From Rhizophagus irregularis (lineage: Eukaryota > Glomeromycota > Glomeromycetes > Glomerales > Glomeraceae): DNA of 64,000 nt. Shown piece by piece: positions 1 to 64,000 of the stretch. The stretch lies in assembly GCF_026210795.1 (NCBI RefSeq), contig NC_089431.1, positions 248,001-312,000 of the forward strand. The letters are read 5' to 3'. A program made the position numbers and the translations under genes. Positions within the stretch are counted from its first letter, which is position 1. Every line of letters starts with the position of its first letter. Below the pieces are notes generated by a model. That model had not been told where the DNA came from and ran no database searches. It saw only the letters and a program-made list of their open reading frames with translations.

Positions 1-945
1 ATGGAACTGTCCACAAGTTCTAACTATTATTACACCAATTCTTATCGAACATTACAACAAATTTAAAACCCTCATCACCTCAGAATCCAATTCGGTATAT
101 GCACTATACTCGGACTCCATAACGCGCAACTCCATTTTTAAATGAACAACAAAACCGCCTCAACAAATCATGGACATACCAGATTTACATTGTCTCCTCA
201 TGAACTTTGTCCCGATTTCTCTTACATATCCTTTTAAAGCTGCTAAAATCAGCAAAGAAACGACGAAAAAAATTTTATTAAAGTTCTTATTTGACCTACA
301 TAAAGACATATATGAACACATCTGGAAACTCAGAGCTAATATATGGAAAGAATTTAAAAAAGCACACAACATTACAAAAAAATCCTTTACTGACTATAGA
401 CGCAACCATACCCGAGATTCAACTAATAGACAACAAAATATTCACCATAATAATAATATTAACCATTCTTATGGATATCATTGTCCACTAAATGACTCCC
501 GACGCCATATTGAAAATAATAATTTATGGATTTACTTAACTTCATCAAATTTTTTACATAACCTACCTTGGTTATCATCTCTTAACGAAGATCTATCAAG
601 ATTCCACTCCAACATTTTCAATAATATTTTTTTATTTCACATATAAGCCCGACGGGCATTTATTATCACTACTTCTAACCGCTACTGATTTTTATTAATT
701 TTAAATAGATTTTTTCTTTTTCTTTTTTTAGATTTTCCTTGGTTATTCTTTCTTCCTTTTATCTTTATCAGTAGCGTAGTTTTACTGTTAGAGTAGGTCC
801 GCCCGGAGGGTGAGGTCCTGTTGACGGGATATATAACCACAGCACCCTTAATAGTTTAGTCTTCCGCTCTTTGTAGTTGTTGCTACTATTTTGTACTAGT
901 CATTGGTTATTCCTCTCTGAAATAAAATAAAATAAAATAAAATAA
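1..945 (+). mobile_element. Non-LTR retrotransposon (LINE) 3' end, decayed
   Basis: This is the C-terminal end of a LINE polyprotein plus its 3' UTR, cut by the window start. The readable frame runs from about 80 to 646 and holds the motif HIWKLRANIWKEFKKAHNI (about 311-370), which I recognise from the end of Rhizophagus LINE proteins, after the RNase H-like part. An in-frame TGA at 143-145 stands where family members have TGG (Trp), so this copy is dead. The 3' UTR (647-915) contains the GC-richer block around 798-890. The element ends in a (AAAAT)n tail at about 920-945, the simple-repeat tail expected of a target-primed retrotransposon. The 5' part and the upstream target duplication lie outside the window. 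Confidence 0.75.
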
Positions 946-2984
946 GGTCGTGGATGTTATATGATGCTAAGTATTTTAGTTAAAAAATAGAAAAAGAGTT
1001 TTATGTTATACTATTTTTTTTTTGAATTTTATTATGAAAGTAATTAACTGAAAATGTTTATTATATATTTGAATTTTAAAAAATATGATATTAATATTTA
1101 AATTAAGTATCATTCCAGATTTAGCAAAGAAAAAGATTTTGTTCAATTATTATACTCTAAAGTGATCAAAGGATATTATAAAATGCATTTTACAACTAAT
1201 GTCCTTAGAACTTATTAATTATCCACTGAATCGATACTGTTATACATATGCAAAGTATGTAATTACAATAATATTTTAATCACGCGTCATATATTTTTAA
1301 CTTGAAAAATTCATTCATTACCTATTAAATTTACAAAGAACCGAAACGTCCAACAGTATTTTTTCAAATAATTTTATACAGTCTAAAACAAAGTTCTGAT
1401 AAAGCGAAGATAGTATTTTCGATATGTTTTGTAATTAATATGAGAAATTAAAGTATTTATTTATAAGCATGGTCATATCAATGCATCTTATTACATTTCA
1501 ATATTAATTATGATAACCCATAAATTTTAAAACCTTTGCATATCAGTATAGTTTAAATACAAGTAATAGTTGATATTTCGAAAATTATATCCAAAATATC
1601 AAAAGAAAAAGGAAAGAAAAAGAAAAGAAATCCGAAGGAAATCCGGAAAATTTATGAGTACCTTTAACGTTGATATTTTTAAAAGCTTAATTACTGAATC
1701 AGAAGAAAATAGATTATAAAAAACTGGTAATATAAACCTAGAAGATTTTTAAGAATAACTTTAAGACTAAACCAAATCGATAGGTAGTTCCATTTTCCCT
1801 ATATAAAAAATTCTGGAAAAAACTCCAATAAATGATCCGAAGAAACTAAGGCACGTGATCATTTTTCTGAAAATTTTTATGCCCTATAATAAAAAATATT
1901 GTCCAAACACTGTTCGGTTTTTTGTTCGGCCAATCGACCCCGTTCCGAACATTTACTTGACATTTATTGGACATTCATCATGATATTGTACGTTTTTTAT
2001 GTGATTAAAAATTCCCAATCTCCGTATCTTGTATTAAATTGTAACAAATATTGTACAATAGCGTGCGAATGTCCGGAAAATTGACTCCATTCCGAATATT
2101 TATCAGACAAACATTTTTTATAGGGATGGGGTTTCTTAGTAATTTATTCTTTAGATAATAAATTCTTTCTGGTGACCTGTAACGGAGCGACTTTATTGTA
2201 TGATCACACATGATCGTAAGTCTTCATCCTAAACGTGACTATACTGCAAAAAAAAAAAAACTTTTTATTGATCTGATCGATCCTTTTACGCCACACACCA
2301 CCTTTTCTTTCTATTGAGTTATCAACAGTGAAGATATTGAGAATATTTAGAATATTTTAATTGCGAAATTGAGCGTTATATAGTATCTCTTATACCAGAA
2401 GATAATGGTTACGTATGGGTTTACATATTAAATCAGATTAAGGTCACTCTTCTTTTGACACAACATCATGTTCAATAATATTTCATATTTGTAATGTATA
2501 AGAACAAATTATTTAGCGAAAATCAAGTTAAGTATAAATACGTGATCTATTATAGCGAAAGTAATAAGTAAAATGTAGTATCTTAATAGTTTATTATATT
2601 ATTATATTAAATAATAAATTAAAAGTACATGAAATAAAACATTTTTTGCCAATAAAGAAATACATCACGATAAAATAAAATTACCAAAAATAATTTAACA
2701 CAAAAATTTTTTTTGTTAACAGAGGTTTAATTATACAACTTACTGTATTTGTTTAATATAATAATTACAGAAAATAATCGTCCCAGATGGCCAGATGTAT
2801 TCATGTAGATCATGTGTAACCATTTTTTATGGTAATGCTAGGGTCGTTCAGGTTATAAGCGATTAAGTTGATTTTCTCACATTTTGATTTCTTGTAAATT
2901 GACGATAACCTATCGCGATAACTTGAAGAATATCTTTATTATCCGCTATAAATATATAAAAAATAAATTATTCCCTAAAAAAAA
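946..2984. other. AT-rich intergenic DNA
   Basis: No coding region could be supported. Short open frames (1899-2084 +, 2005-2211 -) have no recognisable motif. Around 1910-2110 two loosely similar direct copies of a block containing TTCCGAA and a following ATTTAT occur. They look like repeat debris. Confidence 0.5.
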
Positions 2985-5215
2985 TTGTTATTTTTTTTTT
3001 TTTACAGAGATAGTCCGGACTCCGGATATTCTTTAATCTATAAAAACTTTACGATATCAAAAAAAGAAACGAAAAATTTAACGAATACTATATTAATATC
3101 ATCGTTATTAGTTAATAATTATCTTTCCGGTTATCTTCAACAAAAGAAAGTGTCCATACCACTACAATCATATTTACTAATTTGTGTAAGTAATGACAGT
3201 AGATTGCGTTTGTAAACCCGGTCAATATAGGTTTCTCAGAGGCCATACGCTGAAAATTTCAAATATAGCCTGGTCTCTTGCCGGGATCACACCCATTGTC
3301 TCCCATTGTTAAAGAATTAGTGGTACGTTATCATAGTCCACTCCATAAGGGCAAGGGATTGTCATCATCTCGTGATTTATATATTAGACGTGTTTTTTAA
3401 AAATTTTTTTTTTCTTTGATCGATCAATTAGTCAAGAGAATTAGCTATTGGATTGGCGTTAATGTATCCTATAAGTAAGTCATATTAAAAAATGAGAAAA
3501 AGATTTTTTTTGTTTTTAATCTTTTTTAATCTCTCTCTTTTTTTTCTTATTAACATGTACAGCTTCAATAAATAATCAAAGAATGAACATACAAATAATA
3601 GTAATAAAAAAGTTCCACCAAATAGATAGTATATAGTAGATATGATAGATTTTTATTGATATCGCCAATATCAACATTATTTTCATTCGCATGGATAACA
3701 GGACATTGTGTAGATATTAATGATTTAGATAAAGCGAGTTCAACTCGTAGAATACATAATTTAATTTGGGTAATATGGGTGAAGTATGGGTGATGATGAT
3801 CTTTTTAATAATTTTGATTTAAAGCATTAACACGTAAAGAAACTGTTAGTAGTACTTATGTTTCAACTTTAAAGACGTGCCGCAATTTATGTAAGTGAAT
3901 ACACGTTAATTTTAAGTATTAAAAAAGAAAAGTTTATTATTTTTTTTTTAACAGAAATTTCAAAATTTCATTACTTCTTCAATTTCTTCATTAGTAATAA
4001 ATAATAATTATGGCAATATTTTTAATAATGTCATTCATTAATGGGCATTTCATTTATCACGTACATTATTCAATTATAATATGAATATTACATACGTAAT
4101 CGTATAGAACATCGTCATCTTGATCTGGATCAAAATGATGATTGCTGATGATGTTGTAACAATTGTTGACGATATTGATGTTGGTGTTGCAGTAAATCTT
4201 GTTGATCTTGTAATATTTGCTGCTGTTGTTGTTGGATTTTACAATACCAACTGAATATTACAAAATTTGGTTCAATTTTTTTTCATATCAGATATTACTT
4301 ATCATGCTGTTATATTAACTCATTTATATCAACAATAATAACAATTAACAATCATTATTTTATTTTAGAGCAATAAATCGAAAACACTAAAACACATCAA
4401 TGACGAATAGATTTGCACTAGCGAATGATTAAAAAAAGACGTGATGAAAGAAGAATGACGTGATGATGAATATTTGATAGGAGGAAGTGGTGGTGGCACG
4501 TTAACAACTACTTCTATATTGACGTCATTATTTGTTTCTTCAACTCCACCAGTAACAAACACAATGTCATCAACAAATACCAATAATATTGATTACTTTA
4601 ATCATTCTAATTCAAATGGATTGAATTCAATGACAAAATAAGCTAGTGGTGAAATAAATCGTAATGTAGCGTACAAAAGGTGAAAATAGTAATGTTGGTA
4701 ATGGTAAGCGAATTAGCGGAGAGAATACGGGAGTAGTAGAATAAGTAATAAAAGTAGCAGTAGTATAAGAATAAGTGTAGGAACGAATACTATTTAATAT
4801 TAATAATAATGATTCTTCAAGTAATTTAGGTATAAGAAGAATTTCAGGACATATTAAACATCAAAAATCATTCAAAAGAGATTAATTGCTGAAGAAAATT
4901 CTGATGGATCACGTCGAACAATTATGACAAAAAGAAATCATAATAGTGCGAGTGTAAGTAGAGAAGCATCTGACGCAACTTCTACTACAATAGTATTATA
5001 GTAACTACCGACCTCAACCACATATATACTGCTAGTACTATAGCATCAACCACTACTACTGTAATAAGTCCCATAGCGGAAGCAGCCGCTAAGGCTTCTT
5101 GGAATAAACCTGATATAAATGATCATTTGAGTGCTGATGAAAGAAAAGATTATCAGATTCAGTGGAAAATGTGAATGGTTAACTAAACGTCCTGTCGGTA
5201 TCATTTTTCCTTAGA
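2985..5215 (+). pseudogene. Decayed multi-pass membrane protein gene, copy 1
   Basis: This is an older duplicate of the block at 22600-24815 and is recognised mainly by that alignment. Matching pieces include the exon reading ELAIGLALIYPI in copy 2 (here about 3437-3470), the helix-like stretch around PFAWITGH (about 3688-3715), a second helix-like piece (MSFINGHF region, about 4028-4060), a Ser/Thr/Asn-rich stretch (about 4495-4600) and a terminal piece (about 5095-5200). The copy is broken: an in-frame TAG and TGA fall in the exon at 3620-3660, and there are several frameshifts. A ~130-bp foreign stretch interrupts it at about 4104-4230. The intact parent was probably a multi-pass membrane protein, possibly receptor-like, but I do not recognise the family. 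Confidence 0.5.
4104..4230 (-). other. Insertion of Gln-rich coding-like sequence, antisense
   Basis: Copy 2 of the surrounding pseudogene reads straight through here (about 23837-23860). Copy 1 instead carries about 130 extra bases. Read on the minus strand they are open for over 30 codons, rich in Gln and His (starts QQQQQILQDQQDLL), then stop. Low-complexity polyQ sequence could arise by slippage, but the orientation and mixed codons look more like an inserted fragment of a Gln-rich gene. Confidence 0.45.
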
Positions 5216-6037
5216 AGAAAACTTTATCAATTTACTTAATTTATAAAAAAAAAATAAAAAACAATTATTTACTTTAATTTGTATCAATGTATTTATATAT
5301 AAATATGCAGTATATTATATTATTCTTTTTTATTATCATTTTTTTTTATTTTTACGGGTGGGAGTTTGTTCTTCTTTATTATTATTTTTTTTTGTATTAT
5401 ATATTTTTCGATGGGTTCGGTTACATATTATATATGTGTATATATATATATACACTTGTATTTATGTTTAATATTGAATCTTTTAATTAAAAAAAAAGAA
5501 CTTTTTTAGATATCATGCAATAATCCATGATATTTGAAAATAGAAAAATTTTTTTTAGTTATCAAATATTAATTTTTTCTAAAATAAAATTATCTCACTC
5601 TTTAATTTACGTAAATATACATACAGTACATGAATGTAGTGGTTTAATATTCTTTACCATATTAATATACCAAGAACATATAAAAGTTGAACAATATTAA
5701 TTTTTTTTTTTGTGATGATCAGATAATGCCTATAAATTTATTAAATTGTTGAATTGTTAGTCCGATCTTTATTAGTGCTACATTATTTAAATTAAGGTCA
5801 CAAAACGGTACAGATAAATTGAGTGTATCACAAATACTATTATTGAAACATACAGTAAATACTTTGTTCTCTTGTAATAGTTTAAGCTTAATGTAACTGT
5901 AGCACAAATTTTTGCTTTTTTATATTCCTGACCAACCCGTTCGTTTTAACTTTTTTTTTTACGTATATATAATTCTGAAATTTGTTTTTATTACTCACAT
6001 ATATAAAATTATAATTCATATAATTCAAACTAATAGT
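5216..6037. repeat. Duplicated region upstream of kinase 1
   Basis: The block at about 5284-5560 is present three times in the window, here and at about 15255-15500 and 24843-25090. It contains T-rich tracts and a (TA)n stretch and sits roughly 0.5-1.8 kb before each kinase gene. Short open frames in it are chance. The last 100 bases before the start codon (pyrimidine tract, then TATATATAA) are conserved among the three kinase genes. Confidence 0.6.
5964..5972 (+). promoter_or_regulatory. TATA-like element of kinase 1
   Basis: TATATATAA lies about 65 bases before the kinase 1 start codon, directly after a T-rich tract. The homologous site is GTATTATAA before kinase 3 (about 25930) and is degraded to GGATTAATAA before kinase 2 (about 16977), so core promoter strength may differ among the paralogues. 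Confidence 0.35.
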
Positions 6038-8041
6038 ATGGAAAAAAAACCGAAGAAATTATGGAAGAGTGTTTATTATGAAGAGCATCAGGTATTATAA
6101 ATTCACATTTATTATTATTAATTATTGAATTTTATAGTAAAAATTGTAATAATTTTTTGATCATTAAAAGGACCATGTTACAATTTCTACTATTGATTCA
6201 ACTACTGAATCAGATGAAAGAATAGTTTATATGGACGATTTAGAAAAAAGAAAACAAGTATACGGAATATGTGGAGAATGTAATGAACCTGGTACAGGAG
6301 AAGCATGGTGTCAACCTTGTAATTCTAAAAGATTTAAGGATAACTTTAAAAATTGGACTAGTGGAAATAAAGACATTGATGAATTTATACAACACTCACA
6401 ACTTAATGCTTTAAGTTTTCGAAAATGTCTTGAATGGGTACCTTTTGAAAAATTTCAAAATATCACTTATGTTGCCGAAGGTGGTTTTGGTAAAGTATAT
6501 TCAGCTAAATGGCCTGAAGGATGTATCGAATATTGGGATATTAAAAATCAAAGATGGAAACGTAGTGCTCATAAAAAATATGCATTAAAAAGCTTAAATA
6601 ATTCTTCTGATATTTGCTCAGACTTTTTAAATGAGGTAATTTATATTTACTTTGAATTTAATAATTGTTGCTTGTATTTATTTATTAGAAAAATTTCTAT
6701 TTATAAATTAGATTAAAACTCACCTTAATATTCATCTTAATGATGTTATTGAATGTAATGGAATAACTCAAGATCCAAATACTAAAGCGTATATGATGAT
6801 TTTATTTTACTGTAATAATGGAAATTTGAGAAATTATTTAAATAAATCCGAAGAATATATAGGATATGGATTGAAAATTTTTGAATTACTACTAATTGCA
6901 AGAGGACTTTTAGATATTCATAATTCTGGAAAAGTTCATAAAGATTTTCATTCAGGTAATATATTATTTGGGGATGATGAGCCATATATAAGTGATTTAG
7001 GAATGTGTCAATCAGCAAGTAAGCAAAAAGTTAAAGAAGAAGGAATTTATGGAGTATTACCATATATGGCACCAGAAGTTTTACGTGGGCATCAGTATAC
7101 AAAAGCATCAGATATTTATTCATTTGGAATAATAATGAATGAGTTTCTTTCTGAAGAAATTCCTTATGGTGATATTCCTCATAATGAATTTTTAGCTATT
7201 ACAATATGTAAAGGACAAAGACCAAAAATTTCTGAAGACGTACCAAAATTACTTGCAGATTTGATTATAAGATGTTGGGATGCCGAAATAGAGAACAGAC
7301 CTACTACCAAAGAATTGTATCAGATATTAAAAAAATGGAGGGATGAAACTTATGATAGTGATGATAGTGATGATGGCGACGATGGTGAAGATAGTGAAGA
7401 TAGTGAATATGACGAAGATAGTGAAGATAGTGAAGATAGTGAAGAAGATGATGAAGATGATGAAGATGATAAAGATGGTGAAAATATTCAAAATAGTGAA
7501 ATTTACTCCCAAATAAAAGAAAGTGATGAGATTAGGAGGAAAAAATTTAATAACAAGCCAAAAGAAGATAAATCCAAAAATATTCAAACACATCCACAAG
7601 CCATTTATACTAGTAGACTTATAAATTTTAAAAATATTCCAAAACCAGTAAATTCTTCAGATTTATCATCTTTTCAATTTAATTCAGGTAATTTAACTTA
7701 ATTTGCTTTTTATTACGAAAAATCGTTTACATTATTAATTTTATTATGTTTTTCCCAATAGATACTAATTATACTATTCAATCAACGTTAGCAAATCCAA
7801 GCAAGTATTTCTTTTAATTATCGTTACTATAAATAGTATTACATTTAAAATTTATTAACGGTCAAATACCAATTTATTAAATTTACAGTTTCAGAATGTT
7901 TAGATGTTCAATTAAGCGAATTAGGTAAGTTATTATTATTTATAACTTTATTAATATTTCTTATTATCTAATTTATTTATTTACTTATTTTTTATAGAAC
8001 TAAATGAAATTTGTCAAGATAGTGAAAATAATATTGAATGA
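6038..8041 (+). CDS. TKL-type protein kinase 1, Cys4 N-terminal motif, acidic tail
   Basis: Six exons: 6038-6091, 6171-6635, 6712-7687, 7762-7800, 7889-7924, 7998-8041; 537 aa. Residues 49-68 form a Cys4 motif (YGICGEC...WCQPC; C52, C55, C65, C68), a probable zinc finger. The kinase domain spans about 115-380. Its glycine loop is AEGGFGKVY. The expected active-site residues are present: K158 in YALK, E173 in FLNE, D251 and N256 in VHKDFHSGN, D268 in SDLG, and APE at 293-295, so it is probably catalytically active. HKD and DLG replace the usual HRD and DFG. An acidic Asp/Ser/Glu tract covers 388-430 and is far longer than in the paralogues. A conserved tail (THPQAIYTSRL, then PVNSSDLSS) and three micro-exons follow. 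Intron 4 starts with GC instead of GT. The start codon matches both paralogues. Probably a cytosolic Ser/Thr or dual-specificity kinase; the substrate is unknown. Confidence 0.9.
7801..7888 (+). other. GC-AG intron (kinase 1 intron 4)
   Basis: The only donor that keeps the frame and joins to ISECLDVQLSEL is GCAAGT at 7801; the acceptor is ACAG at 7885-7888. The same GC donor occurs in kinase 2 (18706). Kinase 3 has canonical GTAAGT at the aligned position (27676). Confidence 0.8.
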
Positions 8042-8155
8042 GACTTCTTTTACTTAAATCAATAGTTAAAGTACCATTCTTTTATCTTTTATCTTTTGTT
8101 TACTTTTTTATATATGTATCAATTTAAATAGAATTTTTAAAATTATATTTATTTA

Positions 8156-8161
8156 AATAAA
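8156..8161 (+). terminator. Poly(A) signal AATAAA, kinase 1
   Basis: AATAAA lies 115 bases after the stop codon, in the sequence TAAATAAAGATTATA, which is conserved after kinase 2 (19106-19111). Confidence 0.5.
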
Positions 8162-9264
8162 GATTATAAATTTACAATTATTAATCCCGATATACGTGTA
8201 TTTCCGGGGTTAGCATTATGATGGAATGCTGATGACTGGAAGAGAAAAATCTATACGACTATCTCCAATCAGTAATTCTGAAATATCGATCAATAGTCAT
8301 CACAATTATCTTAGAAATAGAAAATAGAAAAGAATTTTATCATATTTTAATTTTCTTTTATTTGAAATAATTTAAAAGTTTTGAAAATGGAATTAATCGA
8401 TAAGGATCTGCAGAACATGGGAAATCTGGCGTGGCGTCAAATAAAAGTAAAAAATTATGTAAAAAAAAATTATTTTAAAAAATAAACTATTTTGTACTTT
8501 GAGATAAATACTATGTATTAAAAATATGTTAGTGTTAAATCCACATAAAGAGCATTATTTAAAGAATGAAAAATCGACGTATGCACCAAAATCATGTTTA
8601 ACAAATTTTTTCTTTTACTATAAAAATATAATAAAAATATAATAATCTTTTAAGTATTTAAAATGAGTGTGTTCAATAATTTAAAGTTTAAACTAAGATA
8701 TTGAGATATTTGATAGTAAAACTTTAAAGAAAAATTTTTTGCTATAAATTTTTATAATGTAGTAAATTCGCAAAAAATAATCATTAATAAATTATTAGCA
8801 GTTTATCTATCCTAAAGAATTATTAATCAGTTAAATTCGTGATCCGTAATCTGGCATGCACCAAATAAAGGTAAGATCTAAGAAAATATTAGCTAGTGAT
8901 GATATACGTCTTTTTTTGCAGTTTACTTTACTTACCGATCACGAATTAAAAAAATCTTTGAATACGTTTTTAAAATTTAAGTACTGTATTCATATTTATA
9001 ATAAATTATTAAATATGAACTCGAAATGTGTAAACATTTTGAAATTACGACAATTACTAGTGACGGAAAACGTTAGTGTCCGAAGTGAGCTTCACGGCTT
9101 TGATTTACACATTGGATTAGTTTATTTTTAGTATATTTCTAGGTTTCATTTTTGGCAATGAATGAATGAATGAATGAATAATTATATATGTATTTTTGCT
9201 TAATTTGGTTCACACGATACTATGTTAATTTATTCATATATATTTCCGATATATCAATATCAAA
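8162..9264. other. Intergenic, kinase 1 trailer, homologous to 19120-20170
   Basis: This region aligns in patches with the DNA after kinase 2, including 8190-8310 with about 19190-19310, and 9000-9110 with about 20030-20125. A ~200-bp piece (about 8395-8575) matches 19570-19775 in inverted orientation. The open frame at 8856-9131 overlaps this duplicated DNA. Its counterpart is broken, so it is not called a gene. Confidence 0.5.
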
Positions 9265-9266
9265 TA

Positions 9267-9429
9267 CAAGTGCCGCCCGTAACGAATTATTGTATAACGA
9301 CATGCCATTTGTGGATTTCTTTGGTGTCGTTATATAAAACTTAATAAATCACATTATAACGATAATTACTCGATAATTAGAAAATTTTACTAATATCCCG
9401 AAAAATGTCGTTATAACGGGCAGCACTTG
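9267..9429. mobile_element. MITE with TA target duplication (Tc1/mariner-like)
   Basis: A 163-bp element has terminal inverted repeats starting CAAGTGCCGCCCGT on the left and CAAGTGCTGCCCGTTATAAC on the right (read inward). TA lies on both sides (9265-9266 and 9430-9431). It has no coding capacity. TIRs flanked by a TA duplication fit the Tc1/mariner superfamily. Confidence 0.75.
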
Positions 9430-9431
9430 TA

Positions 9432-10649
9432 TGAACAAAATACTCATTATTAGCACAATTTACAATGTGATAGTTATATAGTAGTTATATTTAAATTTTT
9501 AATCATACTGCTCCTTATTTATTAGGTGAACTCATTAAATATTATAACATTAAATAACAAATTGATTATAAAAAATTTTTATATCAGTATTATATATTTA
9601 CATATTTTATTTTTTAATCATTCTTAAAAGGAAGTTAGAATAAAGTGACTAAATGAAACTTAATAAGATCAAAAAAAATTATTAACTGCTCATGTTCACA
9701 CGATATAACAAGTGATTACATTGCGACTATAATTTCGTATTATCTTACGGACAAAGAACAGGACGCTCAACATTTTTCAAAAATTTTAATGTGGTACAAT
9801 CTAAACAAATTTCTGCTAAAACGCAAGAGCGGCTTATTTGATAAAGTGGAAACATGAGAATCCATATCTATTTAGTTATCTCAAATTCCAATTTTCTAAA
9901 ATCCGATTTTTTCTGTATTTTATGTACGGTCACATGAGCTAGGACACGGTTTCACTTTGAGTTAAAACTAGTTTAAAAAAATTTAACTAATGTAATTATT
10001 TATTGTATTATTGAAAATTTTCATTTATTCTAGATTTATTAATTTTCGTAACTTCATGTAAAGCCTTGGCTAATCGACCGCCGACATTATTAATAATTAT
10101 TTTTCTCAAAGGAAAAATAATCTTATAACTTATATCACCAAAAGTTAATCGAATTTTTTTCTTAATGAAATTTGAAAAGTGACGTTACTAATGCATATGA
10201 GCGATGTGTTTAATACAATGATAGTTGACTTTAATATTGCTAATATACGTACGATTTAAATTTTTTTTTTTTTAAAAAAAAATAAAAAAAATCCTTCGAC
10301 TTTTGGATACCTTATTAATTGATTCTCACCTTTCCTAAAAAAGAAATCAATAAATCACATGATAATTTATCAACTTAAATAAGCGAAACATTCTGATCAT
10401 CATGCTTTTCTCACGATTTGATTTCTTGTAAATAACGTGATGTAATAATGTTTGCAATAATTTTGTAATATTAATTTAATTTCTTCGCGATAATAATTAA
10501 GGTAGATATTTAATTTTCTTTTTTTTTTCTCTGAATTTTGAATTAATTTATTTATACAATAATATAACGATAATAAAGTTTAAATACAAATACTAATAAT
10601 AGCCTTTATATAAAATAGATACATGGCAAAAGTTAGAGTTCATCATAAA
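9432..10649. repeat. Intergenic block homologous to 21750-22400
   Basis: From about 9990 to 10500 this DNA aligns with about 21800-22390 (shared words such as CACCTTTCCTAAAAAAGAAA and ATCACATGATAATTTATCA) and partly with about 2850-2930. It forms the left edge of the ancestral duplicated unit. No gene is visible. Confidence 0.55.
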
Positions 10650-10814
10650 AGGGTTGTACGGTATACTTGTAGTGATGAGCATAAGGGTGGCTGAGGTATA
10701 CCACTTGGGTCACTACCATATATATGGTGACCACCTTATCGCAACTACGGAATAACAGAGACTAGGTAACCTTCGTCTCAACATCCAAACCTACTCACCC
10801 ACGATGATGGTCAC
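10650..10814. repeat. Left arm of a long inverted repeat
   Basis: Three modules, A (10650-10676), B (10677-10728) and C (10729-10814), recur at 13800-13965. Modules C and A are inverted there, but the middle module B is in the same orientation as here. C is about 93% identical to its partner by eye. The two arms enclose about 3 kb that is missing from the corresponding place before kinases 1 and 3. Confidence 0.65.
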
Positions 10815-12455
10815 GCTTATGCTTAACTTATAAATAAATGATGGTCTACCACGAATTTCAACTATTCTTCTTTAATTACAAGTATAATAAAACAATAAAT
10901 GAAATCTATAAAATAGTAAGAAAAAAAAGTCGTTAGTATGGCTGGTACCAGGTGGAAGAACCACCACCATACGCGTAAAAAAAAGTCTCCAGAAAGGTGA
11001 TGGTATCATACTACTCAAGTGGAGACCCTAGAACTTGCACAATAAAGATTTTTTTTTTTTTTTCATTCATTTCTTTTTACTTTTTTTTCTATTTTTTTTT
11101 CTTTATTTTTTCATTTTCATTTTCATTTTTTATTTTATATTTTTTTCTTTATTTTTTCATTTTTTTTTCTTCACTTTTTTTTCTTTTTTTTTGTCACTTT
11201 TTTTAACCTCTACTGTAATAGTCCTTTGGGATACCACTGACAATATGACACCATGCATACGAGCCAGGTGCATAGGCTAACCCTCTTCCAGGAAAGCCAG
11301 TTTCTCATATATACTCCCTTTCAACTTTTTTTATCTGTAAGCCTGTATCATTAAAACTATGCAAGCAGGGAGCGCATGCTTACCTTAATATTGGTCTACC
11401 GTAAATCTTAATTTGTAAATACAATCCATACCGTATTACATTCTTTCATCTTCGGTAGAAAATTCAAGATTATATTCTTTATTTTCAACCTAACCTTAAA
11501 CATTGAGTTTGAGTATTGTTTTATATTGCTTTGTGTTATTTCATTGCCAACCAAGAAAGAATTGTCACGAGTCTTGCCTGGAAATAATAAAAATAAAAAA
11601 AATTCATTTTGAATATGTTTTCATAAAATAATAAAATGTATTTTTTCTAATATCGAAAAACAAAAGAAGACCTATATAGTAAAACATATCCTTGTTTCAT
11701 CTGACGAGTTACCTATTGAAGAGAGAGTTCGTAAAAAGGAAATATTTCATATTGAATATATTTTTCCATAAAGTACGAGTTTAATTTCTCTAAGTTCGGG
11801 AGTTCGGTGAGTTTGTTATATAAATATATTTATTTGGTTTTGATAAAAAAACGATAAATGAAGTATTGAGAATATATTTTCCATAAAGTACGGAATATAT
11901 TCCATATTTTAATTTTTCTGAGTGAGTTCGTTATATGAATATGTTTATTTGAAGTTTTTAAAAAAAATGAAAAATGAAGTATTGAGAAATTTGAGGGAGT
12001 TTGGGGTATATTTATACTTTTTAAAAAACCTTTTACACAATAGATGATATGGGAACTTCAATGTACAAAATTTACAAGATCAAGATTTTTTTACTATATT
12101 GTTTCATAAAGGAAATAATGACTCATAAAATCTTGAATCTTGATAAAAAAAATCTCTTTTTTTTAAAAAAAATGTAAAAAAAATGTAAAAAAAAGCTTAA
12201 TATTCATGAGTCATTACTAATATTTAAAGGGGTATATCGATCGTGATTTATCATATCGATCGATTCCTAATTTTCTAATGTATTTAATTAGATCTGGAAA
12301 CTAGTAATATTACCGTATATGTATGATTTTTGAATAAATTTACATGTTAGGTAGTTGTAAAGTTTGGAACATGTGGATATGACTTTAATTATCCAAACTT
12401 TTTTTATTTTTTTTCACTCGAATAAATATATATTTCCGCAGCAATAATATATTAA
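10815..12455. other. Interior of the inverted-repeat insertion, non-coding
   Basis: A T-rich strand-biased tract covers about 11047-11210. The Phe-rich open frames there are a by-product. From 11740 to 12000 a ~110-bp motif (TTTTCCATAAAGTACG...) occurs twice in tandem. No gene was supported. Confidence 0.45.
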
Positions 12456-12760
12456 ATGTCTGAAAAGAATGAATGGCTTAACTGGATTGTAGAAGCCATT
12501 TCTAAAAAACACATTGACCATTATGAGTATAAACATTTTAAAAATATTGAAGAAATTTGTACCGATGCTTTCAGAAGAGTTTACCGTGCGAAATGAAAAC
12601 AATATTTTGCGTTAAAATCTCTTCGTAAGTGTAACGTCGCTATATCAAATCGATTCACGTGATTGAAAGTTTCCATTAAAGAGTTTTCTTTTCTAGATTG
12701 AAATCCAACGTAAAGTTACTTTTATAAATAACAAGATATAATTGAAACTTGATGACCTAA
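12456..12760 (+). pseudogene. Kinase pseudogene of another TKL subfamily
   Basis: The first-exon relic (12456-12624) begins MSEKNEWLNWIVEAISKKHI and continues to a degraded glycine loop (EICTDAFRRVYRAK). An in-frame TGA (12594-12596) follows, then YFALKSL with the catalytic Lys and a GTAAGT donor. A second relic after a TTTTCTAG acceptor reads IEIQRKVTF (from about 12700), matching the start of the next exon in this subfamily. It is distinct from the three array kinases, which have a Cys4 head. Its active members are a large family in Rhizophagus (from memory). Confidence 0.75.
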
Positions 12761-13085
12761 CTGTGAAGTGTAACAAAGGACTAAATATTTCTATACAGTC
12801 TTGTGATGTATATAGAGTTATGATAAAAGTTACTCACGCGTAATGTAACACATAATCTTGATGTGAGTTTCATCATGACTCATGAGTAAATGAGTATAAT
12901 ATAAATATATCTCATTACCTTTAATTTTTTTCGTCTTTTTTTTAGGTCTACCTTTTCTCTGTCTAGGTCTTCTCTGTTTGTTGTCTTCTCTTTATTAGGT
13001 CTTCTCTTAGGCCCCTTTTCTTTACGTCTTCCTTTAGGTATGTGGGTTGGGAGTGTGAGTTTGTGTGTATGTTTGTGTATTTCCT

Positions 13086-13443
13086 CCCTTTCGTATTTTC
13101 GTTTTCCCCTTTCCCTTCGTTCTCCCTTTCCCTTTCGTATTCCTTTCCCTTTCGTACTCCCTTCCCTTTCGTATTCCCCTTTCCCTTTCGTTCTCCCTTT
13201 CCCTATCGTTCTCCCTTTCCCTTTCGTATTCCCCCTTTCCCTTTCATATTACCTTTCCCTGTCGTTCTACCCTTCCCTGTCGTTCTCCCCTTTCCCTGTC
13301 GTTCTTCCCTTTCCCTTTCGTATTTCCCTTTCCCTTTCGTATTCCCTTTCCCTTTCGTATTCCCTTCCCTTTCGTATTCCCTTCCCTTTCGTATTCCCCT
13401 TTCCCTTTCGTATTCCCCTTTCCCTTTCGTATTCCCTTTCCCT
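13086..13443 (+). repeat. Polypyrimidine minisatellite, 18-bp type unit
   Basis: About 20 degenerate copies of CCCTTTCCCTTTCGTATT in tandem, almost pure pyrimidine on the + strand. The minus strand therefore carries closely spaced GGGAAAGGG runs. Long Phe/Pro/Ser-rich open frames appear in all three + frames and Gly/Lys/Glu-rich ones on the minus strand. None is a gene. Confidence 0.9.
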
Positions 13444-13799
13444 CCTGATCAATGTTGCTGCACCTCAACGTGGTGATCAGGTGACAACAAGTTTTTAAAA
13501 GACTTGGCTAAGTCAGCAACAAATAATAATTACGTCTAAATTGATATTTACAAACATTTTTATATTTATATTAAAATTTTTTTTTTCATTTATAATTTCA
13601 TCTTACTGTAACTTGTGTTCAACATTTTCATAACCATTTCTTTCTATTATATGAATTAAATAAAATAAATTAGTGTCAGTTACAGTATACTTGCTCTTGG
13701 CCAGATATAGTAAGTAACAAGTGGAAAAAAATGGTGAGGGTAAAAAAAAGGAAAATTGCAGTTACTTACGTAGACAAGCTTTAAGAAGCGAGATCAGAA

Positions 13800-13965
13800 G
13801 TGACCATCATCGCGGGTGAGTAGGTTTGGATGTTGAGACGAAGGTTACCTAATCTCCGTATTCCGTAGTTGCGATAAGGTGGTCATGGGCATAAGGGTGG
13901 CCGAGGTATACCACTTTAGTCAGTACCGTATGTATGGTCACTACAAGTATACCATACAACCACCA
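13800..13965. repeat. Right arm of the long inverted repeat
   Basis: Order is C' (13800-13884, inverted partner of 10729-10814), B (13885-13936, direct copy of 10677-10728) and A' (about 13937-13965, inverted partner of 10650-10676). See the left arm. Confidence 0.65.
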
Positions 13966-16900
13966 TCTGTATGGTCACTTCATAGAAAACTATATGGTGC
14001 TGCAGAGTCACTTACCCACTTTAGCTTCGCCAAAATGCTTGCTTAGGTTGGTGAAAAGGACTATGAGAACCTTGTCTATGGTAAAGCTGTGGATGCACTC
14101 GTGAAAGGCCCCACGAAATTGCTATTAAAAGTTCGGATCCTGTAAGGATTTAGAAAGCTTATAACCTTAGTTTTTGTCCCCATATGCCATATGGGAAATG
14201 TCCTTCGCAATAATCTTCTAGATAATTGCGATTGCTCACAACAAGGAAGTCTCGACTTTTAGTCGTTCTTCTGAAGATCTTTTAGATCGTATTGTGATTT
14301 TGACATCCATATCTATGCTAAAAGTGATGTTTATGTCATAATTTGGTTTAAATATCTGAAGATTTAAGGAAAATTATTTCGAATCGCGAATGATCGTATA
14401 GCACTTATGAACAAATACTAAATTTGTTCAATGACGAGATTCAACAAAGAAAAATCGAAAAAAATCTGACAATTGCATTCAGAAACTTAGATTCATATGA
14501 AAGTAATAAGGCAATTCAAATGTAATTTACTGACGTAAGTCTTATCACTGATCAGGGGTGAAGTAGAAGATCACCGGGGCATGGCGTGCTACTGGTTGAG
14601 AACATGTTGCCTTATTGATAATGAAGGTGAAAAGTAGGTGACAAATTCGCGACGTCAGTCAATGTCAGAAATTATAAGATCATCAATTTCGTTAATTTCG
14701 TTTAAGGTTATAACACAACATTGCAATATTTTTATTGTAAATTTTAAATAATATCTTTGATTTCTTTTATCGCAATATCGCGTTATAAATCTTCGCGACA
14801 ACATACAAAATCTGTTCAATGGAAAGCGCCGATTCATACAGAAATCTCGTCATTATGGTAAAATTGCTACCAAGACATCTCCTAAATCACTTAAATAACT
14901 GCAAGAAAAAAAATATTTTTTTTAATTATCGTTATTGTACAACAAAGTTAAAAAATTCGCGATCTTATTGTATACCCAAAATAAAGCTTTGCTATGATTT
15001 TGTACTTTAATTCTTATTATCATTTGATTTTTTTGAGGATTTCACTTACTTGAAGCTTTCACTCACATTGGCTTGTATTTTTACATGTTTGTAATTTACT
15101 TTCGAAAGGTTTTACGTTTGGACTAACTGAATGATTAAGAATTTTTTAAAAAAATAATTTTTAACATGATTTTTGTAAATATAAATGCAATCTTTAAAAA
15201 TGCCCAATTTGCAAAAAAAAAAAATAATATTTCTAATAAAAAAACTATTTATTTAATTATATATATTATACTATATTATTCTTTTTATTATTAACATTTT
15301 TTTTGTCATTTTCATGGTGGAAGTTTATTTTTTTTTCTTCACGTTATTTTTTTTTTTGTATTAAATATTTTTCGTTGGGTTTGAATTTCTTCGGTTATAC
15401 ACTATATGTGTGTATATATATACATTTATTTATGATTTTATGTTTAATATTGAATCTTTTAATAAAGAATGGAATCCACGATATTTGAAAATTAAAAAAA
15501 AGACTTTTTTATTCTCTTGGAGAATATATGTCATCAATTATTAATTTTTCTCACTCGCTCTTTAATTTACGTAAATATATATGAATGTAATGTTTTAATA
15601 TTTGTCAACATATATTAGTTTACCAAAAATATATTAATTGAGATTCTACAGAAGCTTGTATTATCACCATATAGCATAAAATATTAATCAAGTATCATAA
15701 TCAGGAAATTTTTTAAAATCTGAATACTTTTCCAAATACCCTGTGTCAAAACACGTTGGTATTTTCGGCGTAGATCTACAAAATTCGATGATGGACCGGA
15801 CCGATCTACCTAAAAATTTCTGATAGTCATTATGAAATTTTTCAAATATTTTTTTTTATAAAATTTCTATTTACGAGTATTTTATTACAATAATATTAAT
15901 AATATAACACGTCATTGGCATGTAACAACTCCTGAAAATCATTTGAACTTACGCTTGTTTGAAAAAAAAAATAGGTACATCCTTGTGAAAATATAACCAG
16001 TGAGTTACACAGCATTTTCTATTTCTCTAGAACATCAGTAATCAGACCATGTGTTACTCATGTTTTCATTTTGATTGATTGTTTTTTGTCTTTGCAATTT
16101 AGGATATAAAGAAGAAAAGGAAAAATACCAGAAATACTGTGTTTGAACCAATCCATAATCATTCAATACTATTTGCAATAAGGTACAGTATGTCAAATTT
16201 ATAAGCTCATCATTCTTCTATCCAGAGATTTTGGAAGTTTTAAGTGTAACAAAATAATGAGTGGCGTTTGTGCATCAAAAATAGATTTAGCTATTACGAG
16301 TGATTAGAAATACCAAACGTTCGATTATAACCGACCATAACCGGTTTTTACCGTTTGGTACCGACCAGTTAACCCGTTGGTTTTATATATAAAGAAACCG
16401 ATAAAAAACCCGATCAGTTACAGTAATTGTAAATTTTAATATATTCAAATAAAAAGAGATTGAGAATATCATTAAAAATTATGGTTTTTAGTATTTATAG
16501 CAAAATTTAATTTTTTTTTTTGCGTGTTGATCACGTGATTTTTCGTTTCGCCGAAAAAATCACAAAATCGGCATTATTTATTATAAAAAAAAATTATTTA
16601 GATTTTAAAAAAAAATAAAATTATAATTAATATTTTTTTAAACATTATTTTATTTAGTTTTGCAATAATTTTACAATCGGTTAATTTTTTCGATCGATTT
16701 TTACAGTCTATTCTGTTTTGGTTGCAAAACCGCAGTTTTAAAAACCGAAATAAACATGATCCTTACCTGTTACGTAGTGATTGACGGAAAAAAGAAATTA
16801 AAAAATTGAAGTATTGAACAATATTTGTGATTATCAATCATGTTTAACAATGCATTTTACACGTCCATATTTAGTCTAATGTTATTCTCCGCATAAAAAA

Positions 16901-17060
16901 TTTGTATTAGTAATAACTGTGGTACAAATTTTCGCACTTTTTATACTTCAACTTTTTTTTTTTTTTTTTTTTTTACGGATTAATAATTCTGAAATTTATT
17001 TTGATTAAATAACTCCGCATAAATATAAAATTATAATTCATATAATTCAAATAAATTAGT
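13966..17060. other. Intergenic DNA before kinase 2
   Basis: 13966-15250 has somewhat higher GC in places (14000-14160) but no supportable gene. 15255-15500 and 15640-16260 are copies of blocks found before kinase 3 (24843-25090 and 25205-25650) and, for the first, before kinase 1. The dispersed repeat at about 16312-16780 is listed separately. Confidence 0.5.
16312..16780 (+). repeat. Dispersed CCGGTTT/ATCACGTGATTTTTCG repeat, copy 1
   Basis: This stretch holds several CCGGTTT/CCGATTTT words, a TTTTATATATAAA core and TTGATCACGTGATTTTTCG (about 16527-16545). Sequence at about 33065-33375 is the same repeat in inverted orientation. It is non-coding and probably a non-autonomous transposon relic. 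Confidence 0.6.
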
Positions 17061-18952
17061 ATGGAAGAAGAGCCAAAGTGGTTATGGGAGGATGTTGATT
17101 ATAATAAATATCAGGTATTATAAAATTTATAGTAATATTGTAATATTGAATTTTTATAGTTAAAATTTTAATATTTTTTTTTTTTTTTGATCATTAAAAA
17201 AAGAGACATGTTGCGATTTCTACTACCGAATCAGAAGATGTAGATGATACAATAGTTTATATAGAAGATTTAGAAAAAAGAAAACGAGTATATGGAATAT
17301 GTGGAGAATGTAAAGAACCTGGTACAGGAGAAAGATGGTGTCAACATTGTAATGCTAAAAGATTTAAGGATAACTTTAAAAATTGGACTAGCGGAAATGA
17401 AAATATCGATGAATTTATACAACAATCACAACTCGATGCTTTACATTGTAAACAATTTCTTGAATGGATACCTTTTGAAAAATTTCAGAATATTACTTAT
17501 ATTGCAGAAGGTGGATTTGGTAAAATTCATTCTGCTAAATGGTCTGAAGGACATATTGAATATTGGGATATTAAAAAGAAAAAATGGCATAGACATAGTT
17601 GGGGTGAATATGTATTGAAAAGTTTAAATAATTCTACTGATATATGTTCAGATTTTTTAAATGAGGTAATATGAATTTACTTTAACATTGAAATTATATT
17701 TAATAATTGTGTACTTGCATTTATTTATTAGTAAAATTTCTTCTTATCAATTAGATTAAACCTCATCTTCAGATTCATCTTCATTTCGTTGTTACATGTT
17801 ATGGAATAACTCGAGATCCAAATACTAAAGAGTATATGATGGTTTTAGAATATTGTAATGATGGAAATTTGAGAAATTATTTAAATAAATCCAAAGAATA
17901 TATGGGATTTGGATCGAAAATTGATAAATTACAAAAAATTGCAAGAGGACTTTTAGATATTCATGCAGCTGGGAATGTTCATAAAGATTTTCATTCGGGT
18001 AATATATTATATTATTATTCTATTCCATATATAAGTGATTTAGGAATGTGTCAACCAGCAAAAAGGCAAGGTAAAGAAGGAATTTATGGAGTATTACCAT
18101 ATATGGCACCAGAAGTTTTACGTGGACAACAATATACAAAAGCAGCAGATATTTATTCATTTGGAATAATAATGAATGAGTTTCTTTCTGAAGAAATTCC
18201 TTATTATGATATTCCTCATGATGAATTTTTAGCTATTAAAATATGTGAAGGACTTAGACCAAAAATTCCTAAACATATACCAAAATTCATTTCAGATTTA
18301 ATAATAAGATGTTGGGATGCTGAAGTAGAAAATAGACTAGCCACTAAAGAATTGTATCAGATATTAAGTAAATTGGGTAAGGAAATATATGATAAAAATA
18401 GTGAATTGTATTATCAAATAAAAGAAGGTGATGAAATTGGAAGTAAAAAATTTAAAAACGGCAAGTCAAATGACGATAAATCCAAAAATATTCAAACACA
18501 TCCACAGGCTGTTTATACTAGTAGACTTATAAATTTTAAAAGTCTTCCAAAACCAGTAAATTCTTCAGATTTATCATCTTTTCAATTTAATTCAGGTAAT
18601 TTTAACTTACTTTTTATTATGAAAAACCAATTTACATTATTAATTTTATTATGTTTTTCCCAATAGATACTAATTATACTATTCAATCAGCATTAACAAA
18701 TCCAAGCAAGTATTTCTTTTAATTATCGTTACTATAATATTGCATATAAATTTATTAACGGACAAATGTTATTTTATTAAATTTACAGTTTCAGAATGCT
18801 TGGATGTTCAATTAAGCGAATTAGGTAAGCTAATATTTAATATTTATTATTTATTTATAACTTTATTAATATTTATTATCTAATTTATTTATTTACTTAT
18901 TTTTATAGAACTAAATGAAATTTGTCAAGATTGCGAAAATAATATTGAATGA
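17061..18952 (+). CDS. TKL-type protein kinase 2, Cys4 N-terminal motif
   Basis: Six exons: 17061-17114, 17204-17665, 17755-18595, 18667-18705, 18789-18824, 18909-18952; 491 aa. Same architecture as kinase 1: Cys4 motif (YGICGEC, then WCQHC), kinase domain with AEGGFGKIH, VLK, FLNE, VHKDFHSGN, SDLG and APE, then the THPQAVYTSRL tail. All residues needed for catalysis are present. Differences: the glycine-loop region ends H instead of Y, ENRP near the domain end has become ENRL, and the acidic linker is absent (only YDKNSELYYQIKEGDE remains). Intron 4 (18706-18788) has the same GC donor as kinase 1. The 3' UTR has AATAAA at 19106. The shared GC donor hints that kinases 1 and 2 are sister copies. 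Confidence 0.9.
18706..18788 (+). other. GC-AG intron (kinase 2 intron 4)
   Basis: The donor is GCAAGT at 18706 and the acceptor ACAG at 18785-18788. The frame and the joined motif ISECLDVQLSEL require it. Confidence 0.8.
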
Positions 18953-19105
18953 AACTTCTTTTCACACAAGTCAATGATTAAAATACAAAAGTGTATGTAT
19001 GTTGAAGTTAGCCTTATTTTTATTAAATTTAAATTTTATACTTTAGTTTTCTTTTGTATTGTATCAGTTTATTAGGATTTTTATTTTTAAAATTATTTTT
19101 ATATA

Positions 19106-19111
19106 AATAAA
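19106..19111 (+). terminator. Poly(A) signal AATAAA, kinase 2
   Basis: AATAAA lies 154 bases after the stop codon, in the same local context as after kinase 1. Confidence 0.5.
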
Positions 19112-20398
19112 GATTATAGGTTTTTATACTAATTAACTAATTGTTTGTGCATATTAATCTCGACACTTATCATTGCTAGACGCATTTAAAATTTACGTGT
19201 ATTTTTGGGGTTAGTATTATGCAATGCTGAATGGAAGAGAAAATATCTACACGACTATCTCCAATGAGTAGTTTTGAATTATCGATCTATAGCCATTACA
19301 TTATCGTAGAGGAGACAAGAAAAGGACTTATCCTATTTTTAATTTTCTTTATTAACAATTTTTATTATTAGTAATAGGTTCGAAAATGAATAAGCGAATT
19401 TATGTTTAAACGACATATTCGTTAATACGCTTAACATTTTAAATCAAAATATTGTCAATTTTTTCTTTTAGAATTAAACAAAGAATTATGACATTCAGTT
19501 ACTGGAGTTTAAAGCCAAGGCATAATAATTGAACAAAAGGTAAGCATAAAATGTTGCAAATAGTTATATTATAACGTGTATCCATTAGTCCGATTTTCAT
19601 TTCTTAAATACTTTTGCTCCTATGTGAACCAATTCAACACTAAACATATTTTAATACATAATATTTATCCTAAAATGTCAAATAGATTATTTTTTTGAAA
19701 AGAATTTTTTTACATAATTTTTTATTTGTTTGACGCCACGCCAATTCCCATTTTCTGTAGATCCTTTGCAGTTTATTCATGAACGACATAAATTTGCATC
19801 GAAATCATATATGAATTTTTTGCACTGACTCACGGATCACAAATTAATAAAACAATTTAGAGTTGTGAGTTATTATAAATCATATTAAGATAATAACTGA
19901 AATTTTCATATTATTAATTTATTAACAGTACAGTTTATCCTAAAGAATTATTAAACACAAAAACTCTGGGTACGTTTTGATTTTAAATATTCATAATTAT
20001 ATAAAATTTTTATATAATTTATGGTGATGACTTTCTTAAATATGAACTTTGAAATGTGTAAACAATTTGAGAAGGGAAATGTTAGAGTGACCGAAGTGAA
20101 CTTTACGGCTTTAATTTTCACGTGGTATTTAATCGAATATTAAATTATTTTTTATTCATAATTTTTCGCAAATTTTACGATGAACTCGATAGATGTATAC
20201 AGTATTGATGCGGTTTAATTTATTAATAATTATATTTGATTGAATCAATATTTATAGTCTCTTTTTTTTCAACGTATATTTATCTCTCTCCTTTGTAAAT
20301 GGAAAATGGAAAACAATTCATTTTCATCATATTACAAACTATTGATTTTTTGTCATAGAATCTCTTTTATTTTACAAAATTTTTATTAATTCCCATAT
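19112..20398. repeat. Kinase 2 trailer, homologous to 8160-9130
   Basis: Patchy homology to the DNA after kinase 1. The segment about 19570-19775 is inverted relative to 8395-8575, and short ATGAATAA words in inverted orientation lie near its ends (about 19385 and 19775). No gene is seen. Confidence 0.55.
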
Positions 20399-21301
20399 AC
20401 ACATGCCGATCAAAATTATCCGGCCACTTTTTTAAAGTGATAAACTTACATATGCATAATATTGTGAAATTTAAAATTTAAAGTTATATATATTCATTGT
20501 GCCATTGTTTGTTAATTTAAATAAAAATTTAATAATGAATTCTATTTTCATTGGTGGCAATAGCTTCTTCAATTCTATAAAGTATGCTATCAATAATATT
20601 CTGGAGATATATCTATCCATGCGTCCTTAACATGCTTTTCAAGTATTTTTATCAGAAAATTTAATAAGGTTAAGTATTATCCATTATGAAATAATATTAT
20701 ATAAGATTATGGCTTGACCTATGACTACTTACATAAACATATTATTATGTAAGTTTATGAAAATTTGCGTAAGATTATAGATTAAAATTTAAAAATCGGA
20801 TATCAAGAATATTTCGTTACTCAGTGATTGGATCTTCATGAATTAAGATTTGTTAGATTCGTCTCATTAAGTGGATTCGAATGGTAATAATTGCATTCTT
20901 GTAGGATCGATATTCGATATGTAATTGCACTTTAAAGATTTAAATAAATTTTATAATAAGTTTTGATCCAGTGATCGTATAGCCATGATTTTTAGCTTAT
21001 TGGATTCGTCTCATCGAGGCGATTCGAATGGTGATAAATATGTGTTTATTAGATTAATATTGACAAAGTTACGGGATTTTTTAAATCTTTTAATTTATCA
21101 TCACGTAAATCATAAATTTACTCAGTAAATGATTTATATTTCTGAAAAATTTTGAAGAATATGAAAAATGTGAAGCATGGAAATTTGTTTATTGTAATTA
21201 TAAATATAAAATCGTATAATATTTTTGTCACCTTAGCACGTGATGATCTGCATAATTTTGGTAAAACAAAGTGGCCGGATAATTTTGATCGGCATGTGTA
21301 C
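20399..21301 (-). mobile_element. Tc1/mariner-like transposon relic
   Basis: Terminal inverted repeats of about 30 bp (outer end CACATGCCGATCAAAATTAT, then CCGGCCACTTT) bound the element at 20401-20430 and about 21266-21299, with TA on each side (20399-20400 and 21300-21301). On the minus strand near the left end (about 20530-20635) decayed codons read AWIDISPEYY, then a stop, then SILYRIEEAI. This matches the C-terminal end of Tc1/mariner transposases, where a Trp/Ile motif is followed by a final RI..AI helix. The rest of the transposase is gone, so the element is dead and internally deleted. Inside it, two ~30-bp direct copies of a motif with GATTCGTCTCAT and GATTCGAATGGT lie at about 20854 and 21006. 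Confidence 0.75.
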
Positions 21302-22599
21302 GTAGCAAATATTTTTTTTTTCGACTATTCCAAATGTTTCTTGTTGGTTAAAGGGAATTGAAAAAAAAAAAACATTCTGGTGAGATTAACGTGACTCATA
21401 ATTCTTTTCTTACGAATTCATGCAAGAATTAAAAAAAATTTCAACTTAATTTTAGATAAGGATTAAGGAATTTTTTTCGATAATATTGAAAATATTTTTG
21501 CTCCATATCTTATAAATTAAGTTGACCTGAAAAAATTGAACGTGTAAAAGTGTAAAATTATAAAATGTATTAAGCATACATTACAATACATTTCAACTTT
21601 GTAAAAATAATTATTCAAAACAATAACTTTATGTATGTAAAATATACTGTACGTATATATATCATATAGTACATATATATTTATTTATTATATGGACACA
21701 CTAGACTGTCATACTAATTTATTATGAAAATGACAATGATAATTACACGTACATTTCTTAGTCGAGAACTAATTTAAACTAATGGAATTAATTGCATTAT
21801 TGAAATTTTTTATTTATTCTAGATTTATTAATTTCAGCTGACGCTATTAGCAATTTTTTTCTCCTCGAATTAAATGAATGAAACATTTATACGGAGCTCA
21901 GAATTAAAAAGGAAAATAATCTTATAATGATAACACCAAAAATTAATCGAAATAAGCTTAATTGTTTTTCTTAATGAAATTTGAAAAGTGACATCACCGA
22001 TGAGCGAAATTCTGTGTATTGCTGCTGTATTGTTGTCTTCAAAAAATTTGTATGTTTAATAAAATGATATTTGACTTTAATATTGTTAATACCACGTACG
22101 GTTAAACACAATCGGGGATTTTGACAAAAATATTTGTTTCCAAAAAAAAAAATTTATCGGATTTCTTCCTTATAAAGTTTATTCGCACCTTTCCTAAAAA
22201 AGAAAGTTAGTTTTGCAATGAATCACATGATAATTTATCAGTTTAAATAATCGAAATGTTCAGTGATCATCATGTTTCTCTCATGATTTGATTTCTTTGT
22301 AAATATAACGATAAACCTAATTGATGTAATAATGTTTACAATAATTTCATTTCGTAATATTAAATTTTAATGTTCGCGATAATTTGAAGAATATACTTTA
22401 TGTTACATCCCTTTTGTATCGTCGTTTACAAATACTGTTCACCGTTCATTCAAATAATTCTACTACATTGGAGCGTAATTAAGGTACATATCTTATTTTT
22501 ATTTTTTTCTTATATCTGAATTTTCTTTTTTTCTTTTTTTTCTCTTTGAATTTGAATTAATTCATTATTTAATTTGTTTATATAAATTATTCTCCTATA
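21302..22599. repeat. Intergenic block homologous to 9990-10500
   Basis: 21800-22390 aligns with the DNA at 9990-10500 and with shorter pieces near 2850-2930, marking the left flank of each duplicated unit. No gene is seen. Confidence 0.5.
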
Positions 22600-24815
22600 G
22601 AAATTTTTTAATTAGCGATAGTCTTTTTATAAAAAGATATCCGAAGAAACGAAAAATTTAACGAATAATATCATATCAATATCATCATCATCATCAGTAA
22701 ATAATCATTTATCGAATTTGGAATAAATTTTAGTAGATGTGAAGAGGAAAATTAAAAGAATTACATTGAATATTAGTACTATAGCGATAGGATTTTTATA
22801 TTATAAAAATTGTATCATATTAAAACAATCCTTTTGATTATCTTCAACAACAAGAGGAAGAGGTTATTTAAGATCTAAATCTCATGAAGTTATTAATACT
22901 ACTACAATCATATTTGATTTATGTAAGTAAATTGGAAAGAGTGGAAGTGTGGCAAGTGTCGTTTCGTAAAGCGCAGTAACTAATCATCATTTTTCTTGAT
23001 TTTTGTAGTTCGATATTAATGGTATTATTTGACGCGTATCCAAATTATATACTACGGCGGAATGTAAGTGAAATCAATTCAATATTTTAAACAAACAAAA
23101 AAAACCAAAAAAAAAAATATTAACTAATTTTTTTGATTGATCAAGTTGATCAAAATTTAAGTAGAGAACTAGCCATTGGATTAGCGTTAATATATCCTAT
23201 AAGCATAAGTAAGTCATATATTAAAAAACGAGAAAATTTTTTTTTTCTGTTTTTAATCTCTCTCTTTTCTTATTAGCTTATACAGCCCTAACAAAAGAAT
23301 CAAAGAGTGAACTTACAAATAGTAGTAATAATAAAAGTCTACCAAATAGATATATAGCAGATGTAATAGATTTTTTATTATTAATATCACCAATATCAAC
23401 ATTATTTCCATTCGCATGGATAACAGGACATTATGTATATATTAATGATTTAGACTCAATTCGTAAAATACATAATTTAAGTTGGGTGATGATCTAATAA
23501 GTTTGAATTATAATCGATATAAATTATATGGGATCATATTAAGGCATTAAAAACGTAAAGAAATTGTTTAGTGGTACTCCGGACTGTTTCCACTTTAGGA
23601 CGTGCCGAAATTTAAGTAAGTGAATACGCGTTGATTTTAATTATTTTAATTACTAAAAAAAAAATTTTTCCTTTGAATTTTTTTATTAACGAAAATTTCG
23701 AAATTTCATTATTCCTTTCTTTCTAGTTGTCTTCATTAGTAATTATTATGGCGGTGTTTTTAATAATGTCATTCACTTATGGATATTTTAGATATTTCAC
23801 TTATCTCGCTTACAATATAAATATTACATATGTAATCGTATGGAATTTTACAATACCAATAATATAAATTTTAGTTCAATTTTTTTTTCGTATACAAGTA
23901 AGTTATTTATCACGCTGTTATATTAAACTCATGTCAACAATAATAATGAACAATTATTTTTTAGAGCAATAAACCAAAAACAAAACACTCGAACATATCA
24001 ATGACGAGTAAATTTACACTAGCGAATGCAGGATGGAAAATCTTTACGTGACGAACTGATGATGAATCTTTGATAGGAGGTGGTGATGGCACGTTAATAA
24101 CTAGTACTACCTCATTAACTTCACCATTTGTTTCTTCAACTTCACCAGTAACAAACACTACCACGATATCAACAAATACAAATAATATTGATTATTTTAA
24201 TCATTTTAATTCAAGTGGATTTAATATAACTGAAATGAATTCAATGTCAAACAAAATAAGTCTAGTATTGAAAATTGTAATGAAACGTATAAAAGGTTAA
24301 CTTAAGTTTTTAGTAGAGTTAGTAATGATGAACGGATTAGTTGAGAAAATACGGAAAATACGGGAATAAAAAGAATAAGTAAAAGTAGCAGTAGTATAAG
24401 AATAAGTGTAAGAACGAATAGTAGTATTAATTTAGGTGATGATTCTTCAAGTAATTTAGGTATAAGAAGAATTTCAAGACATTAAACACCAAAAATCATT
24501 TGAAAGCTCAATGGGATTAATTGCCGAAGCAAATTCTGATGGATCGAGCAATCATATTTGTGTGAGTGTAAGTAGAAGCAACTGATGCAACTTTTACTAT
24601 TATAGTGACTACTTCGACCATGTATACTGTCAGTACTACTGTATCAATTAATACTACTGTAATAAGTATTGTAGCAACAGCAGCCGCTAAAGCTTCTTGA
24701 AATATACCTGATAATAACGATCATTTGGGCGCTGATGAAAGCAAAAGATTATCAGATTCAATGGAAAAACGTGAACGGTTAACTAAACGTCCTGTATTAT
24801 ATATTTCTAGATAAA
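22600..24815 (+). pseudogene. Decayed multi-pass membrane protein gene, copy 2
   Basis: Better preserved than copy 1. Exon-like pieces between plausible splice sites read LFDAYPNYILRRN (to GTAAGTG, about 23063), ELAIGLALIYPISI (to GTAAGTC, about 23212), then AYTALTKESK with a hydrophobic stretch FLLLISPISTLFPFAWITGH (23280-23500) ending in a stop. A further piece reads VIIMAVFLIMSFTYGYF and IVWNFTIPII (about 23740-23870, stop). A Ser/Thr/Asn-rich piece (24085-24300, stop) and a terminal piece with RLSDSMEKRERLTKRPVLY (about 24750-24810) follow. Premature stops after most pieces make it a pseudogene, unless the splicing is unusual. Several hydrophobic helices followed by a hydrophilic tail suggest a receptor- or transporter-like membrane protein; the family is not recognised. 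Confidence 0.5.
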
Positions 24816-26010
24816 AATCAGTTATTATTTTAATTTGTAATAATGTACTTATATATAAATATGTATTATATTATTGTTTTTTTATTATCATTTTTCTTTA
24901 TTTTTATGGGTGGGAGTTTGTTCTTTTCCTTCTTCACGTTAGTTTTTTTTTCGTATCACATATTTTTCGTTGGGTTGGATTGCTTCATTTATATATATTC
25001 ATGTATTTTAATATTGAATCTTTTAGTTAAAAAACAAACTTCTTTTTTGGATATCACACAATCCACGATATTGAAATAGAAAAAAATTTTCTTAGAGAAT
25101 ATATGTTATCAAGTATTAATTTTTCTAAATTAAAATTATCTCCTCTTTAACGTAAATATACATGATATTTTTTATCATATGTTAGTTTATTAGGAAATCT
25201 ATTTATTAAGATTCTACAGAAGCTTGTATTATGCATAAAATATATAGAATAAATTAATTAATCAAGAATAATAAAAATTTTACCTATAATTCATTAGACG
25301 TCGTGAAATTTTCAAATAATTTTTTTTATTTAAGAATATTTATTACTGTATTATAGAATATTAATTTGGACAATAAATTTAAAATACAGCAGGTCCATGC
25401 AACTCCTGAAAATAAAAAAAAGGTACATCTTGTGAAAATCATATAACCAGTGAGGTACACAGCATTTTCTTACCCGATAGCTCATTTTGACTATTTCGTG
25501 TGAGCTTTTTTGTCTTTGCAATTTAGAATATAAAGAAGAAAAAAAAAATATCAGTAATATTGTATTTGATACTATTTGTAAGATATATAAATTTATAAGC
25601 TCATCATTCTTCTATCCAGAGATTTGACAAACTTGAAAGTTAAGTGTAACAAAATAATGAATGGCGTTTGAGCATCAATGCAATCAAATTTAGATTTATT
25701 AAAAATTTAGCCATTATAAATGACCGGCATTATCAAATTGATTGAAAAATGAACAATATTATTTTTTTTGTGATGTTTAACAAGCATCATTTTGTTTTTG
25801 TAAATTGCTATATTTGATCTAATACTATTTTTTCTCTGCATAAAAAATTGTTTATGCTTAGTATAACTGTAGTATAGATTTTGTGCATTTTTATATTTTG
25901 AACAACCCGTTCGTTTTAACTTTTTTTTACGTATTATAATTCTAAAATTTATTTTGAATAAATTACTTGCATATACAAAATAATAATTCATATAATTCAA
26001 ACTAATTATT
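24816..26010. repeat. Duplicated region upstream of kinase 3
   Basis: 24843-25090 and 25205-25650 are copies of blocks before kinase 2 (15255-15500, 15640-16260), the first also before kinase 1. Short open frames here are chance. Confidence 0.6.
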
Positions 26011-27915
26011 ATGGAAAATAAGCCAAAGTGGTTATGGAAGAATGTTGATTATGATAAATATCAGGTATTATAAATTCACATTTATTATTAATAACTATAG
26101 TAATATTGAATTTTTGTAGTTAAAAATATTAATAATTTTTTGTCTATTAAAAGTGGCATGTTACAATTTCTACTATTGATTCAACTATTGAATCAGAAAA
26201 TGTAGATGAAAAAGTAGTTTATATAGAAGATTTAGAAAAAAGAAGACAAGCGTATGGAATATGTGGAGAATGTAAAGAACCTGGTACAGGAGAATATTGG
26301 TGTCAACCTTGTAATGCTAAAAGATTTAAGGATAACTTTAAAAATTGGACTAGTGGAAATAAAGATATTGATGAATTTATACAACAATCACAACTTAATG
26401 TTGTGCATTATTATAAATGTCTTGAATGGATACCTTTTGAAAAATTTCAAAATATCACTTATATTGCAGAAGGTGGTTTTGGAAAGATTTATTCAGCTGA
26501 ATGGCCTGAAGGAAATATTAATTATTGGGATATTGAAAATCAAAAATGGTATAGATACAAAGATTTTGATAAATATGCATTAAAAAGTTTGAATAATTCT
26601 TCTGATATATGTTCAGATTTTTTAAATGAGGTAATTTAAACTTACTTTGTCTTATATATAAAGATTGTTATTTGCATTTATTTATTAATAAAATTTTTCC
26701 TTTTTGATGATAATTAGATTAAATCTCATCTTCAGATTTATCTTGGTGATATTGTTCGATGTTATGGAATTACTCAAGATCCAAATAATAAAGAGTATAT
26801 GATGGTTTTAATTTATTGTGAAAATGGAAATTTGAGAAATTATTTAAATAAATCAAATAATTATATTAATTATAAATCAAAAATTGATCAATTACAACAA
26901 ATTGCAAGAGGACTTTTAGATATTCATAATGCTGAAAAAGTTCACAAAGATTTTCATTCAGGTAATATACTATATAGAGGTGGTCCATTTATAAGTGATT
27001 TAGGAATGTGTCAACCAGCAAATAAGCGAAAAGTTAAAGAAGAAGGAATTTATGGAGTATTACCATATATGGCACCAGAAGTTTTACGTGGATACCAATA
27101 TACAAAAGCAGCAGATATTTACTCATTTGGAATAATAATGAATGAGTTAATTTTTGAAGAAACTCCTTATAATGATATCCCACATGACGAATTTTTAGCT
27201 ATTAAGATATGTAAAGGACTTAGACCAAAAATTTCTGAAGATACACCAAAGTTGCTTGCGGATTTAATAATGAAATGTTGGGATGCTGAAATAGAAAATA
27301 GACCAACCACTAAACAATTGTCTCAGATATTAACAAAATGGAATGATGAAATTGATGATAGTGATGATGGTGAAGATAGTGAAATTTATTCTCAAATAAA
27401 AGTATGTGATGAAATTGGAGAAAAAAAATTTGGAAGCAGATCAAGCAAAGATAAACCCAAAAATTTTCAAACACATCCACAAGCAATTTATACTAGTAGA
27501 CTTTTAAATTTTAAAAATCTTCCAAAACCAGTAAATTCTTCAGATTTATCATCTTTTCAATTTAATTCAGGTAGTTTAACTCATTTATTTTATCAAAATT
27601 CTATTTTATATTACTAATATTTGTTTACTTTAATATGTACAGATACTAATACTCAATCAGAGTCAGCAAATCCAAGTAAGTGCTTCTACCAATAATTACT
27701 ATAATATTTACATTCATATTTATTAATTACTATATTATTTAATTTATAGTCTCAGAATGCTTGGACGTCCAATTAAGCGAATTAGGTAAATATTATTTGT
27801 ATAATGTATTAATACATTTGCAATATAATTAATCTAAGTTAAATTCTAACGATTTATTTGTTTTTCAATAGAACTCAATGAAATTTATCAAGATAATAAA
27901 AATGATATTGAATGA
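26011..27915 (+). CDS. TKL-type protein kinase 3, Cys4 N-terminal motif
   Basis: Six exons: 26011-26064, 26154-26630, 26718-27570, 27643-27675, 27750-27785, 27872-27915; 498 aa. Cys4 motif YGICGEC...WCQPC, kinase domain with AEGGFGKIY, YALK, FLNE, VHKDFHSGN, SDLG and APE, then a short acidic linker (DDSDDGEDSE) and the conserved tail THPQAIYTSRL. All catalytic residues are present. It differs from kinases 1 and 2 in having a canonical GT donor at intron 4 (27676), and exon 4 is two codons shorter (33 nt against 39). It lies downstream of membrane-protein pseudogene copy 2, as kinase 1 does of copy 1. Confidence 0.9.
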
Positions 27916-28064
27916 GTTTTCCTTGTAGTCTCAGTTTAATTATTTAAAAAACATATATTATAAGTTAGCTTTATTAACATATTTTTCTTATATCGTTATA
28001 CCTTTATATTGATACCTTGATTTTTTTAATATTTCACATTTATATTTAAGATCATTTTTATATG

Positions 28065-28070
28065 AATAAA
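28065..28070 (+). terminator. Poly(A) signal AATAAA, kinase 3
   Basis: AATAAA lies 150 bases after the stop codon. Confidence 0.45.
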
Positions 28071-28629
28071 TTTTCAAATTTATACTTATTAGATATTTTT
28101 ATTATTTGATTTTTTAATGAAAAGTGCGTTCGTTTGATATGTATAGTATAATAGTACACTAAGTATAGTATATAAATATTCTTCATTTTTATTATTATTT
28201 CAAGGATGGGTAATATGATTTAATTTATAACTCCATAATTTCTTATACTACATAATATGTGATAATTAAGCTGCGTTTAAATTTCAATTTGGTATAGTAT
28301 ATAATCGTCGTTTTTTAAATCAATTTAAAAAAGGACACCAGGACGGTTATTAATATAATGCAGTTAGTCATACCAATATCAACCCTTTCTTTTTAAACAA
28401 TTAATCTGATTAATCTGTGATTTTAATAATCCTCATGACTAACTTTTAGTTTCACCAAATAGTTTCACGTCCATTCCCCAATTGTGGAAAGAATGTTAAT
28501 ATTATGGATCCAAATTTTACTAGGAGCATTCACCATCATCTCAATCAAGTGGAACTTCAGCATTATCTAATTTGATGGGTGAAAAGTTTCTCTGAAGATC
28601 CAATGGAGGGTGTCGAGAATGTTCTATTT
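28071..28629. other. Intergenic DNA, kinase array to RING pseudogene
   Basis: AT-rich to about 28300. 28500-28629 may hold the N-terminal part of the RING pseudogene (Ser/Gln-rich codons near 28535-28575), but no start could be fixed. Confidence 0.35.
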
Positions 28630-29718
28630 CAAAATCGAAAGTTGTGTAACTGTAACATGCGCCAAATGTGTTAAAATTTCCCGAAAGACACTGTCTTTTA
28701 TCCTGTAAATATGCTGTCCCTATGAAAAAAAATTTCTTTAAAATATACTTAAAATGTACTTATATATTTTAAAATATATCTAAAATGTACTTAAAATTTT
28801 CAAATGTACTTATAATATACTTAAAATTGCAATTTTAAGTATATTTAAAGTATAAAATTTTATACTTAAATTACATTTAAAATATACTTAATTGCAATTT
28901 AAATATAATTTAAGTATAATTTAAGTGCAAAATTTTATACTTTAAATATACTTAAAATTGCAATTTTAAGTATATTTTAAGTATATTTTAAAATGTTAAG
29001 TATATTTTAGGTATATTTTAAAAATATATAAGTATATTTTAAGTATATTTTAAAAAATACATAAGTATATTTTAAGTACATTTTAAAGAATTTTTTTTTT
29101 ATAGGGTGTGCATTATGATTGCATTGACAATTGAAGCAAAAAGTGTCCTATCCGCCCAGCTAAAGATTCAGAATTGTTTCAAGTAGAACAGGCTTCGAGC
29201 ACCACGCAGAAAAAACGTTCTAGGAATGAGTCTGACGTATCTACATCCAGTAAATGACAAAGTCCGTTGATAATTCCCTACATTGCAAAGACTGATTAAA
29301 TAATTGTCTACTACTGATCGTCTGATCCTGAAAATGAAGAAATCTTGCAAACCAACTCACCTCTGAACCGAACGGTGACTCAAATATTTTACTCAACTTA
29401 TATAATAAAATTTTTGATGGTAAAGACCTTCTTAGAACGACAACACAAGATATCCTTCGACACTACTATGATTTTGGTAAAGCATTATCAAAACAATATG
29501 ATTATTACAGAGAATTAAAATATGGAGATTTGGCGTCTCAGGCTCTAGTTGCCAAATATGTGAGGAAATAGCTTCCTTCAAAAGGTCTATGGCATCGATG
29601 TGGTTGCAGATAGGGGTAGGGCAATGATAGGTCGAGTTAAAACTTTTTCACTATCAATTATTATGGGTTTGTCTTGGGATGACATTAAATATGTAATCGC
29701 TAAAATGCTTCGTAGATA
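28630..29718 (+). pseudogene. RING-type protein pseudogene split by a MITE
   Basis: Upstream of the MITE, CAKCVKISRKTLSF and then, one base out of frame, CKYAV (to 28717). Downstream, HYDCIDN, a stop (TGA), then SKKCPIRPAKDSELF (from 29110). Together this is the Cys/His spacing of a RING-type finger (CxxC ... C....HxxC ... CP). A basic Ser-rich linker (TTQKKRSRNESD) ends at a stop. The C-terminal helical region begins NGDSNILLNLYNKIFDGKD (from about 29372) and includes YYDFGKALSKQYDYYRELKY, a TAG at about 29569, then in another frame GRVKTFSLSIIMGLSWDDIK to a stop at 29718. I recognise this RING plus 'YYxFGKAL' architecture as a large Rhizophagus family. Dead copy: at least two frameshifts, three stops and one insertion. 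Confidence 0.7.
28718..29106. mobile_element. 389-bp MITE, CCCTAT termini, 3-bp TSD
   Basis: Ends are CCCTATGAAAAAAAA on the left and CCCTATAAAAAAAAA on the right (read inward). Long imperfect inverted repeats run most of the length, built from TTTTAAGTATA/TATACTTAAAA words, so the element can fold back on itself. TGT is duplicated at 28715-28717 and 29107-29109. Removing the element and one TGT rejoins the RING motif in frame (CKYAV|HYDC), which fixes both boundaries. Confidence 0.85.
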
Positions 29719-30115
29719 ATTTTATTGTATTAATAATGAATCTTTAAACATTTTCTGCCAAATTGTGTTTGAATAGATTTTTATAATGCAAAATTATCTT
29801 TCGGATATATGAAAAAAATTTGCAACTTGCATTAATTTATAAATTTTATTCATTTAAGCAAAGGGTTTTATACTAGGTTTTAGTATATAAGGAAAGAAAA
29901 GTAGAACTGATAAGCAAGATTGCAATTATGGAATGTGTGTTTGTGGGATGTCTGAATGAGTTATTTATACACTAGATATATAGTTACTGTAAAAAAGATC
30001 TAAAAATTCTACGTATTTTTTATGATCTTCAAAGAAAGCGATCGTCCTAACTCTAATGTGCCATAGCATCAAACGATGCCAATTAGGTAAAATTAACGCG
30101 AATAAGCAAAAAGAT
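29719..30115. other. Intergenic, no gene seen
   Basis: AT-rich spacer between the + strand RING pseudogene and the minus-strand gene. No repeat or RNA gene was recognised. Confidence 0.4.
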
Positions 30116-30833
30116 TTATAGATCACCTGGCTGAATTGGTGGATTTAATGTCAACTCATTCCCATCAAATTCTCTGATATTGACCTCCAAATTTTTCTTG
30201 ATGTAGTTTAGGAGATTCAACCTTCTTAGATCGTTGAGCATCTTTTGTAAGAATATTGGTTGGGATGGAAATTCCGTTTGATTCAGTTTTTTTACCACTA
30301 CATTTATCGTTTTTAGATGTGGTAGTAATTTGTTGTCTTCGGGTTCTTTGAGGTGGAGGCGGGCTTCCCTTTTTGGATATTCCATTAATGTTGGGATAAA
30401 CCCATACATATTTCCAATTGTTCGTTTATCATCATCGTCATCTGGTTCCTTAAAAAGTAAAAAGTCGTGTGAGTTCAGCTTTATTAATCAAGAACATTAT
30501 AACAGACTTACCAATTGATCTTTTTCTAGTAACCTCACCAACTGATCCAGAGTTAGTGGTGGAGTTAGTACCATTCTTGTGATCTTCGCTTTTCTTAGAC
30601 TCGAGGTATGCTAGAAGTTCAACGGATAAAAGTTTAAAATTTGAGACTTTGTAATGTTATAAATAATTATAAATACCTAAAATTTCTTCTTCTTCTATAG
30701 TAGGTTTTCCAGCTTATTCCCACTTTTTAAATGCAGTAGAATTAAAATTTTTCTGAAAAGATCTCTCATTCCAGGCTTTTCTAATAACTCTAAAGCTCTT
30801 TGGTGCGTGTCGTAAAGCTCGTAGTTCATCCAT
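30116..30833 (-). pseudogene. Three-exon gene of unknown function with one nonsense codon
   Basis: Minus-strand exons 30833-30677, 30610-30512 and 30441-30116; 193 codons plus stop. Phases close at both introns (GTATTT...CTAG and GTAAGT...CCAG). The N-terminus is MDELRALRHAPKSFRVIRKA. Then come KWE and TAA at 30716-30714 (codon 40; CAA would restore Gln), and a hydrophilic linker (LESKKSEDHKNG, SIDDDDDKRTIG). The C-terminal part starts MYGFIPTLMEYPKREARLH and ends NPPIQPGDL. No known domain was recognised. Apart from codon 40 the frame is open, so this is a very recent pseudogene, or codon 40 lies in a short alternative intron. It sits just downstream of, and on the same strand as, the HNH pseudogene. 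Confidence 0.6.
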
Positions 30834-30869
30834 GTTGATTAGTCTTTTTTTTTTCGTGTTAAAAAACAT

Positions 30870-31890
30870 TTAAATCAAACCAGCATGATTTCGAATACCT
30901 CGACATCAAGGTCTAAAATAGGATTGTGATTTTACCGGAAATTTTCCGACATGTTTTCAATTTATCGGTTTTTTTAAAAATTTATCGGAAAAAATTTAAA
31001 AAATTCCGGCTTATTAATTTTTATAGCCATTTAGTACTAATTTTTATTTATTTCTATTTTATGTTGTTCATTTTTTTTTATTATTTTATTTGATTCTATT
31101 AAATTCCTCTATTACATCTTTGATACCAAATTTTTAATATACGAGATTTTAATGTTTTTTCTTTTTTGAGAAAATGAAGTGGAACTTCTATGAGGATTTG
31201 CTTCGTCTAATTTATCTATTTCTTCCTCTATGGAAGTAGTCCTTTTCATTTGTTTATTTTTATTTCTATTATTATTTGCATTAGTGTTAACAGGTTTATA
31301 ATAATGAAGAAGTGACATTTTTTAAAAGTTCGTGTTTTGATAAAAAAAATTTATAATTTACGTAAAAAATCATTTTCAACATAATTTACGTAAATAAATT
31401 TTTCCAGGCAAAAATCCGATTAACATAAAAATTTTCGGATATTTTCAAAATACGTCGGTTTTTTAGACCCTGCTCGACATACTCGCCCAATATTTACATT
31501 ATCAGCTATGGACGGAAATTCTTGAATAGAATCAATCATGCTTGACGGCACGTTTGACCACAAAGCCCAAGATGTACGGCATGTTAAACGTTTTCTTTTG
31601 ATGTACACCATTCGAGATTAGACGCCCTATTGCTTGTAGCAATATGGTTCACATATTCTTTACCTTCTTCATTCGGAGAAAATGCTAACGCCACCAAACG
31701 ATGAACCTGATATTTATAAACCCGGCCAATTCGGTAATAGCCTGCATGTAATGATCTTTTGGTAATTAAGACGTTGGTTAACTGAACCCTTCCTAAGGAT
31801 GAGACTCTGAATTTCTGTGAATTAATCTCTATTTCTCTCCATTCTTCATCAGGATTTTGTTCTACATAATCTTCATAATATATCCAACAT
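30870..31890 (-). pseudogene. NUMOD4/HNH endonuclease-like pseudogene split by a hAT element
   Basis: Reading on the minus strand from 31890: a NUMOD4-like start [20 protein letters not shown], then [20 protein letters not shown] and [20 protein letters not shown]. These are the conserved HNH homing-type core: the first His, NHI, and the 'SNLEWCT.KEN' motif. A TAA follows (CAA expected), then HAVHLGL, frameshifts, and a NUMOD1-like tail SIQEFPSIADNVNIGRVCR, interrupted at 31480 by the transposon. It resumes at 30898 as GIRNHAGLI and a stop (30870-30872). The domain order NUMOD4-HNH-NUMOD1 is that of mobile-intron HNH nucleases. Here it is in a nuclear, non-intron context, a family I recall as dispersed in Rhizophagus. 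The usual Asp/Gly of the NHIDG core is replaced by NHIAT. Confidence 0.75.
30907..31472 (-). mobile_element. 566-bp non-autonomous hAT-like transposon
   Basis: Flanked by an exact 8-bp duplication CTCGACAT (30899-30906 and 31473-31480). Termini are CAAGGTCTAAAA on the left and CAGGGTCTAAAA on the right (read inward), like the CAGGG ends of hAT elements, which also make 8-bp duplications. Inside, a minus-strand frame of 68 codons (31318-31112) begins MSLLHYYKPVNTNANNN and is hydrophilic. It resembles the disordered start of BED/hAT transposases, but the catalytic part is absent. The element interrupts the HNH pseudogene; excising it with one 8-bp copy rejoins VCR to GIRNHAG in frame. Confidence 0.85.
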
Positions 31891-31924
31891 CAACCACCAT
31901 CGGTATTTAGCTTTTTACTACAAC

Positions 31925-32385
31925 ATGCTGAATATAGTTGAGACATTACCAGAACTAGCATCACCATCATTATCATCACTATCATCATCGTCGTCATCAT
32001 CATCATCATCATCACCATCACCATCATCAATATTATGGTCATCGTTAATATTAGGTAATAATCCAGAACCAGCACAATATTCGCCATCATATCCATTATC
32101 TCAATATCCACAATATTCTAATATTCACCACTACCACCGCCATCATCACAATTGTCATCAACACTATCACTTCCTTGTATATTATCAACGAGCTGGCAGG
32201 TTGACCGTCATGATCGTCATAATCAGACTTATCAAGAAATGAAACTTTGGGATGAGCGAAAGATGAATGATGAATTATATCCGCAATCACAAAAACTAAT
32301 GCTATTTTTTGAGATTTTAAGTGTATCACCAGCAATACGGATGAAATTCCAGACTCGAACAACATTTCCATCTAACGTTTTCTGA
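31925..32385 (+). pseudogene. His/Ser-rich low-complexity reading frame, probably broken
   Basis: A (TCA)n/(TCATCG)n microsatellite (about 31957-32035) is followed by PEPAQYSPSYPLSQYPQYS and a His-rich stretch. A change of frame near 32190 gives DRHDRHNQTYQEMKLWDE and on to a stop at 32383-32385. Codon content after the microsatellite looks protein-like (Tyr/Pro/Gln repeats, then charged residues), but no domain is known and one frameshift is needed. Could be the tail of a His-rich nuclear protein or just repeat-derived. Confidence 0.3.
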
Positions 32386-33064
32386 ACGATTTGTCTAGAG
32401 TTACCTTGACCATGACTAGGATCTGGGAATAGCATTTTCTTTAGGGGTTACCCATTCCAAATTAACAGCCGATTATCATGTCTGATGTCGTTAACATGAT
32501 TAACATGGGGCTTTTTTTCTGGATTAGGAATGAATGTTTCGTGCAACTAAAATATGGACACTGGTATGCTCCGTAATACCAATTTTTGGTGCAATATGAA
32601 CTTTCGTAATACCTAATATAAAACTATATGGTTAAAAAGCCACTGTTTTGAACTTCTATTTTTTGACTTAAAATATTCTCCTTATTCAATATTTTTGGTT
32701 TGAAACTTTTGTATGAAGTTTTAAAACTTTCACGAATGTCTATTTGTTTTTGCGAATGTGAAATAAAGAATATTACTGGTTTCCATTTATTAGTTTAGTT
32801 TTGAGTCAACAATAGCCATATAAAGTTTATTTTTAGAAATATATCCATTATGTAAATATACACTATTTTTTTTTTATTTTTTATTATTTTTAAATATTAG
32901 TTCTTTATTCTGTATACTTTAAAATGATTTATTTATTCTTACGTTTTAAACTTGTTTAAAGACTCTTTAAACATATATATGGTATTTTAAATAATATTAG
33001 ATTTATTTATTAACTTTGTTTTTTCTCTGTCTTCATGTCTTCGTCGCGGTTAACTAGGGAGGAT

Positions 33065-33375
33065 ACTCTACCCTTAAATTTACGCAATTTTTTTTTGCTG
33101 ATTTTGTGATTTTTCAGGGAAACGAAAAATCACGTGATCAACGCGTAAAAATTAAGTTTTGCCAATAATTCTAAAAATGAGAATAAAAAATAAAAATGAG
33201 AATACCATACAACCACTAAAACTAGAATTTTAATGGTATTCTCAATAATAGAGAAACATTTTTTTTTTCGGAATAAATATATTAAAAATTTACAACTGAT
33301 CGGTTTTTTGACCGGTTTTTTTATATATAAACTGACCGAACCCATAACCGAACCGGACAGGATTCTAACAATTTT
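33065..33375 (-). repeat. Dispersed CCGGTTT/ATCACGTGATTTTTCG repeat, copy 2
   Basis: Reverse-oriented relative of 16312-16780. On the minus strand the order CCGGTT, TTTATATATAAA, TTGATCACGTGATTTTTCG is the same as in copy 1. Confidence 0.6.
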
Positions 33376-33627
33376 ACTGCCTCCTTCGGCGCTCTGTAAT
33401 ATTCGGAAGATCCTTCTTTACAAGTGTTAACAGTAAACTACTCGAAAAATAAACCAAAATCGAACTTAAACTCACATTTCCCTTTTGTTTCCTACCCATC
33501 TTCGATTTGCCCAAAGTCCAATTCTGCTCTGAAATTAACGTTTTCAAGTGATAATCGCACCTTCTCCATTTAAAAATATTATTTCACGGGTTTTTGAGAA
33601 ACTCATTTTTTTTATTTTATTTTTCCG

Positions 33628-33915
33628 TCTAAAATCCCGAAACTCAAAATCCTGACAGGTGAGCGACTTTCGGGCAGCTTTAATGTGGGCTAATTTTCGG
33701 AATTTTGTACCTGTCAGGATTTTGAACCTGTCAGGATTTTGGATTTCGGATTTTGAGTTTTCGGGATTTCGTACCATATCCTTCCTATTTACACTGTTTA
33801 CGGTAATTCTTTTATTAAACAAATATACTTCTAGTGGGGGACCATTCAAAATCCTGAACGATCAAAATCCCGTGAAAATTCAGAATCCCGACACTCATTA
33901 TCCCGACACTTAATT
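33628..33915. repeat. CCCGAC/CCTGAC dispersed element
   Basis: Inverted copies of AAAATCCTGACAGGT and related words, ending on the right with CAAAATCCCG and CCCGACACTCATTATCCCGA. Shares its terminal motif with 39640-40030 and, in part, 63025-63150. Confidence 0.5.
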
Positions 33916-36189
33916 ATTTTTCGGATGCCGCAGAATTGTACGAAATTTTAAAACATCGAATACAACACAGCCGAACGCGCTAAGGCGGCAATAATTTTGT
34001 CCATCATTTAATGGCTGAACCTTATTTTTTTTTTTTTTAGGCGAATATTTTTATTGATATTAATATGTAAAGTTTTGCAAGAATTAATGTTTTTTATTAT
34101 AAAAATTAATATTTTTTTTTTTTATATGTCGCTACTTTAGAATATAAACACATAATTGAAGGTGTTAACATCAGAAGAAACACAACATCATTTAATGATT
34201 ACAAAACATTAAAATCTAAAGTTTTATGCTATATTCGTAACAAATTTTATATAAAGTATTGATTTTTCTTTAAAAATAAATATAATTGTGGATAAATATG
34301 GCCAGCTACTAAGTAATTATTAATTTTCGCGGCTATGCAAAACTGACCCTTAGGTCAATCTTTACTAGAATTAGATATCAGATATGATCAGCCACTTGTG
34401 TAATTTTCTCTTTATGGGTAAAAAGAAAATATGTTATGCTAAATTCTAAGTATGGATTTATAAAAATAGTAACCTCATACTACAATAGTCATGAAATTTT
34501 CAGCCTCTGGCAACATCCGATCGAATGAAAATTTTTAAACTGTCGGAGAATTAAATCATGATATAAACCGTCGAAATAAATAACTATGTTGATAATCTAT
34601 TTTTACCTATGTAAATGAATAACTACGTTTGATAATCTATTTTTACCTATGTACCACAGTAAGGTTGAACGTAACTTCATTGTAGGTGATAAAATATAAA
34701 TATAATAGGAAAATACTCCGTTTAATATTTATTTATGCAAAGAAATTGTAAATACGAAAATGAAAATAAAAATATCTGAATCATATGATTCATTAACTGG
34801 TAAAGAAGATGAGAAGAATTTTATCTGGATGATGGTCTGATCGTATTGAACCAGTAATTACAATGAATAATCTTGAAACTTAAACTTTACCCGAAATTCC
34901 ATTAGCGAAATAGAAATACAATAAATACAATAGAAAGACTGAATGAATCGAAATTTTTCGGAGAGCGGTGACACAAAAGCTAAGGACATTGCATACAATT
35001 AATTATATTTAAGAAGGGTTTACATAATAGATTGATTAATTACGAGATCATTAAAATAATCGCCAAGGGTTTTATTGAAATATTATTTTGGGTAAATTAA
35101 AAACTCAAACAAGGGGAAAGACCATATTTGTTTAAATTTTGTTTATTTATTTACAGTATTATTCACGCGACAATAGGTATATTGTTGATTTGAACCGTTA
35201 TGAATAATATTATATAACCAAACTAAGGTATTATTAAATAAACAAAAAAGGTAAAAAGAAATGTCACGCAAAGTTCTTTTTTTTTCATTAACAGGGATCC
35301 TTCATGACTTGAATCGTACAATAGAATCGAATTTATGTTACGGTGATTTGAGAATTCCGTTTTTACTAAGCGATTACTATTAATTTTGACCAGTCTATAA
35401 AAAATTTTATCCGTTATTTCTGTAAAAACTCCGTAAATATGAGCCCTTTCACGGGTCCCATTCACAAAAAAATATATATAACTCCGTAATATAAGGTTAT
35501 TAATTCCGGAAATGTGAACCTTTTACGGAAAAAAAGATGGAATATCGACTTTTTTTTACAGGTCCAGTAATTGTTCTAAGATCCATTTGTCTCTTAATCT
35601 AATTTGCGTGGTCCAATAAGATTACGAAAAACTTATTTAAGATTCATTAATTATGAAATCGTCTTAATAATAAGAATTCATTTATATAGTTTAAAGTGAC
35701 ATGTCAATCGTTACATAATTGAACTTACATGTCTAATTGAAAAAAACTACTAAAATAACGAATTAGAGAATTCCCCTACGATGATTGGACGGCTGACGTA
35801 ACACATAAATTACATTATTGCAACTTATCTAATATATGATTAATTGAAAAAAAACTACCAAAATAACGAATTAAGAGAATGATTGGACGGCTTGGACGCC
35901 TTAGAGCGCAAATTAATAAATTATGATATATTGAATCAACAAATTTAGTTGACTAATTATAAGTAAATTATAGATGTAAAAGATTATTACCAAAAAAAAA
36001 ATAACAATGTTTTATTACAACATATGATATAACGTGAAAATATGATCGTTATCAATTAATAGTATTATCTTTCACACAAAAACTTTTATGAACCACTTAA
36101 GATAATTATTACTGTATAAAATTGAAGACAAATAAAATCGAGAAAAGGGAGATTAATTACTAAATATGAGCGTGAATTTTATTTATTTA

Positions 36190-36295
36190 TTTATTTTCTC
36201 CGTAAAAAAATTTATCCGTAATTTCTGTGATTTTGATACGTTTACGGAAATAACATGGAATAAAAAAACACGGAATAAATTTTTTATAGAGTTTT
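36190..36295. repeat. Foldback element with TCCGTAA/TTATTCCGT arms
   Basis: Left arm CTCCGTAAAAAAATTTATCC is complementary in part to the right arm near 36275-36295 (GGAATAAATTTTTTATAGAG). A related stretch lies at 35390-35540. Probably a MITE; ends are approximate. Confidence 0.4.
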
Positions 36296-37621
36296 TTAAT
36301 CCAGGATAAGAATTTGTAAACATAAATTCATAAATTAAATTTACACAGTTTCGAATTAAATATAAAAATATTATGTACTGCTGTAAAAACTTCCGTTATA
36401 TTATACTTTGCTATATACGATGAATCCGTTCCATTAGTAATTTTCAAAATTCGTTATATCTAGAAATTGAACAAATTTATAATAATCCGGTTCAGACAAT
36501 TTCATATTTACTTATGGTTCGATATACCGAATTTCGCTGTATATATGATCATATATACTGTATGCACTAATATCACGCATCGATTGACGAATTTTAGAGT
36601 TTGGTCTATAAGATATTAAAAGTTACACAATCAGGAAGAATTTGGCCAAGCAAATAATAATTGCAATTTAAAATAATAAATCATTTATAATAAACAAATG
36701 AGTTATGGTTTAATTTATTGCATTAATTCGTGATTGGTTATCATTAAAAAACAATAATATCAATAATAGAATTTTTAGACCCGTTGACTCAAAATGACGA
36801 ATAATCATTAGTCGGTGTCGTTACTCCGGACATCTGATGAACATCATCGTAACACGTGAATTATTCTTATTCTAAATTTCTAATCCTGGTAGGATGAATT
36901 TATAATCATTATTCTAAGAATTTTCCTATTATAAAATTTTTTTTAAAAAAAAATTCTTTAATAATTTTGCTAAATTTACGTAGAAAAGAATTATTTGAGT
37001 GGTCGTAAATATTTTTAGAATATTTCCATTATTGAATATTCTTATGAAAAGGAGTAATTACTTAAATAATGTGTGTGTAACACAGTTATGTCATGTAAAT
37101 ATTTTGTATATGTAATGCATTAATTATTTAATAGATAATCTTGTGATTTGTTACGTTATAACAACAAAACGGCATAGTATTGAGCCATTGACAAATTTGT
37201 AAATTCCCGATTAGGGTCAACAAATGTAGTCAATAACATTTAAGTTCAGAAAATTAGAATTCTAGTTATACTTAATGGAGTTTCTTATCCCCGCCTTCTC
37301 CTTTTATTTATTATATTAAAAATCAAGTTTCAGTAAAAATAAGCAACCCAATTTTAATTTTACTATTAGGATCATCAGAAAAGGATCCACATAATTATTT
37401 TGAAAAAAATTTTCTGTAACTGTTATCTGTTTTATATGATCTTCGTGAAGTTTATACTAAAAAGTTTAATTCTAACTTTAAAATCCCGCACAAACCTATC
37501 AATAAATAAAAAACATTGTTATATTAGAAAACGTAATATATATTTGTAATATATATTAAATAAATTAAAAGTAGGGCACACAAACAGTAAGTATAATTAA
37601 CTTTTTTAATACAAAACAATA

Positions 37622-37631
37622 TATATAAAAG
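37622..37631 (+). promoter_or_regulatory. TATA box of receptor A
   Basis: TATATAAAAG lies 113 bases before the start codon. The same word precedes all four intact receptor genes at about 80-115 bases. Confidence 0.6.
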
Positions 37632-37743
37632 CCGATCAAAAGTCATTTGCACTTCATGATATTCATACATAAATGTACAATAATCTTCCATTCCCTTATA
37701 ATTTAATCCTTTTCAGTACTTTATAAGAAAAAAATAAAAAAAA

Positions 37744-39342
37744 ATGTATCTACATTCATCTTCGATTCATATCATTATTTTTATCTCATCATTTCTTTTT
37801 TTTATGATACCTTTAAATAATGCTCAGGAGCATTCATCCTATGGTTATGGTGCTGAAACCGATTTTTACATTATTGTTACTATTCCATTATTAGTTAATA
37901 TCTTTAGTTTTTTAGGAAGTTTATATATTTTTTATCGTAAGTAATTTGATTTATTTGAAATTAATTTTCGAATGAAATCAATTAATATTTTTTGATTTTT
38001 AGGAACATTTGTACGATGGAAAAATGATCGTAGAAATATTTCTTTATCATTTAGATTTCCATTTTATATATCAATCACAGGTAAATATAATTTCAATTGT
38101 TTTGTATAAATTTATAATAAAAATTTTAAATAATTTTTTTTCTTTTTTTTTAGATTTTGTATATTCTTCATGCATCTTAATGGAGTTTGTAAGTAATTAA
38201 TAAAAAATTTTTTAAAAAAATTATCACGTTAAATACATTTTAAAACTAATATCATCAATTTATATACAGACATATGTGACGTTTAGTAAATCAGAATTCG
38301 TAAATAATAAAGAGTCTGTCACATGGCCATATCTATTCTGTGAAATTATTGGATTAGGCTTTACGTTTATTGTTCTGTTAAATATTTTATTGGTAAATTT
38401 TCTTTAAATTTTGTATTATTTTTATATGTATTATTTTACTCTTGATGAACCAACCATGCATAAATTTTCGTTAATAGGTTGGAGCTATATCCATTGTAAC
38501 TTGGTTAAGAGTAGTTCGAGAACATTATTTAGATTTGGGAAGATATGATTACAAAGTTTGGCTTCCAATCCTTTTCGTATCATCAATTATCCCTCTTAGT
38601 ACAGTATACGCCCATGGTTCTCGGGGTTATTCGTACGTTACATTTAATATTACATCACAATCATTACGCTTCACAGTGAACGTAACTTGATATATTTATA
38701 TACACACTATTTGTTTTACTAGGTGCGGGACTAAAATTGGATATCAAATTGTTGGATTCATTGTTCTTGCTATAATACTCGTTACATTAACAACTATCAT
38801 AATTTGCTACGCATCTGTAATGAGAGCGATTCGTAAAATTAAAGAAGTTAATGAATCCATTACAAATTCGCATAATAATTTGATCCAAATTAACAGTGTT
38901 GAAAGAAAAACCTTTAAAAAAATTTTAACTTACATCTTAGTCTTCATTTTACAATACGTACCTATTATGATTTATAACGTTTGTGGATTTTTAAAGGTAA
39001 AAAGATAAATGGATATTTGAAATAATTATGATGTTATATTCAATAGTTATATTTAATACAATGATTTGATTTTTTATTTATAGGTTCGCCACGTTATACT
39101 TGACGCTCTTATCCCAGCAGGTACAGTAATTTGAATTTATTAATATATAATTATATTAAAAAGTATCCCATTCTAAAATTATTTATTTTTTTATTTTTTT
39201 AGTTATAAGTTTAGGAGGAATAGGAAATATAATCCAATTTTTATATAATGAAGGATTATCAGCTAATAAATATACTTCAAATTATAAACTTGAATCGAAT
39301 GAGCAATCACAGAAATCAAATAATACAATGAGCGAACTTTAA
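37744..39342 (+). CDS. 7-transmembrane receptor-like protein A
   Basis: Eight exons: 37744-37936, 38003-38080, 38154-38188, 38270-38392, 38478-38632, 38723-38996, 39084-39120, 39203-39342; 344 aa. A signal peptide (IIIFISSFLFFMIPLNNAQ, about 10-28) and a short ectodomain precede seven hydrophobic helices: FYIIVTIPLLVNIFSF, FPFYISITDFVYSS, LFCEIIGLGFTFIVLL, VWLPILFVSSIIPLS, GYQIVGFIVLAIILV, LTYILVFILQYVPIMIYN and LIPAVISLGGIGN. A Cys at the start of helix 3 (PYLFCEI) and one in the loop before helix 5 (GYSCGTK) could form the GPCR disulphide. Loop 3 and the tail are polar and Ser/Asn-rich. The topology fits a G-protein-coupled receptor of the plasma membrane; ligand and G protein are unknown. 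Start fixed by the signal peptide and TATA spacing. First of four collinear paralogues. Confidence 0.85.
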
Positions 39343-41339
39343 TTTTAAAAGAATTAATTTAATTTAATTTAAATAATTATTTTTTTTTTATTATACGAGT
39401 TTGATTTTTTTTTTAAGATTTAATATTTACTTAACACTAGTATGATTAAGAATGTTGAATACAAATATATGTATAATTTGTATATATTGGTTTGTTAATT
39501 AATAATAAATTTATGAATACAAATATATGTATAATTTGACATAATTTACTTGCAATATGACGAATTTGACGACATTAACTCAGAATAAGTCATCAACAAC
39601 TATCATAAAATCTCGCCCACTTCCCGCTACCATTCAAAATCCTGACAATCAGACAAATCATAATCTCGAAAATTCTAATCCAGACACTCATTATTCCGAC
39701 ACTTATCATCTTTATTTTTTTAATTTTACATTAATAATTTTTTTTTTAGACATAATAATTTTGTAATACTTTGTAATAATTAATATTTTTATTGATATGT
39801 AATGATATTAGAATGTTTCGCAAGAATAAATTTTAATTTGTTATTTAATTAATTAGAAAAATACTAATAAAATTTCTTAAAATATTGATTAAAATTTTAT
39901 AATAAATAAATTTTAAAAATTTTGAATTCATAAGAATATTAATATCAGGATAATGATTGTCGGGATTTTGGGATGTCGGGATAATGATTGTCGGGATTTT
40001 TGATTTTCGGGATTATGATTTGTCAGTGTGATCGTCTGGTTTTTATTATAAATCTTCTGTATTTCAATAATAAGTTCTCGCTTATTACCTTTGGAATGTT
40101 TTCTGATAAATTTTTAAAAGACTAATATAATTTGTAAAATTATTATAGAACATACTGTTTTATTCTTTAAGGTTTTGGTTTGTTACCTAAACTAAGTCCA
40201 ATAAATAAATGATCATCCTGACTATTTGCGCATTAAATATGCATCTATGCAGTTGTTTGTTTTTTATATTAAAAAAACAAATTATAATAAAGGAGAAATA
40301 TTACACAAATATAATAAATCCCCTGTAAATAAATATGTACCAAATTATTAATTTTTTTCTAGAAATTTTGAAAATAGTAACCCCACTTAAAAAAGGGGAA
40401 TAAATGTTCTCGCGATTTTTTATTATTTATTATTTATTATTATTAGTATTATTAAAAATATTAAAAAAGAAAATAAATAAATAAATAAATAAAAAATAAA
40501 ATTAACTTTTATTAGACGGAACTTATCTAACCTTACTATTGTAATATATATGATATACGGAAGTAAAAAAAATAAAATAAAATGGTTTAATTTCTATCCG
40601 TAAATAAACTTAGTAAGCAGGAAGAACAATATAAAGGATTAAATAAGAAGATATTTTCCTAAATTATCGGAATTATTCGGGGGTAGGGATACAAAAGCTA
40701 AATTAGCAGATATTTTTTTTTAAAATTGTCGGGATTATTCGGGGGTAGGGATGCAATGGTGATATTATGGAATTAATCTAATTTATTTAATAATTATCTT
40801 CGTGTTTGAAATGACATTTTATGGTAAATTTAAATAAGAAAAAATATGCCAAGACGATTACTAGACTAATTTGGAATTCATTAAAAATTAGATAGAAAAA
40901 GATAATGGTTGTTTTCTTTTTTTATTTATTTTGTGTTAATAGATAAATGTTACATAATGCAAAGTTAAGTTTCAAGATAAGTTCATTATAATTCAAAAAA
41001 AAAAACACATAAAAATCTAAAAATAGTTAATAAAAATAATTGTACAAATTATTTAGATTTTTTCTTCAGGTTATTTGTATCGATTGATTATGCACATTCT
41101 CAAAAAGAGTAGGAAGAGAAGGGAGATGTTTGAAAAAAAGTGTGGTAATTATAAATTTCAATGAAATAAAAATTAAAACAATTATGTAATTGAGGATATT
41201 GGTATATAAGAAGAATGACAAAAAGAATGTAAAAGAATGAGTTCTTAAAATCTCTCATCCGCTTACTCAAAATTCGTCACGAGCACGTGTTGCGAAACTA
41301 ACATGTTTATAATAATGAACTCTAATCTCATTAAAATTC
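39343..41339. other. Intergenic between receptor A and the next unit
   Basis: Contains the CCCGAC element (39640-40030) and a short direct repeat of AATACAAATATATGTATAAT at about 39459 and 39516. From about 40590 it resembles the far-upstream blocks of receptor genes C and D. No gene is seen. Confidence 0.45.
39640..40030. mobile_element. MITE-like element with GACAAATCATAATC arms
   Basis: Arms of about 50 bp are inverted copies. The left begins GACAAATCATAATCTCGAAA (39653) and the right, read inward, GACAAATCATAATCCCGAAA (about 40025). Each is followed by CCCGACA/TCCGACA and ATTATCCCGAC words. The interior is non-coding AT-rich DNA. A target duplication was not resolved. Confidence 0.6.
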
Positions 41340-41482
41340 GGTATCGGGTCATTCGCCGAAAGCCATTTCGCCGAAAGGACGTTTCGCCGAAAAATAGGAC
41401 CAACATTATGCAGAATTATAAATAACTCAGGCCAAAGATTATTTTTCGGCGAAACGTCCTTTCGGCGAAATGACCCGATACC
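41340..41482. mobile_element. Foldback MITE with TTTCGCCGAAA modules
   Basis: Left arm (41340-41397) starts GGTATCGGGTCATTCGCCGA, and the right arm (41441-41482) is its reverse complement apart from a partial extra module on the left. Arms are built of repeated TTTCGCCGAAA palindromes around GGACG. The loop is only about 40 bp, so single strands would form a long hairpin. GC content is far above the surroundings. Confidence 0.8.
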
Positions 41483-44400
41483 TGCTCGAATACCACTTTC
41501 ATCAATAAACAATAATTAAAATTTACTAATCTTAAAAATCTTTTAATACCTCACCAAGTTAGATTCCGCATTGAAAAAAAATAATTTGTTTCGTTTTCTA
41601 GCAATCCATTATAATCGTAAATTATTTTTAAATGCATTTCACATTAAGATCATTGCGTATGGAATATTTTTCTGTATCTTTATTATAATTGGATAAATTT
41701 TGAAAAAAGTATATAGCACAAAGATAGGCAGTTCTGTAGATATACTATATGGTCCGTGCCTATGAAAAGTTACTGCTGTACCACAAACTTTAAATTTTAT
41801 AATTTCGTTTTTATCAGCTGTAAAGATATGATTATAACAGATAACGTACCAGAATTAATAATCAGATTATTTAAATTTTCGTCCCCGTAATTTCCAGTAT
41901 TCTGCATCTTTATAAATTATCGCCTTCGTCATCATCAATTGACCATCACTTTGAAATTCAATATTGCCAAATAGCATTTATTTTTTCCTAGTCTACGAAA
42001 AAACTTTTCCGAAAAACCATGTACTTAATGATCAAATTTTCTATTTAATTCTTGACCGAAATTACCGAAATTTAACTTATCATTCATTAACTCTGACCAA
42101 ACTGATTTTCTTATATCTTTTTTTTAAATAAATTATATAAGATATTACATAATAATATAATTAAAGATTATCGTCATAAAATTTTGCAATTTAACTATCA
42201 TAAATTGGTTAACTTAAATCATTTTCATTCAAGCATTTCATATTCTTTTTAATACATTCCAATTTTTTATTTTGATATATGTATGTATATTTATATAAAA
42301 TTATAAAAATTTTCAAGATAGTCTCATTTTGAATAAGAGATCATCAAATTACTACAATATTATTACATGTAATAACAATCTAGATTTTTATAATTTTTTA
42401 CTTTGTATAATATTGTAAAATTTTAAATGTTTAAATATTGTTTCAATTATGCATTTATCGAAAATCAACCAAGTATGGTTACAAGGATGATCTAAATTAT
42501 AACACCAATTTTTTTTGTTTCATTAAATATTAAATCTTAAAATTATTAATATATTAATTAAATAATAATACTTGAATAATAAAGTTGTGACACATAACTC
42601 CGGTTCGGATCCTTATAATTCCGGGTCAGCATACATACCAACTTTCCGGGTTGTCGGGTTATTGGCAAGCATGTGACAATCATGACATTTAGTCAATCAA
42701 TTTTACATCCTTTAACTGAATATTTTTGATTGTAACAAAAAGTTGGGTTTTTTTCTATTTACCGATAACCCAACAATCCGGCAAGTTTGTCGACTACAAA
42801 TATCCAGTATATTATGGATTATCAGGCCCGGTCGGATTTAAATATGTCCAAATGTAGAAAGAGTATATCCGGGTCAAGATAATGAATACTATTAAAGGAG
42901 TATAACTCGAAATATATAAGTCAATCAATATTCACCTCCTTTCCAAAAAAATGTTCATAATGTTAATACACTTTCCTATTTCATATGAAAAAAAAACAAA
43001 ATAGTACTTTAAATTACTATAATAGAAGTAAAAAAAAAAAAAAAAGAGTTCACCAATTATTATTCGATAATCAAAATGGGATGCAAGCGGTCGAACTTCT
43101 CGAACGTATCACATTTGCACAATTTTGATTTGCCGTAATACGATTAATAACGATTGGTTCATATAATTTTACGAAATCATGTGACTATCTAGGCGGATTA
43201 GCCGGTAAATCCTTTGTTATTAAAGACATTTATTTGTGTTACGTATCGGACATATAGTTTATTTGATCAGCATGAAACGTTGAAACGAAAAGTTATAAAA
43301 CAATAGAATAAATTAATTAATAGATTCTTTTCTAAGTTAATAAAACTCGAAATTTTTCGGAAGGATGGTAATGCAAAAAGCCATATTAAGTAAGATTACT
43401 AAAATGTTTCAAGACCAATTATAATAATTATAATAATAGAAAAAAAAATCTCATGATTTTAATTTCCAATAAATTTAATCTTCTAATATTCTTTTCCTTA
43501 TTATGTTATACAAATCAAAAAATAAAAAGGGAAAGAAAAGAAAATAAACGAGAATGAAAAGAAAACATATTATTTAATTCGTCAAAGTTAATTTTTAGAT
43601 TATATTAATATGTAAACAAACAGTCTTATTATGTAAAAGAAAGAATAAATAATTACAAATTTTATTAATTATTTGTTGTATTAGATTTTATTTCACCTTT
43701 ATTCGATTTTTCGATTTATTAAAGTTTAGATAAATTTGCGTGAGGTGATGGATAGCGCGCGTCGCGTGACAGATGTCAATTTCGAATAATTTCTAAGAAA
43801 ACTATTTTATTTATACTCTAATTTTATAAGGAAACTTTGCGCTATACTGTAACTATTTGTATGTATTTTATTATTAATTCTAAGTCATATGCTCACTAGA
43901 AATATTTGTACGTATCCCCAAATAAATATTATTAATTCCAAGTCAAAATATTGCAGGTATCATTATTTAAAATTTATAATTATAATTAAATATTAAATCT
44001 ATCAGTCTTAATGTACTTGCACCTTGTTAGCTAAATAATCAATACGGTCAGATTCATATTGTGAAAATTACTTTAAAATCTGACGCAAATCGGCATCTGA
44101 AAAACTTTCATCCGCTTACTTGTTTTAAGTTTTATAAGTTTAAATTTCATCGTCCGTGCCATATCACGTGAGATGAATAGTTTAATTTCTATTGTTTTAT
44201 TGTTTTTCTCATTCCAGTTTTTTTTTAAAAAAAAATACTTGAATTTTATTAATATTCTCATAACAAACAGTAAAACAAGAAAATCTATTCTAAAATTAAA
44301 TATTAAAACTATTGGTGGATATATGATAGCTATTTATTGTATATCAATTAATTGTTATATTAAGACTTTATGCGTTGTGTATATCAAGTCGCCTTAAAAT

Positions 44401-45494
44401 TTGTGATGCATGAATTTTTGATCCATAATTTATTTAATAATTAGAAATTGGATCTAGAATCTGGGGATGAGATTTTTTAATGGATTTAATGGATTTAATG
44501 AAGTTTTAATAAATAAACTTTATAATTCTTTAGTATAACTTCAAGTATTTGAATTTTTAATCTTCTTGAAATTCGTTCACTTTGACAAATTTTTTTTTTA
44601 TAATAATTATTATTCTTACTTTCTTTTTTTTTTAATATGACGTGAGAATTAATAACTAATATGAAATAAACTTTTACTATAGTTCATTGTAATTTTACTT
44701 AATAATCTGAAACGTTGTGCAACATAATTATGTAATGCAAATATTTGTGTACATAATACATAATGTTACGTTACATTTTTACTTTTTATAACGAATACAA
44801 CGAGCGACGCCGAATTGACTAATTTAATTTTGTAAAGTTTCAGTAATATTTTTCTTCCTAAATGCAAGATTAATAATGCATCAATGATTTAAGGTCCAAT
44901 CAGATCCAATGAAATTTTTTTTCTTTTTTTTTGTTTCTTCCCCTTTGTGATCTACCAGTAATAAATGAAATTCAATAATTTAATATCCTTGATTTTCAAC
45001 AAAATAAACAAATATACCATACCTAAAAATTCGTATATTGTCGTCATGTTTACAATTTTCAAGCTTTGATTAGTTTTTTACAATTAATAGGATGAATCCA
45101 CCTATTATTTTATTGCTCCATACACCCTGCGTTCATCATAGTTGTACAAAATTAAAAACCGATACCGATCTATTAAAAAACGGTGCATAAGGAAAAATGT
45201 AATAAATATTATCCGTTATATAATTTCCGAAATTGTTTATATTAAAAGTTTGTGATAGTAGTTTACAATAAAAAAAGTTGTATTACAAACTTTAAAATTC
45301 GTTATTCCGTTTAACCGAACCACATTAACTAGGTTTTGATTATCTCATTGTTATGTTAGAAAACGTAATCATAGATCGTTCCTTTTTCGTAAATATTATA
45401 AGATATATTTATGTATAATAATTATTAAACTGAACGCACGGATCAAAATAAATAAATGTCACACAACAGAATGTCGGACTTTTTTTTTTTTTGG
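41483..45494. other. Receptor-unit upstream remnant and spacer, no gene
   Basis: The DNA around 41050-41850 aligns with the promoter-distal region of receptors C and D (AATTGGATAAATT, then the GTCCGTGCCTATG region, then ACCACAAACTTTAAATTT; compare 51795-51915), yet no receptor coding sequence follows before 45 kb. An inverted-repeat element built of CCGGGTTGTCGGGTT lies at about 42630-42800. 44700-45400 is the conserved upstream block of receptor B. Confidence 0.5.
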
Positions 45495-45504
45495 TATATA
45501 AAAG
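45495..45504 (+). promoter_or_regulatory. TATA box of receptor B
   Basis: TATATAAAAG lies 81 bases before the start codon, after a T-run. Confidence 0.6.
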
Positions 45505-45584
45505 ACGTTCGCCCATCTTATTTATAAATATCATTAATAAGAATTTCAAAATTTCACATTCCTTTAAATTTTTAAAACAAAAAA

Positions 45585-47198
45585 ATGAATTCATTCTCAT
45601 TTTCGATTAAAAAAATCGTATTTATTTCGACATTTCTTTTTTCCATTATACCAATAAATAAAGCACAAAAAGTTGATCCAGATTATGGATATGGCGTTGA
45701 AACCGATTTTTATCTTGTGACTACTATCCCATTAATCTTCTCTGTCATTAGTTTTTTAGGAACTTTATATATCTTTTTTCGTAAGTAATAAGTAATTTTT
45801 TAATGATCTTTTAATCTATGATCAATTTTTAAAATTTAAATATATTTGATTTTTATTAAGGAATGTTCTTACGATGGAAACGTAGTAAGAGAAGTATTCC
45901 TTTGTCATTTAAATTCCCATTTTATATAGCGATTACAGGTAATTTTTTAAAATTGTTTTTTTTTTAATAACGATAATTTTTAGTATAATAATTATATGTA
46001 ATTCTTTTATATTTAAGATTTTCTATATTCTTCAGCCATCTTAATTGAGTTTGTAAGTAAATTATTAATAAATTTTTTTCTTATTTAGAAAAAAAAATGG
46101 TCAAATTAACCATGATTTTAATAACTAATTATTGTCGTAAATTTATTATATAAAGGCATATACAGCTTCAAATAAAACAGATTTCGTAAAAAATAATGAA
46201 ACTAACACATGGCCATATCTATTCTGTGAAATCCTTGGATTTTTAATAGTTTTTTTCGTTTTACTAAATATAATATTGGTAAGTTTTAATAATAAAGAAT
46301 TTAGTTTTTAAAATAAAAATTTGATTTTTAATAAAAACATAAACTATTTTTAATAATAGGTAGGAGCTATATCTATTGTAACTTGGTTACGAGTAGTACG
46401 AGAATATTACTTCGAATTTGGAAAATATGATTATAAAATTTGGCTTCCAATTATTTTCATATCATTAATCATCCCTCTAAGTACATTAAATGCCTACGGT
46501 TCTCGAGGATATTCGTATGTCACGTGCTATTTTTTTTTGTCATATTAATTATCACGCGATCAGCATTCATTTTTATTCTGTTTTTAATTAGATGTGGAAC
46601 TAAAATTGGATCCGATCTTGTAGGAATAGTGGTTTTTGTTCTAATAGTAGTTACATTGTTAACTATCATTTTTTGTTACGTACATGTATTAAAAACGATT
46701 CGCGATATTCAAGGACATATCCCAAATTCAAGTATTGAAGCAGTACGAAATTCTAATGTTGAAAGGAGAACTTTTAAAAAAGTTTTAACTTATATTTTAG
46801 TTTTTATTTTACAATACATTCCCATTTTGATTTATAACATTTCTATGATATTAAGGGTAAAAAAAAAAAAATTTTTTTATTTTTCAAGTAATTGTAATTA
46901 TATTACTATATTAATACAATGTTTTTGATTTATAGGCTCGACATATTATATTAGATGCTCTCAGTCCAGCAGGTAATTTATTTAAAAGATAGTATAAAAT
47001 ATGTAAATATTTCAAATTATTTATTAATATATATATATATATATATTCTTTTTAGTTATATGTATTGGCGGAATAGCGAACGTATTTCAATATTTACGTA
47101 ATGAAGGATTAAAATTTTCACATACTAGTAGTAATAATTCTTCAAGTTATAAACTTGAAGTGGAAGAAAGATCAGATGATACTACACAAGACGCTTAA
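45585..47198 (+). CDS. 7-transmembrane receptor-like protein B
   Basis: Eight exons: 45585-45780, 45861-45938, 46018-46052, 46156-46278, 46360-46514, 46592-46856, 46936-46972, 47056-47198; 343 aa. Same exon phases as receptor A. Signal peptide around ISTFLFSIIPINKAQ, seven hydrophobic helices, the Cys pair (PYLFCEI and the Cys of CGTKIG), a conserved TWLRVVREYYFE at the cytoplasmic end of helix 3, and KKVLTYILVFILQYIP in helix 6. The intracellular loop 3 differs most (IRDIQGHIPNSSIEA). The tail is Ser-rich then acidic (SSNNSSSYKLEVEERSDD). A and B share the WPYLFCEI motif and the loop sequence GSRGYS, which C and D lack, so two ectodomain types exist. Confidence 0.85.
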
Positions 47199-48260
47199 TT
47201 GATAGGATTTTTTTTTTTAAAAAAATAATAATATTTTTTAAGTATAATTTATTAAGATTATTTTAAGATTATTTTTAAGATTTTAAAATTTTGTACTATA
47301 TTTTTTAATCGTTAAGTTAAATATATTACTAGTTAATATTAATTGATTTAATAATATTTAGTGATAAAATATATTGTCATACGAAATACGAATCATCATT
47401 ATATTATTATTAAAAAGTTTTTAGGGTCGGAACTCGTGTTATTTCACGGGGATACTATGGATATCATCAATTGATTTCTCTCACGGAGCAGCCGTGAAAA
47501 ATCCTGATATTCCATAGTAACTCCGTGAAATAACTATTATTTAGATTACATTAGTATTGTATTATGGTCATTATATCATATTTTATTTTTTTCTATTCCT
47601 CTCCCGGATACTTAATGATCAGCGTAAATTCCCAAACGTATACAAAAATGAAATACAGGGGTACGATGTACGCAAATTTAGGGGTATTTCCCGGTATCGC
47701 CGATCATAACTAGAATAGTTAACTGGACCTTATTTTTAATTCCTTAATTTTAATTTTATTAATTTGATAATTTGAGCACCACCAATTGTATAATATTTAC
47801 ATCATACTAAATATAGATAACATTTTTTTCGGGTTCTGCCGAATAATAAATTTTTTTTTCAACCGAACCGAAAAAATTGATACAAATGATATGGTTGGAT
47901 ATAAATAACTATTTTTCTGCATAAATTTGTTTTTCTTATTTAAATGGAAATTTCTCTTGTTATATAAATATATTAGTAATGTTGTTTCAGTTTAAATATT
48001 TGTGTGAATTTTTCATCCAGGTAATGACATGGAATTGGACTTGTATATGCAATGAATAAGCCCTGTTGTTTTGTAACCGTGCGTGAACAATTAATTATCT
48101 TAAAAATATCAGAAGGGGTTAATTAATTATATTTATTATAATTAAAATAATTTAGCAAAGTTACATAAAAAAGTTTGTTCAATTTTTAATTTTAATAAAT
48201 TAGGAATTTAAACTCCATATTTGTTTAAATGATTTGACCGATATATTTTTTTTTATTATT
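47199..48260. other. Intergenic after receptor B
   Basis: Contains a ~96-bp hairpin element (47438-47533; arms GTTATTTCACGGGGATACTA and its near complement), a stretch with GGGGTA words (47655-47695) and a CCGAACCG repeat fragment near 47870. No gene is seen. Confidence 0.45.
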
Positions 48261-49365
48261 TTGAAACATTATTATGTAAAGTTATTAGATAAATTTCTCG
48301 CGAATTTTCTTGGCAATCAAAAAATATAAAAAGTAATATTTCAATCATTTCAAAAAATAAACAAAAAAAAGAAATGTAACACACGAAGTCCAATTTTTGG
48401 GTTCGCGATCGAATTACGTCCAATCGTCAGATGATAATTGAACTCACATCACATGAATATTACCTGAATCGCCTAAATCGTATAATATAATCATAATTTG
48501 ACCCCAATAATAATTTATAATTTTTAGGTAATATCAAATATCGATATATAAAGTAAATAGGCGTTTAAAAATTGAACTCAGTATCCCAAGTATGACGAAC
48601 TTTAATTTTGAGAATACAATGATTACAATGATTGTAAATTTATTTATAAATTTATGTATAATTTATGTATAAACATTATTGTGTTTAATTGATAAAATGT
48701 GGAATTTTTACCAAAGTTATATAATTTATTCTATATTTTTTTTTTATTTATTATAAGAAATAATTTGAGTGGTTGTTAAAATATTTTTTTTAAAAAAAAA
48801 TTTTTTTTAACAGGTTAATTCATATTATAAAAAAAAAAGAATAAAAGCGTAAGCGTATGTGTAACAACATTATGTCATGTAAATATTTTGTGTATGTAAT
48901 AATATATATAATCATTTAATGGTAATCCTGTGGTCCGTTACGTTATTTTTTTTTTTAGTACAGCATTTACTAATTTGTAAATTTCTGATAATCATCTACA
49001 AGCAATTCATATTTTTTTTAAACAAATACAATACGTCAATTTAAACAAGTTAATTTTATTACTTCATTTCCTTCTTCCTCATTTGTAATATCGTATATAA
49101 ACAAACTGAATTTTTTTAATTGGTTAACGATTACAATTAGGATCGTCGCAGATGGATCCACATGATTTACGAAAACATTTATCTGCTATCTGCTAACTGT
49201 TATTATTTATCTGCTATCTGTTATATGATCTCCAGAGAAATTGTATCACAAACTTTAATTCCCGAAATAACTATCATTATATCATTGTTAAAATGTTAGA
49301 AAACAAACATCACATAGTGAATAAAATAACAGTTTAATCACTTTCTTACGACACATACATGTATA

Positions 49366-50135
49366 TGATTCATTATTATTTATTTTCCGTTTTATATAAC
49401 AATTACAGGTTAAAATATGACAATTGTTTGGAGCGAAGCGACAAATTTGCGTTAATCCATACATTTTCCATTGACAGTATCTACCTAAATAATTTCGATT
49501 TTCTAAAATTTATCTGTTATGAAGTGCGATGAACTTTTAAAGATTCTTTTTCTTGTAAATACAATAACTAATAAACAATTGATATTAAGATTCCGTAAAT
49601 AATATCTATTCTTAAATTCTTGAAATTCTTTAATTTAATTTTCGATGATGCGTAAATAAACGTTACGAGAAGTTCAAGAACGCTATTTGACATTGTGAAA
49701 ATATACATAATTACAAAATTTAGCTTCCAATTATCATCAATTATTCAGTAAGCGTAAAAGTTGTTCGATCGTTACGCGTCACAATAAACATAACGTAATA
49801 TATTCATATACAGTACGTACTTTTATATGAGCCTAAAATTGATATAATACTGTCTAGTAATTATCACATTGTTAATTTAACGTGTTTTTTTATGTACATG
49901 TAATATTGGATACGATTTGTAATGTTAAAAAGAAAATTCATTCATTACAAACTCGCATAGTAATATTACACAACTTACCAATATTGAAAGAACTTTAAAA
50001 ACAGTTTCAAATCCTTTATTTTATAATAAATTATTATATGATTTATAACAACGTTCATGCATTTCTAAAATAAAAATCGTATTAGTATATTATACTTAAG
50101 TACTTAACGTTCTCATTCCGACGAGTAATTTGAAT
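49366..50135 (+). pseudogene. Decayed receptor gene upstream of receptor C
   Basis: Pieces in gene order match the intact receptors: the end of exon 2 (TTTTATATAACAATTACAG, 49391-49408, with GT following), exon 5 (VVRE-like AGAAGTTCAAGAACGCTAT and TTAGCTTCCAATTATCATC, about 49665-49740), exon 6 (from the ATTCATTACAAACTCGCATA region to the helix 6 codons, about 49930-50070) and exon 7 (AACGTTCTCATTCCGACGA with GT following, about 50108-50127). Exons 1, 3 and 4 are unreadable, and stops and frameshifts are many. Confidence 0.7.
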
Positions 50136-52045
50136 TTGTGAAAATTTACTTGCTATTACTAATGAAATTGTTTCGAATTGTATCTAGAATAATTTGATTA
50201 ATGCATTCAACATCATAAACATTTACAATTCTTGGAAAATTTTTTATCAAATATTTGCTTACCCTAAAATTTTATTATTATGAAATTAAATTACAAGATT
50301 ATGTAAATTCAATTTATCAGTATGAGATAATAAAATTATACTAATCGTAACAGGTAAAATATTCAAAAGTTTCGTAGTATATTAATGTATCATTACTAAA
50401 TCTGGTTGTTATGTTTTCATTAAATATTGTGTGTAATTTCTCACTTGATAACAAATAATTATTACATATTAAAAAATATTAATTATTTTATATTTACAAA
50501 TAATAATGCTATCTATTTTATTAGATTAAAAAGGGGAATTTATGCCCGAAATATTCGAATGGTAAGTTTTTTATAGTGATTTGCGGAATTCTGAAATACG
50601 TTTAAGGTTTATTATTTTGATTATTTTGATTATATTGGTCGGCTGAACTAAATAGGAAATCATCAAAAATAATCGCATTATTTTTATTATTTTTATTATA
50701 TGATTATTTTTATTGATTACAGAAAATTGCAATCCGCAATAAATAAAAAAAATTAATTGTACAGTAAATAGACGAGAATAAATGGTTACGTTTTTGCACG
50801 ATTTATTTTTCCCAAAGCTCTCAGAAATAAAAAAAAAATTATTTAAATTAATTATAATTTACGGCAATTATACGGAAATTACGTACGCTTATACTATTTA
50901 TGCCAAGAAAATGTACTAATTACTACCATTTAACTAAATGATTGAAATGTAACTCTTAACGAATCAAGTGAATAAGGAATTTGTAAATAACCTGAGACAA
51001 TAAATATTATAAATAATCTCGAAATTTACCGAAACCTTATTGCTGTGTACAATATAAATTAAAGTTATATCAATTATATCGCAAATATCGCAAATAAACC
51101 GTTTTAAATTCTTTTCCATAAATAAATTTATTAATAGAGCAAAAAAAAAAAATTCTGTAAAAATATGTGATATGCGACAAACTGTATATCATAGTTTAAA
51201 AAAACCAGTTTTTTATGTTTTATAAATTCACCATTATATGTAATCATTATTGGATGATCACAAAACAAAACCATTTATGCTTATTTGTTTATTTTGTGTC
51301 AATAAATAAAAGTAAAATAATCAGATTATTCAGATAAGTGATATAAATGAAAACGCCACACAAAAGTCTAGACCTTGTTTCGTAATAAGTACAAACTATT
51401 TAGAATATTCTTTTTTATTTTTTTCATCAATTTTATATGAAATTTCGCTTCGGCATATTTCATATATCACATACCTTGAATTTTAATTTCTGTATTTCAA
51501 TAAATATTATTATTTGTATCATTAATAATCTATATAATTAAAAAAAAAGTTTTATTTTTGCAAGATTTTCGAAATCTAATCTTTAATACAAGATTTTATC
51601 GGGGTTAATAAATTCCGTCAACGCAGGCACGTGAAGTAGAACTTACCAGAATAATTATACATATTAGTAAATGGAACATACCTTAATATCCCCCACCTAA
51701 CTATTTCATCACCTTTTTCTTTTTATTTATGCGTGATATTTGTTTTTAAATGTATTTTGTTTTGTTAGAACTCTCAATGATAAGATTAATACTCTAGATA
51801 TAATTGGATAAATTAAAATAAAAAAAATTCAATATTAGTACAAAAATAAACAAGACCCGTAGGGCCGTGCTTATGGAATGTTTGTATCAAAAAAATTGTA
51901 GCACAAATTTTATAAGTAATATGTTTGTTTTAATTATCTCATATAACATGTTATAATACATAATCAACCGTTTTATTTTCGCACAAATTATATAGTATTA
52001 TACAGCGTATATCATTTAATTTTTATTTTCAGTAGGAGTGCAAAC
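50136..52045. other. Upstream region of receptor C
   Basis: Non-coding and closely matched by 58961-60906. Conserved words include GCAGGCACGTGAAGTAGAAC (about 51620 and 60490) and the GACCCGTAGGGCCGTGCTTA stretch (about 51855 and 60718), candidate regulatory sequence. No open frame of interest. Confidence 0.5.
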
Positions 52046-52057
52046 TATATATAAAAG
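52046..52057 (+). promoter_or_regulatory. TATA box of receptor C
   Basis: TATATATAAAAG lies about 96 bases before the start codon, in a context identical to that before receptor D. Confidence 0.6.
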
Positions 52058-52152
52058 CTCCCAATCGTTTATCGTCATTATTACTTACACGTTATTAATT
52101 TTATAATCATATAATAATTTCAACATTCGCTTAATATTTTTATAGAAAAAAA

Positions 52153-53813
52153 ATGGATTTAATCCCAATTTTATTTCGTATCACTATTTTTATATTATCG
52201 TTTCTTTATATGATACCTTTAAATGAAGCTGCTCCAACACATTCGTCACCTTATGATGCTATAACCGAATTTCACATTGTGTTTGTTATTCCAATAACTT
52301 TTCATTCCACTAATATTTTAGGAACTTTATTTATCTTTTACCGTAAGTAATTTTATTAATCTAAAAAAAAAAATAGATTTTGAATTCAACCAATTAATAT
52401 TTTCTATAGGAACGTACTTACGATGGAAACGTGATCATAGAAGTATTGTATTATCACTTAGATTTCCATTTTATTTAGCAATTACAGGTAAGCAATCTCA
52501 ATTTATTTTCATCATGTTTTACTGTTTTAATTATTTATAATAATTATTATATATATATAATTATCTTTATATTATAAGATTTTCTTTATTCATCGTCAGA
52601 CCTAATCAATTATGTAAGTAAATTAGCAAAAATATTTATTAAGATTATATTAACTAAAATTTAAAAATAATCATTATCGTTATAGTCATTATTTAAAATA
52701 TTCATTATCGTTAATCTTATAGTCATATTCGGCTTCAAATAAATCAAAATTCTTAAATAATGAAGTCATCACTTTACCATCTCCATTATGTGAAATCATG
52801 GGATTTTCTATCGTATTATTCGTTTCTTTTAACGTGTTATTGGTAAGTTTTTTAAAAATTTGACCTTATAAAAACCCTCGACACATCATGTTTTTCGGAA
52901 TTACGTTTAATTTTTAAAAATCTTATCAATAGGTTGGAGCTATATCTATTATCACTTGGTTACGGGTAGTGCAAGAATACTATTTCGAATTAGGAAAATA
53001 TGATTACAAAATTTGGTTTCCAATTGTTATCTTATCATTAATTTTCCCTCTAAGTACGCTAAACGCCTATGGTCCTACAAAATACAAGTATGTCACACGT
53101 TAATCATGTCAGTCAAATGATCAACCGCGTGATATTCTTATACTTTTTTTTTTATTAGTTGTGGGGTTAAACCTGAAGCTAGTGCTATAATGAAAATATT
53201 TTTTATTCTAATAGTTCTCACATTAGCAACTATTTTGTTTTGTTACATACATATATTAACAAAGATTCGTAGAGTTAAAGAAGAAAATTCATCAGTCTCA
53301 AGTTCGAATAATAGTTGGATGTATCTTAACAATATTGAAAAAAAAACTCTTAAAAAAGTTTTAACTTATATTTTAGTATTCATATTACAATATGTTCCTG
53401 TTCTAATTTATAACATGTGTAGATTATTAAAGGTAAAGATAATGTCCTTTATTTATTTATTTTTATTTGTTTTTTATGAAATTGTTTATAACAATATAAT
53501 TTAAAAATAATTAGATTCAAAATTTTATAATTGGTGTTATCGTTTCTTCAGGTAATTTTTTTTTTAAAATATACATATATATATATATATATTTGTTTTA
53601 TATTGATCGATATTTAACAAAAAGTATTAATTCTATTTTTTTTTAGCTATATCTTTAGGAGGAATAGGTAACGTAATTCAATATATATGTAATGAAGGAT
53701 TTAGATATCAATCATCAAGCGTTACTTGTTCAGATTATAAATCCGAAACAAAAGCTGAAGCAGATGATGAACAGAAATCAAATGATGATTCAATTATTAC
53801 TAATAATGTATGA
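52153..53813 (+). CDS. 7-transmembrane receptor-like protein C
   Basis: Eight exons: 52153-52342, 52410-52487, 52579-52613, 52723-52842, 52933-53087, 53159-53432, 53515-53551, 53647-53813; 351 aa. Signal peptide (ITIFILSFLYMIPLNEAA), seven hydrophobic helices, helix-3 Cys in SPLCEIMG and loop Cys in NCGVKPEAS. Exon 4 is one codon shorter than in A and B and lacks the WPYLF motif. Exon 7 encodes IQNFIIGVIVSS instead of the VRHVILDALIPA type of A and B, so the entry to helix 7 is quite different. The tail is acidic (KAEADDEQKSNDDS). Very close to receptor D. The intron before exon 4 contains a local duplication of TTCATTATCGTTA. Confidence 0.85.
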
Positions 53814-54254
53814 TTGATTATTTGATAATATAAAATATGTAAAATTATTTTTTTATGTTTGTAAGAATTTTATTAAGTTTTAATATAATAATAAGTTCAA
53901 TGTAATAAGTATAAATTTATTTATAATGTATAAATTCGTATTAAATATAAATGTATAAAATTCGATTATACAGTTAAACGTAATGATTAAAGATGTTAAT
54001 TAAATAAATTATGTTATACAAATATTTATTGATTATGAAAATGAAAAAAATATTAAAATAAATATTATGATTTACACCAATCACTAAATTGATCGATATG
54101 AATACAAAAAAGGAAAAAGTCAAAATTAACTGGAAATGTATTATGTAGTTTGCCAAACATGAGATCGACAATTAAAATTTGTGTATAGTATGTATACGTA
54201 TACGTAATTACGTATCGTCACTTCTCGATACTTGGCCTGACGACCATCTCGCCA
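53814..54254. other. 3' flank of receptor C
   Basis: AT-rich and collinear with 62671-63380. Ends at the target duplication ATCTCGCCA (54246-54254). Confidence 0.5.
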
Positions 54255-54784
54255 GGACCCAGAAATATATATACAGGGGTAGGGTACACAAATGCGTCGC
54301 CATCATAGTGGAATTAGACGGAGTAAAGTTTTGATTTGCGTACAATTTTAGAATTTTTCATCTATAGTTAGGTCATCAAGATTGCGTATTTTTTATCAAA
54401 ATTTTTATATGTAAAAAATTAGTTTGCGTATTTTTGACCTAAATTTGGCTAATCTTATATATATAATATATTTACTGTAAGTACTTATTTAATTAACCGA
54501 ATTGTAAGAAATTTCTAAGGGTTAAAAAGTGAAATTTTAGAAAAATATTATAAAAAAATGGTAAATTCTATTTTTTCACATTAGTATTTTGTTTTATAAA
54601 TAATATAGAAGCCATGATAAAATAATTAATAACTTAATGTCTGAAATTTTATTTGCGTATTTTTGCAGGATTTTCAATATCAGGTGTCAATTATGCGTAC
54701 TACTCATATAAAAAGTCTCTGCGTACAGCTCATAGTAAAAAAATTTTTCGCCACCTGACCCCTATATATATATTTCTGGGTCCT
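54255..54784. mobile_element. 530-bp MITE with 9-bp target duplication (Mutator-like)
   Basis: Ends GGACCCAGAAATATATATA are exact inverted copies (left from 54255; right arm to 54783), followed inward by AGGGGT-like words. An exact 9-bp duplication ATCTCGCCA flanks it (54246-54254 and 54785-54793). The paralogous segment has the empty site ATCCCGCAAGTCCTGCC at 63381-63397. A 9-bp duplication fits the Mutator (MULE) group. No coding capacity. Confidence 0.85.
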
Positions 54785-54950
54785 ATCTCGCCAACCCTGC
54801 TACCCGCTGAACAGGGGCATTCATATAGAATTATTTTACCTTTGCAAAAACTGTGGAATAGCTAATTTAAAAAGTTGATTAAAAAAAGAGGTTACTTTTA
54901 GCATATGAGAAATTAACATTAAAAACAGATTTCTTCAGATTTTTTTTTTC

Positions 54951-56069
54951 TTTTTTTTTTAAAAAAAAATTAGCAACGCGTTTATTAATTTATTAATCAA
55001 TATATAGAAAAGATTACATAAACATTAAAACACTAAGAAAGCAAATTAAAAATTAATTTACTCTCTATAACTAAAGTATTCGAACAATACCTATATACTA
55101 AAAAACTATCTAATCTAATCTAAAATGTAAACTAAACTAATTTTGGTATTAAATTCCAACTTTTCGTATCTTTTCCTTCTGTGAACCTACCAATTATTTT
55201 ACTAATTTAATATCATTTTCTCTCTTTTTATATTTTTCGTTAATTTTTAATTATTTTCTTCGATTTCTATATTTTTATCTTCACTCTCTATATCTCTATC
55301 TTTAAATTTTCTAACTCTTTTATCTGATTTTTTAATACCTAAACTTTGTTCTAACTCGTTACTAACTTCATTACACCTTTTGATCTAAAATTCCTTCTTT
55401 AACGCGTTAAAACAAAACACCCAAAGCTCATTTATCAGTTCTTTCTCATCTTTATCTTTTGATACTTTATTAAATTTACCATTATAAACTCCTCTAATCA
55501 ATTCCCAATATTTATCTTTTCCGATCAGAACTTCTGATTTTTCATACAAAATCTTTAAAAAACTAAAATTCATGTTCTGTAATAATTTTACTTCCTCATG
55601 CTTTTCTTCATTCAATAAATGTTCTTCGAAATCACTAATCGAACGTTCTATAACTTCTTTAATCGTTAACTCGTTCTTTTCACAGATCCATAAATGATCC
55701 CAATTTTCAACTCCATTTTTACATCTAATACATTGATCTGTTTCTATCATATTCACATCTCTTTTGTACAATATCTCGTAGGTCGGCAATTCTTTTAAAA
55801 AATTTTTAATTTTATATGAACGTTCCCATACATCTTCTTTTTCGATTTCCCATGATGTACAGTTACTATTTCGATTACTAATAAATTGTAACGTTCTATT
55901 CCAATCAAATTCGCCTTTATGATTATAAAAAAACAAATCTTCCACCTTCCTACTGTTAAGCATTTCATTTTTCCAAATTAATTCAGAACATTTTTTACGC
56001 CACGCTCTAATGCCTCCAGGAATTAAATGTTTTTTCCAATATAGATTAAAATCGTCGAAAGACATTGCT
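54951..56069 (-). mobile_element. 5'-truncated LINE insertion
   Basis: Minus-strand LINE 3' part. Coding 56065-55385 gives 226 aa beginning MSFDDFNLYWKKHLIPGG and containing a zinc-knuckle-like C-x2-C-x8-H-x3-C (CIRCKNGVENWDHLWIC, about residues 137-153), typical of the region after the reverse transcriptase in this LINE group. The 3' UTR is 55384-54970, then a poly(A) tail (T-run on + strand). A 17-bp duplication flanks the insertion: TTCAGATTTTTTTTTTC at 54934-54950 and 56070-56086. The reverse transcriptase and endonuclease domains are missing: a typical dead-on-arrival copy. Copy D of the duplication has no LINE here (about 63444-63460). Frame intact, so the insertion is young. Confidence 0.85.
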
Positions 56070-56086
56070 TTCAGATTTTTTTTTTC

Positions 56087-57434
56087 AGTTTCATCAATTA
56101 AAACTAAAAATGATTATCAATTATGCCGAAAATAATCAAAGAATTTTTTTTTATCAAAATAAAATTTTACTTCGCATAGATTTTACTAATGTTAAATTAT
56201 TTTTTAAATTCAAATTATTAAAAATCCGAATCTGATGATAAAATGATCAGCAGTATACCAAACTTATACTAATTTTTTTATAGTGAATGTGTGATGACCA
56301 AAGATTTATTTTTGTTTAAAAAATGTGTTGTATAACTGAAAAAGAAAACCATAATAAAATTTTGTAAGTTCTGAGGAATTTGGGAAACTTTAGAAAATTT
56401 CAGAAAATCATAATTTAAATTAAAAACTCATAACGAACTTTTTTTCTTTAAATCAAAACCATTTATAATTAATTTTATCACTATATACCGACTTTATTAT
56501 AAATTTCGCGATATTACCGAAGTTTAATTATAAATCAGTCATATTTATTTATTCGCGATTAACTGATACCTTCTTAATTCCGGCCGGAATTAACTTAGTC
56601 TCGGCCGGCACTATTCAACGCAGCAGATCAGTCACCTGATATCTACGAGTCTTAAAAGTTTCCATTATATAGTATTGATACTATAAACATATTTTGACAA
56701 GATAAAATATCTGACATTACTTGATAATATATTTAAGTATACCGAATTTTTATATTTAAATCGGTATAATAAAAATATATTGATTTATCGAATATTTGAT
56801 ATAACGACCAAAAATCAGGACCTGAACGGAGGGTTCATATCGAGTTCTGATTGTAGATGTTTATCAAAATTTAGATTTTTTTAATAAAAGATGTGTTAAA
56901 AGTTGGAACGGCCCTACTGTACTATTCTTTTAAATATATTACTTGAAAAATACACCCGTGTTAATAAACACTCATAATATTTCCACTCCAAAAAAAAAAA
57001 TTCATTTCCAAATGTTTGAATAAATTAAAACACCTTATGGTTGAAATTAACTATAAGTAGTAGCGATAAGTCACATGAAATTCCTAACGTTAAGTTAATA
57101 AGTTATGTAAACGGAATGATTACATAAAATCTTGATCTTTTGATCTTTCATATAAAATATATATGTCCTGATACCGATTGTTATGCGTATAAGCGTATTT
57201 TTTTCCCTCAACATGATCATCTCTTACGATAATTTCGTAATGTAATCGTGCTATATTCCCATTTTTTATATCCAATTTGCTTATACGTTAATATACAGTA
57301 TATTTATTTATTTTATTCTTATTTTTATTTTTTTTCTCGAAATATTTTTCATGTTTAATTATTAATTTATTCAACATGTGGGATATTTTATGGATATTGT
57401 ACGGTGTTGTATTTATATTGATTAACGTCACGAA
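56087..57434. other. 3' end of copy C and spacer
   Basis: 56087-56560 is collinear with 63450-64000. A 20-bp palindrome centred on CCGG lies at 56574-56593. 56600-57434 is AT-rich, with no gene recognised. Confidence 0.45.
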
Positions 57435-58559
57435 TTGAAACATTATTATGTAAAGTTATTAGATAAATTTCTCGCGAATTTATCTTGGCAATCAAAAAAT
57501 ATAAAATAATTTCAAATTATACAAATCATTTTAAAAAATAAACAAAAAAAAGAAATGTAACACACAAAGTCCAATTTTTGGGAACGTGATCGAGTTGCGT
57601 TCAGTCGTCAAATGATAATTGACTCGCGTCACCTGAATATTGTCTGAATCTCCTGAATCGTATAATATAATCATAATTTGACCCAATAACGATATTATCT
57701 TGTGACCCATTTTATGGACTTTAGCTTAATTATAGCTTAATTATAGATTATTTTTGATTTTTAAGAATAACAAAATTATCGGCAATTATGTTTAATATAC
57801 GGAGCACGATAATAATTTATAATTTTAGGTAATATCAACATATAAAGCAAATAGGCGTTAAAATTGGCCCAGTATCCCAGTATGACGAACTTTAATTTTT
57901 GGGAATACAATGATTACAATGATCGTAAATTTATGTATAATTTATGTATAAATATTATTGTGTTTAATTGAATTTTACCAAAGTAATATAATTATTCTAT
58001 ATTTATTATATGAGTGGTTGTTAAAATATTTTTTTTAAAAAAATTTTTTTTACAGGTTATAAAAAAGAAATAAAAGTGTAACATTATGTCATGTAAATTA
58101 TTTGTATATGTAATAATATATAATCATTTAATGGTAATCCTGTGATCCGTTACGATTTTTTTTTTAGTATCAGGCGATGCAGGCGTGCAGCATTTACTAA
58201 TTTTGTAAATTTCTGGTAATCATTTACAAGCAATTCCCATTTTTTTAAACAAATACAATACGCCAATTTAAACAAGTTAATTTTATTACTTCATTTCCTT
58301 CTTCCTCATTTGTAATATCGTATACCGTAATATGATTTTTAGTAAACAAACCTGAATTTTTTTAATTGGTTAACGATTACAATTAGGATCGTCGCAGATG
58401 GATCCACATGATTTACGAAAACATTTATCTGCTATCTGCTAACTGTTATTATTTATCTGCTATCTGTTATATGATCTCCAGATTAGAAATTGTATCACAA
58501 ACTTTAAATCCCGAACTAACTATCATTATCTCATTGTTAAATGTTAGAAACATAGTGAA

Positions 58560-58960
58560 TATATATGATTTATATAACAATTACAGGTTAAATATGATTT
58601 AAATGTAAAGATAGTAATTGTCTGAGCGAATCAACAAATTTGCGTTAATCCATACATTTTCCATTTATCTACCTGATATAATACTGTCTAGTAATTATTT
58701 CATTGTTAATTTAACGTGTTTTTAATGTACATGTAATATTGGATACGATTTGTAATGTTAAAAAGAAAATTCATTCATTACAAATTCGCATAGTAATATT
58801 GTGCAGCTTACCAATTGAAAGAACTTTAAAAACAGTTTCAAATCCTTTTACTTTAGAAATGATGAACGTTATGTAAATCATATAATAATTTATTATAAAA
58901 TAAAGTACATTTTTCGACGTGGTAGTATATTGTACTTAACGTTCTCATTCCGACCGACAT
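58560..58960 (+). pseudogene. Decayed receptor gene upstream of receptor D
   Basis: Duplicate of the pseudogene at 49366-50135, reduced further. The exon 2 end (TTATATAACAATTACAG, then GT, about 58569-58587), exon 6 (about 58740-58850) and the exon 7 region (AACGTTCTCATTCCGACCG, about 58938-58957) remain; the exon 5 relic seen in the other copy is deleted. Confidence 0.65.
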
Positions 58961-60906
58961 TCGATGAAATTGTTTCATTAATGCATTCAGCATCATAAAC
59001 ATTTACAATTCTTGGAAAATTTTTTATCGAATATTTGCTTATCCTAAAATTTTATTGTTATTATTAAATTAAATTACAAGATTATGTAACTATATGTATA
59101 AAAATTAAATTTGTTAATATGAAATAATAAAATTATACTAACGTAACAGTAGTTTCGTAGTATATTAATGTATCTTTACTAAATCTGATTGTTATGTTTT
59201 CATTAAATATTGTGTATCTATCTGTGTAATTTCTCACTTATTTTGTAAAAAAACAAATAATTATTACATATTAAAATATTAATTATTTTTTAATTTTTCC
59301 AAATAATAATGTTATGTATTTTATTAGATTAAAAAGGGGGAATTTATGTCACCCGATTCTGCTAGTAGTAATACCCGAATGGTAAGTTTTTATAGCGGTT
59401 TGCAGAATTCTGAAATACGTTTAAGGTTTATTATTTTGGTCAACTGACTGAACGAAATAGAAAATCATCAAAAATAATCGCATTATTTTTATTATTTTAC
59501 TACATGATTATTTTTATTAATTACAGAATATTGCAATCCGTAATAAATTAAAATGTAATTTGGTACAGTAAATGGACGAGAATAAATGATTACGCTTGCG
59601 CGATTTATTTTTCCCAATGTTCACAAAAAAAAATATATTTATATTAATTATAATTTACGAAATTATATTTCTCTTTTAATGGGAATTACGTACGCTTATA
59701 CTATTTATGCCAAGAAAATGTACTAATTACTACCATTTAACTAAATGATTGAAATGTGACTCTTAACGAATCAAGAGAATAAGGAATTTGTAAATAACCT
59801 GAGACAGTAAATATTATAAATAATCTCGAAATTTACCGAAACCTTATTGTTGTGTACAATATAATTAGTAAAGTTATATCAGTTATATCGCAAATACCGC
59901 AAATAGAACGTTTTAAGTTCTTTTCCATAAATGAATTTATTAATAGAGCAAAAAAAAAATTCTGTAAAAATACTAAATAATTCCAAAATTATCAAAATTT
60001 TTTAGGGGAAGGGACGTAAAATCTAACATATTTTAAATGTCTATGCAACAAAGTACTGTATATCATAGTTTAAAAAAAAACAGTTTTTTTTATGTTTTTA
60101 TAAATTCACCATTATATGTAATTATCATTGGATGATCACAAAGAAAAACCATTTTTGCTTAAATTTTATTTATTTGTTTATTTTGTGTCAATAAATAAGA
60201 GTAAAATAATTAGATAAGTGATATAAATGAAAACGCCACACAAAAAGTCTAGACCTTGTTTCGTAATAAGTACAAACTATTTAGAATTTTCTATTCAAAT
60301 TTATTTGAAATTTCGCTTCGGCATATTTCATATATCACATACCTTAAATTTTAATTTTTGTATTCAATAAATATTATTATTTGTATCATTAATAATAAAG
60401 TTGAAAAAAAAATAGTTTTATTTTTGCAAGATTTTCGAAATCTAATCTTTAATACAAGATTTTATCGGGGTTAATAAATTCCGTCAACGCAGGCACGTGA
60501 AGTAGAACTTACCAGAATAATTATATATATTAGTAAATGGAACATACCTTGATATCCCCCGCCTAACTATTTCATCACCTTTTTCTTTTTATTTATGCGT
60601 GATATTTGTTTTTAAATGTATTTTGTTTTGTTGGAACTCTCAATAATAAGATTAACACTCTGGATATAATTGGATAAATTAAAATAAAAAAATTCAATAT
60701 TAGTACAAAAATAAACAAGACCCGTAGGGCCGTGCTTATGCAATGCTTGTATCAAAGAAATTGCAGCACAAGTTTTATAAATAATATGTTTGTTTTAATT
60801 ATCTCATTAACATGTTATGATATATAATCATGACCGTTTTATTTTCGCACAAATTATTATTATACGGCAGATATCATTTAACTTTATTTTCGGTAGGAGT
60901 GCAAAC
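58961..60906. other. Upstream region of receptor D
   Basis: Non-coding and nearly identical in long stretches to 50136-52045, with small indels. No gene. Confidence 0.5.
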
Positions 60907-60918
60907 TATATATAAAAG
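60907..60918 (+). promoter_or_regulatory. TATA box of receptor D
   Basis: TATATATAAAAG lies about 95 bases before the start codon. Confidence 0.6.
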
Positions 60919-61012
60919 CTCCCAATCGTTTATCGTCATTATTACTTACACGTTATTAATTTTATAATCATATAATAATTCAACATTCGCTTAATATTTT
61001 TATAGAAAAAAA

Positions 61013-62670
61013 ATGGATTTAATCCCATTTTTATTTCGTATCACTATTTTTATATTATCGTTTCTTTATATGATACCTTTAAATGAAGCTGCTCCAACAC
61101 ATTCGTCACCTTATGATGCTATAACCGAATTTCACATTGTGTTTGTTATTCCAATAACTTTTCATTCCATTAATATTTTAGGAACTTTATTTATCTTTTA
61201 CCGTAAGTAATTTTATTAATCTAAAAAAAATTGATTTTTGAATTCAATCAATTAATATTTTCTATCTTTAGGAACGTACTTACGATGGAAACTTGATCAT
61301 AGAGGTATTATATTATCACTTAGATTTCCATTTTATTTAGCAATTACAGGTAAGCATTCTCAATTTATTTTTTCATGTTTTACTGTTTTAATTATTTATA
61401 ATAATTATTATATATATATAATTATCCTCATATTATAAGATTTTCTTTATTCATCAGCAAGCTTAATTAATTATGTAAGTAAATTAGTAAAATATTCATT
61501 ATCGTTATAGTCATTAGTTAAAAATATTCATTATCGTTAATCTTATAGTCATATTCGGCTTCAAATAAATCAAAATTCTTAAATAATGAAGTCATCTCTT
61601 TACCATCTCCATTATGTGAAATCATGGGATTTTCTGTCGTATTATTCGTTTCTTTTAACATGTTATTGGTAAGTTTTTTAAAAATTTGACCTTATAAAAA
61701 CCCTCGATCGACATACAGTATCATGTTTTTCGGAATTACGTTTAATTTTTAAAAATCTTATCAATAGGTTGGAGCTATATCTATTACCACTTGGTTAAGG
61801 GTAGTGCAAGAATACTATTTCGAATTAGGAAAATATGATTACAAAATTTGGTTTCCAATTGTTATCTTATCATTAATTTTCCCTCTAAGTACGCTAAACG
61901 CCTATGGTTCTACAAAATACAAGTATGTCATTACGTTAATCACTTAAACCATGTAATCAGTCAAATGATCAACCACGTGATGTTCATACACTTTTTTTTT
62001 TATTAGTTGCGCGACTAAACCTGAAGCTAGTGCTGTAATGACAATATTTTTTATTCTAATAGTTCTCATATTAGCAACTATTGTGTTTTGTTACGTACAT
62101 ATATTAATAACGATTCATAGAGTTAAAGAAGAAAATTCATCAGTCTCAAGTTCGAATAATAGTTGGATGTATCTTAACAATATTGAAAAAAAAACTCTTA
62201 AAAAAGTTTTAACTTATATTTTAATATTCATATTACAATATGTTCCTGTTCTAATTTATAACATGTGTAGAATCTTAAAGGTAAAGAAAATATTTTATTT
62301 ATTTTTTTATTCATGATTTTTTATGAAATTGTTTGTAACAATATAATTTAAAAATAATTAGATTCAAAATTTTATAATTGGTGTTATCGTATCTTCAGGT
62401 AATTTTTAAATACAGTAAAAATATATATATATATATATTTGTTTATGTATTGATCGATATTTAACAAAAGTATTAATCCTATTTTTTTGTTTAGTTATAT
62501 GTTTAGGAGGAATAGGTAACGTAATTCAATATATGTGTAATGAAGGATTTAGATATCAATCATCAGGCAATGTTTATTCAGATTATAAATCTGAAACAAA
62601 ATCTGAAGCAGATGAAGCAGTTGATGAACAGAAATCAAATGATGATTCAATTATTACTAATAATGTATGA
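61013..62670 (+). CDS. 7-transmembrane receptor-like protein D
   Basis: Eight exons: 61013-61202, 61272-61349, 61440-61474, 61549-61668, 61768-61922, 62007-62280, 62362-62398, 62495-62670; 354 aa. Near-duplicate of receptor C. Exon 1 differs at only two residues (IPFLFR for IPILFR, FHSINI for FHSTNI). Replacements elsewhere are scattered: ASLINY for SDLINY, CATKPEAS for CGVKPEAS, TIHRVKEE for KIRRVKEE. The tail has three extra residues (EADEAVDEQ). All eight exons are open and all splice sites canonical, so both copies appear functional. Same signal peptide, seven helices and Cys pair as receptor C. Confidence 0.85.
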
Positions 62671-63012
62671 GATAGTAATATAAAATATGTAAAATTATTT
62701 TTTATGTTGGTAAGAAATTTATTATTTAAGTTTTAGAATCTTTTTTTAAATTTTTAATATAATAATAAGTTCAATGTAATAAGTATAAATTTATTTATAA
62801 TGTATAAATAATTCGTAGTATAAGTATAAATGTATAAAAATTCGATTATGTTATTTTTCTACAGTTAAGCGTAATGATTAAAGATGTTAATTAATTAAAT
62901 TATGTTATACAAATATTTATTGATTATGAAAATGTAAAAATACTAAATATTTTGATTTACACTCACTAAAATTGATCGATATGATACGAAAAAGGAAAAA
63001 GTCCAAATTAAC

Positions 63013-63150
63013 GGTTATGGGTCTAAATCGCGACGGGTCAAAATCCCGAATGTGTCAAAATCCCGACAGTTGGCCCGCGTTATGCAGAGTTATGCGTAAT
63101 CACGTGATATTTTTGACCAGCATTAGAATTCGATATTTTGACCGGATCCC
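63013..63150. mobile_element. Small insertion flanked by AAATTAAC
   Basis: Copy C reads CAAAATTAACTGGAAATG here. Copy D has AAATTAAC (63005-63012), about 138 bp with CCCGAC/GTCAAAATC words, then AAATTAAC again (63151-63158). Ends GGGTCTAAATCGCGACGGGTC and, read inward from the right, GGGATCCGGTCAAAAT are loosely similar. An 8-bp duplication fits hAT-like or related elements. Confidence 0.6.
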
Positions 63151-63158
63151 AAATTAAC

Positions 63159-63259
63159 ACGGTTACACACCCTTCTCAGTGATCATTAAAGGTTATAACC
63201 TATATACTTGTGACATAAATAGTAAGGTTATAACCTTTGATGATCACCTGAGTGGGGTG
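63159..63259. mobile_element. ~100-bp hairpin MITE
   Basis: Arms CACCCTTCTCAGTGATCATT (from about 63168) and CACCCCACTCAGGTGATCAT (read inward from 63259) continue into AAAGGTTATAACC on both sides. AATTAAC recurs immediately after (63260-63266), so a second insertion used the same target word as its neighbour. Confidence 0.7.
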
Positions 63260-64000
63260 AATTAACAATGGAAATGTATTTGTAAATCAATGCCAAACAT
63301 GAGAAGTTCGGCAATTAAAATATACGTATCTAAAGTATCTTGTACGTACGTCTCGATACTTGTCCTGAAGAGTGACGACCATCCCGCAAGTCCTGCCACA
63401 GGAGGCATTCAAAGAGGTTACTTTTAGTATATGAGAAATTAACGTCAGTTTCATCAATTAAAACTAAAAAATATCAATTATGCCGAAAATGATCAAAGAA
63501 TTTTTTTTTTTTTATCAAAATACAATTTTACTTCGCATAGATTTTTACTAATGTTAAATTATTTTTTAATTTTTATTATTACTAAACTAAAAAAAGACAT
63601 GAGTTTTCATTTTTAAAAAATTAAAAATCCGAAGCTGATGATTAATACTATAAAATGATCAGTAGTATACTAAAATAATATTATGTTTAAAAAGTATATG
63701 ATTTTTTTTTATAGTATTGTGTGATGATCAAAGATTTATTTTTGTTTAAAAAATGTGTTGTTAAAAAGAAAATCATAATAAAATTTTGTAAGTTCTTCAA
63801 TTTGGGAAACTTTAGAAAATTTCAGAAAATCATAATTTAAATTTAAAGGATGGTATTTAATCATATGCAGTCATAACTCAATATAACAGATAACAAACCG
63901 ATTTTGGCCCATAACGAACTTTTTTCTTTAAATCAAAACCATTTATAATTAATTTTATGACATATAAGAAGTTTAATTATAAATCAGTCATATTTATTTA
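63260..64000. other. 3' flank of receptor D, end of window
   Basis: Collinear with copy C, without the MITE and the LINE found there. No gene is seen. Confidence 0.5.

What the first reader, a model, noticed from the sequence alone, without database searches (positions are those of the whole stretch)
37744..62670. Tandem array of a 7-TM receptor-like family
Four intact, two decayed and one gene-less unit of the same eight-exon gene lie in 25 kb, all on one strand, each with a signal peptide, seven helices, a GPCR-like Cys pair and a TATATAAAAG box. Divergence is concentrated in the extracellular loops (WPYLF against LPSPL, GSRGYSCGTKIG against PTKYNCGVKPEAS), loop 3, the helix 7 entry and the tail, as expected for a receptor set diversifying in ligand. 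This may be a lineage-specific chemosensory family.
Basis: partly seen in the sequence, partly recalled or inferred. Interest (0 to 1): 0.75.

Follow-up and report, generated by a model that had tools for sequence, protein, structure and literature searches.

The report
Tandem fungal rhodopsin-like receptor genes
Four intact copies of one gene lie side by side in a fungal genome, and they encode seven-helix cell-surface receptors shaped like the animal rhodopsin-type family, part of a larger set of such genes that could sense outside chemicals, although no ligand is known.

Summary
Four intact eight-exon genes (344, 343, 351, 354 aa) lie on the + strand at 37744-62670, each with TATATAAAAG 90-122 nt upstream, plus two decayed copies. 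The 'gene-less unit' rests on one weak match. Evidence points to a divergent rhodopsin-like (class A) GPCR. Pfam 7tm_1 is over cut-off in 3 of 4. A 10-member profile matches 42 distinct PDB sequences at E<=0.1, all class A GPCRs. The better AlphaFold model of B (pLDDT 76) matches class A receptors, Foldseek E 3.9e-8, Z 25.1. The Cys pair and Tyr5.58 are kept in 23 of 23 aligned members; DRY is absent in 23 of 23. The genome holds 19 further modelled relatives with shared introns, and G-alpha and RGS genes. Older copies evolve under constraint; the youngest pair keeps its frame with dN about equal to dS. Ligand diversification and chemosensory function are not shown. Rhodopsin-like GPCRs of early-diverging fungi are known (class XV); this is a divergent, locally expanded variant.

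The parts
37744..39342 (+). Gene A, 344 aa; exons 37744-37936, 38003-38080, 38154-38188, 38270-38392, 38478-38632, 38723-38996, 39084-39120, 39203-39342
   Evidence: Spliced model, open frame, GT-AG introns; 60% identical to B; no 7tm_1 match
45585..47198 (+). Gene B, 343 aa; exons 45585-45780, 45861-45938, 46018-46052, 46156-46278, 46360-46514, 46592-46856, 46936-46972, 47056-47198
   Evidence: Pfam 7tm_1 34.3 bits, cut-off 30.5; AlphaFold model pLDDT 76.3
52153..53813 (+). Gene C, 351 aa; exons 52153-52342, 52410-52487, 52579-52613, 52723-52842, 52933-53087, 53159-53432, 53515-53551, 53647-53813
   Evidence: 7tm_1 34.2 bits
61013..62670 (+). Gene D, 354 aa; exons 61013-61202, 61272-61349, 61440-61474, 61549-61668, 61768-61922, 62007-62280, 62362-62398, 62495-62670
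   Evidence: 7tm_1 35.4 bits; 91% protein identity to C
37622..37631 (+). TATATAAAAG, 122 nt before the ATG of A
45495..45504 (+). TATATAAAAG, 90 nt before the ATG of B
52048..52057 (+). TATATAAAAG, 105 nt before the ATG of C
60909..60918 (+). TATATAAAAG, 104 nt before the ATG of D
49369..50076 (+). Decayed copy 1: remnants of exons 2, 5 and 6 in order
   Evidence: BLAST matches to A, B, C and D, best E 1.2e-14
58569..58838 (+). Decayed copy 2: exon 6 remnant 58746-58838; 58569-58682 matches decayed copy 1
   Evidence: 74% to A exon 6, E 2.7e-10
48352..56551 (+). First copy of a duplicated block (decayed copy 1, gene C, 3' flank)
   Evidence: Matches 57533 to the window edge in successive pieces, about 8.8-9.2 kb away in the gene-bearing part
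57533..64000 (+). Second copy of the duplicated block (decayed copy 2, gene D, 3' flank), reaching the window edge
40918..41057 (+). Possible gene-less unit: sequence like that upstream of gene C, without a gene
   Evidence: 70.7% to 51281-51404, E 5.6e-7; weak

Best explanation
The array encodes plasma-membrane rhodopsin-like (class A-type) G-protein-coupled receptors: signal peptide, short extracellular N-terminus, seven helices, a TM3-ECL2 Cys pair with a beta-hairpin in ECL2, a TM6 FxxQ[WY]xP switch and an Nxxx[YF] motif late in TM7. An outside chemical ligand most likely binds in the helix bundle, moves TM6, and activates one of the genome's G-alpha proteins. Tandem and segmental duplication makes copies; some stay intact, some decay. 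Shown: gene structure, duplication, decay, wider family, motifs, presence of G-alpha and RGS genes. Predicted: fold (one protein, B). Inferred: surface location, ligand binding, G-protein coupling. Unknown: ligand and role.
For: Gene models. Pfam 7tm_1 over cut-off in B, C and D; in all 9 of 22 members scanned match 7tm_1 at the E limits used. Ten-member profile against PDB: 42 distinct sequences at E<=0.1, all class A GPCRs, best GPR21 at 2.5e-6. AlphaFold of B: pLDDT 76.3, pTM 0.75, seven helices, ECL2 hairpin. Foldseek best E 3.9e-8, 50 of the 50 rows listed class A receptors. VIA-align best Z 25.1 (rmsd 3.4, 273 residues); of 50 entries listed 48 are class A and 2 Frizzled. In 23 aligned members: TM3 Cys 23, ECL2 Cys 23, Tyr5.58 23, TM2 Asp 20, TM6 Pro 21, TM6 Trp/Tyr 21, TM7 Asn 19, Tyr/Phe7.53 23. 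Five of B's seven introns are shared by 13-18 of 23, the other two by 7 and 8. G-alpha at five clear loci, RGS at ten.
Against: DRY is absent in 23 of 23: the aligned place reads xT[YWF] in 20, and Arg lies three residues later in 21. No Pro follows the TM7 Asn position in any of 23. In B the place eight before Tyr5.58 is Thr, not Pro (read from the sequence; not tallied in the others). Gene A and 12 other members of the 22 scanned have no 7tm_1 match. The exon-by-exon 7tm_1 scan of the genome put only 1 of 6 matches over the cut-off, and a control, B. subtilis, rang below the cut-off. The first structure model was poor (pLDDT 49.9), with Foldseek best E 2e-3 and class B1 receptors among its rows. 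With only the four window proteins the PDB profile search gave best E 0.036. C/D show no detectable constraint on amino-acid changes. No expression, ligand or coupling data.
Confidence: 0.82

Rival explanations
1. A rhodopsin-like fold that no longer couples to G proteins in the usual way, and signals through another partner or acts as a decoy or scaffold.
For: No DRY in 23 of 23, Arg displaced by three residues, no Pro after the TM7 Asn.
Against: Tyr5.58, the TM6 motif and Tyr/Phe7.53 are conserved; the genome has G-alpha and RGS genes.
Confidence: 0.12
2. The youngest copies (C, D) are drifting and the array is mostly neutral gene birth and death, without sensory diversification.
For: Two decayed copies beside them; C/D dN 0.046, dS 0.034; substitutions in exons 4.2%, introns 4.8%.
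Against: C/D exons have 1 indel, of 9 nt, in 1056 aligned nt, against 19 in 559 intron nt (p 1.9e-8) and 44 in 1764 upstream nt; runs of A and T in introns inflate the contrast. The five older pairs have dN/dS 0.38-0.71.
Confidence: 0.25
3. A seven-helix transporter or other non-receptor membrane protein.
For: Weak Pfam hits of single members to unrelated families, the best Cation_ATPase_C at E 0.0039 and DHHC at 0.0069.
Against: The unrelated hits lie below their cut-offs (one search gives no cut-offs); sequence profile and fold searches point to class A GPCRs.
Confidence: 0.02

Closest known systems
Fungal GPCR class XV, rhodopsin-like (Pfam 7tm_1), Liu et al. 2025, PMC12842992 (passages seen)
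   Same: 7tm_1 matches, seven helices, fungal setting; the paper surveys 1357 species and reports 984 rhodopsin-class sequences, mostly early-diverging fungi
   Different: 13 of 22 members scanned here have no 7tm_1 match and would escape a Pfam-based census. The main text has 0 occurrences of 'glomero' or 'rhizophagus'; its supplements were not read, so the species may be in its tables
Rhodopsin-family receptors of chytrids and Blastocladiomycota, Krishnan et al. 2012, PMC3251606 (passages seen)
   Same: Asp in TM2, Cys in ECL1 and ECL2
   Different: Those carry D/ERY in TM3 and NP in TM7; these carry neither
7tm_1 expansion in Entomophthora muscae, PMC11105155 (passages seen)
   Same: Expansion of 7tm_1 genes in one early-diverging fungus (99 genes reported)
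   Different: Counted there among light-sensitive domains; here no member has Lys at the aligned retinal place (22 with a residue, 1 gap)
Animal class A receptors (orexin, opioid, somatostatin, prostaglandin, glycoprotein hormone)
   Same: Top fold matches; ECL2 beta-hairpin
   Different: 11-20% identity in the rows listed; no DRY, no NPxxY Pro
Fungal cAMP-receptor-like and Git3 receptors
   Same: Seven-helix receptors
   Different: No Pfam match in any of 22 members scanned; Git3 rings once in this genome, at another place (C3:5730126)

Membership tests
Rhodopsin / class A GPCR | Seven-helix bundle with class A arrangement | tested here: met
   Predicted model of B, pLDDT 76.3; Foldseek E 3.9e-8; Z 25.1, rmsd 3.4 over 273 residues. 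A, C, D not modelled
Rhodopsin / class A GPCR | Cys3.25 - ECL2 Cys pair | tested here: met
   23 of 23 at both places
Rhodopsin / class A GPCR | Asp2.50 in TM2 | tested here: met
   20 of 23 D, 2 E, 1 G
Rhodopsin / class A GPCR | D/E-R-Y at the end of TM3 | tested here: not met
   0 of 23; xT[YWF] in 20 of 23, Arg three residues on in 21 of 23 (register from the alignment)
Rhodopsin / class A GPCR | CWxP in TM6 | tested here: inconclusive
   Q[WY]xP form: P 21 of 23, W 11 and Y 10 of 23, Q in place of C 22 of 23
Rhodopsin / class A GPCR | NPxxY in TM7 | tested here: not met
   N 19 of 23 and Y or F 23 of 23, but no Pro in 23 of 23 (V 6, A 4, L 3, I 2, F 2, S 2, T 2, M 1, G 1)
Rhodopsin / class A GPCR | Couples to a heterotrimeric G protein | not testable with these tools
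   Only the presence of G-alpha and RGS genes was seen
Fungal GPCR class XV | Pfam 7tm_1 match | tested here: met
   B, C and D over cut-off; A has none; 9 of 22 family members match
Fungal GPCR class XV | Seven helices with outside N-terminus | tested here: met
   Seven helices in the model of B; more K+R in the inside loops in A-D; topology not measured
Opsin | Lys at the retinal site in TM7 | tested here: not met
   S, N, C, T or P in 22 of 23, gap in one; no Lys (rows printed)
cAMP receptor-like, Git3, Ste3, PAQR | Match to the family's Pfam model | tested here: not met
   No such match for 22 members (limit E<=1, E<=0.1)

The most novel reading that the evidence does not exclude
A fungal family of rhodopsin-fold receptors in which the DRY arginine has moved about one helical turn along TM3, giving a different G-protein coupling lock, and which has expanded as the chemical-sensing repertoire of a root-symbiotic fungus, including receptors for plant or soil cues.
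Probability: 0.15. Interest if true: 0.8.

Novelty: new variant of a known kind. Interest (0 to 1): 0.45.

Why it matters
The rhodopsin-like class of fungal GPCRs is listed as uncharacterised (PMC13308352, passages). If the genome is an arbuscular mycorrhizal fungus, as its size and base composition suggest, the receptors by which such fungi sense plant signals are an open question: the fungal strigolactone receptor is called unknown in PMC9306968 (start of abstract in the listing; that paper itself studies a D14-like hydrolase in another fungus, a rival to any GPCR). A set of 23 modelled genes gives a short list for expression studies and assays in laboratory cells. The loss of DRY with a conserved Arg three residues on is a natural test of what rhodopsin-fold signalling requires.

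Tried and rejected
A transporter or other fold: set aside. Opsin (light sensing): no retinal Lys. Dicty_CAR in G000 gave nothing, but nothing rang in the controls either, so absence is not shown. Viral contigs: 120 stretches matched a pattern, none confirmed as a relative; phage records: no match. The first AlphaFold model, from three sequences, was too poor to use. The PDB profile search with the four window proteins alone gave 9 sequences, best E 0.036. Diversifying selection was sought and not shown. The hydropathy scan did not settle the helix number. A fetch of 100 bases of an E. coli record had no purpose and was not used. tRNA scan of the window: none.

Papers: the listings showed no title on this array (one search listed 20 of 92 papers, one search listed 15 of 2,278); one search found no paper with its three terms. 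I saw passages of six papers, plus one section part of PMC12716839. PMC12716839 sampled a Rhizophagus irregularis proteome and lists fungal rhodopsin-like receptors in a supplement that I did not read, so some members may already be listed there. PMC12387763 (Conidiobolus, 23 uses of GPCR) was not opened.
Full report
Setting. The window is C3:248001-312000 of a genome of 146.7 Mb in 32 contigs, with 23-31% GC per 4-kb block. This fits the arbuscular mycorrhizal fungus Rhizophagus irregularis, but that name is recalled; no call gave it.

Observation. I rebuilt the four genes from splice sites and open frames: A, B, C and D, eight exons each, 343-354 aa, all introns GT-AG and 66-109 nt. A spliced-alignment script given protein B alone returned the inner exon borders of C. 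37744 and 62670 are the first base of gene A and the last base of gene D. The repeat search shows four copies in register; C and D are the recent pair, with several blocks at 97-99% and others at 90-94%. Self-BLAST shows a duplicated block from 48352 to about 56551, found again from 57533 to the window edge, each copy holding one decayed and one intact gene. Decayed copy 1 keeps parts of exons 2, 5 and 6; decayed copy 2 part of exon 6. A reversed-sequence control gave 0 hits. The gene-less unit rests on one match of E 5.6e-7. Four of the window's 11 + strand TATATAAAA sites continue with G, and these four are upstream of the four genes.

What the protein is. Pfam 7tm_1 passes its cut-off in B, C and D, not in A. 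Over three of the 23 modelled members were scanned (L023 was not), and 9 match 7tm_1 at limits of E 1 or 0.1. One search reports counts only; its best 7tm_1 E is 9.4e-13, and it also lists single weak hits, one of them to V1R (E 0.038), another GPCR model. A profile of ten members matched 42 distinct PDB sequences at E<=0.1, every one a class A GPCR or a construct of one. AlphaFold of B with nine sequences gave pLDDT 76.3 and pTM 0.75: a signal-peptide helix, seven helices and a beta-hairpin in ECL2; the tail is of low confidence. Foldseek: best E 3.9e-8, all 50 rows listed are class A. VIA-align on Foldseek's top 1000: best Z 25.1, 48 of 50 entries listed class A, two Frizzled.

Motifs. In 23 aligned members: TM3 Cys and ECL2 Cys 23 of 23; Tyr5.58 23; TM2 Asp 20; Asn 14 residues after the TM3 Cys 22; TM6 Phe 19, Gln 22, Trp or Tyr 21, Pro 21; TM7 Asn 19 and Tyr or Phe 23. 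The GPCR numbers are mine, set by the alignment and by recall of class A numbering. The DRY site reads xT[YWF] in 20 of 23 (LSY, FIY and INW in the rest), and Arg lies three residues later in 21 of 23. No member has the NPxxY Pro or the retinal Lys. So these proteins look, and most likely work, like class A receptors, while two class A motifs (DRY and the NPxxY Pro) were tested and not met; I call them a divergent rhodopsin-like variant rather than plain members.

Family. Searches with B and three paralogs led to 21 places outside the array that I fetched, and to one more, C18:2862629, not fetched. Of the 21, 19 gave usable models; L022 is decayed and L027 a fragment. Of the 19, 10 have no start codon found by the script, one has no stop, and some hold doubtful short exons. 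Introns 2, 3, 5, 6 and 7 of B are shared in place and phase by 18, 18, 17, 15 and 13 of 23, introns 1 and 4 by 8 and 7, which supports common descent. The tree puts A with L008, on another contig (support 99/97), and C with D (100/100), so copies both stay and move. The matches on C3 between 285756 and 310622 all lie in the window, so no further intact copy was seen next to it. L007 has nearly its whole core in one exon. The family search with 7tm_1 itself found only 6 exon matches, one over the cut-off with its neighbours.

Selection. Nei-Gojobori counts give dN/dS 0.38-0.71 for five older pairs and 1.35 for C/D, from 36.5 nonsynonymous and 7.5 synonymous changes, not different from neutral (p 0.71 on rounded counts). 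Yet C/D exons hold 1 indel of 9 nt in 1056 nt, introns 19 in 559 (p 1.9e-8), the upstream region 44 in 1764. Variable positions are commoner in extracellular loops (34/44) and ICL3 (20/25) than in helices (95/168), uncorrected p 0.015 and 0.029; the tail (17/23) does not differ significantly. To my knowledge this pattern is usual for GPCR families and is no proof of ligand diversification.

Signalling context. G-alpha matches lie at five clear loci and one weak one (Thermotoga rang below cut-off as a control); RGS at ten; one separate Git3 match at C3:5730126. These show that partners exist, not that they couple to this family.

Literature. Fungal rhodopsin-like GPCRs are known: Krishnan 2012 (PMC3251606, passages), Liu 2025 class XV (PMC12842992, passages), a 2026 review that lists class XV as uncharacterised (PMC13308352, passages), and 99 7tm_1 genes in Entomophthora muscae (PMC11105155, passages). 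PMC12716839 (section 10 part 1, and passages) sampled R. irregularis among others. PMC8401276 (passages) proposes that AM fungi may sense plant signals through GPCRs and Gpa3. No listing showed a title on this array; the lists of 35 and 66 were capped.

Verdict.

Noticed in passing
54917-56085: About 1.2 kb present in the first duplicated block and absent at the matching site of the second (63443-63445); carries a 226-aa minus-strand ORF at 55385-56065 that resembles the tail of a retroelement protein (recalled resemblance, not searched).
   Followed up: partly
6231-7701, 17836-18666, 26799-27617: Three similar protein-kinase-like ORFs or ORF pairs on the + strand in the left half of the window, another apparent tandem family (kinase identity read by eye, not searched).
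   Followed up: no
41340-41490: Inverted repeat built on TTTCGCCGAAA-type sequence between genes A and B, seen by eye.
   Followed up: no
L007 (G000:C10:5040000-5042300): A distant paralog with nearly the whole seven-helix core in one exon, as if introns had been lost.
   Followed up: partly
L018/L019, L020/L021, L015/L016: Three further pairs of family members lie about 4-12 kb apart; the first two pairs on the same strand, the third on opposite strands. Local duplication recurs in this family.
   Followed up: partly
L022 and L027: A decayed paralog with internal stops, and a fragment holding only the 5' part of a gene.
   Followed up: no
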